From the NCBI GenBank assembly GCA_029204225.1, contig CM055111.1, forward strand, positions 21,975,805-22,039,804: a stretch of 64,000 bases of DNA, in the 5' to 3' direction. How positions within the stretch are numbered: position 1 is the stretch's first letter; each line of letters opens with the position of its first letter. Made by a program: the position numbers and the translations under genes. Under the pieces are notes generated by a model. It was not told the origin of the DNA. It ran no database searches and worked only from the letters and a program-made list of their open reading frames with translations. Of the stretch, positions 1 to 64,000 are shown piece after piece. The DNA is from Diphasiastrum complanatum (Eukaryota; Streptophyta; Lycopodiopsida; Lycopodiales; Lycopodiaceae).

Positions 1-595
1 CCCTGATCTTTGGTTACAATAAACCAACAATCCTGCCAATGTAGAAAAATCAGCATCTACATACAAAATGAGATGCAAAGTCTAAGAGATACTGATCAAA
101 CATGAATCAAAATATAAAATATAGCTTTTGCTCGTACAATTATAGTACCCTACTGTAATTATAGTACCCTATTTTATTTAACATGTGTGAAATCGAAAAT
201 AGCAATAAAAGATCATTCTACAAATAGAATTGCAAGATAACATGAGAGTGCACCAATGAGTAGTAGAACCCAAAGAGGACCATGTATAATGATGGAATGA
301 GAGAGAGAAGAGAGAATATGCGTCTCTCCATGAGTTACATCCTTTATAGAGTGTCCAAACCCTATTTGGCCACTTGGCTTTCCCTCCAAAATGTAAACCC
401 TACTATTTCTGGGACTAGATTCAATGTACCCAAAGTTCAAATTTGAATCTCTCCCAAACTTGACTACCAACTTTCCCACACTTTCAAAAAGTGTTTATTG
501 AATGTATTTTAAACTAATATAACTTCAAAAAGTTTAATCTCTAAGTCTAAAATGAGTTTTGGCCTCATATTAGTTAATAAGACACAATTGAAAAC
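1..595 (-). repeat. LTR-derived segment at the R0/core 1 boundary
   Basis: Bases 1-500 are the inverted copy of 10241-10740 and form the tail of the right arm of a palindrome lying mostly left of the window. On the minus strand it looks like an LTR: a promoter-like cactctataaagg (RC near 340-352), then a stretch ending gatttttctaca (RC near 35-47), a typical LTR-style CA end. A repeated tagtaccct-type motif lies at about 145-175. The minus-strand open frame at 213-479 is probably an LTR shadow, not a gene. The LTR similarity extends to about 595. Confidence 0.6.
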
Positions 596-889
596 ACCCG
601 ACCAAATCAATCACCACAGCACAACGTCAAGTGCAACAAGAACACAGAATTGCTCTCTTCAAACTGTATATTCCACTCTCTTCGTAAGTACAAAGATGAG
701 TTCCTTAAAAAACACTCAAAGGGCTCGTAAAAGCAAGATGGCCCGATAACTCTAGAACTAAGAAAGCACTGTATAAGTCGATCATTGCTATTTTAACTCT
801 CTCCCTCAATGATCAATGTCACTTCTTATTTTAGAGTATACTCTATTCATGGAACATAACTCCATGATAGCATTACATGCAAAGGCTTT
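596..889. other. Copia-F 3' flank, no gene
   Basis: About 300 AT-rich bases downstream (minus-strand sense) of the RNase H fragment. The minus strand carries a purine-rich tract, gagggagagagtt, near 797-811 that could be the polypurine tract next to a 3' LTR. A 65-codon plus-strand frame at 552-749 is preserved in all three units but has no recognisable motif, so I do not call it a gene. Confidence 0.4.
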
Positions 890-1249
890 TTACATGACCT
901 GGCCTAAGCCAAGTTTGGCTCTAAAAGTTTCAAACTTTTCTTTACTTAAAGCTTTTGTAATTATATCAGCAACTTGTAACAACGTAGAACAATGTTCAAT
1001 TCCTATGTCTTCAGATTGTAATTTTTCACGCACAAAGTGATATTTTACTTCAATATGTTTTGTCCTTGCGTGAAAGATTGGATTTTTAGCCAATTGTATT
1101 CCACTTTGACTGTCACAAAAAATAATAGTGGGATTTACTTGTTTCATGCCAATCTCACATAGCAACTTACGTAGCCAAATAGCTTTCTGGGTAGAAAATA
1201 GAAGGGTTTTCTGAAGATCAGTTGTCATATTGCCATATTTTTGCCACAA
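890..1249 (-). pseudogene. Copia-F: Ty1/copia RNase H C-terminal fragment (unit 1)
   Basis: The 3' end of a Ty1/copia pol gene. Visible motifs are AIWLRKLLCEIG, FCDSQSGIQLAKNP, FHARTKHIEVKYHFVRE and ADIITKALSKEKFE, which form the RNase H core and the C-terminal tail of copia polyproteins. The intact enzyme degrades the RNA strand of the RNA-DNA hybrid during element replication. The frame is open for about 119 codons to the natural stop, but there is no RT upstream: homology ends near 1250, where a different, TTCGCC-rich sequence begins. It is therefore a 5'-truncated relic. The polarity is opposite to the Copia-D element in the same core, and the sequence is clearly a different copia lineage. 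Confidence 0.85.
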
Positions 1250-1875
1250 AAGTCAATTTTTTGCAAAAAAATTTGCAAAAATACCAGTATTACTCTTGAT
1301 TCTTCGCCAAAACCTTCGTTGAGTTTCCAAAACATTCTATTTATAGTAAACTACTATTTTTGAGTTCGGCGAAGATTCTTCTTCTCCAGATCGTAGAAAA
1401 TCTTGATTTTTACCCTCGCCAAACTACAGAAACTGTATTTTCTTGTGTCAGAAACCTTCATCCGATTTTCCATTGTTTTATCTGTGTCAGATCTTGCATC
1501 TGAGAGGTCGGCGAAGGTTATTTCTATAGAAATTGTCAAAAAATTTGATTAGAGATTTTTTTCTCAAAACAGCATTGTTGAACCTTCGTCGAGCCAATCT
1601 TCACTTAGGGAACCTTCGCCAGTACTATTTTTAAGTTTAGACTTTCCAGATCAAGTCTCTATCAAAATTTAGGTCAAATCTAATACATTCTTATTTGGAT
1701 TCTGAGAAATTTTTCATTTTTTGAGAAGTATCAATTGATTGAATTTCGAAATCTTTTTCACGATATAGAGTCAGATTCTTGAAACTAGAATATATCTAGC
1801 AGCTTTGATCTGAGAAAGTTTTGATTGAAAAATCTAGATCCAATTTCATTGTGTGCTTGATTTGAATTTGTTAAA
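1250..1875. other. Leader or LTR region with repeated TTCGCC motif
   Basis: No gene. The segment precedes the gag start at 1876 and carries at least six scattered copies of a ctTCGCC/GGCGAag or TTCGtcGA-type motif (about 1300, 1313, 1366, 1424, 1507, 1582 and 1613) in both orientations. By position it could be the LTR or untranslated leader of the gag-bearing element. I see no clear tRNA primer-binding site. Confidence 0.4.
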
Positions 1876-2338
1876 ATGGCTGTCTTTGGAGCTGCTCCTG
1901 GAAGTGCTCCTCAGGAAGTCAATCCAATTATTGTTAGAAGAGCACCCCGTTTGGATCTACCCAAATATAATGGATTAACAGATCCAGTTAGATTTCTTCA
2001 AATCTATGCTGAATCCTGTGAAGTCTGGAGAGAGTTTTTCCCCAAGATAAACTTATGTTGTTTCCTATGGCCTTAACAGGCGCAACACAAGATTGATACT
2101 ATAATCAAGATGAAACTGAGCGTACAGATTGGGAGGTTGTTAAAAGAGCCCTTATCACACGATTCAAACCTCGAAAGTTTATGGAAGACCCCTTCCTACT
2201 TTTAAGTAAAATTAAAATGGGAAAGCAGAAAATGGTTCGAGATTACATTGAAAGGGTGAAACACCTCAGATCTGAGTGCAAACCTGAGCTGATTAACAAA
2301 AATGCCATGACTATGTGATTTTTGTCAGGTCTACCTAA
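1876..2338 (+). pseudogene. Gypsy-like retrotransposon gag fragment (unit 1)
   Basis: It starts with ATG at 1876. The first frame contains LPKYNGLTDPVRFLQIYAE; after a two-base deletion near 2027 (unit 2 has gaagtctatgg, unit 1 gaagtctgg) homology continues in other frames: DETERTDWE, KRALITRFKPRKF, KMVRDYIERVKHLRSEC and FLSGLPKW. This pattern matches the Retrotrans_gag capsid domain found mainly in Ty3/gypsy elements; it differs from the copia UBN2-type gag elsewhere in the window. The fragment ends at 2338, where unit 1 has lost bases that unit 2 retains. No zinc knuckle, protease or pol follows. Calling it gypsy-like rests on gag alone. Confidence 0.7.
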
Positions 2339-3019
2339 ATGGATTTTTTAGTAAGAGGTCAAAATGTTATCATATCCGATGACGATTTTGTCTCCGTTTT
2401 GCTCAAATATGACAAAATTCACCGATTTTTGTTGTTTTCTCTGATTTCTCAAATCCAAATGGATCTTAAGAATGGTGATCTGAATAGCTTTCCTTGCTCA
2501 ACAATCAGATTAGATTTTAAACAAGATTATCCATCAAATCAAGCAAAATCACTCTCAATCTAACCCTAAAATGCAATTTTAGCCATACTTATGCCAAAAC
2601 AAGATGCCTAATGCAAACTAACATCCGTCAAAACATGATGTAAACTAATAAACTGGCGTAGCTCTCCGGAAACGGCGCCAAAATTGTTGTGGAGCTATTT
2701 CCTACCCTAGCCTCAACCCAAGATCCAAGCACACAAGCATCAAGGAGATGAGGTTAGATGTCATGCGGAGGTTCAATCCCATGAGAGCGATAGCATAGAA
2801 CAAAATCCAGCATGTACTGATGATCCACAATTAACACTAAGATCCATTAACACTAGCATTAGTCCTATAACCATTAGCACTAAATCCAATGATAGCGTAC
2901 TCCTCTCTCTCCCTTTCTCTCTCACAAAAAGCATAAGAATTAGAAAATCCAACAATAATCATTCATCGGGTTGGACTTACAGACGCAGGGTGCCAAATCC
3001 CTCTCACTTACTAACTAGG
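2339..3019. other. Non-coding segment with deletion scar
   Basis: No recognisable gene. A junction near 2352 marks loss of about 356 bases relative to unit 2 (33278-33635). Bases 2700-2800 carry one half of an inverted repeat (cctagcctcaa ... atcaaggagatgag ... tgagagcgatag) whose other half exists only in unit 2. A minus-strand open frame at 2773-2955 is low complexity and unassigned. Confidence 0.5.
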
Positions 3020-4693
3020 GTTAGAGTTGTCTCGATATCCACAAACCCTCCAACAGAGGCCGAATGTCAACTTTCTTAAAACTTTTGGATGTACTTGCTA
3101 TGTCAATATAACTCTTGATGATAGGACAAAGGAGGATCCATCTTCAAGGAAAGGTATATTTGTTGGATATAGTGAGGTGAGTAAAGCCTACAAGGTTTAT
3201 ATTCCTACTACTAATAAGGTGATTATTGGTAGAGATGTTATTTTTGATGAGGGGAATTTTCCAAAGGTGTCTTCAAGTGATGATGGTGTGGATGGATCTA
3301 ACAATCTTGATGTTGTTGTGATGGATCCTACTTTAGATGGTGATGATGAAGGACCTTCATCAAGTCAAAAGCCAAGGAGAACATCAAGGGAAAGACAAAC
3401 GCCTTCAAGGCTCACATATGATGAGAAATGTAAGCAAGTTGTTGGAGGTACAGACTTTGTTGTCCTAATTTCTTTTGATGAACCTACTTGTGTAGATGAA
3501 GAAAGGAACAAAGAGGAGTGGATCCAAGCAATAGATCTTGAGTATCAAGCCCTTATGAAGAATGGAACATGGATATTGGTGGAGTCACCTAAGGACAAGA
3601 AAGCTATTGGATGTAAATGGATATTCAAGGTGAAGACAATCAATAAGGTTGGTGGCAAAAGGACATGCTCAAGAACATGGTATTGACTATGACGAAACCT
3701 TTGCACCTATGGCAAATATGGTAAGCATTCGGGCCAATCTCTCTTGCTACTCTTTATGGATGAGATCTATGGCAATTGGATATTACAAATTCTTTTTTGA
3801 ATGGTGATCTTGAGGAGGAAGTGTACATGGAGCAACCTGAGAGCTACATTTGACCTAAAAAGCCAAATCATGTGTGTCTTCTACAAAAGAGTTTGTATGG
3901 CCTTAAGCAAGCACCAAGGAGTTGGTATGCTAGGCTTAACACTTTTTTACTCTCTCAAGGCTTTGTTATGAGTGAGTATGATCATTCACTTTATTATAGG
4001 TTTTCTGAAAATGATATTACCATTTTGCTAATCTATGTGGATGATATCATCTTGAGTGGTGGAGACAACCAAGATGTGGAGTATATCAAGAGTGCTCTCA
4101 AGAAGGAGTTTGAAGTGCATGATCTTGGTCATTTGCATTACATTTTAGGAATAGAAGAGATTATATCTTCTCAAACTACTTTCATTTGTCAAGAGAATTA
4201 TGCTAATTCTATTCTATAGAGATTTCATATGGTAGATGCAAAGTCTTGTGATATACCTATGGAGTCAAATGTAAAGCTAACTATAAGGGGTAATGAAAGA
4301 TCCTTCAAGGACATTACCCTCTATAGAAAGCTAGTTGGTTCACTTATCTGTCTAACCATCACAAGACCAGATCTAAGATATTGTGTTGGTGGATTAAGCT
4401 AATGTATGCAAGATCCTAGTGAAGAGCATTGGAAGCTAGGGAAACGAGTTTTGACATACATCATGGGAACTCGAGATTTTGGCATATTGTATGAGGGATC
4501 ATCACCTAACTTGTTTGGATTTTCACATTCAAACTTTGTTGGGAGAAAAAATGGATAGGAAAACCATAAGTACTCATTGTATTTTCATATGTGATGGAGC
4601 TATATCATGGATGTCAAAGAAACAAGCCACTATCTCATTGTCATCTACTAAGGCTGAATACAAAGCGCTTACAGAACATGAGTGTCAAACTTG
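3020..4693 (+). pseudogene. Copia-D: integrase C-term, reverse transcriptase and RNase H relic (unit 1)
   Basis: A 5'-truncated Ty1/copia pol. Domains in order: integrase C-terminal region (FGCTCYVNI, then RKGIFVGYSEVSKAYKVY and GRDVIFDEG, about 3080-3270), an acidic Ser-rich linker, RT N-terminus (EEWIQAIDLEYQALMKNGTW, IGCKWIFKVK, about 3510-3635), a frame break near 3650, [21 protein letters not shown] (about 3775-3840), an in-frame stop at 3852, then SLYGLKQAPRSWYARL and the catalytic YVDDI (about 4035-4050). After a stop at 4217, RNase H pieces end with AISWMSKKQATISLSSTKAEY (about 4598-4660). Several stops and frame changes make it non-functional. Homology ends at about 4693, where it abuts the opposite-facing Copia-E protease. 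The integrase C-terminus closely resembles Copia-B in the arms, so both belong to one lineage. Confidence 0.9.
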
Positions 4694-4725
4694 ATCCTTG
4701 ATTCCTCTCTGATTCCTTTCCAATC

Positions 4726-5900
4726 CTAAATAACAACACAATCAAGATTACTTATGCAAGACTCCCCCTTAGTGAATGAATCATAAAAGATAAAAGACTC
4801 ATCTTCTTGACTATCTTGCCTTAGCAAGCACCTCAATTCTATCCAACATTTAATCACTTGATCTACCTTTTTTATTAAACCATGTGATATTACTTGCTCT
4901 CTCTTCTTTATGTAACAAGCATCTCCATCAAACGCTACTTCATGTCCATTGTCAATTCTCCCAACACTAGGATGAATCTTTGAAAGTGAAGGAATGAACA
5001 ACACATTTTCATGTATTTGAGAGAGTAAGAGAAAGAGACAATACCTTAATAAAATACTAACCATCATTTGCCATGTAGATCACTTGCTTGACTCAGTCAT
5101 AAGTGACTAAGGAAGAAAAGAATTTCTTATGACTAGTCATATGAGAACTAGCTCCACTATCGATCTACCATGACTCTTTGTCACTTTCACTTGAGATGAG
5201 ACTTGAAGACATCATAAGAGTATCAACAACATCATTACTAACAAATTCACAATTGGTAAATTTTCTTTGCTTGCTACCTTCCAATTGCTCTCTTGTCATT
5301 TTATTGCACTCATAAGAAAAGGACATTTTCTGCCACAATAAAAGCACTTGAGTTCAGATTTATCATTCTTACCACCATAAGAGGATGTTGCCTCACCTTG
5401 CCCTTGATCCATGGTGCTCTTCTTGTTGGAGTTCCACTTGACTCCTCCTTTTCCCTTGCCTTTCGTGAAAAATACCTCTTCGTCTCCAACCTTGCTAGAA
5501 TTAGGTCTACTTCTAGTCTTAACATTGATCCTCTTTGGCACCAACACCTCTTGCAATTCTTCAATAGATGGCAAAGTTGTTAAATAGCAAAACTTTGAAC
5601 AAAATTAGCATAACCTTCTCCAAATCCATTTACAAACACTTGGACAATCTCAATGTTACCAATAGCATTGCCAACACATGCTAAGTCACCATTAAGAGAT
5701 TTAACCCTCACTACATAAGAATTAGCACTTTCACCTTCTGATAGCTTTGAAGAATTTTACTCCTTAGGGTGAGTGCCCTAGATATGATCTTTGACTCATA
5801 AATCCTTTGAAGAGTCCTCCATGCCTCGTAAGATGATGTGCAAGCCCTTACCTCATTGTGAAGCTTATTTGAGACATTCATCTTGAGGATGTGTAAAACT
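4726..5900 (-). pseudogene. Copia-E: gag-protease relic facing Copia-D (unit 1)
   Basis: Read on the minus strand from about 5900: UBN2-type gag (SSYEAWRTLQRIYESK, frame change, GDLACVGNAIGNIEIVQVF and ANFVQSFAI, then SIEELQEVLVPK); a zinc knuckle CFYCGRK near 5335, broken by a frame change that continues as FSYECNKM (the usual knuckle His is not seen); then a retroviral-type protease start (stop codon just before an ID-SGASSH-like stretch near 5150) and NVLFIPSLSK plus RIDNGHEVAFDGDACYIKK (about 4995-4895). Multiple frame shifts make it a relic. The gag is a diverged relative of Copia-A gag in the arms. It ends about 30 bases from the end of Copia-D on the other strand, a convergent pair of half-elements. 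Confidence 0.8.
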
Positions 5901-6218
5901 ACTTGGCCTTCATTGGAACTAGCATGTACTTTGCAACAAGCTTTGTAGTAGTGCCGCCTCTAGTAAGGACGACAATCAAAGATTCTCGTACTTTATTAGC
6001 AGTTCACACAACCAATGATGCAAGGCTTTTTAATGGGCTCCTTGGAAGCGGCGTTTACTTCACGATTTCTTTGAATGTTGCAGCATGATCTAGAGATAAT
6101 TTTTCCTCGATGCAAACGTGAGCTATGTTTTTGACCACCAACTTTGGATATGCTCCAGCTGTAGTTGCACCACCAGCTCCATCCAGTTGTTGACATTTCT
6201 TTACGCTTCACCCTTAGA
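5901..6218. other. Unassigned segment between Copia-E and the microsatellite
   Basis: On the minus strand short coding-like stretches are visible (for example IAHVCIEEKLSLDHAATF and ASKEPIKKPCIIGC, about 6130-6000), but I do not recognise them and they break frame. This could be the extreme 5' part of Copia-E gag or captured host sequence. The segment is conserved in unit 2 (37191-37509). Confidence 0.3.

Positions 6219-6290
<72 letters not shown>
6219..6290 (+). repeat. Compound microsatellite (TG)12(AG)24
   Basis: Perfect TG tract 6219-6242 followed directly by a perfect AG tract 6243-6290. Unit 2 has (TG)20(AG)24 at the same place. Apparent long open frames here are artefacts of the repeat. 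Confidence 0.95.
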
Positions 6291-6292
<2 letters not shown>

Positions 6293-7690
6293 CGTGTACT
6301 GGTACAAATACCTTAAAATGAAGCATGAAGGGAGGGTCAGTTTCAATTTCGCTTTTCACAATCTATCCATTCATGCGTTGACTAAAACTTTTGCTTTTGC
6401 TTATGGTTCATGCAAACAAAAATAGCTTTTGCAATCCTTATGGCTCATGCATTGTTTGTGTGACTTCGTTCTAATTTTTATATGGCAATACTAGATGCAT
6501 GTTTCTTTAGCACTCAACAAAGGTTTTACCCTCAAAAATTAAGGCCACCATCACATAATATCCGTTATACCTTTTTTCAAAACTCCATTGAGTGACCTCA
6601 AGGCCAAAAACACCAATTTGCTATAACAGCAAAAACATAAAAAGGAGCTTTATGCGGGTACAGTCCCCGCTCGAGTTCAAAGGAGGTTCCCGCTCGTTTT
6701 ACTTTAAACCTAAAAGAAATGCTAGATATTTTTACTATATTTATGGGTGTGCATTCCATACTTGCTGTTACTTGTCATTTTCTTCTGTTTCTGCGAAGAT
6801 ATCCCCAGCACGGCAGCGATCGAACAAACGAGTCGCTTGAAGCAAGTTCCCACCACGTCTCCATCTTGCAAATCGTGGCGGTGGCAGCGCGCACATGTTA
6901 GCTAGCTCCTTGACGGCTCGCTACGATCATCGTCATCTAATTCTTCTTCTTCGTTTTTGAGTGATCAGCTGCAAGTATGTATCAACCCATATCTCATTTT
7001 CATGTTACGGTGTAATATTTGGATTTCGAGTATTGTTGTAGTCATGCATTGAGTTCCATTATCAACTTGAGGTCGTGTAGCTTGGGATGTTCCTCTTTCT
7101 TTTCAGTTGTCTTTGCAGGTTTTTCGGCTCCGTCTGGTTGCTTCTATCTCATGCTTTCCTCCTTTCGAATGATGTGCATAAAGCATACTAATACGTACTA
7201 GTACACACAGTATGATAGAGTTATATTACACTGTATGTGCTTTTTTATTCGCTCGTCGACCCTGTCTGCTTGTTTTCGTTGACACTTGATGACGAAAACA
7301 GTGCCTTTATTGTCCTGCCATTCACCCCTTGCACTGCCTGAGGATATCTTTGCTCAATCGCTTATCATCTCTGCCTGCATTTGGATAGAGTATCTGAAGC
7401 ATAGTCCTTATTTCAAGATTTCATTTCTGGTTATTGATGTACGAATTCTGATATCTATCTTCCTTGCTTTTCCAGCATAGTGGGTATCAGCATTCAGTAA
7501 TTCGCTGGCTTATACTTGAGCCGATTCTTTCATGTTTTTGGCAAAGCATAGCTCATGTTTTACGACTACTTTTTATAACTCAATGCAACAAGTACTTGAT
7601 CTGAAATATACTATTCAAATGTTTATGTGAAGCCAAATGCGAAAGTAGAGCTAAGCAAGTATAAAATTGGATTGCAGCTGCAAGAAAAAT
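6291..7690 (+). promoter_or_regulatory. 5' flank and presumed promoter/leader of the aspartic protease gene
   Basis: This 1.4 kb has no protein-coding homology, is richer in GC than the surrounding retroelement DNA around 6780-6930, and is nearly identical in unit 2 apart from a seven-base deletion there (atacgta, near 7190). A donor-like aagtatgt near 6972 followed by the acceptor-like tttgcagg near 7115 would allow a 5'-UTR intron, but this is unproven. A tataaaa at 7660 lies only 30 bases before the ATG, too close to be the core promoter. The transcription start cannot be placed by eye. Confidence 0.35.
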
Positions 7691-9344
7691 ATGGCTTCCG
7701 TTCTGAGAACCACGAACAGAAGGTTCAACTTTGTTATTCATTTCATTCTTTCGGCCGCCATTACCTTCGACCTTTCGGGTGCCACAACATCTTTCTCTCA
7801 CACAAGCCAACGATCATCCATTCCCGACGGGTTTCAGCGCCCAGATTATGTCTCAGATTCTTGGGACCAAACAGCAATTCTTCCAGCCAATTCGCCGAAA
7901 ATTCTCGAAGGGCAATTGTTGGAAACAGGTATAAGGGAGACGGAGCTGCAGGGAGGAGCAAATGAAATTAGAACAGGAATACCCTTGAAGCTAGTCCACC
8001 GAACTTCTCTGCTGTCTCCACAGTCCAGGACTGAATCTGTTAAAATCAGCATTCTTAAAGAGTTGCTGGAGTTAGATACTGTCAGATTGAGAGGATACAA
8101 GCTCAGCTCATGGATTACTGGGATCCCCCAGAGTGGCCACTTTGCCTCAACGAATTCAGTGAGTAGAAAACACAAAGCCGCAGATGTTGCCCACGAGAAA
8201 TTTTCATCAGAGAGCGCAAACAACAGAATTAGTTCGGGGGCAACACTAGGCTCAGGTCAGTATTTTGTAGATTTCTACATGGGAACGCCAGCGAGGAAAT
8301 ATTCCCTGATCGCGGATACTGGCAGTGATCTAATCTGGATTCAATGCTACCCTTGCAGTAAATGTTATTCGCAATCCAATCCTATCTACTATCCCAATAC
8401 TCGTCTTCTCATCAGTTTCTTGCTCTGCCAAACAGTGCTTTCTTGTTCCAGCACCACCACACGATTCCTGCAGTTCCAGGTTTCCAACAAGCTGCCAATA
8501 CACGTACGAGTACAATGATGGATCTTCTACTAGTGGCTTTCTAGCATCTGAGACGGTCACAATGATATCTAGCTCTGGCGAGCGTTTGAAGATCAGCAAC
8601 ATCACGTTTGGATGCGGCTTAAGCAATGAAGGTCAGACTCTGCACGGATCTAACGGCGTCCTTGGTCTTGGGCAGGGGCCTGTCTCTTTTGCATCTCAGT
8701 TAGGAGATCTCTACGGAAGCATATTTTCCTATTGTCTTGTGGACTATCTGAAAGCCACTACAGATACTAGTCTGCTTGTGTTTGGAGATGCCAAGATTTC
8801 GCAATCTTTGAGGAATGCTATCCAATACACTCCACTTTTGAAGAATTCATTTGCAGAAACGTATTACTATGTGGGCATCAAGCATGTTCGTTTGAATGGA
8901 CGAGTTCTGCCTATCCCTTCAAAATTATGGCAGATTGACTCTGCCGGCTATGGTGGCACCATTGTTGATTCTGGCACGACACTCACATATTTCAGAAAAG
9001 CGGCTTATTCACTTATTGTTGCTGCATTTAAACGAGCCATAACTATGCCTAGAGTAGCACCCATTCAAGGCCTTGATCTCTGCTTCAACGTTTCTGCTGA
9101 TTCTGGCATAAAAATTCCTGAATTCTCAATCCTTTTGGAAGGAGATGTCCTCTTTCAGCCCCCAGCAGAGAATTACCTTATTGACACAGCTCTTGATGTG
9201 AAGTGCATTGCAATGCAAGGAGTCGATTCACCTCTTGGATCAAACACAATAGGAAACTTGCTCCAGCAGAATTTCCATGTAGAGTATGATAGATCAAGAG
9301 CCCGACTGGGGTTTGTGTCGGCAAACTGCTCCTCATCATCGTAG
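7691..9344 (+). pseudogene. Nepenthesin-type aspartic protease, pepsin family A1, frame-broken (unit 1)
   Basis: A secreted plant aspartic endopeptidase. I chose ATG 7691 because it begins MASVLRTTNRRF followed by a hydrophobic stretch (FVIHFILSAAITF) that looks like a signal peptide. A propeptide of about 180 residues precedes the catalytic domain (SGQYFVDFYMGTPARKYSLI). The first catalytic motif DTGSDLIWIQC starts at residue 209 (8315). The Cys-rich nepenthesin insert (CYPCSKCY, then VSCSAKQC) and the flap-like YEYNDGSSTSGFLASET follow, then ITFGCG, the second catalytic motif VDSGTTLTYF (Asp codon 8967) and IGNLLQQNFHVEYD near the C-terminus. The frame changes once: the first frame (to about 8398) runs to a stop at 8516, while the family-like sequence continues from about 8403 in another frame to the stop at 9342-9344. 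No other lesion is seen. The break lies in a TCTTCTC slippage-prone tract and is shared with unit 2. It may be an old pseudogene, or the N-terminal piece alone may be translated. Confidence 0.85.
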
Positions 9345-10240
9345 CCATGATCAACCACTCCATACTTCTCAGGCATTATTTTCCAATGCATTGGGATACA
9401 CTTCAAAATTACATGAAGCTAGTTTTAGAGACACGTTTACGTTCTTTTAGAGGATGTTAACTACTGCTGAGCATGATTTGCTGGAATTGATTCATAAAGA
9501 TGCCAATAAAACTCTCAAATTACTTCCAAGCGGGAAGGTAGGAGATTCTTTCTAAGATGTTCGATTCTGAAAAAAATCTCCATGTATGTTTCCTGTATGA
9601 AGCAAGCTAGTTATCCTTTACTTCAGCTGGCTTTTGGGTCATTGACAGTTAGCTTGACTTGTGTGGTAGACGATTTGTAAGCAGTGCTTGGAAAACCTTT
9701 TGGATATTGCCTCCAAAATCTGAAGTTTTTGCAGAATTTCTAGTTTTTATCTGAACTTATTGACTTCAAGTCGTTCAGGTCGTGCAACTCATGGCTCTTT
9801 CCTTAATTCTTGAAACAAGAGAGTTTGCTATTGAATACTGCAAGAAAAAGTTTAACAAATAAAATCGAACTACCTTGGCAGCAATTCTAGCTAAATGTAA
9901 AATATAGAATGTGTGAACTCTCAAAAGTTCACAAAAACAACAAATTTCATACACCTTTCCCTTTCGCCCACTTGAGCTATGACCAATTTTCAAAATGCAT
10001 TTATACACCCTTATTCTCAATTTTTGCATGTAGCCTTTAGCCTGATATGTAGACAGTTTTAGCTTTGTCCTAATAGCAATAAGCCATTGTGAGTATTTGT
10101 TAAAAGCTGAGTTGCAGCCTCTAGGTGACACTAGCATTATAATGGGTTTCTAGGTTATATTTTTAGTCTTGAAGATCCATCACAGGTGGCAAAGTCTTTT
10201 GAATAGCAATAGTTTGAACAATGTTAGCATGAGCATCCAT
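9345..10240. other. 3' flank of protease, with an unassigned minus-strand open frame
   Basis: There is no recognisable domain. A 120-codon minus-strand frame (9775-10137) stays open in unit 2 with two amino-acid changes. It contains an acceptor-like tttcttgcag followed by tattcaat (RC near 9838), so it may be untranslated or intronic sequence rather than a gene. The region is otherwise AT-rich and ordinary. Confidence 0.35.
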
Positions 10241-11218
10241 CAATAAACACTTTTTGAAAGTGTGGAAAAGTTGGTAGTCAAGTTTGGGAGAGATTCAAAT
10301 TTGAACTCTGGGTACATTGAATCTAGTCCCAAAAATAGTAGGGTTTACATTTTGGAGGGAAAGCCAAGTGGCCAAATAGGGTTTGGACACTCTATAAAGG
10401 ATGTAACTCATGGAGAGACACATATTCTCTCTTCTCCCTCTCATTTCATCATTATACATGGTTCTCTTTGGGTTCTACTACTCATTGGTGCACTCTCATG
10501 TTATCTTGCAATTCTATGTGTAGAATGATCATTTATTGCTATTTTCGTTTTCACACATGTTAAATACAATAGGGTACTATAATTACAGTAGGGTACTGTA
10601 ATTGTATGGGCAAAAACTATATTTTATGTTTTGGTTCATGTTTGATCAGTATCTCTTAGACTTTGCATCTCATTTTGTATGTAGATGCTGATTTTTCTAC
10701 ATTGGCAGGATTGTTGGTTTATTGCAACCAAAGATCAGGGACATGGATTGTATCTTGAATGATCTGAAATCCTTGACATATTCTACACACACGATTTCAA
10801 GATATCACCAAAATAGTGCACCAATGGATAGATGAACCCAAGAGAACTCATGTATAAGCATGAAATGAGATGAGAGAGAGAGAGAGAGAGAGAGAGAGTA
10901 CTTCTCTTCCCACATGTGTATAGCTATATATAACAGGTCCATGCCTCATTAATGATCTTGGTTTTCCTCCATATCAAAAACGCTACAATTAATGTGGACT
11001 AGATTCAATGTCTCCGACATTCAAATTTGAATCTACAAAACTTGAGCTCCTACATTTTTCCTCACTTTCTAAAAGTGGTAATTCAAAAACATTTGAACTA
11101 AAATAACTTTGAAATGACTCTCTCTAAGTCTAATATGTAAATTGGCCTCAATTGCCAAATAAACAAATATGACCAAAATAGCAAACTAGTTGACAATTTC
11201 TCACATAATCCGCTAAGG
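10241..11218. repeat. Two diverged LTR segments tail-to-tail, outer end of L1
   Basis: Bases 10241-10740 read as an LTR on the plus strand (ggattcaaatttgaa-like box, ctataaagg near 10392, end tttttctaca near 10702). Bases 10741-11218 read as a related but diverged LTR on the minus strand, starting tgtgagaaattg (RC at about 11218), with gattcaaatttgaatg, tatatataac (near 10926) and a GA tract. Shared blocks include gattcaaatttgaa, cattgaatctagtcc and attggtgcact. The GA run is 10872-10898. Element ends and target-site duplications cannot be defined. Confidence 0.55.
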
Positions 11219-11660
11219 AGGTCTATTAGGTGTTTTACAGTAGTATGTAACCAGAGTTGTGAAAAAACATGCAAAAGGAGACAAGTGTCGGAGAGAGAGA
11301 GAGAGAAACTGGCAATGAAAGCACCAAAATAAAAAATGGAATTGGGCGAGTTTCTACAAGCCTTATATAAGCCCCAAGCCTCTCTATTCATGTGCCCATG
11401 CAAATCTAAAACTCCCTAAAAGTGCTTTCCATTTTAATTAATACTCTACACATGCATTGGCAATCCTAAACCATATACTAGCTACAATAATTGTGTTTGG
11501 GCCCTCACAAGGTTATTAATTACATTACTAGCCTCTTCCATAATAATGTGGCATAACCAATAATATCATGCTAGAGTACCATGTATGCAAGTCTAGGATT
11601 ATACCAAATCCTATATATAGGACATGGATGTAACACTTTTTGATAAGAAGACAAGCATCA
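11219..11660. other. Non-coding arm segment
   Basis: No gene is seen. An AT-rich stretch with a palindromic cctatatatagg at about 11611. It contains L-type variants (cctcttccataataatg near 11531; atcatgctagag near 11566) that distinguish both left arms from both right arms. Confidence 0.4.
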
Positions 11661-12095
11661 AGCATTGAAGATCTTTGGTAGTACTTGCTATGTCAACTCA
11701 ATCCTTTAAGGGGAATTTTTTTGGCTATAGTGAAGTAAGAAAAGCTTATAAATTTTAAATTCCTAATTCAAAGAAAGTTCACATTTCTATGGATGTTATC
11801 TTTGAAGAGAAAAATGGGGATAAGCTTGATGTTGTTGATGCTGATGAATCTAATATTTCTGATGGTGATGAAGATGGTTTTTTGGATGGTGGTTTTTGAG
11901 ATGCCAATTCAAGTCCTAAGAATATCCTCAAGGCAAATGACAAAGCCATCAAGGCTTACATATGATGAAAAGGGTACGCAAGTTGTGGAAGGTACAAATT
12001 TTATTTTTTCACATATTTTGGCACATCTTCTTGTGTAGATGATGGTATGCAAATGGATGGTTGTCTTCATGAAATGGATGTTCATTCGAATGACA
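11661..12095 (+). pseudogene. Copia-B': integrase C-terminal fragment (L1)
   Basis: A short relic of copia integrase: GSTCYV, then FFGYSEVRKAYKF, NSKKVHISMDVIFEEKNG, an Asp-rich linker and SRLTYDEKGTQVVEGT. It aligns with the same region of Copia-B and Copia-D but is more diverged. There is a stop after KAYKF in this arm (the other arms read on). It has no catalytic core and no RT. It is followed almost at once by LTR-like DNA, as in Copia-B, which suggests a related internally deleted element. Confidence 0.75.
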
Positions 12096-13090
12096 TTTAG
12101 ACTAATGAACTTTGAAAAGTCAATCTCTAAGTCTAAAAACAAAGTTGGCCTCAATATGCCAAATATGAAAATATAGTAAATATGATGAAACTAGTTGATT
12201 CTTTCACACTTTACATGAAGTGAAATATGAAGAAGGCTTGCAAGTATTTGCTGATCACTCACATTTATTACTTGATTGCTACTATTTTTCAGAGATATCG
12301 AAGGTGGAAGCATGGAGGAATTATAACATTTTCATTTTATTTTGTTCTTCATGTACTAGTTTCATCTTTATATTCGGATGTAAAAAATAGTGAAGCATCC
12401 AACATGGACACTATTATCTATATCAATTATGAATGTTTCTATTTTGAACATTACAAAAGCATTGAGAGGAGGTCTTTTCTAAGAATGGAGATCATTCTTG
12501 AAAAGTTGTGTGGTAAAACTAGTTGAAGAGGGAGTGTGAAAAATGTCATCTATTTTAGTTGGTTTAATTTGGCAACTTGGAGGGCAAAGGTAGAAGTAAA
12601 CTTAGACGAACATTTTTTTACGTAAATAATTCTTAAAAATAGTAATGTTGCTATTTTTGAAAATTATTTGATAAGTCAAGCTCGGATTTGGACCAAATGA
12701 CTTTTCGTAACTAGATACATTGAAACTAGTCACTTGATTAACTAGGTTTTTGGTAAGTACTTGGAAGGTACTACTAATAATTGGCAAGTGGCCAAATGAC
12801 ATATTTTCTGCAATATATAGTTGTACGAGTGTGGAGAAAGCAATCAAGTTTTTTCTTGATGTTTGGAGAACTTTCTTTTTCTATCATATCATCTTCTTCT
12901 ATCTCTTCTCTCTTTACATTGGTGATTCTAGTGTGTAGAAGGCATCTAAGCTTGTATGTCATGATTCCACACATGTAAAGATTGTTGTATAGTGTGAGAA
13001 ATTGCCAAAAATTGGAAAATCTAGCTTGATCAAAACTTACCATGTAAATTGTACATAGGAAACACAGTTTCATCATCTCCCTAGGTCGAA
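12096..13090. repeat. LTR debris between Copia-B' and Copia-B (L1)
   Basis: Contains an inverted LTR start (RC of tgtgaaagaatcaactagttt near 12220, with aggccaactttg), a 3'-end block (aggtggaagcatggaggaat to gaagcatccaacatgg, 12300-12410) that recurs in diverged form at 15125-15235, a purine-rich gaagagggag at 12525-12535 and a plus-strand LTR start tgtgaaaaatgtc at about 12537 with aatatatag near 12813. The plus LTR loses its 3' end before Copia-B protease begins. The evidence for a polypurine tract plus LTR start at 12525-12540 is positional. Confidence 0.5.
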
Positions 13091-13099
13091 GTGGACGAA

Positions 13100-14647
13100 G
13101 GCGCATTTATGGTTTAAAGATCAAAGCGCATTTTTGGATAATTCATGGTTCTGAATTCTGGAGCAACTCAACACATGACCAATCAATGTGAGTTTTTCAA
13201 CTCCTACATGCCTTGCAGCACGAAGAAATTTGTTCATCTTGGTGACAATAGTACTCACAACTGTAAGATGCAATTTCAGCATGATCAAATTAAACTACTT
13301 GTATGATTAAAAGGAAGGATGTCTTGATTGCAAAAGGTAAAAGACAAGGGAAGTTATTTAAACTAGATGCTTGTGTTATTGCTAACCAAGTTGGATGTGT
13401 TGCAAGTGAGCAACTACCTATTCAAGAAGTTTGGCATAAGAGGATGGGGCACCTCAACTTCAAGTCATTGGAGGAAATGGCTAGCCTAGCAAGTTGTGAT
13501 TGGTCTTCCAAGTTCCTTAACTAGCATCAAGCATGTTTGTGAGTCTTGTGCTTTTACAAAGTCACGTAGACTACCTTATAATAGATCTATAAAGACTTTT
13601 CAAGTTGTACATTCAGATATTCAGGGAATTACTACAAGTAGCAATAGTGGAGATAAGATGTATGTAACTTTCATTGATGATTTTAGTATATTTTATTGGA
13701 TCTATCTACTAAAGAGCAAAGATGAAGTGTATGATGTCTTTGTCAAGTTCAAGAATGCAAGAGAGAACCAATTCTCTACAAAGATTAAGTGCCAATGGTG
13801 GTGAGTATATCTCAACCAAGTTCAAGGCCTTTTGTGATGAGCATGTGATCAAGAGGGAGTACACAAGACTCCAAGGAGACCACAACAAAATGGAGTGGCC
13901 GAGAGGAAGAATAGAACTTTATGTGAAAGCGCCAAAGCCATGAGGTTAGCAGCTAATATTCCAAAACCATTTTGGGATCAAGCTTCCTTGTGTGCTGACT
14001 TTATATGCAATAGGTGGCCGAGTGCTATATTGGATGGAAGAACACCTTTTAAGATGCTATTCAAGAAAAGGCCGAGTGTCAAGGTTTTTAGAACTTTTGG
14101 ATGCACTTGCTATGTCAGTATAGCTCTTGATGATAGGACAAAGGAGGATCCATCTTCAAGGAAATGTATATTTGCTAGATATAGTGAGGTGACTAAAGCC
14201 TATAAGGTTTACATTCCTAGTACTAATAAGGTGATTATTGGAAGAGATGTCATTTTTTATGAGGGGAACATTCCAAAGGTGTCTTCAAGTAATGATGTTG
14301 TGGATGGATCTAACATTCTCGATGGTGATGACATGGATACTACTTTAGATGGTGATGATGAAGGACCTTCATCAAGTCAAAAGCCAAGGAGGACATCAAG
14401 GCAAAGGCAAACACCTTCAAGGCTCACATATGATGTGAAGGGTAAGCAAGTGGAAGTGACTCATTTTGCTTTTCTCACATGTTTTGATGATTCTTCTTGT
14501 GTAGATGATGCTATGCAAGTGGATGGACATTTTTATGATTTTACATCAAGTAATGAATCTGGAAAACAAAGTTTGTTCAATGACTTTGATGGTCAAGTTG
14601 ATGATCAAGAGGTTGATCTCAAAGGGCTTCAACAAGACAAAAGGTAA
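13100..14647 (+). pseudogene. Copia-B: protease-integrase relic lacking RT (L1)
   Basis: In order: protease start (FLDNSW, then NSGATQHMTNQ, with Asn where the catalytic Asp of DSGA should be), KKFVHLGDNSTH (about 13225), GAG-pre-integrase with the zinc His pair (VWHKRMGHLNF, about 13430) and Cys pair (CESCAF, about 13535), integrase core (VHSDIQG, YVTFIDDFS, ANGGEYIS with Ala replacing the usual second Asp, then AERKNRTLCESAKAM) and C-terminus (FGCTCYV, RYSEVTKAYKVY, GRDVIF, SRLTYDVKGK). Frame changes near 13150, 13495, 13795 and 13895 recur in the other arms. After the integrase tail (stop at 14645) there is no RT or RNase H. Non-functional. L1-private changes include Ala for Glu in MRLAANIPKP and Tyr for Asp in DVIFYEG. 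Confidence 0.88.
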
Positions 14648-15306
14648 GGTGGCAATTTGGAGCTGTCAAGAGCATCAAAGGAGAGTCAATTGGCAAAGAT
14701 GTTTTGGATCTATTTCCGCAGGTATTTTAAGACTCTCAAGTAAGTTCAAAGGAGCATCAATCAAGTGTTGTTCAAGTTTACTTTGCTTGTTCTATCTCAT
14801 GTATGAGGAATTTCATGTGAATGTGTGCAAATTGTCAAGATATGGTGAAACTAGCTACATTGTTTTGCATCATACTGATGTTAAAGTTGTACTAGAAATC
14901 TTGGCTGGCTTTGCTGATGGAAATGAAACTTTTGTATCACTCATTCATGATCAAGTCATCAAGTGATGATGACATCTTTTGGCAAGATGGAGATGGAGGT
15001 GCATTCATGGAGTTTTATGGTGGAGACATATCAAGAAAGGACAAAGATGGAGGAGACAAGCAAGCAAGTGGTCATCACAGACATTTATTGTTTGGTTGCT
15101 ATTAGTTTCCAAAGAGTTCAGAGTTGGAAGCATGGTGGAATCATTTCATTTCAATTCTATTTGGTTCTTCATGTTCTAGTTATATCTTGATGTACAAAAT
15201 TGATGTAAGAAATAGTGAAGCATCCAATATGGACACTATTCTCCTGTTTGATCAAGTTCTTATTAAGTTTGCATCTCTTTCATTAAGTAGATGTTGATTT
15301 TCTACA
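14648..15306 (+). other. Copia-B 3' region ending in LTR-like sequence (L1)
   Basis: No RT or RNase H homology. The stretch 15065-15240 is a diverged copy of 12245-12430, and 15246-15306 resembles the LTR tail of 10645-10702 (gtttgatca ... tttgcatctc ... gtagatg ... ttttctaca). The end ttttctaca at 15306 is a plausible LTR 3' end. Small open frames here (for example 14911-15105) are unsupported. Confidence 0.5.
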
Positions 15307-16078
15307 TTGCCAATGGTGTAAATTGTGTTGTCTTCCATAACCAAAGAACAAGAGATTAGGTTGGATTTTAATGATTCATATTTCTTCACAGATTAATCAA
15401 TATCTTTTGAAGTTGTCCATGAAGTTAGAGCAAAGACTTTAGAGAACTGAGGGTGTAGGAAGGCCTGAAAAGACTAAAAATTGTTTTTTGAAAGGGTTCT
15501 TGGGGGATTTATGGCTATAAATCCACAAGAGAATCATGCATGAAGTTAATCCATTTTTATTTATACTCCTCCTGGCCATCCCAACAAGCTATCAGGCCTG
15601 TAAATTGGTGATCAGAGGCTTGTGTTCCGTCTCTATGAAGTTTATTGCTAAAGCACCCTCCCACAAGTTGAAAAATCTTCATTCTCAGCCCATACTACAT
15701 CCCTTGACTTGAGTGAAGGCTTCACTGAAGTCTAATAAACTTTTTAAGACTGTTGGTAATGTCTCTTTGGGTGCTAGGTTGGTATTTGGTTGATTCTGCA
15801 TGAAACCTCTCTTTGAAAGTGCGTCCTACTACATATTTTATGTGGCTCTGTAAGCTGAGGTCGTAGGTGACATGTCAAGCTTCTCAGTCACTTGGTCTCT
15901 CTTTGTATTGTGATTTATAGGTTCATTGTAGCTCAAGTTATGTCTGTTTGAAATTTTGGCAATTTTGTGAGTAAAATTTTAAAAAAGCGTAAATATTCTT
16001 ATTGCATGTTTGTATTTTTCCTAATTTTATGTACTATACTTGTGGAAATTTTTTGCATGGTGATTTTGCTGAAGTTTT
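15307..16078. other. Unassigned arm segment upstream of the Copia-A LTR (L1)
   Basis: About 770 bases without gene or repeat homology inside the window apart from the other arms (25572-26327, 46576-47347 and 57004-57757). It may be the untranslated leader or internal DNA of the Copia-B element, or old host DNA. Confidence 0.4.
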
Positions 16079-16760
16079 TGTGAAAAATAGCCTATTTTGG
16101 CAAATCTAGCCATGTAGAACTTTGCAAATATTGTGTATAATTGGGTTCCACACATGGAAGGCCAAGATGCCACGTGGAAACCCACTCCTAATGTAGGTTA
16201 AGTCAATTCAAGAGAGTTGGTCACGTCTATTTGGTGGTCATCCCTACTTTATAGGACCTACACCTAAGTCTAAGGTGAAAATTTGACCAACTAGCTACCT
16301 ACCAAGCATAAGTCTAGGATCTAGGTTTCATTTTAGGGCAAGAAGGGTGAGTTAACTTCCTTATTACATGCTGGAAATCCACCTAACTTCAAGAAGGAAG
16401 TCGAATTTGCTATGTATTCCAAGCTCCCATAGTGAGAAGATAGAATATTTTTGGAGCTCATTGGCAATCTCAAGCTAGTTCACTATGTACATTGAGTTTT
16501 TGTGATCCAAATGAAACCAGATCAATTTCTACTTGTTTCTCAGGTTGAAGGCCGTACTACAGCCTGTAGTACACATGTGTGGGACCGTATTTCCATGTTG
16601 ATCAATGCTTTTGATTGTTAATGCTTGTTGTTTGTCAAATTGCCAATCTAGATCAACTTTTCTGTGTCTAGTTTTTTGATAGATTGTTAAGCAAGCATCC
16701 AAACACTCTTGTGGATCTTTTGTAGATCCATTTATGGTCCTAAAGTATAGTACTTTCACA
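16079..16760 (+). repeat. Copia-A 5' LTR (L1)
   Basis: Bounded by TGTGAAA at 16079 and TTTCACA at 16760, a matched inverted end pair of LTR type, 682 bases. It is followed directly by a primer-binding-site-like tggtatcagaggc. A tttatagg near 16250 is a possible promoter element. No 3' LTR partner exists in the window because the element is cut in the protease region, so the left boundary rests on the inverted ends only. Confidence 0.7.
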
Positions 16761-16773
16761 TGGTATCAGAGGC
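16761..16773 (+). promoter_or_regulatory. Primer-binding site complementary to initiator Met tRNA
   Basis: tggtatcagaggc sits immediately after the LTR. It matches the standard copia primer-binding sequence (TGGTATCAGAGC), complementary to the 3' end of initiator methionine tRNA, through TGGTATCAGAG. The same motif follows the LTR in all four arms. Confidence 0.85.
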
Positions 16774-17203
16774 AAGTACAAGAGCATAAGCCATTTATCA
16801 AAAGCAAATCCATTTTTAGCAAGTTTTGGTGCTAAAAACTAGTATTGAGAGGGCAAGCTAGAATTTTGATTTTGGTGAGGAGATTTGATCCCAAAATTGG
16901 TAGGGGTCCAAATCTGTACTGTCCACGTGTGGGCACGTCTAAACCTGCATTTAATGCATGGTAATCATTTGATCCACAGAAATTCAATTTGTGAGCTTTT
17001 GATGTAATTTTTGGTGGAAATCTTAAGATAAGCTACCAAGATTGAGTGCCATTGATTAGATTTGACTTAGGGTCATGAGATCTAATTAATCTAGGCTGAA
17101 GTCAGGTCCTCTAAACTTGTTTTACAGGTCTTGAAAGTACACTAAAAAGTGTGAGGGAGAGTTAGTCATGTTATTGTCCAAAAATAGCCAAAATTGGCAA
17201 GAT

Positions 17204-17525
17204 CACGTCATCTTATCTTCATTCCAACTTTGTGAGGGAGTGCTAGAACTGATATTATAAGTCCATTTGTTGGATTAGGAATCTAATTTGAGTGAGACAC
17301 TACAAGAAAGAGACCTTAGTGAGCTTCTAGAGACAATCAAATCCATTTCTTGGCAAGATTTGATTGAAAAGAGTTTTCACTTCATCTTATTTTCATTTCG
17401 GCTTTGTGAGGGAGTGATAGAAATGTGATTATAAGTCCATTTGTTGGATTAGAAAACAAATTTGAGTGAAACATTTCAAGTGTGAGACCTTTGTGAGTTT
17501 CAAGTCAATCAAATCTATTTCTTGT
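17204..17525 (+). repeat. Tandem duplication of about 174 bases in the Copia-A leader (L1)
   Basis: The block from cacgtcatcttatcttc (17204) to the start of the second copy at cacttcatcttattttc (17378) recurs with differences up to just before the gag ATG. Each copy contains gtgagggagtg, ataagtccatttgttggatta and an aatcaaatc-atttcttg end. The same duplication is in the other arms, so it is original to this element. Confidence 0.8.
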
Positions 17526-17544
17526 TTTAGAAGTCACTAGTAAG

Positions 17545-18540
17545 ATGGGATCTGCTGGAGCATACCTTCTAGAAGATAGTGAGAGATTGAATTCTACAAA
17601 TTATGTTGTTTGGAAGGTTAGGATGGAGTCACTTTTGGTGCTCCAATACCTTTATGAGTTCTTGATTGAAGATGAAGATGAACCTCTAGGTGCACATGAG
17701 TTAGCTAGATACAAGAAGAGATCTTGGCTTGCACTTATTTGTGTGAAGATGAATGATTTGTTGAGAGAAGTATTAGCATGTGTGCTAAAGAGGCTTGGGA
17801 GTCTTTAAAATCAATCTATGAATCTAGTAACACTTCGAGGATTCTAATGCCTAGGAATCAGATTCTGCAAAGCATGAGGAGAAGTGAGGAGAGTGCACAA
17901 GATTATGTACTCGAAAACAAGTCTCTAAATAGGGAGTTGGCTTCCATTGGAGAGAAGATTCATGATGGAGAGCTTGTACAAATTGTCCTGAATGGTCTAG
18001 GAGATGACTTTGCAAATTTGGTCCAAAGTTTTGCCATCCAAGACACTTTGCCAACTATAGAAAAACTTCATAGTGTATTAGTGGCTGAAGAGTGTAGGAT
18101 GCTCCATGCAAAATCTAGGATGAGTTCCTTGTCTTTGCAGGATGGTGATGAGAAAGCCAATTTCTCATTCAAGGGCAAAAAGAAGACCAATGGAAGAAGA
18201 AGCATCCAAAGGAGGCTAAAGAAGAGGATGATGCATCAAGCTCAAAGGACAAGTCAAAACAAAAATGCTTCTTTTGTGGAAAGAAGGGGCATTATGCATC
18301 CGAATGCTACAAGAGGCTAAGAGCAAAAGAGGAGGAGGACAAACAAGGGAACCTTACATATGAAGAGGATAAAGATGAGGAGATCTCATCTTTGATGGCA
18401 TCTATATCCACTCCAACAAGCAAAAGCAACTCAAAGGACACTTGGTGGATTGATAGTTGGGCTAGCTCCCATGCGACTTTCCAAAAGGACATTCTTAACC
18501 TTACTCAACAATGTAACATTTAGAAGAAAAGGAGTATAAC
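17545..18540 (+). pseudogene. Copia-A: gag and protease start (L1)
   Basis: ATG at 17545 begins MGSAGAYLLEDSERLNSTNY with VWKVRMESLL, typical of the N-terminus of plant copia gag (DUF4219-like). One frame change near 17775 separates it from the UBN2-like part (KEAWESLKSIYESSNT, ELASIGEKIHDGELVQ, ANLVQSFAIQDTLPTIEKL). A Lys-rich stretch follows; a one-base deletion near 18195 (tggaagaagaagc versus tggaaagaagaagc in the other arms) shifts frame before the zinc knuckle CFFCGKKGHYASEC, which is therefore out of frame in L1. The protease start reads WWIDSWASSHA with Trp in place of Gly of DSGA. The element stops being recognisable near 18540, before integrase. Gag would form the virus-like particle of the element. 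Confidence 0.88.
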
Positions 18541-18809
18541 ATAAGTCAACCAACCCCATATCCTAAATATTGAAACCCTTGCTCTATAAACCTAAACCCT
18601 TCACCCTACAACCCTTATCTTAGGGGGCAATTAATGATTAGAATATTGATGACCCACCTCCATTGAGGATTCAATTTGCAAAAGACTATTCGTTTGGAGT
18701 AGACGAGCTAGGACCTTCAATAGGAATAGACAACTTGAGAACTGGAAAGTTCAATAACTCGGAGAGTTTCATAGTTTGGCTATATGAGCTTTGCTCTTAC
18801 CTTTGAGGT
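18541..18809. other. Junction between Copia-A protease and inverted Copia-C integrase (L1)
   Basis: Bases after about 18640 are the minus-strand linker downstream of Copia-C integrase (GPSSSTPNE-like, near 18700). Bases 18541-18640 include ataaacctaaacccttcaccc and belong clearly to neither element. This chimeric join is present in all four arms, so it is older than the palindromes. Confidence 0.5.
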
Positions 18810-19343
18810 CGATAAACTAATCTTCGATAAAGATGACATCTCGACTAGTGAATATCTTCGACTCGATAGAATCATACAGCTTATAAGCATTTTGTGAAGT
18901 AGTGTAGCTGATGAAAATAGATTCTATACTCTGGAACTCGAGCTTCTTTGTGAGATCATGCGGAATTTGCTCATAAGCGATACATCCAAGAACTCGTAAG
19001 TTTGATAATGATGGTTTGGAGCCTATCCAAACTTCATATGACATTTTGTATGAGAGACCTTTAGTAGGACATCTGTTCTGAATATAAGCTGCAGTGAAAA
19101 CAGCTTCAGCCCAGAAGGACTATGGCAATGTCGCATGCGCAAGCATACACTTGGCCTATTTGACTAAGGTTCTATTCTTTCTCTCAACAAGTCCATTTTA
19201 TTGAGGTGAATAGGAGGTAATGTATTGTTGCCCAATGCCATTGTTAAGGCAATACTCTTTGAGTTAGGGTAGAGATATATTCACCCCCGTTGTCGGACCT
19301 CATTGCTTTAATTCTTTTACCAATTTCATTTTTTACACGCTCT
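18810..19343 (-). pseudogene. Copia-C: integrase fragment, cut at the palindrome centre (L1)
   Basis: Minus-strand integrase C-terminal region (YEVWIGSKPSLSNLRVLGCIAY without intervening gaps, QIPHDLTKKLEF, NAYKLYDSIESKIF, SRDVIFIED; 19044-18817), preceded by broken pieces of the integrase core up to the GGEYIS stretch (about 19290). Homology stops exactly at 19343, the inner end of the left arm. Confidence 0.82.
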
Positions 19344-19796
19344 AGAACCAAAGTTATATGTGAGCCTAGAACCAAAGTTTGATCTTTGCATGGGGTCTGA
19401 GTCATCTACAGAGCTCCCCCTCAATCCAAAATCATCATTACATGCAGCCATCCATGTATACATCATGTGCATCCATCAAGAATCATTCATAGGTGCTCTT
19501 GAAACTCACTGCCCCTGCAACCAACTAAGGAAGTACACAAGACTAGCAAAATCTTCCTTGTTGTCCTGTACATCCAGAATTTGCAAGAACATGAAGTGCT
19601 CTCACAACACAGATCACAGACACCCCTTCGATCCTCTATAGTCACTACCTTTTGCAACAATCACCTACAGACCCAAAAAAAATATTGTCCTTACTACAAG
19701 CAGCTCTATGCTTTCCACTACAACCTTCAATGTCATGCCAAATTGCAACCTCTTTCACGAATCACAGAGAACAAGCACTAAAATATCAAGCTCATT

Positions 19797-20125
19797 GCTT
19801 GGCCTTCAAGCAACTGACACTTGCTTCGTGACATTGCCTTCCAAGCTCCTCTTGCTTCGTCCTTCAAGAAATTGCTCGCTTCTCAACATCAATACAACCA
19901 CCATGGGGCTGCCACACCACGGACTTCAGTCATTAGCTTCCAAGTGCCTCTTGCTTGATCCTTCAAGCAAGAGGCGCTGGAAGGTTGAAACCCAATGCCA
20001 TCGACATTTGTTGCTTCCAAAGCTACACTCCAAGCTTCTCTAAATGCTTGGCCCTTCAAGCAACCAACACTTGCTTCATGACATTGCCCTCCAAGCTCCT
20101 CTTGCTTTGTCCTTCAAGCACATGC
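19797..20125 (+). repeat. Minisatellite-like repeat in spacer 1
   Basis: A block of about 75 bases starting tgcttggccttcaagcaac (19797) recurs about 248 bases later as tgcttggcccttcaagcaacc (20044), each running through gacattgcc and ccaagctcctcttgctt to a ccttcaag end. A partial, rearranged copy lies between (about 19935-19975, with cctcttgcttgatccttcaag). Open frames through this block are by-products of the repeat. Confidence 0.75.
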
Positions 20126-20589
20126 TCGCTTGGAGTTTGGCGACAAAAACCCTCATAATTCATTTCCACTTTATTATATTTAAGTCTACCTACTCTTTTC
20201 ACTTTCAAACCGTTCTTTCTCCTCAATTTCTTTTTCATACCCACCTTTACTTATTCAAAGGAAAACCACCATTGTTGTTGTCGTTGTTATCAAAGGTTGA
20301 ACTTGTTAAAGTTTCGGCAGTGCTCTCTGGTCAAACTTTATTAGTAACGCTCAAGCATTCCCTCATGTAATGTGAAATAAGATGCTCAAGCATTTGCATA
20401 TTGATTTCTCTCCCATCACCTTCGGGAGAGCGTTTTGTCATGTAATTCATAAGCCAATTAACCCAATCTGTAGTAGTATCCACTATACTATTTAATAATT
20501 AAGAAGATATCTACTTTGAAGTACAAATGTTACCTATGGGTTCAACTAAATAGATGCACTTATACCTCCCTCTGAACATCCTTATGCAG

Positions 20590-20900
20590 CAATTTGGTAG
20601 TCTCTTCTCACTGTTGTTCGCACAGTTTCAAGCTCTTATCTACAGCCTCAACTTTAGATATTATTGCTTGCCCCATTTGGGTTTGTTGTTTATCTATTGA
20701 ATTGAATGAATTGTTGATATTGTGCTTAAACTCTTCTACATTTTTATTTGTGGCTGGTTAAATTCGATCCCAAATATAATTTTCCATTTGTCCACAACTT
20801 GGATGAAGCTCTTCGTGATGGTTTTTTGAACATCTTGATAGACAGTTTTTTTGCAAAAAATGATTGATGTGCTAATGAGGAAGAAAAAATTGGCAGTCAC
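20590..20900 (-). pseudogene. Possible degenerate coding stretch of unknown family
   Basis: The minus strand gives coding-like runs in two frames: DVQKTITKSFIQVVDKWK (about 20835-20780), then, after a frame change, VEEFKHNINNSFNSIDKQ and QAIISKVEAVDKSLKLCEQQ, a stop, and EETTKLLHKDVQ (about 20740-20585). The heptad-like hydrophobic spacing suggests a helical or coiled-coil segment. I recognise no family. It could be chance. Confidence 0.25.
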
Positions 20901-21099
20901 ATTGATTAGTGCATCGCAATGCACGAGTTCAGTGGCAATCAAGATCCATGAAGGTCTCGGTTGTGGAGGCCGAGTGTTGGTTCTCATAGCCTCAAAAGAC
21001 TATTTTGTAGCAAAAGGACCAAATATTAGAGTTTCGTTTGTAATGCCTCCTGGCGTAAATTCCATGGGCCTGGCATGTGAAGCTCAAAAGCTCGAAGCT

Positions 21100-22831
21100 C
21101 GAAGTCGAACAACTGACCCTCCCGGCTTGTCAGATCGATCATCGATGATCAAGACACAATTGCTTTCAAGCTTGCCCTCTACATATGAGAACTGGGTGAT
21201 GATCATATCGACACACTCAGATTTAACTCTTACTAGAGTTATCACAATGTTGCTGCAAGAATACAATTGAAGAATTCAAGGCACTTCATCGACTTCATCA
21301 TCTCGCGCTCTATATGTCAACAAAGGCTCAAAACGATAGAAGCAGAAAAGCTCTAAGCAGTCCGCATCAAATCGGAAACCGACGCAAAGGCAAGAACAAT
21401 TATCAAATCCACAGTTGAAGAAGAAGATATTCTGTAAGTATGCAAGTGTACTAATCATGAAATCTCGGATTGCAAGGTTCTCAAAGCGAAGAATGCCAAC
21501 AAGCAACCAGATCAATAGGCGAATGCAGTCCCCCCATCTCCTGAACTCGACATAGAGGAGGAACATTTATGGTCAAAGACCAAAAGTCCCTATTGGGTAC
21601 TTCTTGGTTTCTAGATTCTGGAGCATGTTCACTCCTATACGCCTTACAGTACAAAGAAGTATGTTTATCTTGGTGACAATAGCACACACACTATCGAAGG
21701 TGAAGGCACTATAAGATTGAAATTCTAGCATGATCAATTCAAACTACTATTAAAAGCTTTGTTTGTTCCTAAACTCTCTAAAAACCAATTATCAGTAAGT
21801 AGAATCACTAATTTAGCTCATAGGGTAGAGTTTGAGTCATCAATAGAGAAAATAAGGTCCTTGCACTCGGCAAGAGACATGGATACTTATATAGATTGGC
21901 ACATTGTAATTTAGATACTGGTCAAGTCTTGAAAACCTATGTTCTTGTCAATAAAGCATTACTATGGCATCAAAGATTAGGCAACTTGAATCATACATCT
22001 GTATTGAACATGTCCAAACAATCCCTAGCACTTGATCTCGACTATCCAACCGACAAAGTCAACCACCCTGTCTGTCATAGCTGCATCCTTGGAAAGTAGA
22101 CTAGGATTCCCTTTAGATCGAGTCATAGGCATGCAACAAAAGATCTATTAGACGTTGTTCATTCATATATATGTGGTCCAATGCAATTCCACCATTGCGT
22201 GATGCAAAGTATTTTATTACCTTCATTGACGAATATTCTAGAAGAACAGTTGTTTATTTCATGAAGCATAAATTGGAGGCTTTCAAAATCTCTCAACAAT
22301 TCAAAGAGCGTGTAAAAAATGAAATTGGTAAAAGAATTAAAGCAATGAGGTCCGACAACGGGGGTGAATATATCTCTACCCGAACTCAAAGAGTATTGCC
22401 TTAACAACGACATTGGGCAACAATACATTACCTCCTATTCACCTCAATAAAATGGACTTGTTGAGAGAAAGAATAGAACCTTAGTCAAATAGGCCAAGTG
22501 TATGCTTGCGCATGGGACATTGCCATAGTCCTTCTGGGCTGAAGCTGTTTTCACTGCAGCTTATATTCAGAACAGATGTCCTACTAAAGGTCTCTCAGAC
22601 AAAAAACCATATGAAGTTTGGATAGGCTCCAAACCATCATTATCAAACTTACGAGTTCTTGGATGTATCGCTTATGTGCAAATTCCGCATGATCTCACAA
22701 AGAAGCTCGAGTTCCAGAGTATAGAATCTATTTTCATCAGCTACACTACTTCACAAAATGCTTATAAGTTGTATGATCCTATCGAGTCAAAGATATTCAC
22801 TAGTCGAGATGTCATCTACATCGAAGATTAG
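21100..22831 (+). pseudogene. Copia-C: gag, protease and integrase relic (spacer 1 into R1)
   Basis: Domains in order: gag C-terminal helix region (QLLSSLPSTYENWVMI, LTRVITMLLQE; 21150-21268), Lys/Arg-rich linker, a degraded zinc knuckle (FCKY, then CTNHEISDCKV in another frame, about 21430-21480), protease-region pieces (KKYVYLGDNSTHTIEGEG, about 21650-21705; FVPKLSKNQLSVSRI), GAG-pre-integrase with zinc ligands (LLWHQRLGNLNH, CHSCILGK; 21955-22098), integrase core (VHSYICGP, where Tyr replaces the first catalytic Asp; FITFIDEYSRR; MRSDNGGEYIS, second Asp retained; about 22155-22375) and C-terminus (GSKPSLSNLRVLGC, SRDVIYIED; 22625-22831). Many stops and frame changes. There is no RT; the element is cut near 23030 against Copia-A. 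The part right of 22305 is inverted in L1. Confidence 0.85.
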
Positions 22832-23119
22832 TTTATCTACCTCAAAGGTAAGAGCAAAGCTCATATAGCCAAACTATGAAACTCTCCGAGTTATTGAACT
22901 TTCCAATTCTCAAATTGTCTATTCCTATTGAAGGTCCTAGCTCGTCTACTCCAAACGAATAGTCTTTTGCAAATTGAATCCTCAATGGAGGTGGGTCATC
23001 AATATTCCACTCATTAATTGCCCCCTAAGATAAGGGTTGTAGGGTGAAGGGTTTAGGTTTATAGAGCAAGGGTTTTAATATTTAGGATATGGGGTTGGTT
23101 GACTTATGTTATACTCCTT

Positions 23120-24105
23120 TTCTTCTTAATGTTACATTGTTGAGTAAGGTTAAGAATGTGTCCTTTTGGAAAGTCGTATGGGAGCTAGCCCCACTATCAA
23201 TCCACCAAGTGTCCTTTGAGTTGCTTTTGCTTGTTGGAGTGGATATAGATGCCATCAAAGATGAGATCTCCTCATCTTTATCCTCTTCATATGCAAGGTT
23301 CCCTTGTTGTCCTCCTCCTCTTTTGCTCTTAGCCTCTTGTAGCATTCGGATGCATAATGCCCCTTCTTTCCACAAAAGAAGCATTTTTGTTTTGACTTGT
23401 CCTTTGAGCTTGATGCATCATCCTCTTCTTTAGCCTCCTTTGGATGCTTCTTCTTTCCATTGGTCTTCTTTTTGCCCTTGAATGAGAAATTGGCTTTCTC
23501 ATCACCATCCTGCAAAGACAAGGAACTCATCCTAGATTTTGCATGGAGCATCCTACACTCTTCAGCCACTAATACACTATGAAGTTTTTCTATTGTTGGC
23601 AAAGTGTCTTGGATGGCAAAACTTTGTACCAAATTTGCAAAGTCATCTCCTAGACCATTCAGGACAATTTGTACAAGCTCTCCATCATGAATCTTCTCTC
23701 CAATGGAAGCCAACTCCCTATTTAGAGACTTGTTTTCGAGTACATAATCTTGTGCACTCTCCTCACTTCTCCTCATGCTTTGCAGAATCTGATTCCTAGG
23801 CATTAGAATCCTCGAAGTGTTACTAGATTCATAGATTGATTTTAAAGACTCCCAAGCCTCTTTAGCACACATGCTAATACTTCTCTCAACAAATCATTCA
23901 TCTTCACACAAATAAGTGCAAGCCAAGATCTCTTCTTGTATCTAGCTAACTCATGTGCACCTAGAGGTTCATCTTCATCTTCAATCAAGAACTCATAAAG
24001 GTATTGGAGCACCAAAAGTGACTCCATCCTAACCTTCCAAACAACATAATTTGTAGAATTCAATCTCTCACTAGCTTCTAGAAGGTATGCTCCAGCAGAT
24101 CCCAT
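23120..24105 (-). pseudogene. Copia-A: gag and protease start (R1)
   Basis: The best-preserved copy with L2 and R2 for the knuckle half: a 205-codon frame (23872-23255) runs through the UBN2-like part and the complete zinc knuckle CFFCGKKGHYASEC. The protease start WWIDSGASSHTTFQ (about 23210-23165) keeps the DSG motif. The frame change between the N-terminal part (24105-23842) and the rest remains. Shares with L1 the Val in TNYVVWKV, the Cys in MCAKEAW and Lys in EEDKDEE. Confidence 0.88.
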
Positions 24106-24889
24106 CTTACTAGTGACTTCTAAAACAAGAAATAGATTTGATTGACTTGAAACTCACAAAGGTCTCACACTTGCAATGTTTCACTCAAATTTGTTTTCTA
24201 ATCCAACAAATGGACTTATAATCACATTTCTATCACTCCCTCACAAAGCCGAAATGAAAATAAGATGAAGTGAAAACTCTTTTCAATCAAATCTTGCCAA
24301 GAAATGGATTTGATTGTCTCTAGAAGCTCACTAAGGTCTCTTTCTTGTAGTGTCTCACTCAAATTAGATTCCTAATCCAACAAGTGGACTTATAATATCA
24401 GTTCTAGCACTCCCTCACAAAGTTGGAATGAAGATAAGATGATGTGATCTTGCCAATTTTGGCTATTTTTGGACAATAACATGACTAACTCTCCCTCACA
24501 CTTTTCAGTGTACTTTCAAGACCTGTAAAACAAGTTTAGAGGACCTGACTTCAGCCTAGATTAATTAGAACTCATGACCCTAAGTCCAATCTAATCAATG
24601 GCACTCAATCTTGGTAGCTTATCTTAAGATTTCCACCAAAAATTACATCAAAAGCTCACAAATTGAATTTCTGTGGATCAAATGATTACCATGCATTAAA
24701 TGCAGGTTCAGAGGTGCCCACACATGGACAGTACGGATTTGGACCCCTACCAATTTTGGGATCAAATCTCCTCACCAAAATCAAAATTCTAGCTTGCCCT
24801 CTCAATACTAGTTTTTAGCACCAAAACTTGCTAAAAATGGATTTGCTTTTGATAAATGGCTTATGCTCTTGTACTTGCCTCTGATACCA

Positions 24890-25571
24890 TGTGAAAGTAC
24901 TATACTTTAGGACCATAAATGGATCTACAAAAGATCCACAAGAGTGTTTGGATGCTTGCTTAACAATCTATCAAAAAACTAGACACAGAAAAGTTGATCT
25001 AGATTGGCAATTTGACAAACAACAAGCATTAACAATCAAAAGCATTGATCAACATGGAAATACGGTCCCACACATGTGTACTACAGGCTATAGTACGGCT
25101 TTCAACCTGAGAAACAAGTAGAAATTGATCTGGTTTCATTTGGATCACAAAAACTCAATGTACATAGTGAACTAGCTTGAGATTGCCAATGAGCTCCAAA
25201 AATATTCTATCTTCTCACTATGGGAGCTTGGAATACATAGCAAATTCGACTTCCTTCTTGAAGTTAGGTGGATTTCCAGCATGTAATAAGGAAGTTAACT
25301 CACCCTTCTTGCCCTAAAATGAAACCTAGATCCTAGACTTATGCTTGGTAGGTAGCTAGTTGGTCAAATTTTCACCTTAGACTTAGGTGTAGGTCCTATA
25401 AAGTAGGGATGACCACCAAATAGACATGACCAACTCTCTTGAATTGACTTAACCTACATTAGGAGTGGGTTTCCACGTGGCATCTTGGCCTTCCATGTGT
25501 GGAACCCAATTATACACAATATTTGCAAAGTTCTACATGGCTAGATTTGCCAAAATAGGCTATTTTTCACA
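24890..25571 (-). repeat. Copia-A 5' LTR (R1)
   Basis: Inverted equivalent of 16079-16760, the same 682 bases, with ends TGTGAAA/TTTCACA. The primer-binding site lies at 24877-24889 on the minus strand. The minus-strand gag follows. Confidence 0.7.
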
Positions 25572-26984
25572 AAAAACTTCAGCAAAATCACCATGCAAAA
25601 AATTTCCACAAGTATAGTACATAAAATTAGGGAAAATATTTACGCTTTTTTAAAATTTTACTCACAAAATTTCCAAAATTTCAAAACAGACATAACTTGA
25701 GCTACAATGAACCTATAAAGCACAATACAAAGAGAGACCAAGTGACCTGAGAAGCTTGACATGTCACCTACGACCTCAGCTTACAGAGCCACATAAAATA
25801 TGTAGTAGGACGCACTTTCAAAGAGAGGTTTCATGCAGAATCAACCAAATAACAACCTAGCACCCAAAGAGACATTACCAACAGTCTTAAAAGGTTTATT
25901 AGACTTCCGTGAAGCCTTCACTCAAGTCAAGGGATGTAGTATGGGCTGAGAATGAAGATTTTTCAACTTGTGGGAGGGTGCTTTAGCGATAAACTTCATA
26001 GAGACGGAACACAAGCCTCTGATCACCAATTTACAGGCCTGATAGCTTGTTGGGATGGCCAGGAGGAGTATAAATAAAGATGGATTGACTTCATGCATGA
26101 TTCTCTTGTGGATTTCTAGCCATAAATCCCCCAAGAACCATTTCAAAAAACAATTTTTAGTCTTTTCAGGCCATCCTACACCCTCAATTCTCTAAAGTCT
26201 TTGCTCTAACTTCATGGACAGCTTCAAAAGATATTGATTAATCTGTGAAGAAATATGAATCATTAAAATCCAACCTAATCTCTTGTTCTTTGGTTATGGA
26301 AGACAACACAATTTACACCATTGGCAATGTAGAAAATCAACATCTACTTAATGAAAGAGATGCAAACTTAATAAGAACTTGATCAAACAGGAGAATAGTG
26401 TCCATATTGGATGCTTCACTATTTCTTACATCAATTTTGTACATCAAGATATAACTAGAACATGAAGAACCAAATAGAATTGAAATGAAATGATTCCACC
26501 ATGCTTCCAACTCTGAACTCTTTGGAAACTAATAGCAACCAAACAATAAATGTCTGTGATGACCACTTGCTTGCTTGTCTCCTCCATCTTTGTCCTTTCT
26601 TGATATGTCTCCACCATAAAACTCCATGAATGCACCTCCATCTCCATCTTGCCAAAAGATGTCATCATCACTTGATGACTTGATCATGAATGAGTGATAC
26701 AAAAGTTTCATTTCCATCAGCAAAGCCAGCCAAGATTTCTAGTACAACTTTAACATCAATATGATGCAAAACAATGTAGCTAGTTTCACCATATCTTGAC
26801 AATTTGCACACATTCACATGAAATTGCTCATACATGAGATAGAACAAGCAAAGTAAACTTGAACAACACTTGATTGCTGATCCTTTGAATTTACTTGAGT
26901 CTTAAAATACCTGCAAAAATAGATCCAAAACATCTTTGCCAATTGACTCTCCTTTGATGCTCTTGATAGCTCCAAATTGCCACC
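25572..26984. other. Copia-B 3' region and unassigned arm DNA (R1)
   Basis: Equivalent of 14648-16078. The LTR-like end tgtagaaaa is at 26328. No gene is recognised; the open frames at 25922-26146 and 26444-26723 have no known domain. Confidence 0.45.
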
Positions 26985-28535
26985 TTACCTTTTGTCTTGT
27001 TGAAGCCCTTTGAGATCAACCTCTCGATCATCAACTTGACCATCAAAGTCATTGAACAAACTTTGTTTTCCAGATTCATTACTTGATGTAAAATCATGAA
27101 AATGTCCATCCACTTGCATAGCATCATCTACAAAAGAAGAATCATCAAAACATGTGAGAAAAGCAAAATGAGTCACTTCCACTTGCTTACCCTTCACATC
27201 ATATGTGAGCCTTGAAGGTGTTTGCCTTTGCCTTGATGTCCTCCTTGGCTTTTGACTTGATGAAGGTCCTTCATCATCACCATCTAAAGTAGTATCCATG
27301 TCATCACCATCGAGAATGTTAGATCCATCTACAAAATCATTACTTGAAGACACCTTTGGAATGTTCCCCTCATCAAAAATGACATCTCTTCCAATAATCA
27401 CCTTATTAGTACTAGGAATGTAAACCTTATAGGCTTTAGTCACCTCACTATATCTAGCAAATATACATTTCCTTGAAGATGGATCCTCCTTTGTCCTATC
27501 ATCAAGAGCTATATTGACATAGCAAGTGCATCCAAAAGTTCTAAAAACCTTGACACTCGGTCTTTTCTTGAATAGCATCTTAAAAGGTGTTCTTCCATCC
27601 AATATAGCACTCGGCCACCTATTGCATATAAGGTCAGCACACAAGGAAGCTTGATCCCAAAACGGTTTTGGAATATTAGCTTCTAACCTCATGGCTTTGG
27701 CGCTTTCACATAAAGTTCTATTCTTCCTCTCGGCCACTCCATTTTGTTGTGGTCTCCTTGGAGTCTTGTGTACTCCCTCTTGATCACATGCTCATCACAA
27801 AAGGCCTTGAACTTGGTTGAGATATACTCACCACCATTGGCACTTGATCTTTGTAGAGAATTGGTTCTCTCTTGCATTCTTGAACTTGACAAAGACATCA
27901 TACACTTCATCTTTGCTCTTTAGTAGATAGATCCAACAAAATATACTAAAATCATCAATGAAAGTTACATACATCTTATCTCCACTATTGCTACTTGTAG
28001 TAATTCCCTGAATATCTGAATGTACAACTTGAAAAGTCTTTATAGATCTATTATAAGGTAGTCTACGTGACTTTGTAAAAGCACAAGACTCACAAACATG
28101 CTTGATGCTAGTTAAGGAACTTGGAAGACCAATCACAACTTGCTAGGCTAGCCATTTCCTCCAATGACTTGAAGTTGAGGTGCCCCATCCTCTTATGCCA
28201 AACTTCTTGAATAGGTAGTTGCTCACTTGCAACACATCCAACTTGGTTAGCAATAACACAAGCATCTAGTTTAAATAACTTCCCTTGTCTTTTACCTTTT
28301 GCAATCAAGACATCCTTCCTTTTAATCATACAAGTAGTTTAATTTGATCATGCTGAAATTGCATCTTACAGTTGTGAGTACTATTGTCACCAAGATGAAC
28401 AAATTTCTTCGTGCTGCAAGGCATGTAGGAGTTGAAAAACTCACATTGATTGGTCATGTGTTGAGTTGCTCCAGAATTCAGAACCATGAATTATCCAAAA
28501 ATGCGCTTTGATCTTTAAACCATAAATGCGCCTTC
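26985..28535 (-). pseudogene. Copia-B: protease-integrase relic lacking RT (R1)
   Basis: Same layout and same frame changes as the L1 copy. It shares with L1 a one-base deletion in the protease start (catggttctga, near 28485) and another near 28370 (gtaagatgcaattt), both absent from palindrome 2. In the integrase linker it instead matches L2 (Phe in SSNDFVDG; Arg in DDREVD). Private change: Leu in DLICNRW. Confidence 0.88.
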
Positions 28536-29580
28536 GTCCACTTCGACTTGGGGAGATGATGAAACTGTGTTTCCTATGTACAATTTACATGGTAAGTTTT
28601 GATCAAGCTAGATTTTCCAATTTTTGGCAATTTCTCACACTATACAACAATCTTTACATGTGTGGAATCATGACATACAAGCTTAGATGCCTTCTACACA
28701 CTAGAATCACCAATGTAAAGAGAGAAGAGATAGAAGAAGATGATATGATAGAAAAAGAAAGTTCTCCAAACATCAAGAAAAAACTTGATTGCTTTCTCCA
28801 CACTCGTACAACTATATATTGCAGAAAATATGTCATTTGGCCACTTGCCAATTATTAGTAGTACCTTCCAAGTACTTACCAAAAACCTAGTTAATCAAGT
28901 GACTAGTTTCAATGTATCTAGTTACGAAAAGTCATTTGGTCCAAATCCGAGCTTGACTTATCAAATAATTTTCAAAAATAGCAACATTACTATTTTTAAA
29001 AATTATTTACGTAAAAAAATGTTCGTCTAAGTTTACTTCTACCTTTGCCCTCCAAGTTGCCAAATTAAACCAACTAAACTAGTTGACATTTTTCACACTC
29101 CCTCTTCAACTAGTTTTACCACACAACTTTTCAAGAATGATCTCCATTCTAAAAAAAAGACCTCCTCTCAATGCTTTTGTAATGTTCAAAATAGAAACAT
29201 TCATAATTGATATAGATAATAGTGTCCAGGTTGGATGCTTCACTATTTCTTACATCCGAATATAAAGATGAAACTAGTACATGAAGAACAAAATAAAATG
29301 AAAATGTTATAATTCTTCCATGCTTCCACCTTCGATATTTCTGAAAAATAGTAGCAACCAAGTAATAAATGTGAGTGATCAACAAATACTTGCAAGTCTT
29401 CTTCATATTTCACTTCATGTAAAGTGTGAAAGAATCAACTAGTTTCATCATATTTACTATATTTTCATATTTGGCATATTGAGGCCAACTTTGTTTTTAG
29501 ACTTAGAGATTGACTTTTCAAAGTTCATTAGTCTAAATGTCATTCGAATGAACATCCATTTCATGAAGACAACCATCCAT
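28536..29580. repeat. LTR debris between Copia-B and Copia-B' (R1)
   Basis: Inverted equivalent of 12096-13090. Carries the R-type base in gtccaggttgg (29226) shared with R2. No gene. Confidence 0.5.
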
Positions 29581-29975
29581 TTGCATACCATCATCTACAC
29601 AAGAAGATGTGCCAAAATATGTGAAAAAATAAAATTTGTACCTTCCACGACTTGCGTACCCTTTTCATCATATGTAAGCCTTGATGGCTTTGTCATTTGC
29701 CTTGAGGATATTCTTAGGACTTGAATTGGCATCTCAAAAACCACCATCCAAAAAACCATCTTCATCACCATCAAAAATATTAGATTCATCAGCATCAACA
29801 ACATCAAGCTTATCCCCATTTTTCTCTTCAAAGATAACATCCATAGAAATGTGAACTTTCTTTGAATTAGGAATGTAAAATCTATAAGCTTTTCTTACTT
29901 CACTATAGCCAAAAAAAATCCCCTTAAAGGATTGAGTTGACATAGCAAGTACTACCAAAGGTCTTCAATGCTTGA
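29581..29975 (-). pseudogene. Copia-B': integrase C-terminal fragment (R1)
   Basis: FFGYSEVRKAYRFYIPNSKK is open here (29958-29734), with Arg where the left arms have Lys, and SRLTYDEKGTQ follows in a second frame. Otherwise as in L1. Confidence 0.75.
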
Positions 29976-30427
29976 TGATTGTCTTCTTATAAAAAAGTGT
30001 TACATCCATGTCCTATATATAGGATTTGGTATAATCCTAGACTTGGATACATGGTACTCTAGCACTTGATATTATTGGTTATGCCACATTATTAGGGAAA
30101 AGGCTAGTAATGTAATTAATAACCTTGTGAGGGCCCAAACACAATTATTGTAGCTAGTATATGGTTTAGGATTGCTAATGCATGTGTAGAGTATCAATAA
30201 AAATGGAAAGCACTTTAAGGGAGTTTTAGATTTGCATGGGCACATGAATAGGGAGGCTTGGGGCTTATATAAGGCTTGTAGAAACTCGCCCAATTCCATT
30301 TTTAATTTTGGTGCTTTCATTGCCAGTTTTTCTCTCTCTCTCCGACACTTGTCTCCTTTTGCAAGTTTTTTCACAACTCTGGTTACATACTGCTGTAAAA
30401 CACCTAATAGACCTCCTTAGTGGACTA
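29976..30427. other. Non-coding arm segment (R1)
   Basis: Equivalent of 11219-11660, with the R-type variants cattattagggaaaagg and agcacttgatatt. No gene. Confidence 0.4.
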
Positions 30428-31529
30428 TGTGAGAAATTGTCAACTAGTTTGCTATTTTGGTCATATTTGTTTATTTGGCAATTGAGGCCAATTTACATAT
30501 TAGACTTAGAGATAGTCATTTCAAAGTTATTTTAGTCCAAATGTTTTTGAATTACCACTTTTATAAAGTGAGGAAAAATGTAGGAGCTCAAGTTTTGTAG
30601 ATTCAAATTTGAATGTCGGAGACATTGAATCTAGTCCACATTAATTGTAGGGTTTTTGATATGGAGGAAAACCAAGATCATTAATGAGGCATGGACCTGT
30701 TATATATAGCTATACACATGTGGGAAGAGAAGTACTCTCTCTCTCTCTCTCATCTCATTTCATGCTTATACATGAGTTCTCTCTCTCTCTCTCTCTCTCT
30801 CTCATCTCATTTCATGCTTATACACGAGTTCTGTTGGGTTCATCTATCCATTGGTGCACTATTTTGGTGATATCTTGAAATCGTGTGTGTAGAATATGTC
30901 AAGGATTCCAGATCATTCAAGATACAATCCATGTCCCTGATCTTTGGTTACAATAAACCAACAATCCTGCCAATGTAGAAAAATCAGCATCTACATACAA
31001 AATGAGATGCAAAGTCTAAGAGATACTGATCAAACATGAATCAAAACATAAAATATAGTTTTTGCTCGTACAATTACAGTACCCTACTGTAATTATAGTA
31101 CCCTATTTTATTTAACATGTGTGAAACCGAAAATAGCAATAAAAGATCATTCTACAAATAGAATTGCAAGATAACATGAGAGTGCACCAATGAGTAGTAG
31201 AACCCAAAGAGGACCATGTATAATGATGAAATGAGAGAGAGAAGAGAGAATATGCGTCTCTCCATGAGTTACATCCTTTATAGAGTGTCCAAACCCTATT
31301 TGGCCACTTGGCTTTCCCTCCAAAATGTAAACCCTACTATTTTTGGGACTAGATTCAATGTACCCAAAGTTCAAATTTGAATCTCTCCCAAACTTGACTA
31401 CCAACTTTCCCACACTTTCAAGAAGTGTTTATTGAATGTATTTTAAACTAATATAACTTCAAAAAGTTTAATCTCTAAGTCTAAAATGAGTTTTGGCCTC
31501 ATATTAGTTAAGAAGACACAATTGAAAAC
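30428..31529. repeat. Two diverged LTR segments tail-to-tail, R1/core 2 boundary
   Basis: Plus-oriented LTR start tgtgagaaattgtc at about 30428 with ttatatatagc near 30702, meeting a minus-oriented LTR that extends to about 31529 in core 2. In this copy the CT tract region is locally duplicated: ctctct...catctcatttcatgcttatacatgagtt (about 30735-30778) is followed by a second copy ending acacgagtt (about 30779-30828). Confidence 0.6.
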
Positions 31530-31823
31530 ACCCGACCAAATCAATCACCACAGCACAACGTCAAGTGCAACAAGAACACATAATTGCTCTCTTCAAACTG
31601 TATATTCCACTCTCTTCGTAAGTACAAAGATGAGTTCCTTAAAAAACACTCAAAGGGCTCGTAAAAGCAAGATGGCCCGATAACTCTAGAACTAAGAAAG
31701 CACTGTATAAGTCGATCATTGCTATTTTAACTCTCTCCCTCAATGATCAACGTCACTTCTTATTTTAGAGTATACTCTAGACATGGAACATATCTCCATG
31801 ATAGCATTACATGTAAAGGCTTT

Positions 31824-32183
31824 TTACATGACCTGGCCTAAGCCAAGTTTGGCTCTAAAAGTTTCAAACTTTTCTTTACTTAAAGCTTTTGTAATTATAT
31901 CAGCAACTTGTAACAACGTAGAACAATGTTCAATTCCTATGTCTTCAGATTGTAATTTTTCACGCACAAAGTGATATTTTACTTCAATATGTTTTGTCCT
32001 TGCGTGAAAGATTGGATTTTTAGCCAATTGTATTCCACTTTGACTGTCACAGAAAATAACAGTGGGATTTACTTGTTTCATGCCAATCTCACATAACAAC
32101 TTACGTAGCCAAATAGCTTTCTGGGTAGAAAATAAAAGGGTTTTCTGAAGATCAGTTGTCATATTGCCATATTTTTGCCACAA
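31824..32183 (-). pseudogene. Copia-F: RNase H C-terminal fragment (unit 2)
   Basis: Near-identical to 890-1249, open for 119 codons. Val replaces Ile in the PTVIFCDSQ motif, as in unit 3. Confidence 0.85.
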
Positions 32184-32809
32184 AAGTCAATTTTTTGCAA
32201 AACAATTTGCAAAAATACCAGTATTACTCTTGATTCTTCGCCAAAACCTTCGTTGAGTTTCCAAAACATTCTATTTATAGTAAACTACTATTTTTGAGTT
32301 CGACGAAGATTCTTCTTGTCCAGATCGTAGAAAATCTTGATTTTTACCCTCGCCAAACTACAGAAACTGTATTTTCTTGTGTCAGAAACCTTCATCCGAT
32401 TTTCCATTGTTTTATCTGTGTCAGATCTTGCATCTGAGAGGTCGGCAAAGGTTGTTTCTATAGAAATTGTCAAAAAATTTGATTAGAGATTTTTTTCTCA
32501 AAACAGCATTGTTGAAACTTCGTCGAGCCAATCTTCACTTAGGGAACCTTCGCCAGTACTATTTTAAAGTTTAGACTTTCCAGATCAAGTCTCTATCAAA
32601 ATTTAGGTCAAATCTAATACATTCTTATTTGGATTCTGAGAAATTTTTCATTTTTTGAGAAGTATCAATCAATTGAATTTCGAAATCTTTTTCATGATAT
32701 AGAGTCAAATTCTTGAAAGTAGAATAGATCTAGCAGATTTGATTTGAGAAAGTTTTGATTGAAAAATCTAGATCCAATTTCATTGTGTGCTTGATTTGAA
32801 TTTGTTAAA
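32184..32809. other. Leader or LTR region with repeated TTCGCC motif (unit 2)
   Basis: Equivalent of 1250-1875, with the same scattered TTCGCC/GGCGAA-type motifs; one is changed (ggtcggcaaaggttg near 32440). Confidence 0.4.
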
Positions 32810-33372
32810 ATGGCTGTCTTTGGAGCTGCTCCTGGAAGTGCTCCTCAGGAAGTCAATCCAATTATTGTTAGAAGAGCACCCCATTTGGATCTACCCAAAT
32901 GTAATGGATTAACAGATCCAGTTAGATTTCTTCAGATCTATGCTGAATCCTGTGAAGTCTATGGAGAGAGTTTTTCCCCAAGATAAACTTAAGTTGTTTC
33001 CTATGGCCTTAACAGGCGCAGCACAAGATTGATACTATAATCAAGATGAAACTGAGCGTACAGATTGGGAGTTTGTTAAAAGAGCCCTTATCACACGATT
33101 CAAACCTCGAAAGTTTATGGAAGACCCCTTCCTACTTTTAAGTAAAATTAAAATGGGAAAGCGGAAAATGGTTCGAGATTACATTGAAAGGGTGAAACAC
33201 CTCAGATCTGAGTGCAAACCTGAGCTGATTAACAAAAATGCCATGATTATGTGATTTTTGTCGGGTCTACCTAAATGGATCAGACGTGAGCTGAAACGCC
33301 ATAATGAGTATGCATCTTGTAGAATGGATGTTAGAGTTAGATGTGGATCTTCCATTCATGCTGAAATCTGAA
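32810..33372 (+). pseudogene. Gypsy-like gag fragment, longer copy (unit 2)
   Basis: ATG at 32810. It keeps two bases lost in unit 1 (gaagtctatgg) and extends further, adding WIRRELKRHNEYASCRMDVR-like sequence after SGLPKW (about 33266-33345). Frame changes and a stop (atgtga near 33249) still disable it. No zinc knuckle or pol follows; at about 33378 it meets the inverted-repeat segment. Confidence 0.7.
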
Positions 33373-33377
33373 CTATA

Positions 33378-34090
33378 CTATCGCTCTCATGGGAACGACT
33401 CTACACGTGACAACTAACTTCATCTCCTTGATGCTAGATTGACTAGATCTTGGTTTGAGGTTAGGCAGGAAAAGAAACCCACCTCACGAAGGTTCTTTTG
33501 CTGTATTTTTTAGGTTTTTGATGGTTTTTTGGTGTTTTCTGATGGTTCTGCAAATCTGCTTGGAATTAAACTTCGCCCTTCAATCTGAAGCTTTTGTGAA
33601 TGAAACCAAAGCTTCCTGAAACTCGGCAAACATTTTTTAGTAAGAGGTCAAAATGTTATCAGATCCGATGACGATTTTGTCTCCGTTTTGCTCAAATATG
33701 ACAAAATTCACCGATTTTTGTTGTTTTCTCTGGTTTCTCAAATCCAAATGGATCTTAAGAATGGTGATCTGAATAGCTTTCCTTGCTCAACAATCAGATT
33801 AGATTTTAAACAAGATTATCCACTCAAATCAAGCAAAATCACTCTCAATCTAACCCTAAAATGCAATTTTAACCCTACTTATGCCAAAACAAGATGCCTA
33901 ATGCAAACTAACATCCGTCAAAACATGATGTAAACTAATAAATTGGCGTAGCTCCCCGAAAACGGCGCCAAAATTGTTGTGGAGCTATTTCCTACCCTAG
34001 CCTCAACCCAAGATCCAAGCACACAAGCATCAAGGAGATGAGGTTAGATGTCATGCGGAGGTTCAATCCCATGAGAGCGATAGCATAGAA
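33378..34090. repeat. Diverged inverted repeat flanking about 0.5 kb (unit 2)
   Basis: 33378-33475 (actatcgctctcatggga ... catctccttgatgct ... ttgaggttaggcagg) is an imperfect reverse complement of 33990-34085 (ccctagcctcaa ... agcatcaaggagatg ... cccatgagagcgatagc). The loop contains an arm of TTCG-type sequence and AT-rich DNA and no gene. Unit 1 retains only the right half (2700-2800). Confidence 0.65.
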
Positions 34091-34309
34091 CAAAATCCAG
34101 CATGTACTGATGATCCACAATTAGCACTAAGATCCATTAACACTAGCATTAGCCCTATAACCATTAACACTAAATCCAATGATAGCTTACTCCTCTCTCT
34201 CCCTTTCTCTCTCACAAAAAGCATAAGAATTAGAAAATCCAACAATAATCATTCATCGGGTTGGACTTACAGATGCAGGGTGCCAAATCCCTCTCACTTA
34301 CTAACTAGG

Positions 34310-35983
34310 GTTAGAGTTGTCTCGATATCCGCAGACCCTCCAACAGAGGCCGAAAGTCAACTTTCTTAAAACTTTTGGATGTACTTGCTATGTCAATATA
34401 ACTCTTGATGATAGGACAAAGGAGGATCCATCTTCAAGGAAAGGTATATTTGTTGGATATAGTGAGGTGAGTAAAGCCTACAAGGTTTATATTCCTACTA
34501 CTAATAAGGTGATTATTGGTAGAGATGTTATTTTTGATGAGGGGAATTTTCCAAAAGTGTCTTCAAGTGATGATGGTGTGGATGGATCTAACAATCTTGA
34601 TGTTGTTGTGATGGATCCTACTTTAGATGGTGATGATGAAGGACCTTCATCAAGTCAAAAGCCAAGGAGAACATCAAGGGAAAGACAAACGCCTTCAAGG
34701 CTCACATATGATGAGAAATGTAAGCAAGGTGTTGGAGGTACACACTTTGTTGTCCTAATTTCTTTTGATGAACCTACTTGTGTAGATGAAGCAAGGAACA
34801 AAGAGGAGTGGATCCAAGCAATAGATCTTGAGTATCAAGCCCTTATGAAGAATGGAACATGGATATTGGTGGAGTCACCTAAGGACAAGAAAGCTATTGG
34901 ATGTAAATGGATATTCAAGGTGAAGACAATCAATAAGGTTGGTGGCAAAAGGATATGCTCAAGAACATGGTATTGACTATGACGAAACCTTTGCACCTGT
35001 GGCAAATATGGTAAGCATTCGGGCCAATCTCTCTTGCTACTCTTTATGGATGGGATCTATGGCAATTGGATATTACAAATGCTTTTTTGAATGGTGATCT
35101 TGAGGAGGAAGTGTACATGGAGCAACCTGAGAGCTACATTTGACCTAAGAAGCCAAATCATGTGTGTCTTCTACCAAAGAGTTTGTATGGCCTTAAGCAA
35201 GCACCAAGGAGTTGGTATGCTAGGCTTAACACTTTTTTACTCTCTCAAGGCTTTGTTATGAGTGAGTATGATCATTCACTTTATTATAGGTTTTCTGAAA
35301 ATGATATTACCATTTTGCTAATCTATGTGGATGATATCATCTTGAGTGGTGGAGACAACCAAGATGTGGAGTATATCAAGAGTGCTCTCAAGAAGGAGTT
35401 TGAAGTGCATGATCTTGGTCATTTGCATTACATTTTAGGAATAGAAGAGATTAGATCTTCTCAAACTACTTTCATTTTTCAAGAGAATTATGCTAATTCT
35501 ATTCTATAGAGATTTCATATGGTAGATGCAAAGTCTTGTGATATACCTATGGAGTCAAATGTAAAGCTAACTATAAGGGGTAATGAAAGATCCTTCAAGG
35601 ACATTACCCTCTATAGAAAGCTAGTTGGTTCACTTATCTGTCTAACCATCACAAGACCAGATCTAAGATATTGTGTTGGTGGATTAAGCTAATGTATGCA
35701 AGATCCTAGTGAAGAGCATTGGAAGCTAGGGAAACGAGTTTTGACATACATCATGGGAACTCGAGATTTTGGCATATTGTATGAGGGATCATCACCTAAC
35801 TTGTTTGGATTTTCACATTCAAACTTTGTTGGGAGAAAAAATGGATAGGAAAACCATAAGTACTCATTGTATTTTCATATGTGATGGAGCTATATCATGG
35901 ATGTCAAAGAAACAAGCCACTATCTCATTGTCATCTACTAAGGCTGAATACAAAGCGCTTACAGAACATGAGTGTCAAACTTG
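34310..35983 (+). pseudogene. Copia-D: integrase C-term, RT and RNase H relic (unit 2)
   Basis: Same lesions as at 3020-4693, including the in-frame stop before the GLKQAPRSWY block and the break after KVGGKR. It keeps Ala in [11 protein letters not shown] where unit 1 has Ser, so it is slightly nearer the family consensus. YVDDI lies at about 35325-35340. Confidence 0.9.
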
Positions 35984-36015
35984 ATCCTTGATTCCTCTCT
36001 GATTCCTTTCCAATC

Positions 36016-37190
36016 CTAAATAACAACACAATCAAGATTACTTATGCAAGACTCCCCCTTAGTGAATGAATCATAAAAGATAAAAGACTCATCTTCTTGA
36101 CTATCTTGCCTTAGCAAGCACCTCAATTCTATCCAACATTTAATCACTTGATCTACCTTTTTTATTAAACCATGTGATATTACTTGCTCTCTCTTCTTTA
36201 TGTAACAAGCATCTCCATCAAACTCTACTTCATGTCCATTGTCAATTGTCCCAACACTAGGAGGAATCTTTGAAAGTGAAGGAATGAACAACACATTTTC
36301 ATGTATTTGAGAGAGTAAGAGAAAGAGACAATACCTTAATAAAACACTAACCATCATTTGCCATGTAGATCACTTGCTTGACTCAGTCATAAGTGACTAA
36401 GGAAGAAAAGAATTCCTTATGACTAGTCATATGAGAACTAGCTCCACTATCGATCTACCATGACTCTTTGTCACTTTCACTTGAGATGAGACTTGAAGAC
36501 ATCATAAGAGTATCAACAACATCATTACTAACAAATTCACAATTGGTAAATTTTCTTTGCTTGCTACCTTCCAATTGCTCTCTTGTCATTTTATTGCACT
36601 CATAAGAAAAGGACATTTTCTGCCACAATAAAAGCACTTGAGTTCAGATTTATCATTCTTACCACCATAAGAGGATGTTGCCTCACCTTGCCCTTGATCC
36701 ATGGTGCTCTTCTTGTTGAAGTTCCACTTGACTCCTCCTTTTCCCTTGCCTTTCGTGAAAAATACCTCTTCGTCTCCAACCTTGCTAGAATTAGGTCTAC
36801 TTCTAGTCTTAACATTGATCCTCTTTGGCCACCAACACCTCTTGCAATTCTTCAATAGATGGCAAAGTTGTTAAATAGCAAAACTTTGAACAAAATTAGC
36901 ATAACCTTCTCCAAAGCCATTTAGAAACACTTGGACAATCTCAATGTTACCAATAGCATTGCCAACAAATGCTAAGTCACCATTAAGAGATTTAACCCTC
37001 ATTACATAAGAGTTAGCACTTTCACCTTCTGATAGCTTTGAAGAATTTTACTCCTTAGGGTGAGTGCCCTAGATATGATCTTTGACTCATAAATCCTTTG
37101 AAGAGTCCTCCATGCCTCGTAAGATGATGTGCAAGCCCTTACCTCATTGTGAAGCTTATTTGAGACATTCATCTTGAGGATGTGTAAAAC
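36016..37190 (-). pseudogene. Copia-E: gag-protease relic facing Copia-D (unit 2)
   Basis: Collinear with 4726-5900. An extra base (tttggccaccaac near 36828) changes the frame before the knuckle relative to unit 1. The broken knuckle CFYCGRK and the protease pieces NVLFIPSLSKI and RREQV-like blocks are preserved. Confidence 0.8.
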
Positions 37191-37508
37191 TACTTGGCCT
37201 TCATTGGAACTAGCATGTACTTTGCAACAAGCTTTGTAGTAGTGCCGCCTCTAGTAAGGACGACAATCAAAGATTCTCGTACTTTATTAGCAGTTCACAC
37301 AACCAATGATGCAAGGCTTTCTAATGGGCTCCTTGGAAGCGGCGTTTACTTCACGATTTCTTTGAATGTTGCAGCATGATCTAGAGATAATTTTTCCTCG
37401 ATGCAAACGTGAGCTATGTTTTTGACCACCAACTTTGGATATGCTCCAGCTGTAGTTTCACCACCAGCTCCATCCAGTTGTTGACATTTCATTACGCTTC
37501 ACCCTTAG

Positions 37509-37509
<1 letters not shown>
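37191..37509. other. Unassigned segment between Copia-E and the microsatellite (unit 2)
   Basis: Copy of 5901-6218 with a few substitutions. No recognised gene. Confidence 0.3.

Positions 37510-37597
<88 letters not shown>
37510..37597 (+). repeat. Compound microsatellite (TG)20(AG)24
   Basis: TG tract 37510-37549 followed by AG tract 37550-37597. The AG count equals unit 1 while the TG count is eight repeats longer. Confidence 0.95.
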
Positions 37598-37599
<2 letters not shown>

Positions 37600-38990
37600 C
37601 GTGTACTGGTACAAATACCTTAAAATGAAGCATGAAGGGAGGGTCAGTTTCAATTTCGCTTTTCACAATCTATCCATTCATGCGTTGACTAAAACTTTTG
37701 CTTTTGCTTATGGTTCATGCAAACAAAAATAGCTTTTGCAATCCTTATGGCTCATGCATTGTTTGTGTGACTTCGTTCTAATTTTTATATGGCAATACTA
37801 GATGCATGTTTCTTTAGCACTCAACAAAGGTTTTACCCTCAAAAATTAAGGCCACCATCACATAATATCCGTTATACCTTTTTTCAAAACTCCATTGAGT
37901 GACCTCAAGGCCAAAAACACCAATTTGCTATAACAGCAAAAACATAAAAAGGAGCTTTATGCGGGTACAGTCCCCGCTCGAGTTCAAAGGAGGTTCCCGC
38001 TCGTTTTACTCTAAACCTAAAAGAAATGCTAGATATTTTTACTATATTTATGGGTGTGCATTCCATACTTGCTGTTACTTGTCATTTTCTTCTGTTTCTG
38101 CGAAGATATCCCCAGCACGGCAGCGATCGAACAAACGAGTCGCTTGAAGCAAGTTCCCACCACGTCTCCATCTTGCAAATCGTGGCGGTGGCAGCGCGCA
38201 CATGTTAGCTAGCTCCTTGACGGCTCGCTACGATCATCGTCATCTAATTCTTCTTCTTCGTTTTTGAGTGATCAGCTGCAAGTATGTATCAACCCATATC
38301 TCATTTTCATGTTACGGTGTAATATTTGGATTTCGAGTATTGTTGTAGTCATGCATTGAGTTCCATTATCAACTTGAGGTCGTGTAGCTTGGGATGTTCC
38401 TCTTTCTTTTCAGTTGTCTTTGCAGGTTTTTCGGCTCCGTCTGGTTGCTTCTATCTCATGCTTTCCTCCTTTCGAATGATGTGCATAAAGCATACTACTA
38501 GTACACACAGTATGATAGAGTTATATTACACTGTATGTGCTTTTTTATTCGCTCGTCGACCCTGTCTGCTTGTTTTCGTTGACACTTGATGACGAAAACA
38601 GTGCCTTTATTGTCCTGCCATTCACCCCTTGCACTGCCTGAGGATATCTTTGCTCAATCGCTTATCATCTCTGCCTGCATTTGGATAGAGTATCTGAAGC
38701 ATAGTCCTTATTTCAAGATTTCATTTCTGGTTATTGATGTACGAATTCTGATATCTATCTTCCTTGCTTTTCCAGCATAGTGGGTATCAGCATTCAGTAA
38801 TTCGCTGGCTTATACTTGAGCCGATTCTTTCATGTTTTTGGCAAAGCATAGCTCATGTTTTACGACTACTTTTTATAACTCAATGCAACAAGTACTTGAT
38901 CTGAAATATACTATTCAAATGTTTATGTGAAGCCAAATGCGAAAGTAGAGCTAAGCAAGTATAAAATTGGATTGCAGCTGCAAGAAAAAT
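37598..38990 (+). promoter_or_regulatory. 5' flank and presumed promoter/leader of the protease gene (unit 2)
   Basis: Nearly identical to 6291-7690. A seven-base deletion near 38495 (catactactag versus catactaatacgtactag) is the main difference. Confidence 0.35.
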
Positions 38991-40647
38991 ATGGCTTCCG
39001 TTCTGAGAACCACGAACAGAAGGTTCAACTTTGTTATTCATTTCATTCTTTCGGCCGCCATTACCTTCGACCTTTCGGGTGCCACAACATCTTTCTCTCA
39101 CACAAGCCAACGATCATCCATTCCCGACGGGTTTCAGCGCCCAGATTATGTCTCAGATTCTTGGGACCAAACAGCAATTCTTCCAGCCAATTCGCCGAAA
39201 ATTCTCGAAGGGCAATTGTTGGAAACAGGTATAAGGGAGACGGAGCTGCAGGGAGGAGCAAATGAAATTAGAACAGGAATACCCTTGAAGCTAGTCCACC
39301 GAACTTCTCTGCTGTCTCCACAGTCCAGGACTGAATCTGTTAAAATCAGCATTCTTAAAGAGTTGCTGGAGTTAGATACTGTCAGATTGAGAGGATACAA
39401 GCTCAGCTCATGGATTACTGGGATCCCCCAGAGTGGCCACTTTGCCTCAACGAATTCAGTGAGTAGAAAACACAAAGCCGCAGATGTTGCCCACGAGAAA
39501 TTTTCATCAGAGAGCGCAAACAACAGAATTAGTTCGGGGGCAACACTAGGCTCAGGTCAGTATTTTGTAGATTTCTACATGGGAACGCCAGCGAGGAAAT
39601 ATTCCCTGATCGCGGATACTGGCAGTGATCTAATCTGGATTCAATGCTACCCTTGCAGTAAATGTTATTCGCAATCCAATCCTATCTACTATCCCAATAC
39701 TCGTCTTCTTCTCATCAGTTTCTTGCTCTGCCAAACAGTGCTTTCTTGTTCCAGCACCACCACACGATTCCTGCAGTTCCAGGTTTCCAACAAGCTGCCA
39801 ATACACGTACGAGTACAATGATGGATCTTCTACTAGTGGCTTTCTAGCATCTGAGACGGTCACAATGATATCTAGCTCTGGCGAGCGTTTGAAGATCAGC
39901 AACATCACGTTTGGATGCGGCTTAAGCAATGAAGGTCAGACTCTGCACGGATCTAACGGCGTCCTTGGTCTTGGGCAGGGGCCTGTCTCTTTTGCATCTC
40001 AGTTAGGAGATCTCTACGGAAGCATATTTTCCTATTGTCTTGTGGACTATCTGAAAGCCACTACAGATACTAGTCTGCTTGTGTTTGGAGATGCCAAGAT
40101 TTCGCAATCTTTGAGGAATGCTATCCAATACACTCCACTTTTGAAGAATTCATTTGCAGAAACGTATTACTATGTGGGCATCAAGCATGTTCGTTTGAAT
40201 GGACGAGTTCTGCCTATCCCTTCAAAATTATGGCAGATTGACTCTGCCGGCTATGGTGGCACCATTGTTGATTCTGGCACGACACTCACATATTTCAGAA
40301 AAGCGGCTTATTCACTTATTGTTGCTGCATTTAAACGAGCCATAACTATGCCTAGAGTAGCACCCATTCAAGGCCTTGATCTCTGCTTCAACGTTTCTGC
40401 TGATTCTGGCATAAAAATTCCTGAATTCTCAATCCTTTTGGAAGGAGATGTCCTCTTTCAGCCCCCAGCAGAGAATTACCTTATTGACACAGCTCTTGAT
40501 GTGAAGTGCATTGCAATGCAAGGAGTCGATTCACCTCTTGGATCAAACACAATAGGAAACTTGCTCCAGCAGAATTTCCATGTAGAGTATGATAGATCAA
40601 GAGCCCGACTGGGGTTTGTGTCGGCAAACTGCTCCTCATCATCGTAG
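38991..40647 (+). pseudogene. Nepenthesin-type aspartic protease, frame-broken (unit 2)
   Basis: By eye the amino-acid sequence matches the unit 1 gene almost throughout, with the same signal-peptide-like start, DTGSDLIWIQC and VDSGTTLTYF motifs and C-terminus. The same frame break is present; the only local change is three extra bases (ctt) in the tract near 39706-39712, which leave the frame relation unchanged. The first frame ends at 39821 and the family-like frame resumes near 39706 and runs to 40647. High similarity between copies fits a recent unit duplication. Confidence 0.85.
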
Positions 40648-41543
40648 CCATGATCAACCACTCCATACTTCTCAGGCATTATTTTCCAATGCATTGGGAT
40701 ACACTTCAAAATTACATGAAGCTAGTTTTAGAGACACGTTTACGTTCTTTTAGAGGATGTTAACTACTGCTGAGCATGATTTGCTGGAATTGATTCATAA
40801 AGATGCCAATAAAACTCTCAAATTACTTCCAAGCGGGAAGGTAGGAGATTCTTTCTAAGATGTTCGATTCTGAAAAAAATCTCCATGTATGTTTTCTGTA
40901 TGAAGCAAGCTAGTTATCCTTTACTTCAGCTGGCTTTTGGGTCATTGACAGTTAGCTTGACTTGTGTGGTAGACGATTTGTAAGCAGTGCTTGGAAAACC
41001 TTTTGGATATTGCCTCCAAAATCTGAAGTTTTTGCAGGATTTCTAGTTTTTATCTGAACTTATTGACTTCAAGTCGTTCAGGTCGTGCAACTCATGGCTC
41101 TTTCCTTAATTCTTGAAACAAGAGAGTTTGCTATTGAATACTGCAAGAAAAAGTTTAACAAATAAAATCGAACTACCTTGGCAGCAATTCTAGCTAAATG
41201 TAAAATATAGAATGTGTGAACTCTCAAAAGTTCACAAAAACAACAAATTTCATACACCTTTCCCTTTCGCCCACTTGAGCTATGACCAATTTTCAAAATG
41301 CATTTATACACCCTTATTCTCAATTTTTGCATGTAGCCTTTAGCCTCATATGTAGACAGTTTTAGCTTTGTCCTAATAGCAATAAGCCATTGTGAGTATT
41401 TGTTAAAGGCTGAGTTGTAGCCTCTAGGTGACACTAGCATTATAATGGGTTTCTAGGTTATATTTTTAGTCTTGAAGATCCATCACAGGTGGCAAAGTCT
41501 TTTGAATAGCAATAGTTTGAACAATGTTAGCATGAGCATCCAT
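40648..41543. other. 3' flank of protease (unit 2)
   Basis: Copy of 9345-10240. The unassigned minus-strand frame (41078-41440) is open with Tyr for Cys at residue 8 and Glu for Gln in the YEAKGYMQ stretch. No known domain. Confidence 0.35.
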
Positions 41544-42510
41544 CAATAAACACTTTTTGAAAGTGTGGAAAAGTTGGTAGTCAAGTTTGGGAGAGATTCA
41601 AATTTGAACTCTGGGTACATTGAATCTAGTCCCAAAAATAGTAGGGTTTACATTTTGGAGGGAAAGCCAAGTGGCCAAATAGGGTTTGGACACTCTATAA
41701 AGGATGTAACTCATGGAGAGACACATATTCTCTCTTCTCCCTCTCATTTCATCATTATACATGGTTCTCTTTGGGTTCTACTACTCATTGGTGCACTCTC
41801 ATGTTATCTTGCACTTCTATGTGTAGAATGATCATTTATTGCTATTTTCGGTTTCACACATGTTAAATACAATAGGGTACTATAATTACAGTAGGGTACT
41901 GTAATTGTACGGGCAAAAACTATATTTTATGTTTTGGTTCATGTTTGATCAGTATCTCTTAGACTTTGCATCTCATTTTGTATGTAGATGCTGATTTTTC
42001 TACATTGGCAGGATTGTTGGTTTATTGCAACCAAAGATCAGGGACATGGATTGTATCTTGAATGATCTGAAATCCTTGACATATTCTACACACACGATTT
42101 CAAGATATCACCAAAATAGTGCACCAATGGATAGATGAACCCAAGAGAACTCATGTATAAGCATGAAATGAGATGAGAGAGGGAGAGAGTACTTCTCTTC
42201 CCACATGTGTATAGCTATATATAACAGGTCCATGCCTCATTAATGATCTTGGTTTTCCTCCATATCAAAAACGCTACAATTAATGTGGACTAGATTCAAT
42301 GTCTCCGACATTCAAATTTGAATCTACAAAACTTGAACTCCTACATTTTTCCTCACTTTCTAAAAGTGGTAATTCAAAAACATTTGAACCAAAATAACTT
42401 TGAAATGACTATCTCTAAGTCTAATATGTAAATTGGCCTCAATTGCCAAATAAACAAATATGACCAAAATAGCAAACTAGTTGACAATTTCTCACATAAT
42501 CCGCTAAGGA
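41544..42510. repeat. Two diverged LTR segments tail-to-tail, outer end of L2
   Basis: As in L1. The GA tract is the shortest of the four arms and is interrupted (gagagagggagagag, about 42175-42189). Confidence 0.55.
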
Positions 42511-42955
42511 GGTCTATTAGGTGTTTTACAGCAGTATGTAACCAGAGTTGTGAAAAAACTTGCAAAAGGAGACAAGTGTCGAAGAGAGAGAGAGAGAAAC
42601 TGGCAATGAAAGCACCAAAATAAAAAATGGAATTGGGCGAGTTTCTACAAGCCTTATATAAGCCCCAAGCCTCTCTATTCATGTGCCCATGCAAATCTAA
42701 AACTCCCTAAAAGTGCTTTCCATTTTAATTGATACTCTACACATGCATTGCCAATCCTAAACCATATACTAGCTACAATAATTGTGTTTGGGCCCTCACA
42801 AGGTTATTAATTACATTACTAGCCTCTTCCATAATAATGTGGCATAACCAATAATATCATGCTAGAGTACCATGTATGCAAGTCTAGGATTATACCAAAT
42901 CCTATATATAGGACATGGATGTAACACTTTTTGATAAGAAGACAAGCATCAAGCA
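42511..42955. other. Non-coding arm segment (L2)
   Basis: Equivalent of 11219-11660 with L-type variants. No gene. Confidence 0.4.
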
Positions 42956-43388
42956 TTGAAGATCTTTGGTAGTACTTGCTATGTCAACTCAATCCTTTAA
43001 GGGGATTTGTTTTGGCTATAGTGAAGTAAGAAAAGCTTATAAATTTTACATTCCTAATTCAAAGAAAGTTCACATTTCTATGGATGTTATCTTTGAAGAG
43101 AAAAATGGGGATAAGCTTGATGTTGTTGATGCTGATGAATCTAATATTTTTGATGGTGATGAAGATGGTTTTTTGGATGGTGGTTTTTGAGATGCCAATT
43201 CAAGTCCTAAGAATATCCTCAAGGCAAATGACAAAGCCATCAAGGCTTACATATGATGAAAAGGGTACGCAAGTTGTGGAAGGTACAAATTTTATTTTTT
43301 CACATATTTTGGAACATCTTCTTGTGTAGATGATGGTATGCAAATGGATGGTTGTCTTCATGAAATGGATGTTCATTCAAATGACATT
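42956..43388 (+). pseudogene. Copia-B': integrase C-terminal fragment (L2)
   Basis: CFGYSEVRKAYKFYIPNSKK is open (42966-43190), lacking the stop seen in L1. Lys in KAYKF is shared with L1 only. The following frame carries SRLTYDEKGTQVVEGT. Confidence 0.75.
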
Positions 43389-44385
43389 TAGACTAATGAA
43401 CTTTGAAAAGTCAATCTCTAAGTCTAAAAACAAAGTTGGCCTCAATATGCCAAATATGAAAATATAGTAAATATGATGAAACTAGTTGATTCTTTCACAC
43501 TTTACATGAAGTGAAATATGAAGAAGGCTTGCAAGTATTTGCTGATCACTCACATTTATTACTTGGTTGCTACTATTTTTCAGAGATATCGAAGGTGGAA
43601 GCATGGAGGAATTATAACATTTTCATTTTATTTTGTTCTTCATGTACTAGCTTCATCTTTATATTCGGATGTAAAAAATAGTGAAGCATCCAACATGGAC
43701 ACTATTATCTATATCAATTATGAATGTTTCTATTTTGAACATTACAAAAGCATTGAGAGGAGGTCTTTTCTAAGAATGGAGATCATTCTTGAAAAGTTGT
43801 GTGGTAAAACTAGTTGAAGAGGGAGTGTGAAAAATGTCAACTAGTTTAGTTGGTTTAATTTGGCAACTTGGAGGGCAAAGGTAGAAGTAAACTTAGACGA
43901 ACATTTTTTTACGTAAATAATTCTTAAAAATAGTAATGTTGCTATTTTTGAAAATTATTTGATAAGTCAAGCTCGGATTTGGACCAAATGACTTTTCGTA
44001 ACTAGATACATTGAAACTAGTCACTTGATTAACTAGGTTTCTGGTAAGTACTTGGAAAGTACTACTTATAATTGGCAAGTGGCCAAATGACATATTTTCT
44101 GCAATATATAGTTGTACGAGTGTGGAGAAAGCAATCAAGTTTTTTCTTGATGTTTGGAGAACTTTCTTTTTCTATCATATCATCTTCTTCTATCTCTTCT
44201 CTCTTTATATTGGTGATTCTAGTGTGTAGAAGGCATCTAAGCTTGTATGTCATGATTCCACACATGTAAAGATTGTTGTGTAGTGTGAGAAATTGCCAAA
44301 AATTGGAAAATCTAGCTTGATCAAAACTTACCATGTAAATTGTACATAGGAAACACAGTTTCATCATCTCCCCAGGTCGAAGTGG
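43389..44385. repeat. LTR debris between Copia-B' and Copia-B (L2)
   Basis: Equivalent of 12096-13090. The LTR start reads tgtgaaaaatgtcaactagtttag near 43828, which looks more complete than L1's tgtcatctatttt. Confidence 0.5.
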
Positions 44386-44392
44386 ACGAAGG

Positions 44393-45940
44393 CGCATTTA
44401 TGGTTTAAAGATCAAAGCGCATTTTTGGATAATTCATGGTTTCTGAATTCTGGAGCAACTCAACACATGACCAATCAATGTGAGTTTTTCAACTCCTACA
44501 TGCCTTGCAGCACGAAGAAATTTGTTCATCTTGGTGACAATAGTACTCACAACTGTAAGATTGCAATTTCAGCATGATCAATTTAAACTACTTGTATGAT
44601 TAAAAGGAAGGATGTCTTGATTGCAAAAGGTAAAAGACAAGGGAAGTTATTCAGACTAGATGCTTGTGTTATTGCTAACCAAGTTGGATGTTTTGCAAGT
44701 GAGCAACTACCTATTCAAGAAGTTTGGCATAAGAGGATGGGGCACCTCAACTTCAAGTCATTGGAGGAAATGGCTAGCCTAGCAAGTTGTGATTGGTCTT
44801 CCAAGTTCCTTAACTAGAATCAAGCATGTTTGTGAGTCTTGTGCTTTTACAAAGTCACGTAGACTACCTTATAATAGATCTATAAAGACTTTTCAAGTTG
44901 TACATTCAGATATTCAGGGAATTACTACAAGTAGCAATAGTGGAGATAAGATGTATGTAACTTTCATTGATGATTTTAGTATATTTTGTTGGATCTATCT
45001 ACTAAAGAGCAAAGATGAAGTGTATGATGTCTTTGTCAAGTTCAAGAATGCAAGAGAGAACCAATTCTCTACAAAGATCAAGTGCCAATGGTGGTGAGTA
45101 TATCTCAACCAAGTTCAAGGCCTTTTGTGATGAGCATGTGATCAAGAGGGAGTACACAAGACTCCAAGGAGACCACAACAAAATGGAGTGGCCGAGAGGA
45201 AGAATAGAACTTTATGTGAAAGCGCCAAAGCCATGAGGTTAGAAGCTAATATTCCAAAACCATTCTGGGATCAAGCTTCCTTGTGTGCTGACTTTATATG
45301 CAATAGGTGGCCGAGTGCTATATTGGATGGAAGAACACCTTTTAAGATGCTATTCAAGAAAAGGCCGAGTGTCAAGGTTTTTAGAACTTTTGGATGCACT
45401 TGCTATGTCAATATAGCTCTTGATGATAGGACAAAGGAGGATCCATCTTCAAGGAAATGTATATTTGCTAGATATAGTGAGGTGACTAAAGCCTATAAGG
45501 TTTACATTCCTAGTACTAATAAGGTGATTATTGGAAGAGATGTCATTTTTGATGAGGGGAACATTCCAAAGGTGTCTTCAAGTAATGATTTTGTGGATGG
45601 ATCTAACATTCTCGATGGTGATGACATGGATACTACTTTAGATGGTGATGATGAAGGACCTTCATCAAGTCAAAAGCCAAGGAGGACATCAAGGCAAAGG
45701 CAAACACCTTCAAGGCTCACATATGATGTGAAGGGTAAGCAAGTGGAAGTGACTCATTTTGCTTTTCTCACATGTTTTGATGATTCTTCTTTTGTAGATG
45801 ATGCTATGCAAGTGGATGGACATTTTCATGATTTTACATCAAGTAATGAATCTGAAAAACAAAGTTTGTTCAATGACTTTGATGGTCAAGTTGATGATCG
45901 AGAGGTTGATCTCAAAGGGCTTCAACAAGACAAAAGGTAA
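44393..45940 (+). pseudogene. Copia-B: protease-integrase relic lacking RT (L2)
   Basis: Keeps the base deleted in palindrome 1 (catggtttctga near 44436 and gtaagattgcaa near 44557). Linker variants SSNDFVDG and DDREVD match R1, not its own partner R2. Private changes include Arg in KLFRLDAC and Phe in QVGCFASE. Confidence 0.88.
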
Positions 45941-47347
45941 GGTGGCAATTTGGAGCTGTCAAGAGCATCAAAGGAGAGTCAATTGGCAAAGATGTTTGGG
46001 ATCTATTTTTGCAGGTATTTTAAGACTCAAGTAAGTTCAAAGGAGCAGCAATCAAGTGTTGTTCAAGTTTCATGAGCAATTTCATGTGAATGTGTGCAAA
46101 TTGTCAAGATATGGTGAAACTAGCTACATTGTTTTGCATCATATTGATGTTAAAGTTGTACTAGAAATCTTGGCTGGCTTTGCTGATGGAAATGAAACTT
46201 TTGTATCACTCATTCATGATCAAGTCATCAAGTGATGATGACATCTTTTGGCAAGATGGAGATGGAGGTGCATTCATGGAGTTTTATGGTGGAGACATAT
46301 CAAGAAAGGACAAAGATGGAGGAGACAAGCAAGCAAGTGGTCATCACAGACATTTATTGTTTGGTTGCTATTAGTTTCCAAAGAGTTCAGAGTTGGAAGC
46401 ATGGTGGAATCATTTCATTTCAATTCTATTTGGTTCTTCATGTTCTAGTTATATCTTGATGTACAAAATTGATGTAAGAAATAGTGAAGCATCCAATTTG
46501 GACACTATTCTCCTGTTTGATCAAGTTCTTACTAAGTTTGCATCTCTTTCATTAAGTAGATGTTGATTTTCTACATTGCCAATGGTGTAAATTGTGTTGT
46601 CTTCCATAACCAAAGAACAAGAGATTAGGTTGGATTTTAATGATTCATATTTCTTCACAGATTAATCAATATCTTTTGAAGTTGTCCATGAAGTTAGAGC
46701 AAAGACTTTAGAGAACTGAGGGTGTAGGAAGGCCTGAAAAGACTAAAAATTGTTTTTTGAAAGGGTTCTTGGGGGATTTATGGCTAGAAATCCACAAGAG
46801 AATCATGCATGAAGTCAATCCATCTTTATTTATACTCCTCTGGCCATCCCAACAAGCTATCAGGCCTGTAAATTGGTGATCAGAGGCTTGTGTTCCGTCT
46901 CTATGAAGTTTATTGCTAAAGCACCCTCCCACAAGTTGAAAAATCTTCATTCTCAGCCCATACTACATCCCTTGACTTGAGTGAAGGCTTCACGAAAGTC
47001 TAATAAACTTTTTAAGACTGTTGGTAATGTCTCTTTGGGTGCTAGGTTGGTATTTGGTTGATTCTGCATGAAACCTCTCTTTGAAAGTGCGTCCTACTAC
47101 ATATTTTATGTGGCTCTGTAAGCTGAGGTCGTAGGTGACATATCAAGCTTCTCAGTCACTTGGTCTCTCTTTGTATTGTGATTTATAGGTTCATTGTAGC
47201 TCAAGTTATGTCTGTTTGAAATTTTGGCAATTTTGTGAGTGAAATTTTAAAAAAGCGTAAATATTCTTATTGCATGTTTGTATTTTCCCTAATTTTATGT
47301 ACTATACTTGTGAAAAAATTTTGCATGGTGATTTTGCTGAAGTTTTT
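45941..47347. other. Copia-B 3' region and unassigned arm DNA (L2)
   Basis: A deletion of about 30 bases near 46065-46075 relative to L1 (the stretch cttgttctatctcatgta is missing). The LTR-like end ttttctaca is at about 46575. No gene. Confidence 0.45.
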
Positions 47348-48029
47348 TGTGAAAAATAGCCTATTTTGGCAAATCTAGCCATGTAGAACTTTGCAAATAT
47401 TGTGTATAATTGGGTTCCACACATGGAAGGCCAAGATGCCACGTGGAAACCCACTTTTAATGTAGGTTAAGTCAATTCAAGAGAGTTGGTCACGTCTATT
47501 TGGTGGTCATCCCTACTTTATAGGACCTACACCTAAGCCTAAGGTGAAAATTTGACCAACTAGCTACCTACCAAGCATAAGTCTAGGATCTAGGTTTCAT
47601 TTTAGGGCAAGAAGGGTGAGTTAACTTCCTTATTACATGCTGGAAATCCACCTAACTTCAAGAAGGAAGTCGAATTTGCTATGTATTCCAAGCTCCCATA
47701 GTGAGAAGATAGAATATTTTTGGAGCTCATTGGCAATCTCAAGCTAGTTCACTATGTACATTGAGTTCTTGTGATCCAAATGAAACCAAATCAATTTCTA
47801 CATGTTTCTCAGGTTGAAGGCCGTACTACAGCCTGTAGTACACATGTGTGGGACCGTATTTCCATGTTGATCAATGCTTTTGATTGTTAATGCTTGTTGT
47901 TTGTCAAATTGCCAATCTAGATCAACTTTTTTGTGTCTAGTTTTTTGATAGATTGTTAAGCAAGCATCCAAACACTCTTGTGGATCTTTTGTAGATCCAT
48001 TTATGGTCCTAAAGTATAGTACTTTCACA
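47348..48029 (+). repeat. Copia-A 5' LTR (L2)
   Basis: 682 bases with ends TGTGAAA and TTTCACA, followed by tggtatcagaggc at 48030-48042. Confidence 0.7.
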
Positions 48030-48813
48030 TGGTATCAGAGGCAAGTACAAGAGCATAAGCCATCTATCAAAAGCAAATCCATTTTTAGCAAGTTTTGGTG
48101 CTAAAAACTAGTATTGAGAGGGCAAGCTAGAATTTTGATTTTGGTGAGGAGATTTGATCCCAAAATTGGTAGGGGTCCAAATCCGTACTGTCCACGTGTG
48201 GGCACCTCTGAACCTGCATTTAATGCATGGTAATCATTTGATCCACAGAAATTCAATTTGTGAGCTTTTGATGTAATTTTTGGTGGAAATCTTAAGATAA
48301 GCTACCAAGATTGAGTGCCATTGATTAGATTTGACTTAGGGTCATGAGATCTAATTAATCTAGGCTAAAGTCAGGTCCTCTAAACTTGTTTTACAGGTCT
48401 TGAAAGTACACTAAAAAGTGTGAGGGAGAGTTAGTCATGTTATTGTCCAAAAATAGCCAAAATTGGCAAGATCACATCATCTTATCTTCATTCCAACTTT
48501 GTGAGGGAGTGCTAGAACTGATATTATAAGTCCATTTGTTGGATTAGGAATCTAATTTGAGTGAGACACTACAAGAAAGAGACCTTAGTGAGCTTCTAGA
48601 GACAATCAAATCCATTTCTTGGCAAGATTTGATTGAAAAGAGTTTTCACTTCATCTTATTTTCATTTCGGCTTTGTGAGGGAGTGATAGAAATGTGATTA
48701 TAAGTCCATTTGTTGGATTAGAAATCAAATTTGAGTGAAACATTGCAATTGTGAGACCTTTGTGAGTTTCAAGTCAATCAAATCTATTTCTTGTTTTAGA
48801 AGTCACTAGTAAG

Positions 48814-49790
48814 ATGGGATCTGCTGGAGCATACCTTCTAGAAGCTAGTGAGATATTGAATTCTACAAATTATGCTGTTTGGAAGGTTAGGATGGAGTCA
48901 CTTTTGGTGCTCCAATAACTTTATGAGTTCTTGATTGAAGATGAAGATGAACCTCTAGGTGCACATGAGTTAGCTAGATACAAGAAGATATCTTGGCTTG
49001 CAATTATGATTTGTTGAGAGAAGTATTAGCATGAGTGCTAAAGAGGCTTGGGAGTCTTTAAAATCAATCTATGAATCTAGTAACACTTCGAGGATTCTAA
49101 TGCCTAGGAATCAGATTCTGCAAAGCATGAGGAGAAGTGAGGAGAGTGCACAAGATTATGTACTCGAAAACAAGTCTCTAAATAGGGAGTTGGCTTCCGT
49201 TGGAAAGAAGATTCATGATGGAGAGCTTGTACAAATTGTCCTGAATGGTCTAGGAGATGACTTTGCAAATTTGGTCCAAAGTTTTGCCATCCAAGACACT
49301 TTGCCAACTATAGAAAAACTTCATAGTGTATTAGTGGCTGAAGAGTGTAGGATGCTCCATGCAAAATCTAGGATGAGTTCCTTGTCTTTGCAGGATGGTG
49401 ATGAGAAAGCCAATTTCTCATTCAAGGGCAAAAAAAAGACCAATGGAAAGAAGAAGCATCCAAAGAAGGCTAAAGAAGAGGATGATGCATCAAGCTCAAA
49501 GGACAAGTCAAAACAAAAATGCTTCTTTTGTGGAAAGAAGGGGCATTATGCATCCGAATGCTACAAGAGGCTAAGAGCAAAAGAGGAGGAGGACAACAAG
49601 GGAACCTTGCATATGAAGAGGATGGAGATGAGGAGATCTCATCTTTGATGGCATCTATATCCACTCCAACAAGCAAAAGCAACTCAAAGGACACTTGGTG
49701 GATTGATAGTGGGGCTAGCTCCCATACGACTTTCCAAAAGGACACATTCTTAACCTTACTCAACAATGTAACATTAAGAAGAAAAGGAGT
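48814..49790 (+). pseudogene. Copia-A: gag and protease start (L2)
   Basis: ATG at 48814. This copy has an extra stop early in gag (ccaataacttt near 48917) and a 16-base deletion near 49003, so the N-terminal half is more damaged than in the other arms. The UBN2-like part and zinc knuckle are open from 49031 to 49648, and the protease start keeps WWIDSGASSH. Ala in TNYAVWKV, Ser in MSAKEAW and Gly in EEDGDEE are shared with R2. Confidence 0.87.
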
Positions 49791-50069
49791 ATAACATAAG
49801 TCAACCAACCCCATATCCTAAATATTAAAACCCTTGCTCTATAAACCTAAACCCTTCACCCTACAACCCTTATCTTAGGGGGCAATTAATGATTAGAATA
49901 TTGATGACCCACCTCCATTGAGGATTCAGTTTGCAAAAGACTATTCGTTTGGAGTAGACGAGCTAGGACCTTCAATAGGAATAGACAACTTGAGAACTGG
50001 AAAGTTCAATAACTCGGAGAGTTTCATAGTTTGGCTATATGAGCTTTGCTCTTACCTTTGAGGTCGATA

Positions 50070-51135
50070 AACTAATCTTCGATGAAGATGACATCTCGAC
50101 TAGTGAATATCTTCGACTCGATAGGATCATACAGCTTATAAGCATTTTTTGAAGTAGTGTAGCTGATGAAAATAGATTCTATACTCTGGAACTCGAGCTT
50201 CTTTGTGAGATCATGCGGAATTTGCACATAAGCGATACATCCAAGAACTCGTAAGTTTGATAATGATGGTTTGGAGCCTATCCAAACTTCATATGACATT
50301 TTGTCTGAGAGACCTTTAGTAGGACATCTGTTCTGAATATAAGCTGCAGTGAAAACAGCTTCAGCCCAGAAGGATTATGGCAATGTCGCATGCGCAAGCA
50401 TACACTTGGCCTATTTGACTAAGGTTCTATTCTTTCTCTCAACAAGTCCATTTTATTGAGGTGAATAGGAGGTAATGTATTGTTGCCCAATGCCGTTGTT
50501 AAGGCAATACTCTTTGAGTTCGGGTAGAGATATATTCACCCCCGTTGTCGGACCTCATTGCTTTAATTCTTTTACCAATTTCATTTTTTACACGCTCTTT
50601 GAATTGTTGAGAGATTCAGAAAGCCTCCAATTTATGCTTCATGAAATAAACAACTGTTCTTCTAGAATATTCGTCAATGAAGGTAATAAAATACTTTGCA
50701 TCACGCAATGGTGGAATTGCATTGGACCACATATATATGAATGAACAACGTCTAATAGATCTTTTGTTGCATGACTATGACTCGATCTAAAGGGAATCCT
50801 AGTCTACTTTCCAAGGATGCAGCTATGACAGATAGGGTGGTTGACTTTGTCGGTTGGATAGTCGAGATCAAGTGCTAGGGATTGTTTGGACATGTTCAAT
50901 ACAGATGTATGATTCAAGTTTCCTAATCTTTGATGCCATAGTAATGCTTTATTGACAAGAACAGAGGTTTTCAGACTCGACCAGTATCAGAATAACAATG
51001 TGCCAATCTATATAAGTATCCATGTCTCTTGCCGAGTGCAAGGACCTTATTTTCTCTATTGATGACTCAAACTCTACCCTATGAGCTAAATTAGTGATTC
51101 TACTTACTGATAATAGGTTTTTAGAGAGTTTAGGA
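50070..51135 (-). pseudogene. Copia-C: integrase and upstream pieces (L2)
   Basis: Minus-strand equivalent of 53206-54270. It covers the integrase C-terminus (50299-50072), core pieces, the zinc region near 50830-50960 and the start of the protease-integrase linker, then stops at the inner arm end. It is about 0.8 kb longer than the L1 copy, which shows that the palindrome 2 arms reach further into Copia-C. Confidence 0.82.
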
Positions 51136-52448
51136 ACACAATTTTTCTCTCAAATTTATAAACTAGGAGATTCGCCTTTCTCCCAAATGATAATGAAATA
51201 TGAAGAATGAAATTGCAAATGCGATTTGCCAAATGCCATGAAAAAATTCATATACTGTACACAGCTCTCTTAATGTGCACCTTGCCAATGGTTTTTTATT
51301 TATTATTTTTGGAAACGACCATTCTTACACAAATATAGTAACTCGATGTATTTACGTGACCTATGTAGGTGGAGTGGCTCGTTGGCAAGACAAATAAGGA
51401 TGAGATTGCATAAAGTATATGTGAAACATGAAAAACAAATTTGCAAGCCATCACTTGATAACCTACGAGCTTGCTTTGCAGGCAACCAGTATTATCTCCT
51501 ATGAGTGTTTATTCTTATCTCTTTTGTGTTTTCATTGAAGCAGTGTGGTCAGTAATTACTATGGAAACACGTGATTTCATGCCAAACAATCTTACAATAC
51601 AAGAAGCTATAAAATCTTTTGCAAGTATTTAATGTCAAGCCAAACAATAGTAAAGTACAAGAAGACAGCTTGTGAAAAACATGTTATCAAAAAACATCAA
51701 ATGACCTTTAAAAACACGCGTGAATTTTTGTTTCCTGCTGAAATTGCTAGATCATGAAAGGAAAAGGCCACATAAAAAGTTGCTATAGAATTCTCGTTCA
51801 ATGATTTGTTGCCTTACAATCCTGTTTTTCACCATGAAGTGGAATCAATACAACTAGTTTATTAGAATCTTTCACAAATTTGTTGTTTAAACACACAGGT
51901 GTATTTCCCTCCTTAAAACCAATACCTTCAAAACACAAAAAACAACACAATCCTTCAAGTTGCAAAACACTATGATCTGGCAATTTCATATTGTATTAAA
52001 AACATTATTTTTACTAAGGTTGAAAAGATTAAAAATATGGAAAGAAAGTCAATAGTTTTTTGCTATGTACGTAGGGCATTTTACACTATCGAATTGATTG
52101 CCTACGGCTTGCTTAGAGTATAAATGAAGGACATTTGAAAATTAATCAAATGAGGAGAAGGTGTGGCAAGACGATTGGATCAGGCATTATGGACACTATT
52201 TTTGGATGTTTAGAGTCATAGATTCGTAGCCAGACATGACAACCTCGTCAAAGATGAATAAATAGGTTTCTGCCGAGTGTTTCTCGACTGCCCCACAACA
52301 ATACTACCTTTTCATAGTTTCAAAAAACTATGGTGCTATTAAAGAGGCAGGTTATTATGCAAGTCAAGGAGAGCATTCAATATCTATCTTTGTAGGCAAG
52401 TGCCAAAAATAGGCTAGAAACGACACCGACATCGAGGGGCAGAGTCCA
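51136..52448. other. Spacer 2, unassigned part
   Basis: 1.3 kb found nowhere else in the window. AT-rich, no recognised domain on either strand. Open frames at 51303-51485 and 51798-51989 (minus) are short and unsupported. It could be the continuation of the host locus that donated the HSP90 fragment (intronic or 3' DNA). Confidence 0.6.
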
Positions 52449-52726
52449 CACGTCAGAGCTTCACCTCCAATGGAATTCAAATTGCCACCTCTACACACTT
52501 CAACTGAAAGTGTCATTATCCCAAGGCATTTGATATTCAGATCATCCTTTGTCATACCAATGCCTCGATCACCAATTGTAAGGATCCCTTTGTCTCTGTC
52601 TAGTTTTATTTGAAAGTCAACCCCTTCTTCAAGAATAGCCTCATCAGTGAGAGATAAGAAATGTATCTTATCTAGAACATCTGATGCATTGGAAATAAGT
52701 TCTAAAATAAAATTCTCCCTATTGTT
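52449..52726 (-). pseudogene. HSP90 / endoplasmin (GRP94-like) N-terminal ATPase domain fragment
   Basis: The minus strand from 52726 reads ILELISNASDVLDKI, FLSLTDEAILEEGVDFQIK, ILTIGDRGIGMTKDDL and, more weakly, GGNLNSIGG. These match the N-terminal ATP-binding domain of HSP90-family chaperones: the helix with ELISNASD, whose Asn binds ATP-Mg, and the DRGIGMT motif that contacts adenine. The LTD spacing and the DRGIGMT variant resemble the ER-resident endoplasmin branch. The frame is open without stops from 52726 to 52364, but homology fades after about 52450, with a likely small deletion in the LGTIAKSG region. It is a fragment of roughly 90 codons; the rest of the gene is absent. Its 5' side is joined directly to Copia-C at 52728. 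Confidence 0.85.
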
Positions 52727-52727
52727 G

Positions 52728-54270
52728 CTTCATCGACTTCATCATCTCGCGCTCTATATGTCAACAAAGGCTCAAAACGATAGAAGCAGAAAAGCTCTAA
52801 GCAGTCCGCATCAAATCGGAAACCGACGCAAAGGCAAGAACAATTATCAAATCCACAGTTGAAGAAGAAGATATTCTGTAAGTATGCAAGTGCACTAATC
52901 ATGAAATCTCGGATTGCAAGGTTCTCAAAGCGAAGAATGCCAACAAGCAACCAGAGGCGAATGCAGTCCCCCCATCTCCTGAACTCGACATAGAGGAGAT
53001 ACATTTATGGTCAAAGACCAAAAGTCCCTATTGGGTACTTCTTGGTTTCTAGATTCTGGAGCATGTTCACTCCTATATGCGTTACAGTACAAAGAAGTAT
53101 GTTTATATTGGTGACAATAGCACACACACTATCGAAGGTGAAGGCACTATAAGATTTAAATTCTAGCATGATCAATTCAAACTACAATTAAAAGCTTTGT
53201 TTGATCCTAAACTCTCTAAAAACCAATTATCAGTAAGTAGAATCACTAATTTAGCTCATAGGGTAGAGTTTGAGTCATCAATAGAGAAAATAAGGTCCTT
53301 GCACTCGGCAAGAGACATGGATACTTATATAGATTGGCACATTGTTATTCTGATACTGGTCAAGTCTTGAAAACCTCTGTTCTTGTCAATAAAGCATTAC
53401 TATGGCATCAAAGATTAGGAAACTTGAATCATACATCTGTATTGAACATGTCCAAACAATCCCTAGCACTTGATCTCGACTATCCAACCGACAAAGTCAA
53501 CCACCCTGTCTGTCATAGCTGCATCCTTGGAAAGTAGACTAGGATTCCCTTTAGATCGAGTCATAGGCATGCAACAAAAGATCTATTAGACGTTGTTCAT
53601 TCATATATATGTGGTCCAATGCAATTCCACCATTGCGTGATGCAAAGTATTTTATTACCTTCATTGACGAATATTCTAGAAGAACAGTTGTTTATTTCAT
53701 GAAGCATAAATTGGAGGCTTTCAAAATCTCTCAACAATTCAAAGAGCGTGTAAAAAATGAAATTGGTAAAAGAATTAAAGCAATGAGATCCGACAACGGG
53801 GGTGAATATATCTCTACCCGAACTCAAAGAGTATTGTCTTAACAACGGCATTGGGCAACAATACATTACCTCCTATTCACCTCAATAAAATGGACTTGTT
53901 GAGAGAAAGAATAGAACCTTAGTCAAATAGGCCAAGTGTAAGCTTGCGCATGCGACATTGCCATAGTCCTTCTGGGCTGAAGCTGTTTTCACTGCAGCTT
54001 ATATTCAGAACAGATGTCCTACTAAAGGTCTCTCAGACAAAATGCCATATGAAGTTTGGATAGGCTCCAAACCATCATTATCAAACTTACGAGTTCTTGG
54101 ATGTATCGCTTATGTGCAAATTCCGCATGATCTCACAAAGAACCTCGAGTTCCAGAGTATAGAATCTATTTTCATCAGCTGCACTACTTCACAAAATGCT
54201 TATAAGTTGTATGATCCTATCGAGTCGAAGATATTCACTAGTCGAGATGTCATCTTCATCGAAGGTTAGT
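52728..54270 (+). pseudogene. Copia-C: protease and integrase relic (spacer 2 into R2)
   Basis: Homologous to 21284-22831 from the shared junction cttcatcgacttcatcatctc onward: degraded knuckle, KKYVYIGDNSTHTIEGEG-like stretch, zinc motif WHQRLGNLNH, integrase pieces with MRSDNGGEYIS and SRDVIFIEG. The gag present in unit 1 is missing and is replaced by the HSP90 fragment. Confidence 0.85.
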
Positions 54271-54546
54271 TTATCTACCTCAAAGGTAAGAGCAAAGCTC
54301 ATATATCCAAACTATGAAACTCTCCGAGTTATTGAACTTTCCAGTTCTCAACTTGTCTATTCCTATTGAAGGTCCTAGCTCGTCTACTCCAAACGAATAG
54401 TCTTTTGCAAATTGAATCCTCAATGGAGGTGGGTCATCAATATTCCACTCATTAATTGCCCCCTAAGATAAGGGTTGTAGGGTGAAGGGTTTAGGTTTAT
54501 AGAGCAAGGGTTTTAATATTTAGGATATGGGGTTGGTTGACTTATG

Positions 54547-55543
54547 TTATACTCCTTTTCTTCTTAATGTTACATTGTTGAGTAAGGTTAAGAATGTGTC
54601 CTTTTGGAAAGTCGTATGGGAGCTAGCCCCACTATCAATCCACCAAGTGTCCTTTGAGTTGCTTTTGCTTGTTGGAGTGGATATAGATGCCATCAAAGAT
54701 GAGATCTCCTCATCTCCATCCTCTTCATATGCAAGGTTCCCTTGTTGTCCTCCTCCTCTTTTGCTCTTAGCCTCTTGTAGCATTCGGATGCATAATGCCC
54801 CTTCTTTCCACAAAAGAAGCATTTTTGTTTTGACTTGTGCTTTGAGCTTGATGCATCATCCTCTTCTTTAGCCTCCTTTGGATGCTTCTTCTTTCCATTG
54901 GTCTTCTTTTTGCCCTTGAATGAGAAATTGGCTTTCTCATCACCATCCTGCAAAGACAAGGAACTCATCCTAGATTTTGCATGGAGCATGCTACACTCTT
55001 CAGCCACTAATACACTATGAAGTTTTTCTATAGTTGGCAAAGTGTATTGGATGGCAAAACTTTGGACCAAATTTGCAAAGTCATCTCCTAGACCATTCAG
55101 GACAATCTGTACAAGCTCTCCATCATGAATCTTCTCTCCAATGGAAGCCAACTCCCTATTTAGAGACTTGTTTTCGAGTACATAATCTTGTGCACTCTCC
55201 TCACTTCTCCTCATGCTTTGCAGAATCTGATTCCTAGGCATTAGAATCCTCGAAGTGTTACTAGATTCATAGATTGATTTTAAAGTCTCCCAAGCCTCTT
55301 TAGCACTCATGCTAATACTTCTCTCAACAAATCATTCATCTTCACACAAATAAGTGCAAGCCAAGATCTCTTCTTGTATCTAGCTAACTCATGTGCACCT
55401 AGAGATTCATCTTCATCTTCAATCAAGAACTCATAAAGGTATTGGAGCACCAAAAGTGACTCCATCCTAACCTTCCAAACAGCATAATTTGTAGAATTCA
55501 ATCTCTCACTAGCTTCTAGAAGGTATGCTCCAGCAGATCCCAT
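54547..55543 (-). pseudogene. Copia-A: gag and protease start (R2)
   Basis: A 205-codon UBN2-knuckle frame (55310-54693) and WWIDSGASSH protease start. The N-terminal frame ends at a TGA at the frame junction (LREVLA, then stop), the same base change as L2. Private: Ser in EDESLGAHE and Tyr in FAIQYTLP. Confidence 0.88.
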
Positions 55544-56318
55544 CTTACTAGTGACTTCTAAAACAAGAAATAGATTTGATTGACTTGAAACTCAAAAAGG
55601 TCTCACACTTGCAATGTTTCACTCAAATTTGATTTCTAATCCAACAAATGGACTTATAATCACATTTCTATCACTCCCTCACAAAGCCGAAATGAAAATA
55701 AGATGAAGTGAAAACTCTTTTCAATCAAATTTTGCCAAGAAATGGATTTGATTGTCTCTAGAAGCTCACTAAGGTCTCTTTCTTGTAGTGTCTCACTCAA
55801 ATTAGATTCCTAATCCAACAAATGGACTTATAATATCAGTTCTAGCACTCCCTCACAAAGTTGGAATGAAGATAAGATGATGTGATCTTGCCAATTTTGG
55901 CTATTTTTGGACAATAACATGAATAACTCTCCCTCACACTTTTTAGTGTACTTTCAAGACCTGTAAAACAAGTTTAGAGGACCTGACTTCAGCCTAGATC
56001 TCATGACCCTAAGTCAAATCTAATCAATGGCACTCAATCTTGGTAGCTTATCCTAAGATTTCCACCAAAAATTACATCAAAAGCTCACAAATTGAATTTC
56101 TGTGGATCAAATGATTACCATGCATTAAATGCAGGTTCAGAGGTGCCCACACGTGGACAGTACGGATTTGGACCCCTACCAATTTTGGGATCAAATCTCC
56201 TCACCAAAATCAAAATTCTAGATTGCCCTCTCAATACTAGTTTTTAGCACCAAAACTTGCTAAAAATGGATTTGCTTTTGATAAATGGCTTATGCTCTTG
56301 TACTTGCCTCTGATACCA

Positions 56319-57003
56319 TGTGAAAGTACTATACTTTAGGACCATAAATGGATCTACAAAAGATCCACAAGAGTGTTTGGATGCTTGCTTAACAATCTAT
56401 CAAAAAACTAGACACAAAAAAAGTTGATCTAGATTGGCAATTTGACAAACAACAAGCATTAACAATCAAAAGCATTGATCAACATGGAAATACGGTCCCA
56501 CACATGTGTACTACAGGCTGTAGTACGGCCTCCAACCTAAGAAACAACCTCATAAATTGATCTGGTTTCATTTGGATCACAAAAACTCAATGTACATAGT
56601 GAACTAGCTTGAGATTGCCAATGAGCTCCAAAAATATTCTATCTTCTCACTATGGGAGCTTGGAATACATAGCAAATTCGACTTCCTTCTTGAAGTTAGG
56701 TGGATTTCCAGCATGTAATAAGGAAGTTAACTCACCCTTCTTGCCCTAAAATGAAACCTAGATCCTAGACTTATGCTTGGTAGGTAGCTAGTTGGTCAAA
56801 TTTTCACCTTAGACTTAGGTGTAGGTCCTATAAAGTAGGGATGACCACCAAATAGACATGACCAACTCTCTTGAATTGACTTAACCTACATTAGGAGTGG
56901 GTTTCCACGTGGCATCTTGGCCTTCCATGTGTGGAACCCAATTATACACAATATTTGCAAAGTTCTACATGGCTAGATTTGCCAAAATAGGCTATTTTTC
57001 ACA
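56319..57003 (-). repeat. Copia-A 5' LTR (R2)
   Basis: Inverted copy with ends TGTGAAA/TTTCACA and primer-binding site on the minus strand at 56306-56318. It differs near 56530 (caacctcataaattg) from the other arms. Confidence 0.7.
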
Positions 57004-58414
57004 AAAAACTTCAGCAAAATCACCATGCAAAAAATTTCCACAAGTATAGTACATAAAATTAGGGAAAATATTTACGCTTTTTTAAAATTTTACTCACAAA
57101 ATTGCCAAAATTTCAAACAGACATAACTTGAGCTACAATGAACCTATAAATCACAATACAAAGAGAGACCAAGTGACTGAGAAGCTTGACATGTCACCTA
57201 CGACCTCAGCTTACAGAGCCACATAAAATATGTAGTAGGACGCACTTTCAAAGAGAGGTTTCATGCAGAATCAACCAAATACCAACCTAGCACCCAAAGA
57301 GACATTACCAACAGTCTTAAAAGGTTTATTAGACTTCCGTGAAGCCTTCACTCAAATCAAGGGATGTAGTATGGGCTGAGAATGAAGATTTTTCAACTTG
57401 TGGGAGGGTGCTTTAGCGATAAACTTCATAGAGACGGAACACAAGCCTCTGATCACCAATTTACAGGCCTGATAGCTTGTTGGGATGGCCAGGAGGAGTA
57501 TAAATAAAGATGGATTGACTTCATGCATGATTCTCTTGTGGATTTCTAGCCATAAATCCCCCAAGAACCCTTTCAAAAAACAATTTTTAGTCTTTTCAGG
57601 CCTTCCTACACCCTCAGTTCTCTAAAGTCTTTGCTCTAACTTCATGGACAGCTTCAAAAGATATTGATTAATCTGTGAAGAAATATGAATCATTAAAATC
57701 CAACCTAATCTCTTGTTCTTTGGTTATGGAAGACAACACAATTTACACCATTGGCAATGTAGAAAATCAACATCTACTTAATGAAAGAGATGCAAACTTA
57801 ATAAGAACTTGATCAAACAGGAGAATAGTGTCCATATTGGATGCTTCACTATTTCTTACATCAATTTTGTACATCAAGATATAACTAGAACATGAAGAAC
57901 CAAATAGAATTGAAATGAAATGATTCCACCATGCTTCCAACTCTGAACTCTTTGGAAACTAATAGCAACCAAACAATAAATGTCTGTGATGACCACTTGC
58001 TTGCTTGTCTCCTCCATCTTTGTCCTTTCTTGATATGTCTCCACCATAAAACTCCATGAATGCACCTCCATCTCCATCTTGCCAAAAGATGTCATCATCA
58101 CTTGATGACTTGATCATGAATGAGTGATACAAAAGTTTCATTTCCATCAGCAAAGCCAGCCAAGATTTCTAGTACAACTTTAACATCAATATGATGCAAA
58201 ACAATGTAGCTAGTTTCACCATATCTTGACAATTTGCACACATTCACATGAAATTGCTCATACATGAGATAGAACAAGCAAAGTAAACTTGAACAACACT
58301 TGATTGCTGCTCCTTTGAACTTACTTGAGTCTTAAAATACCTGCAAAAATAGATCCAAAACATCTTTGCCAATTGACTCTCCTTTGATGCTCTTGACAGC
58401 TCCAAATTGCCACC
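57004..58414. other. Copia-B 3' region and unassigned arm DNA (R2)
   Basis: Equivalent of 25572-26984. No gene is recognised. Confidence 0.45.
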
Positions 58415-59948
58415 TTACCTTTTGTCTTGTTGAAGCCCTTTGAGATCAACCTCTTGATCATCAACTTGACCATCAAAGTCATTGAACAAACTTTTTTTTC
58501 CAGATTCATTACTTGATGTAAAATCATGAAAATGTCCATCCACTTGCATAGCATCATCTACAAAAGAAGAATCATCAAAACATGTGAGAAAAGCAAAATG
58601 AGTCACTTCCACTTGCTTACCCTTCTCATCATATGTGAGCCTTGAAGGTGTTTGCCTTTGCCTTGATGTCCTCCTTGGCTTTTGACTTGATGAAGGTCCT
58701 TCATCATCACCATCTAAAGTAGTATCCATGTCATCACCATCGAGAATGTTAGATCCATCCACAACATCATTACTTGAAGACACCTTTGGAATGTTCCCCT
58801 CATCAAAAATGACATCTCTTTCAATAATCACCTTATTAGTACTAGGAATGTAAACCTTATAGGCTTTAGTCACCTCACTATATCCAGCAAATATACATTT
58901 CCTTGAAGATGGATCCTCCTTTGTCCTATCACATCCAAAAGTTCTAAAAAGTTTGACACTCGGCCTTTTCTTGAATAGCATCTTAAAAGGTGTTCTTCCA
59001 TCCAATATAGCACTCGGCCACCTATTGCATATAAAGTCAGCACACAAGGAAGCTTGATCCCAAAATGGTTTTGGAATATTAGCTTCTAACCTCATGGCTT
59101 TGGCGCTTTCACATAAAGTTCTATTCTTCCTCTCGGCCACTCCATTTTGTTGTCTCCTTGGAGTCTTGTGTACTCCCTCTTGATCACATGCTCATCACAA
59201 AAGGCCTTGAACTTGGTTGAGATATACTCACCACCATTGGCACTTGATCTTTGTAGAGAATTGGTTCTCTCTTGCATTCTTGAACTTGACAAAGACATCA
59301 TACACTTCATCTTTGCTCTTTAGTAGATAGATCCAACAAAATATACTAAAATCATCAATGAAAGTTACATACATCTTATCTCCACTATTGCTACTTGTAG
59401 TAATTCCCTGAATATCTGAATGTACAACTTGAAAAGTCTTTATAGATCTATTATAAGGTAGTCTACGTGACTTTGTAAAAGCACAAGACTCACAAACATG
59501 CTTGATGCTAGTTAAGGAACTTGGAAGACCAATCACAACTTGCTAGGCTAGCCATTTCCTCCAATGACTTGAAGTTGAGGTGCCCCATCCTCTTATGCCA
59601 AACTTCTTGAATAGGTAGTTGCTCACTTGCAACACATCCAACTTGGTTAGCAATAACACAAGCATCTAGTTTGAATAACTTCCCTTGTCTTTTACCTTTT
59701 GCAATCAAGACATCCTTCCTTTTAATCATACAAGTAGTTTAAATTGATCATGCTGAAATTGCAATCTTACAGTTGTGAGTACTATTGTCACCAAGATGAA
59801 CAAATTTCTTCGTGCTGCAAGGCATGTAGGAGTTGAAAAACTCACATTGATTGGTCATGTGTTGAGTTGCTCCAGAATTCAGAAACCATGAATTATCCAA
59901 AAATGCGCTTTGATCTTTAAACCATAAATGCGCCTTCGTCCACTTCAA
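58415..59948 (-). pseudogene. Copia-B: protease-integrase relic lacking RT (R2)
   Basis: Has the longest protease-start frame (59948-59748) through NSGATQHMTNQ and KKFVHLGDNSTH, again with Asn in place of the catalytic Asp. A 27-base deletion removes TCYVNIALD after FRTFGC (near 58930). Linker variants match L1 (Val in SSNDVVDG, Gln in DDQEVD). It reads FAGYSEV where the others have FARYSEV, the ancestral-looking state shared with Copia-D. Confidence 0.88.
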
Positions 59949-60965
59949 CCTGGGGAGATGATGAAACTGTGTTTCCTATGTACAATTTACATGGTAAGTT
60001 TTGATCAAGCTAGATTTTCCAATTTTTGGCAATTTCTCACAGTATACAACAATCTTTACATGTGTGGAATCATGACATACACACCTAGATGCCTTCTACA
60101 CACTAGAATCACCAATATAAAGAGAGAAGAGATAGAAAAAGAAAGTTCTCCAAACATCAAGAAAAAACTTGATTGCTTTCTCCACACTCGTACAACTATA
60201 TATTGCAGAAAATATGTCATTTGGCCACTTGCCAATTATTAGTAGTACTTTCCAAGTACTTACCAGAAACCTAGTTAATCAAGTGACTAGTTTCAATGTA
60301 TCTAGTTACGAAAAGTCATTTGGTCCAAATCCGAGCTTGACTTATCAAATAATTTTCAAAAATAGCAACATTACTATTTCTAAGAATGATTTACATAAAA
60401 AAATGTTCGTCTAAGTTTACCTCTACCTTTGTCCTCCAAGTTGCCAAATTAAACCAACTAAACTAGTTGACATTTTTCACACTCCCTCTTCCACTAGTTT
60501 TACCACACAACTTTTCAAGAATGATCTCCATTCTAAGAAAAGACCTCCTCTCAATGCTTTTGTAATGTTCAAAATAGAAACATTCATAATTGATATAGAT
60601 AATAGTGTCCAGGTTGGATGCTTCACTATTTCTTACATCCGAATATAAAGATGAAACTAGTACATGAAGAACAAAATAAAATGAAAATGTTATAATTCCT
60701 CCATGCTTCCACCTTCGATATCTCTGAAAAATAGTAGCAACCAAGTAATAAATGTGAGTGCTCAACAAATACTTGCAAGCCTTCTTCATATTTCAATTCA
60801 TGTAAAGTGTGAAAGAATCAACTAGTTTCATCATATTTACTATATTTTCATATTTGGCATATTGAGGCCAACTTTGTTTTTAGACTTAGAGATTGACTTT
60901 TCAAAGTTCATTAGTCTAAATGTCATTCGAATGAACATCCATTTCATGAAGACAACCATCCATTT
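59949..60965. repeat. LTR debris between Copia-B and Copia-B' (R2)
   Basis: Inverted equivalent of 12096-13090. A 12-base gap near 60130 (gaagagatagaaaaagaaag) relative to the other arms. No gene. Confidence 0.5.
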
Positions 60966-61358
60966 GCATACCATCATCTACACAAGAAGATGTGCCAAAA
61001 TATGTGAAAAAATAAAATTTGTACCTTCCACAACTTGCGTACCCTTTTCATCATATGTAAGCCTTGATGGCTTTGTCATTTGCCTTGAGGATATTCTTAG
61101 GACTTGAATTGGCATCTCAAAAACCACCATCCAAAAAACCATCTTCATCACCATCAAAAATATTAGATTCATCAGCATCAACAACATCAAGCTTATCCCC
61201 ATTTTTCTCTTCAAAGATAACATCCATAGAAATGTGAACTTTCTTTGAATTAGGAATGTAAAATCTATAAGCTTTTCTTACTTCACTATAGCCAAAAAAA
61301 ATCCCCTTAAAGGATTGAGTTGACATAGCAAGTACTACCAAAGGTCTTCAATGCTTGA
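60966..61358 (-). pseudogene. Copia-B': integrase C-terminal fragment (R2)
   Basis: FFGYSEVRKAYRFYIPNSKK is open (61341-61117), with Arg as in R1. Confidence 0.75.
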
Positions 61359-61810
61359 TGATTGTCTTCTTATAAAAAAGTGTTACATCCATGTCCTATA
61401 TATAGGATTTGGTATAATCCTAGACTTGGATACATGGTACTCTAGCACTTGATATTATTGGTTATGCCACATTATTAGGGAAAAGGCTAGTAATGTAATT
61501 AATAACCTTCTGAGGGCCCAAACACAATTATTGTAGCTAGTATATGGTTTAGGATTGCTAATGCATGTGTAGAGTATCAATAAAAATGGAAAGCACTTTA
61601 AGGGAGTTGGGCACATGAATAGGGAGGCTTGGGGCTTATATAAGGCTTGTAGAAACTCGCCCAATTCCATTTTTTATTTTGGTGCCTTCATTGCCAGTTT
61701 CTCTCTCTCTCTTCGACACTTGTCTCCTTTTGCAAGTTTTTTCACAACTCTGGTTACATACTGCTGTAAAACACCTAATAGACCTCCTTAGCGGACTATG
61801 TGAGAAATTG
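61359..61810. other. Non-coding arm segment (R2)
   Basis: Equivalent of 29976-30427 with R-type variants. A short deletion near 61608 (ttagatttgcat missing before gggcacatg). No gene. Confidence 0.4.
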
Positions 61811-62102
61811 TCAACTAGTTTGCTATTTTGGTCATATTTGTTTATTTGTCAATTGAGGCCAATTTACATATTAGACTTAGAGATAGTCATTTCAAAGTTA
61901 TTTTAGTTCAAATGTTTTTGAATTACCACTTTTAGAAAGTGAGGAAAAATGTAGGAGCTCAAGTTTTGTAGATTCAAATTTGAATGTCGGAGACATTGAA
62001 TCTAGTCCACATTAATTGTAGGGTTTTTGATATGGAGGAAAACCAAGATCATTAATGAGGCATGGACCTGTTATATATAGCTATACACATGTGGGAAGAG
62101 AA

Positions 62103-62149
<47 letters not shown>

Positions 62150-62870
62150 TCATTTCATGCTTATACATGAGTTCTCTTGGGTTCATCTATCCATTGGTGC
62201 ACTATTTTGGTGATATCTTGAAATCGTGTGTGTAGAATATGTCAAGGATTCCAGATCATTCAAGATACAATCCATGTCCCTGATCTTTGGTTACAATAAA
62301 CCAACAATCCTGCCAATGTAGAAAAATCAGCATCTACATACAAAATGAGATGCAAAGTCCAAGAGATACTGATCAAACATGAATCAAAACATAAAATATA
62401 GTTTTTGCCCGTACAATTACAGTACCCTACTGTAATTATAGTACCCTATTTTATTTAACATGTGTGAAACCGAAAATAGCAATAAAAGATCATTCTACAA
62501 ATAGAATTGCAAGATAACATGAGAGTGCACCAATGAGTAGTAGAACCCAAAGAGGACCATGTATAATGATTAAATGAGAGAGAGAAGAGAGAATATGCGT
62601 CTCTCCATGAGTTACATCCTTTATAGAGTGTCCAAACCCTATTTGGCCACTTGGCTTTCCCTCCAAAATGTAAACCCTACTATTTTTGGGACTAGATTCA
62701 ATGTACCCAAAGTTCAAATTTGAATCTCTCCCAAACTTGACTACCAACTTTCCCACACTTTCAAAAAGTGTTTATTGAATGTATTTTAAACTAATATAAC
62801 TTCAAAAAGTTTAATCTCTAAGTCTAAAATGAGTTTTGGCCTCATATTAGTTAAGAAGACACAATTGAAA
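61811..62870. repeat. Two diverged LTR segments tail-to-tail, R2/core 3 boundary
   Basis: Same arrangement as 30428-31529 but without the local duplication. One uninterrupted CT tract of about 41 bases (62106-62146). Confidence 0.55.
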
Positions 62871-63166
62871 ACACCCGACCAAATCAATCACCACAGCACA
62901 ACGTCAAGTGCAACAAGAACACAGAATTGCTCTCTTCAAACTGTATATTCCACTCTCTTCGTAAGTACAAAGATGAGTTCCTTAAAAAACACTCAAAGGG
63001 CTCGTAAAAGCAAGATGGCCCGATAACTCTAGAACTAAGAAAGCACTGTATAAGTCGATCATTGCTATTTTAACTCTCTCCCTCAATGATCAACGTCACT
63101 TCTTATTTTAGAGTATACTCTATTCATGGAACATACCTCCATGATAGCATTACATGTAAAGGTTTT

Positions 63167-63526
63167 TTACATGACCTGGCCTAAGCCAAGTTTGGCTCTA
63201 AAAGTTTCAAACTTTTCTTTACTTAAAGCTTTTGTAATTATATCAGCAACTTGTAACAACGTAGAACAATGTTCAATTCCTATGTCTTCAGATTGTAATT
63301 TTTCACGCACAAAGTGATATTTTACTTCAATATGTTTTGTCCTTGCGTGAAAGATTGGATTTTTAGCCAATTGTATTCCACTTTGACTGTCACAGAAAAT
63401 AACAGTGGGATTTACTTGTTTCATGCCAATCTCACATAACAACTTACGTAGCCAAATAGCTTTCTGGGTAGAAAATAGAAGGGTTTTCTGAAGATCAGTT
63501 GTCATATTGCCATATTTTTGCCACAA
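63167..63526 (-). pseudogene. Copia-F: RNase H C-terminal fragment (unit 3)
   Basis: Third copy of the 119-codon fragment, again open to the natural stop, with Val in PTVIFCDSQ as in unit 2. Confidence 0.85.
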
Positions 63527-64000
63527 AAGTCAATTTTTTGCAAAAAAATTTGCAAAAATACCAGTATTACTCTCGATTCTTCGCCAAAACCTTCGTTGAG
63601 TTTCCAAAACATTCTATTTATAGTAAACTACTATTTTTGAGTTCGACGAAGATTCTTCTTGTCCAGATCGTAGAAAATCTTGATTTTTACCCTCGCCAAA
63701 CTACAGAAACTATATTTTCTTGTGTCAGAAACCTTCATCCGATTTTCCATTGTTTTATCTGTGTCAGATCTTGCATCTGAGAGGTCGGCGAAGGTTATTT
63801 CTATAGAAATTGTCAAAAAATTTGATTAGAGATTTTTTTCTCAAAACAGCATTGTTGAACCTTCGTCGAGCCAATCTTCACTTAGGGAACCTTCGCCAGT
63901 ACTATTTTTAAGTTTAGATTTTCCAGATCAAGTCTCTATCAAAATTTAGGTCAAATCTAATACATTCTTATTTGGATTCTGAGAAATTTTTCATTTTTTG
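63527..64000. other. Start of TTCGCC-motif leader region (unit 3), cut by window end
   Basis: Copy of 1250-1730. The gag start expected next lies beyond the window. Confidence 0.4.

Follow-up and report, generated by a model that had tools for sequence, protein, structure and literature searches.

The best-known large palindromes whose arms convert one another and whose interiors flip are those of sex chromosomes, and a common interpretation is that they make up for the lack of crossing-over there. In the human Y palindrome P6, multi-kilobase conversion runs from arm to arm and rare crossovers invert the interior, and the arms of Y palindromes are more than 99.9% similar (PMC3723533). Among plants, the W chromosome of Salix purpurea carries two adjacent palindromes, W.P1 and W.P2, with retrotransposon content, genes in the arms, arms at least about 20 kb long, a W.P1 spacer of a few kb, and evidence of conversion between arms that includes a 3-kb tract without paralogous variants (PMC7023750). 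The EPSPS genes of Kochia scoparia form a tandem array with units of tens of kb, some of them inverted, which is ascribed to unequal crossing-over (PMC6808082), and the EPSPS cassette of Amaranthus palmeri (297 kb, with copies genome-wide) is described as having palindromic repeats and larger inverted blocks (PMC5240378).

The locus analysed here belongs to the clubmoss Diphasiastrum complanatum (genome 1.74 Gb) and was studied in a window of 64,000 bp, C20:21975805-22039804. Like W.P1 and W.P2, it comprises plant palindromes with retrotransposon content and evidence of arm conversion; unlike them, it has five regular direct tandem units, a gene between the palindromes, dead gene copies and a homosporous host (PMC7023750). 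The signs of multi-kilobase arm-to-arm conversion and of crossovers that invert the interior are a likeness to P6, but P6 is a single palindrome, whereas the clubmoss palindromes belong to tandem units of one array that differ in spacer orientation, with arms about 98.5% identical by substitution (PMC3723533). The tandem arrangement recalls Kochia, whose genes are selected and over-expressed and for which the available text reports no palindrome per unit, whereas in the clubmoss array the gene copies are pseudogenes and every regular unit contains a palindrome (PMC6808082). Amplified plant DNA with palindromic repeats is likewise common to Amaranthus and the clubmoss, but the clubmoss arms are 9 kb long and lie at one chromosomal site (PMC5240378). 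A literature search on this locus or genome gave, among the best matches listed and judged by title and the start of the abstract, none on the locus.

Layout of the array

Segment borders were set by self-BLASTN and segment alignments (Table 1). Four other scripted comparisons left out matches below 250 bp, below 1500 or 3000 bp, below 250 or 1500 bp, and below 150 bp, respectively. The segments follow in the order R-core-L-spacer-R-core-L-spacer-R-core, with unit starts at 1, 30935 and 62278, and the window holds two complete units and the beginning of a third. The first-pass annotation, made from the letters alone, had proposed this order as far as the third R, with inverted arms of 9.1-9.6 kb, and its coordinates are correct within 1 bp; self-comparison of the window recovered both the palindromes and the tandem repeat. 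Among the details corrected, the two spacers are not alike and L1 lacks the inner ~540 bp found in L2, R1 and R2. The direct match within the window covers 17 kb at 98.6%, and chance does not produce alignments as long (9-17 kb) and as close (97-98.6%) as those seen here. The R0 arm continues leftward in the genome, to 21974305 or beyond.

Table 1. Segments and genes of the 64,000-bp window (window coordinates).
Feature	Position	Strand	Basis or remark
R0, outer end of the preceding unit's right arm	1-501	-	96.4% inverted match to 10240-10740 and 41543-42043
Core 1, copia fragments left, protease pseudogene right	502-10239	+	alignment with core 2
A1 (TAXi/nepenthesin-type) aspartic protease pseudogene, copy 1	7691-9344	+	Pfam TAXi_N, TAXi_C; frame break
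L1, left palindrome arm with relics of copia gag and integrase region	10240-19343	+	98.2% inverted match to R1
Spacer 1	19344-22304	+	self-BLASTN, segment alignments
R1, right palindrome arm	22305-31435	-	self-BLASTN, segment alignments
Core 2, extra 353 bp at about 33280-33632	31436-41542	+	segment alignments
Aspartic protease pseudogene, copy 2	38991-40647	+	comparison with copy 1; frame break
L2, left palindrome arm	41543-51135	+	96.9% inverted match to R2, gaps counted
Spacer 2	51136-53204	+	segment alignments
HSP90/endoplasmin-like gene fragment, end of private part of spacer 2	52367-52729	-	
R2, right palindrome arm	53205-62778	-	self-BLASTN, segment alignments
Core 3, beginning (cut by window end)	62779-64000	+	in the genome continues to C20:22048649

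A whole-genome search showed that the array of palindrome-bearing units continues past the window on both sides. Its regular part comprises five units at a spacing of 29-33 kb, those of the window among them. The tandem repetition first described as units of about 31 kb is real, but the spacing is not constant, ranging from 29.1 to 33.0 kb: the last five near-full protease copies, all on the plus strand, are 29.1, 33.0, 31.3 and 31.3 kb apart. A unit-start probe gave at least ten full-length matches and one of 954 bases on the plus strand of C20:21.689-22.038 Mb, the window's three included, and at least nine near-full protease copies lie at C20:21.70-22.05 Mb; these counts are lower bounds, since the search scored the best 40 candidates. 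Leftward of the regular units the same parts are present in scrambled order, inverted cores among them, with minus-strand protease sequence at C20:21702927 (near-full) and 21830859 (partial); for C20:21810001-21974304 the map rests on probes and short pieces. The mosaic occurs once more at C20:31.51-31.53 Mb, and there is an 89% relative at C20:34937123. A D. complanatum gene model matches the unit adjoining the window at 100%; its contig has 48,528,792 bases and C20 has 48,523,593, and they may represent one assembly in two versions.

The claim that retrotransposon relics surround a non-transposon gene is borne out by Pfam, which identified copia-type relics and an A1 aspartic protease. L1 matches SH3_retrovirus, Retrotran_gag_2 and zf-CCHC, and five of its ten ORFs of at least 100 aa are copia-type or zinc-knuckle, the other five being without a match; core 1 contains SH3_retrovirus and RVT_2 at 3015-4216. 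A protein search with the integrase region returned 217 proteins, and among the best 120 of these the top match has 60% identity, the highest 63%, and no Diphasiastrum name occurs. The search with the protease N-terminus matched 13 proteins and was uninformative, and scanning the window for tRNAs and Rfam families gave no matches. Core 1 is matched in inverted orientation within the window by a copia piece (321-380 bp), by one match of 151 bp and others of 79 bp, and by GA/CT runs; beyond these short pieces it has no inverted partner there.

Probable exchange between the palindrome arms

Each palindrome consists of multi-kilobase, high-identity inverted arms around a short spacer (2-3 kb), as in a palindromic amplicon. 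Substitutions between L1 and R1 number 132 in 9080 (1.45%) and between L2 and R2 140 in 9503 (1.47%); L1/L2 and R1/R2 each diverge by 1.18%, and the cross-unit pairs L1/R2 and R1/L2 by 1.60% and 1.55%. The arms also differ in indels, some of them unit-specific. Compared with R1 and R2, L1 diverges by 2.2-2.5% at both arm ends and by 0.7-1.5% between them, and L1/L2 divergence is 0.9-1.4%. The informative two-state sites (n = 50; 185 singleton sites are uninformative, and gapped columns were excluded) comprise 37 of the LL|RR type, 11 of the unit type and 2 crossed. They fall into 6 runs against 21.1 expected, and none of 200,000 shuffles gave as few. These blockwise patterns are those expected of arm-to-arm gene conversion.

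Spacer 1 is composed of 1940 bp of private sequence, 480 bp in common with spacer 2 (21284-21763), and 541 bp from the inner end of the right arm to which nothing in L1 corresponds (21764-22304), while spacer 2 has 1592 bp of private sequence followed by 477 bp in common with spacer 1. The common piece is in plus orientation at C20:21997088, 22028532 and, partially, 21933076, and in minus orientation at 21962107 (a probe match only) and 22056416, so that two orientations occur among the five units. Both the blocked arm patterns and the differing spacer orientation are as expected if the arms convert each other and cross over. The unit at 22056416 is without an R arm, and its spacer orientation need not reflect such a crossover. 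The unit of the partial spacer at 21933076 has an extra plus-strand outer-arm copy at 21934245, and its palindrome is therefore not a simple one. In L3, a 517-bp core piece stands in place of about 2 kb of arm.

The array appears to behave like the human Y-chromosome palindromes, its blocks copying and flipping one another. The likeness to ampliconic sex-chromosome regions drawn in the first-pass annotation holds for behaviour, given the arm-to-arm exchange patterns, but probably not for setting, with the gene lying between the palindromes and outside the arms. No genes for sexual reproduction were found among the ten L1 ORFs of at least 100 aa (Pfam, not intron-aware), and sex chromosomes are not known from homosporous clubmosses. 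That these signatures surround a dead gene in plants without known sex chromosomes suggests that the architecture of the repeats is by itself enough to produce this behaviour, and five neighbouring units offer a place to measure conversion, spacer flips and centre remodelling.

Origin of the array

It is likely, with a probability of roughly 0.7, that this is an amplicon array formed by inverted duplication, head-to-tail multiplication, conversion between arms and between units, and remodelling of the palindrome centres. The first step would have been an inverted duplication of a block of copia relics that lay next to an A1 aspartic protease gene, which produced the arm-spacer-arm structure. 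The dispersed ~0.6-kb repeat in which the arm end sits (genome search) continues across the R-core join, and on that basis L may be the derived copy. The complete unit, core-L-spacer-R, would afterwards have been amplified in head-to-tail order, for which unequal crossing-over among the long direct repeats is the simplest route, as L-L and R-R divergence (1.18%) against L-R divergence (1.45-1.60%) suggests; head-to-tail units, long direct homology and variable length are all found. Conversion between the arms of one unit would have left the blocks in which its L and R agree, a crossover between arms may have flipped the spacer, multi-kilobase conversion between units would explain the tracts that are strongest over the protease segment, and the palindrome centres were probably remodelled unit by unit, independently.

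Somewhat doubtful, although worth weighing, is a single event of the duplication-inverted-duplication type, arising in replication through fork stalling and template switching, that produced both palindrome and tandem repeat, with copies added later by unequal crossing-over. The two may share a common event, as the order core-L-spacer-R-core-L-spacer is that expected from two template switches and the dispersed repeat at the arm end is a possible switch site. Against this, L/R divergence at the arm ends exceeds that of L1/L2, and the steps therefore look separated in time, unless the units descend from one later amplification round.

An assembly artefact, in which alleles or copies of a single R-core-L-spacer-R locus were falsely chained, is unlikely. 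The joins rest on one assembly, 10-kb N gaps lie left of the window, and scaffolding on that side is unreliable because of a head-to-head contig overlap of 17,728 bp at 99.63%; the mosaic copy at 31.5 Mb is also what misplaced haplotigs would give. The window and the 30 kb to its right, however, contain no N run, all five regular units differ in core-left, and the arms and spacers have unit-specific indels. Moreover, the three unit starts (1723 bp) are mutually distinct, with 25, 22 and 18 mismatches (1.0-1.5%; unit 3 differs from units 1 and 2 by 22 and 18), a pattern that neither two alleles nor a re-read circle would give. The same differences, with the private spacers, rule out an extrachromosomal circular replicon read repeatedly, and a hairpin-adapter read artefact is ruled out by the ~1.5% arm divergence and differing indels.

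Breakage-fusion-bridge cycles, also raised in the first-pass annotation, are a very improbable source of the palindromes and the array, and are not supported for the regular part. They would account for the long inverted repeats and for the inverted protease copies of the scrambled part, but predict alternating cores, whereas five of five regular cores are on the plus strand, the window holds no inverted core partner, and the split between L and R arms is older than that between units.

Equally slight is the chance that this is a hairpin-RNA locus, in which read-through of the 9-kb arms would give long double-stranded RNA and siRNAs silencing related copia elements, conversion and flips preserving the hairpin. 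If so, it would be the clubmoss equivalent of the silencing loci formed by inverted repeats, and its arms, not the dead protease, would be the reason for its being kept.

The protease segment and probable conversion between units

Over ten unit pairs, which represent the five regular units and are not independent, core-left differs at 385 of 17745 positions (2.17%) and the gene segment at 38 of 17952 (0.21%), ten times lower. Units u21869 and u21811 were excluded from these pairs, their core-left pieces being unalignable over length (22-33% mismatch); their gene segments differ from those of the five regular units by 0.23-0.73%. Core-left is different in every pair of regular units, and the values of unit 21950 (2.7-3.3%) raise its mean. 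Cores 1 and 2 are separated by 82 substitutions in 9731 positions, of which 77 lie at position 6704 or to its left, and their largest substitution-free gap is 2888 bp, against a maximum of 1794 bp in 100,000 uniform simulations. Between cores 2 and 3 there are 33 differences in the stretch 502-3044 but 9 in 3045-10239, counted, like the CpG sites below, over ungapped alignment columns. The low divergence of the protease segment suggests conversion between units. A lower mutation rate could be a partial source of it. CpG-member bases make up 197 of 3379 in the gene segment versus 126 of 5668 in the core's left part, and CpG decay was rejected as the main source of the diverged core-left, CpG transitions accounting for 10 of 88 variable sites there.

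The description of the core as protease-bearing is right as to the presence of A1 aspartic protease sequence, but all nine near-full copies examined are damaged: eight are frameshifted and the ninth has DTA in place of DTG, the catalytic motif of aspartic proteases, so that none combines an open frame with DTG (partial fragments from the genome search were inspected in part). Selection for more protease, comparable to herbicide-target amplification, is most improbable as what maintains the array: a copy in every regular unit, a segment far below core-left in divergence, and pN/pS of 0.4-0.5 between older copies would fit it, but selection for dosage is unlikely because of this damage, and the uniform tract takes in non-coding DNA upstream of the gene. 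With no near-full copy examined retaining both frame and motif, recombination, and not a need for the enzyme, seems to be what keeps the array in existence. Copies 1 and 2 are without a substitution over 1690 aligned bases and differ in their frame breaks, with a net loss of 5 bp at codons 237-239 in copy 1 and of 2 bp at codons 237-240 in copy 2. Three indel alleles at codons 237-240 escaped homogenization while the surrounding DNA did not, which is unexpected under simple conversion.

Layout and extent of the array

Each unit comprises a core with a protease pseudogene, a left arm (L), a spacer and an inverted right arm (R), and the coordinates proposed for these segments in the first-pass annotation were reproduced to within one base by self-comparison and segment alignments. 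A whole-genome search (1,744,706,496 bases, 5176 contigs) placed the window at C20:21975805-22039804. Two probes, one for the unit start (window 1-1000) and one for the outer arm (window 10240-12740), have their matches clustered at C20 21.69-22.05 Mb, with a single outlier at 31.51 Mb; outside these places both match solely through a dispersed sequence of roughly 0.57 kb. A protease probe found nine near-full copies in the cluster, and the last five, at intervals of 29.1, 33.0, 31.3 and 31.3 kb, each have an R end on one side and an L start on the other. In this regular part, the R ends of the first two units are broken, and the first unit has an additional plus-strand outer-arm copy at 21934245, behind its L. 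The last unit terminates in spacer, without an R arm, and the rightmost array sequence lies at C20:22061013 (letters read to 22069804). A Helitron_like_N remnant (C20:22063016-22063600, E 1.5e-15) lies about 2 kb past this right end. Left of the regular part, the same components occur in scrambled order and in both orientations.

Coordinates of array features (window segments from self-comparison and pairwise segment alignments; protease copies and relative from the protease probe)
Feature	Position	Strand	Coding damage
R0 (end of preceding right arm)	1-501		
Core 1	502-10239		
L1	10240-19343		
Spacer 1	19344-22304		
R1	22305-31435		
Core 2	31436-41542		
L2	41543-51135		
Spacer 2	51136-53204		
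R2	53205-62778		
Core 3, start	62779-64000		
Dispersed-repeat arm ends	1-571; 10240-10786		
Last unit, core	C20:22038583-22048649		
Last unit, L, rearranged	C20:22048650-22056415		
Near-full protease copy	C20:21702927	-	-6 at codon 260, -1 at 316
Near-full protease copy	C20:21769898	+	uninterrupted; first DTG replaced by DTA
Near-full protease copy	C20:21818561	+	-10 at codon 237, two further deletions
Near-full protease copy	C20:21877834	+	-10 at codon 237
Near-full protease copy	C20:21921337	+	-7 at codon 48
Near-full protease copy	C20:21950392	+	-7 at codon 48
Near-full protease copy (copy 1)	C20:21983404	+	net -5 at codons 237-239
Near-full protease copy (copy 2)	C20:22014704	+	net -2 at codons 237-240
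Near-full protease copy (copy 3)	C20:22046015	+	-10 at codon 237
Protease relative, 89%	C20:34937123		

N runs of 10 kb occur at C20:21656507 and 21779805. The contig sequences at C20:21666507-21684212 and 21789805-21807498 overlap head-to-head over 17,728 bp at 99.63%; because this dovetail is exact, it is likely that the contigs are wrongly oriented or represent two versions (haplotig) of one stretch. A third version of the core-arm mosaic, with protease fragments, sits elsewhere on this chromosome at a distance of 9.5 Mb (C20:31513566-31534014) and, from its probe matches, is probably a misplaced contig. Owing to the overlap and the repeated mosaic, counts from the scrambled part are untrustworthy. 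No N runs occur in the window or the 30 kb to its right, and the alignment is unbroken over 1.5 kb to its left. Pairwise comparison of the three unit starts gives 25, 22 and 18 differences per 1723 bases (16, 18 and 11 of them transitions), which rules out two alleles of a single locus.

Arm divergence and probable exchange

Within units, L and R differ at 132 of 9080 (unit 1) and 140 of 9503 positions (unit 2) in pairwise alignment. Between units, like arms show 107 mismatches each (L1/L2 over 9050, R1/R2 over 9031), and unlike arms 144/9011 (L1/R2) and 140/9033 (R1/L2). Since L-R differences exceed L-L and R-R differences, the inverted duplication seems to predate the separation of the two window units.

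Two-state sites were counted across the four arms, with 185 singletons kept apart. Among 50 informative sites, 37 group L1 with L2, 11 group same-unit arms and 2 are crossed. They fall into six runs: 28 LL/RR (10266-12481), 5 unit-type (12750-13359), 2 crossed, 4 LL/RR, 6 unit-type (16662-18372) and 5 LL/RR. Shuffled sites gave a mean of 21.1 runs, and six or fewer in 0 of 200,000 shuffles. L1 diverges from R1 and R2 by 2.2-2.5% at both ends, outer and inner, but by 0.7-1.5% in the middle. This blockwise arrangement and mid-arm dip are the trace expected of patchy arm-to-arm conversion, which would be their cause.

Of the 82 substitutions that separate cores 1 and 2, none lies between 6704 and 9592; the largest substitution-free gap in 100,000 uniform simulations was 1794 bp. 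Cores 2 and 3 show 33 differences in 502-3044 and just 9 (2 at an indel edge) in 3045-10239. When the five regular units are compared in all ten pairings, which are not independent, differences number 385/17745 in the initial 1.8 kb of the core and 38/17952 in the 1.8-kb gene segment. Because tract edges vary from pair to pair, the alignments speak for conversion tracts between units; the gene segment is CpG-rich, and slower mutation there may contribute to its low divergence. In the left part of the core, however, CpG transitions make up just 10 of 88 variable sites. A 353-bp piece of core 2 (33280-33632), missing from core 1, has a 2-bp AT match at its bounds and is either an insertion in the former or a deletion in the latter; within it, about 150 bp match 2698-2848 in inverted orientation at 78%.

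Spacers, arm ends and origin of the array

A fuller spacer at C20:21800321-21804655 has the order unit-2-private sequence (part), unit-1-private sequence, shared piece, arm. By this order, window unit 1 has lost the unit-2-private piece and unit 2 the unit-1-private piece, and the palindrome centres were therefore remodelled separately. The unit-2 spacer holds an HSP90/endoplasmin gene fragment (52367-52729, minus; PDB HSP90 and endoplasmin matches, E ~1e-13), either a captured gene piece or repair filler. The shared piece is on the plus strand in both window units and, partially, at 21933076, and on the minus strand at 21962107 and 22056416, with the same core orientation throughout; thus two of five regular units have the opposite spacer orientation. 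A crossover between L and R would explain it. The unit at 21962107 has the arm-inner piece on both sides (21962107 -, 21966681 +), as placed by probe positions alone; the flip at 22056416, where the sequence was read, is less sure because that unit has no R arm.

Copia-type, gag or zinc-knuckle models match five of the ten L1 ORFs of at least 100 aa (two weakly or partly), and the other five have no Pfam match; no host gene was seen among the ten in this intronless ORF scan. The arm's outer ~540 bp form part of a repeat of about 0.6 kb that is dispersed over many chromosomes at 86-90% identity. Because the repeat match continues 70 bp past the arm end at the R-core join (window 1-571), the duplication break, judged from that side, seems to lie on the L side. 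Beside the arm-end repeat, at 10780-11083, lies an inverted copy (69%) of 10242-10526.

The most likely origin combines inverted duplication, tandem amplification, continuing conversion and occasional spacer-flipping crossovers. Judging from divergence, a copia-rich block adjoining the protease gene would have been duplicated in inverted orientation, and the entire unit would then have been amplified head-to-tail through unequal crossing-over. Thereafter, conversion between arms with occasional crossovers inverting spacers, continuing conversion between units and remodelling of palindrome centres may account for the patterns observed. Breakage-fusion-bridge amplification is disfavoured in the regular part, since all five cores there point the same way instead of alternating. 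Lycopodiaceae are homosporous, with bisexual gametophytes. Among the titles and abstract openings retrieved, no published account of this locus was found. Willow W-chromosome palindromes undergo conversion (PMC7023750) and human palindrome P6 conversion with rare inversions (PMC3723533), conversion like that proposed for the clubmoss array; Kochia is described with tandem units of tens of kb, some of them inverted (PMC6808082).

The protease gene and its damage

Pfam TAXi_N and TAXi_C domains, together with PDB relatives including EDGP, identify the gene as a plant A1 aspartic protease of the TAXi/nepenthesin type. Its top protein match is O6H91_20G032700 of the clubmoss Diphasiastrum complanatum (Lycopodiaceae); residues 1-27 and 27-468 of that protein agree at 100% with the copy at C20:21950392, which identifies the organism. 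All nine near-full copies examined are damaged, and since several share lesions, consensus error is unlikely to explain all of them. Among copies with coding differences, pN/pS is 0.4-0.5, which may be a mixture of older constraint and decay. A spot of about 25 bp (8398-8405, codons 237-240, with its counterparts in the copies at C20:22046070, 21877834 and 21818561) shows three indel alleles and an undamaged form among near-identical gene copies. Copies 1, 2 and 3 differ here, yet have 0-2 substitutions over the surrounding 1.8 kb; the spot is either a mutational hot spot or one whose indels are not transferred by conversion.
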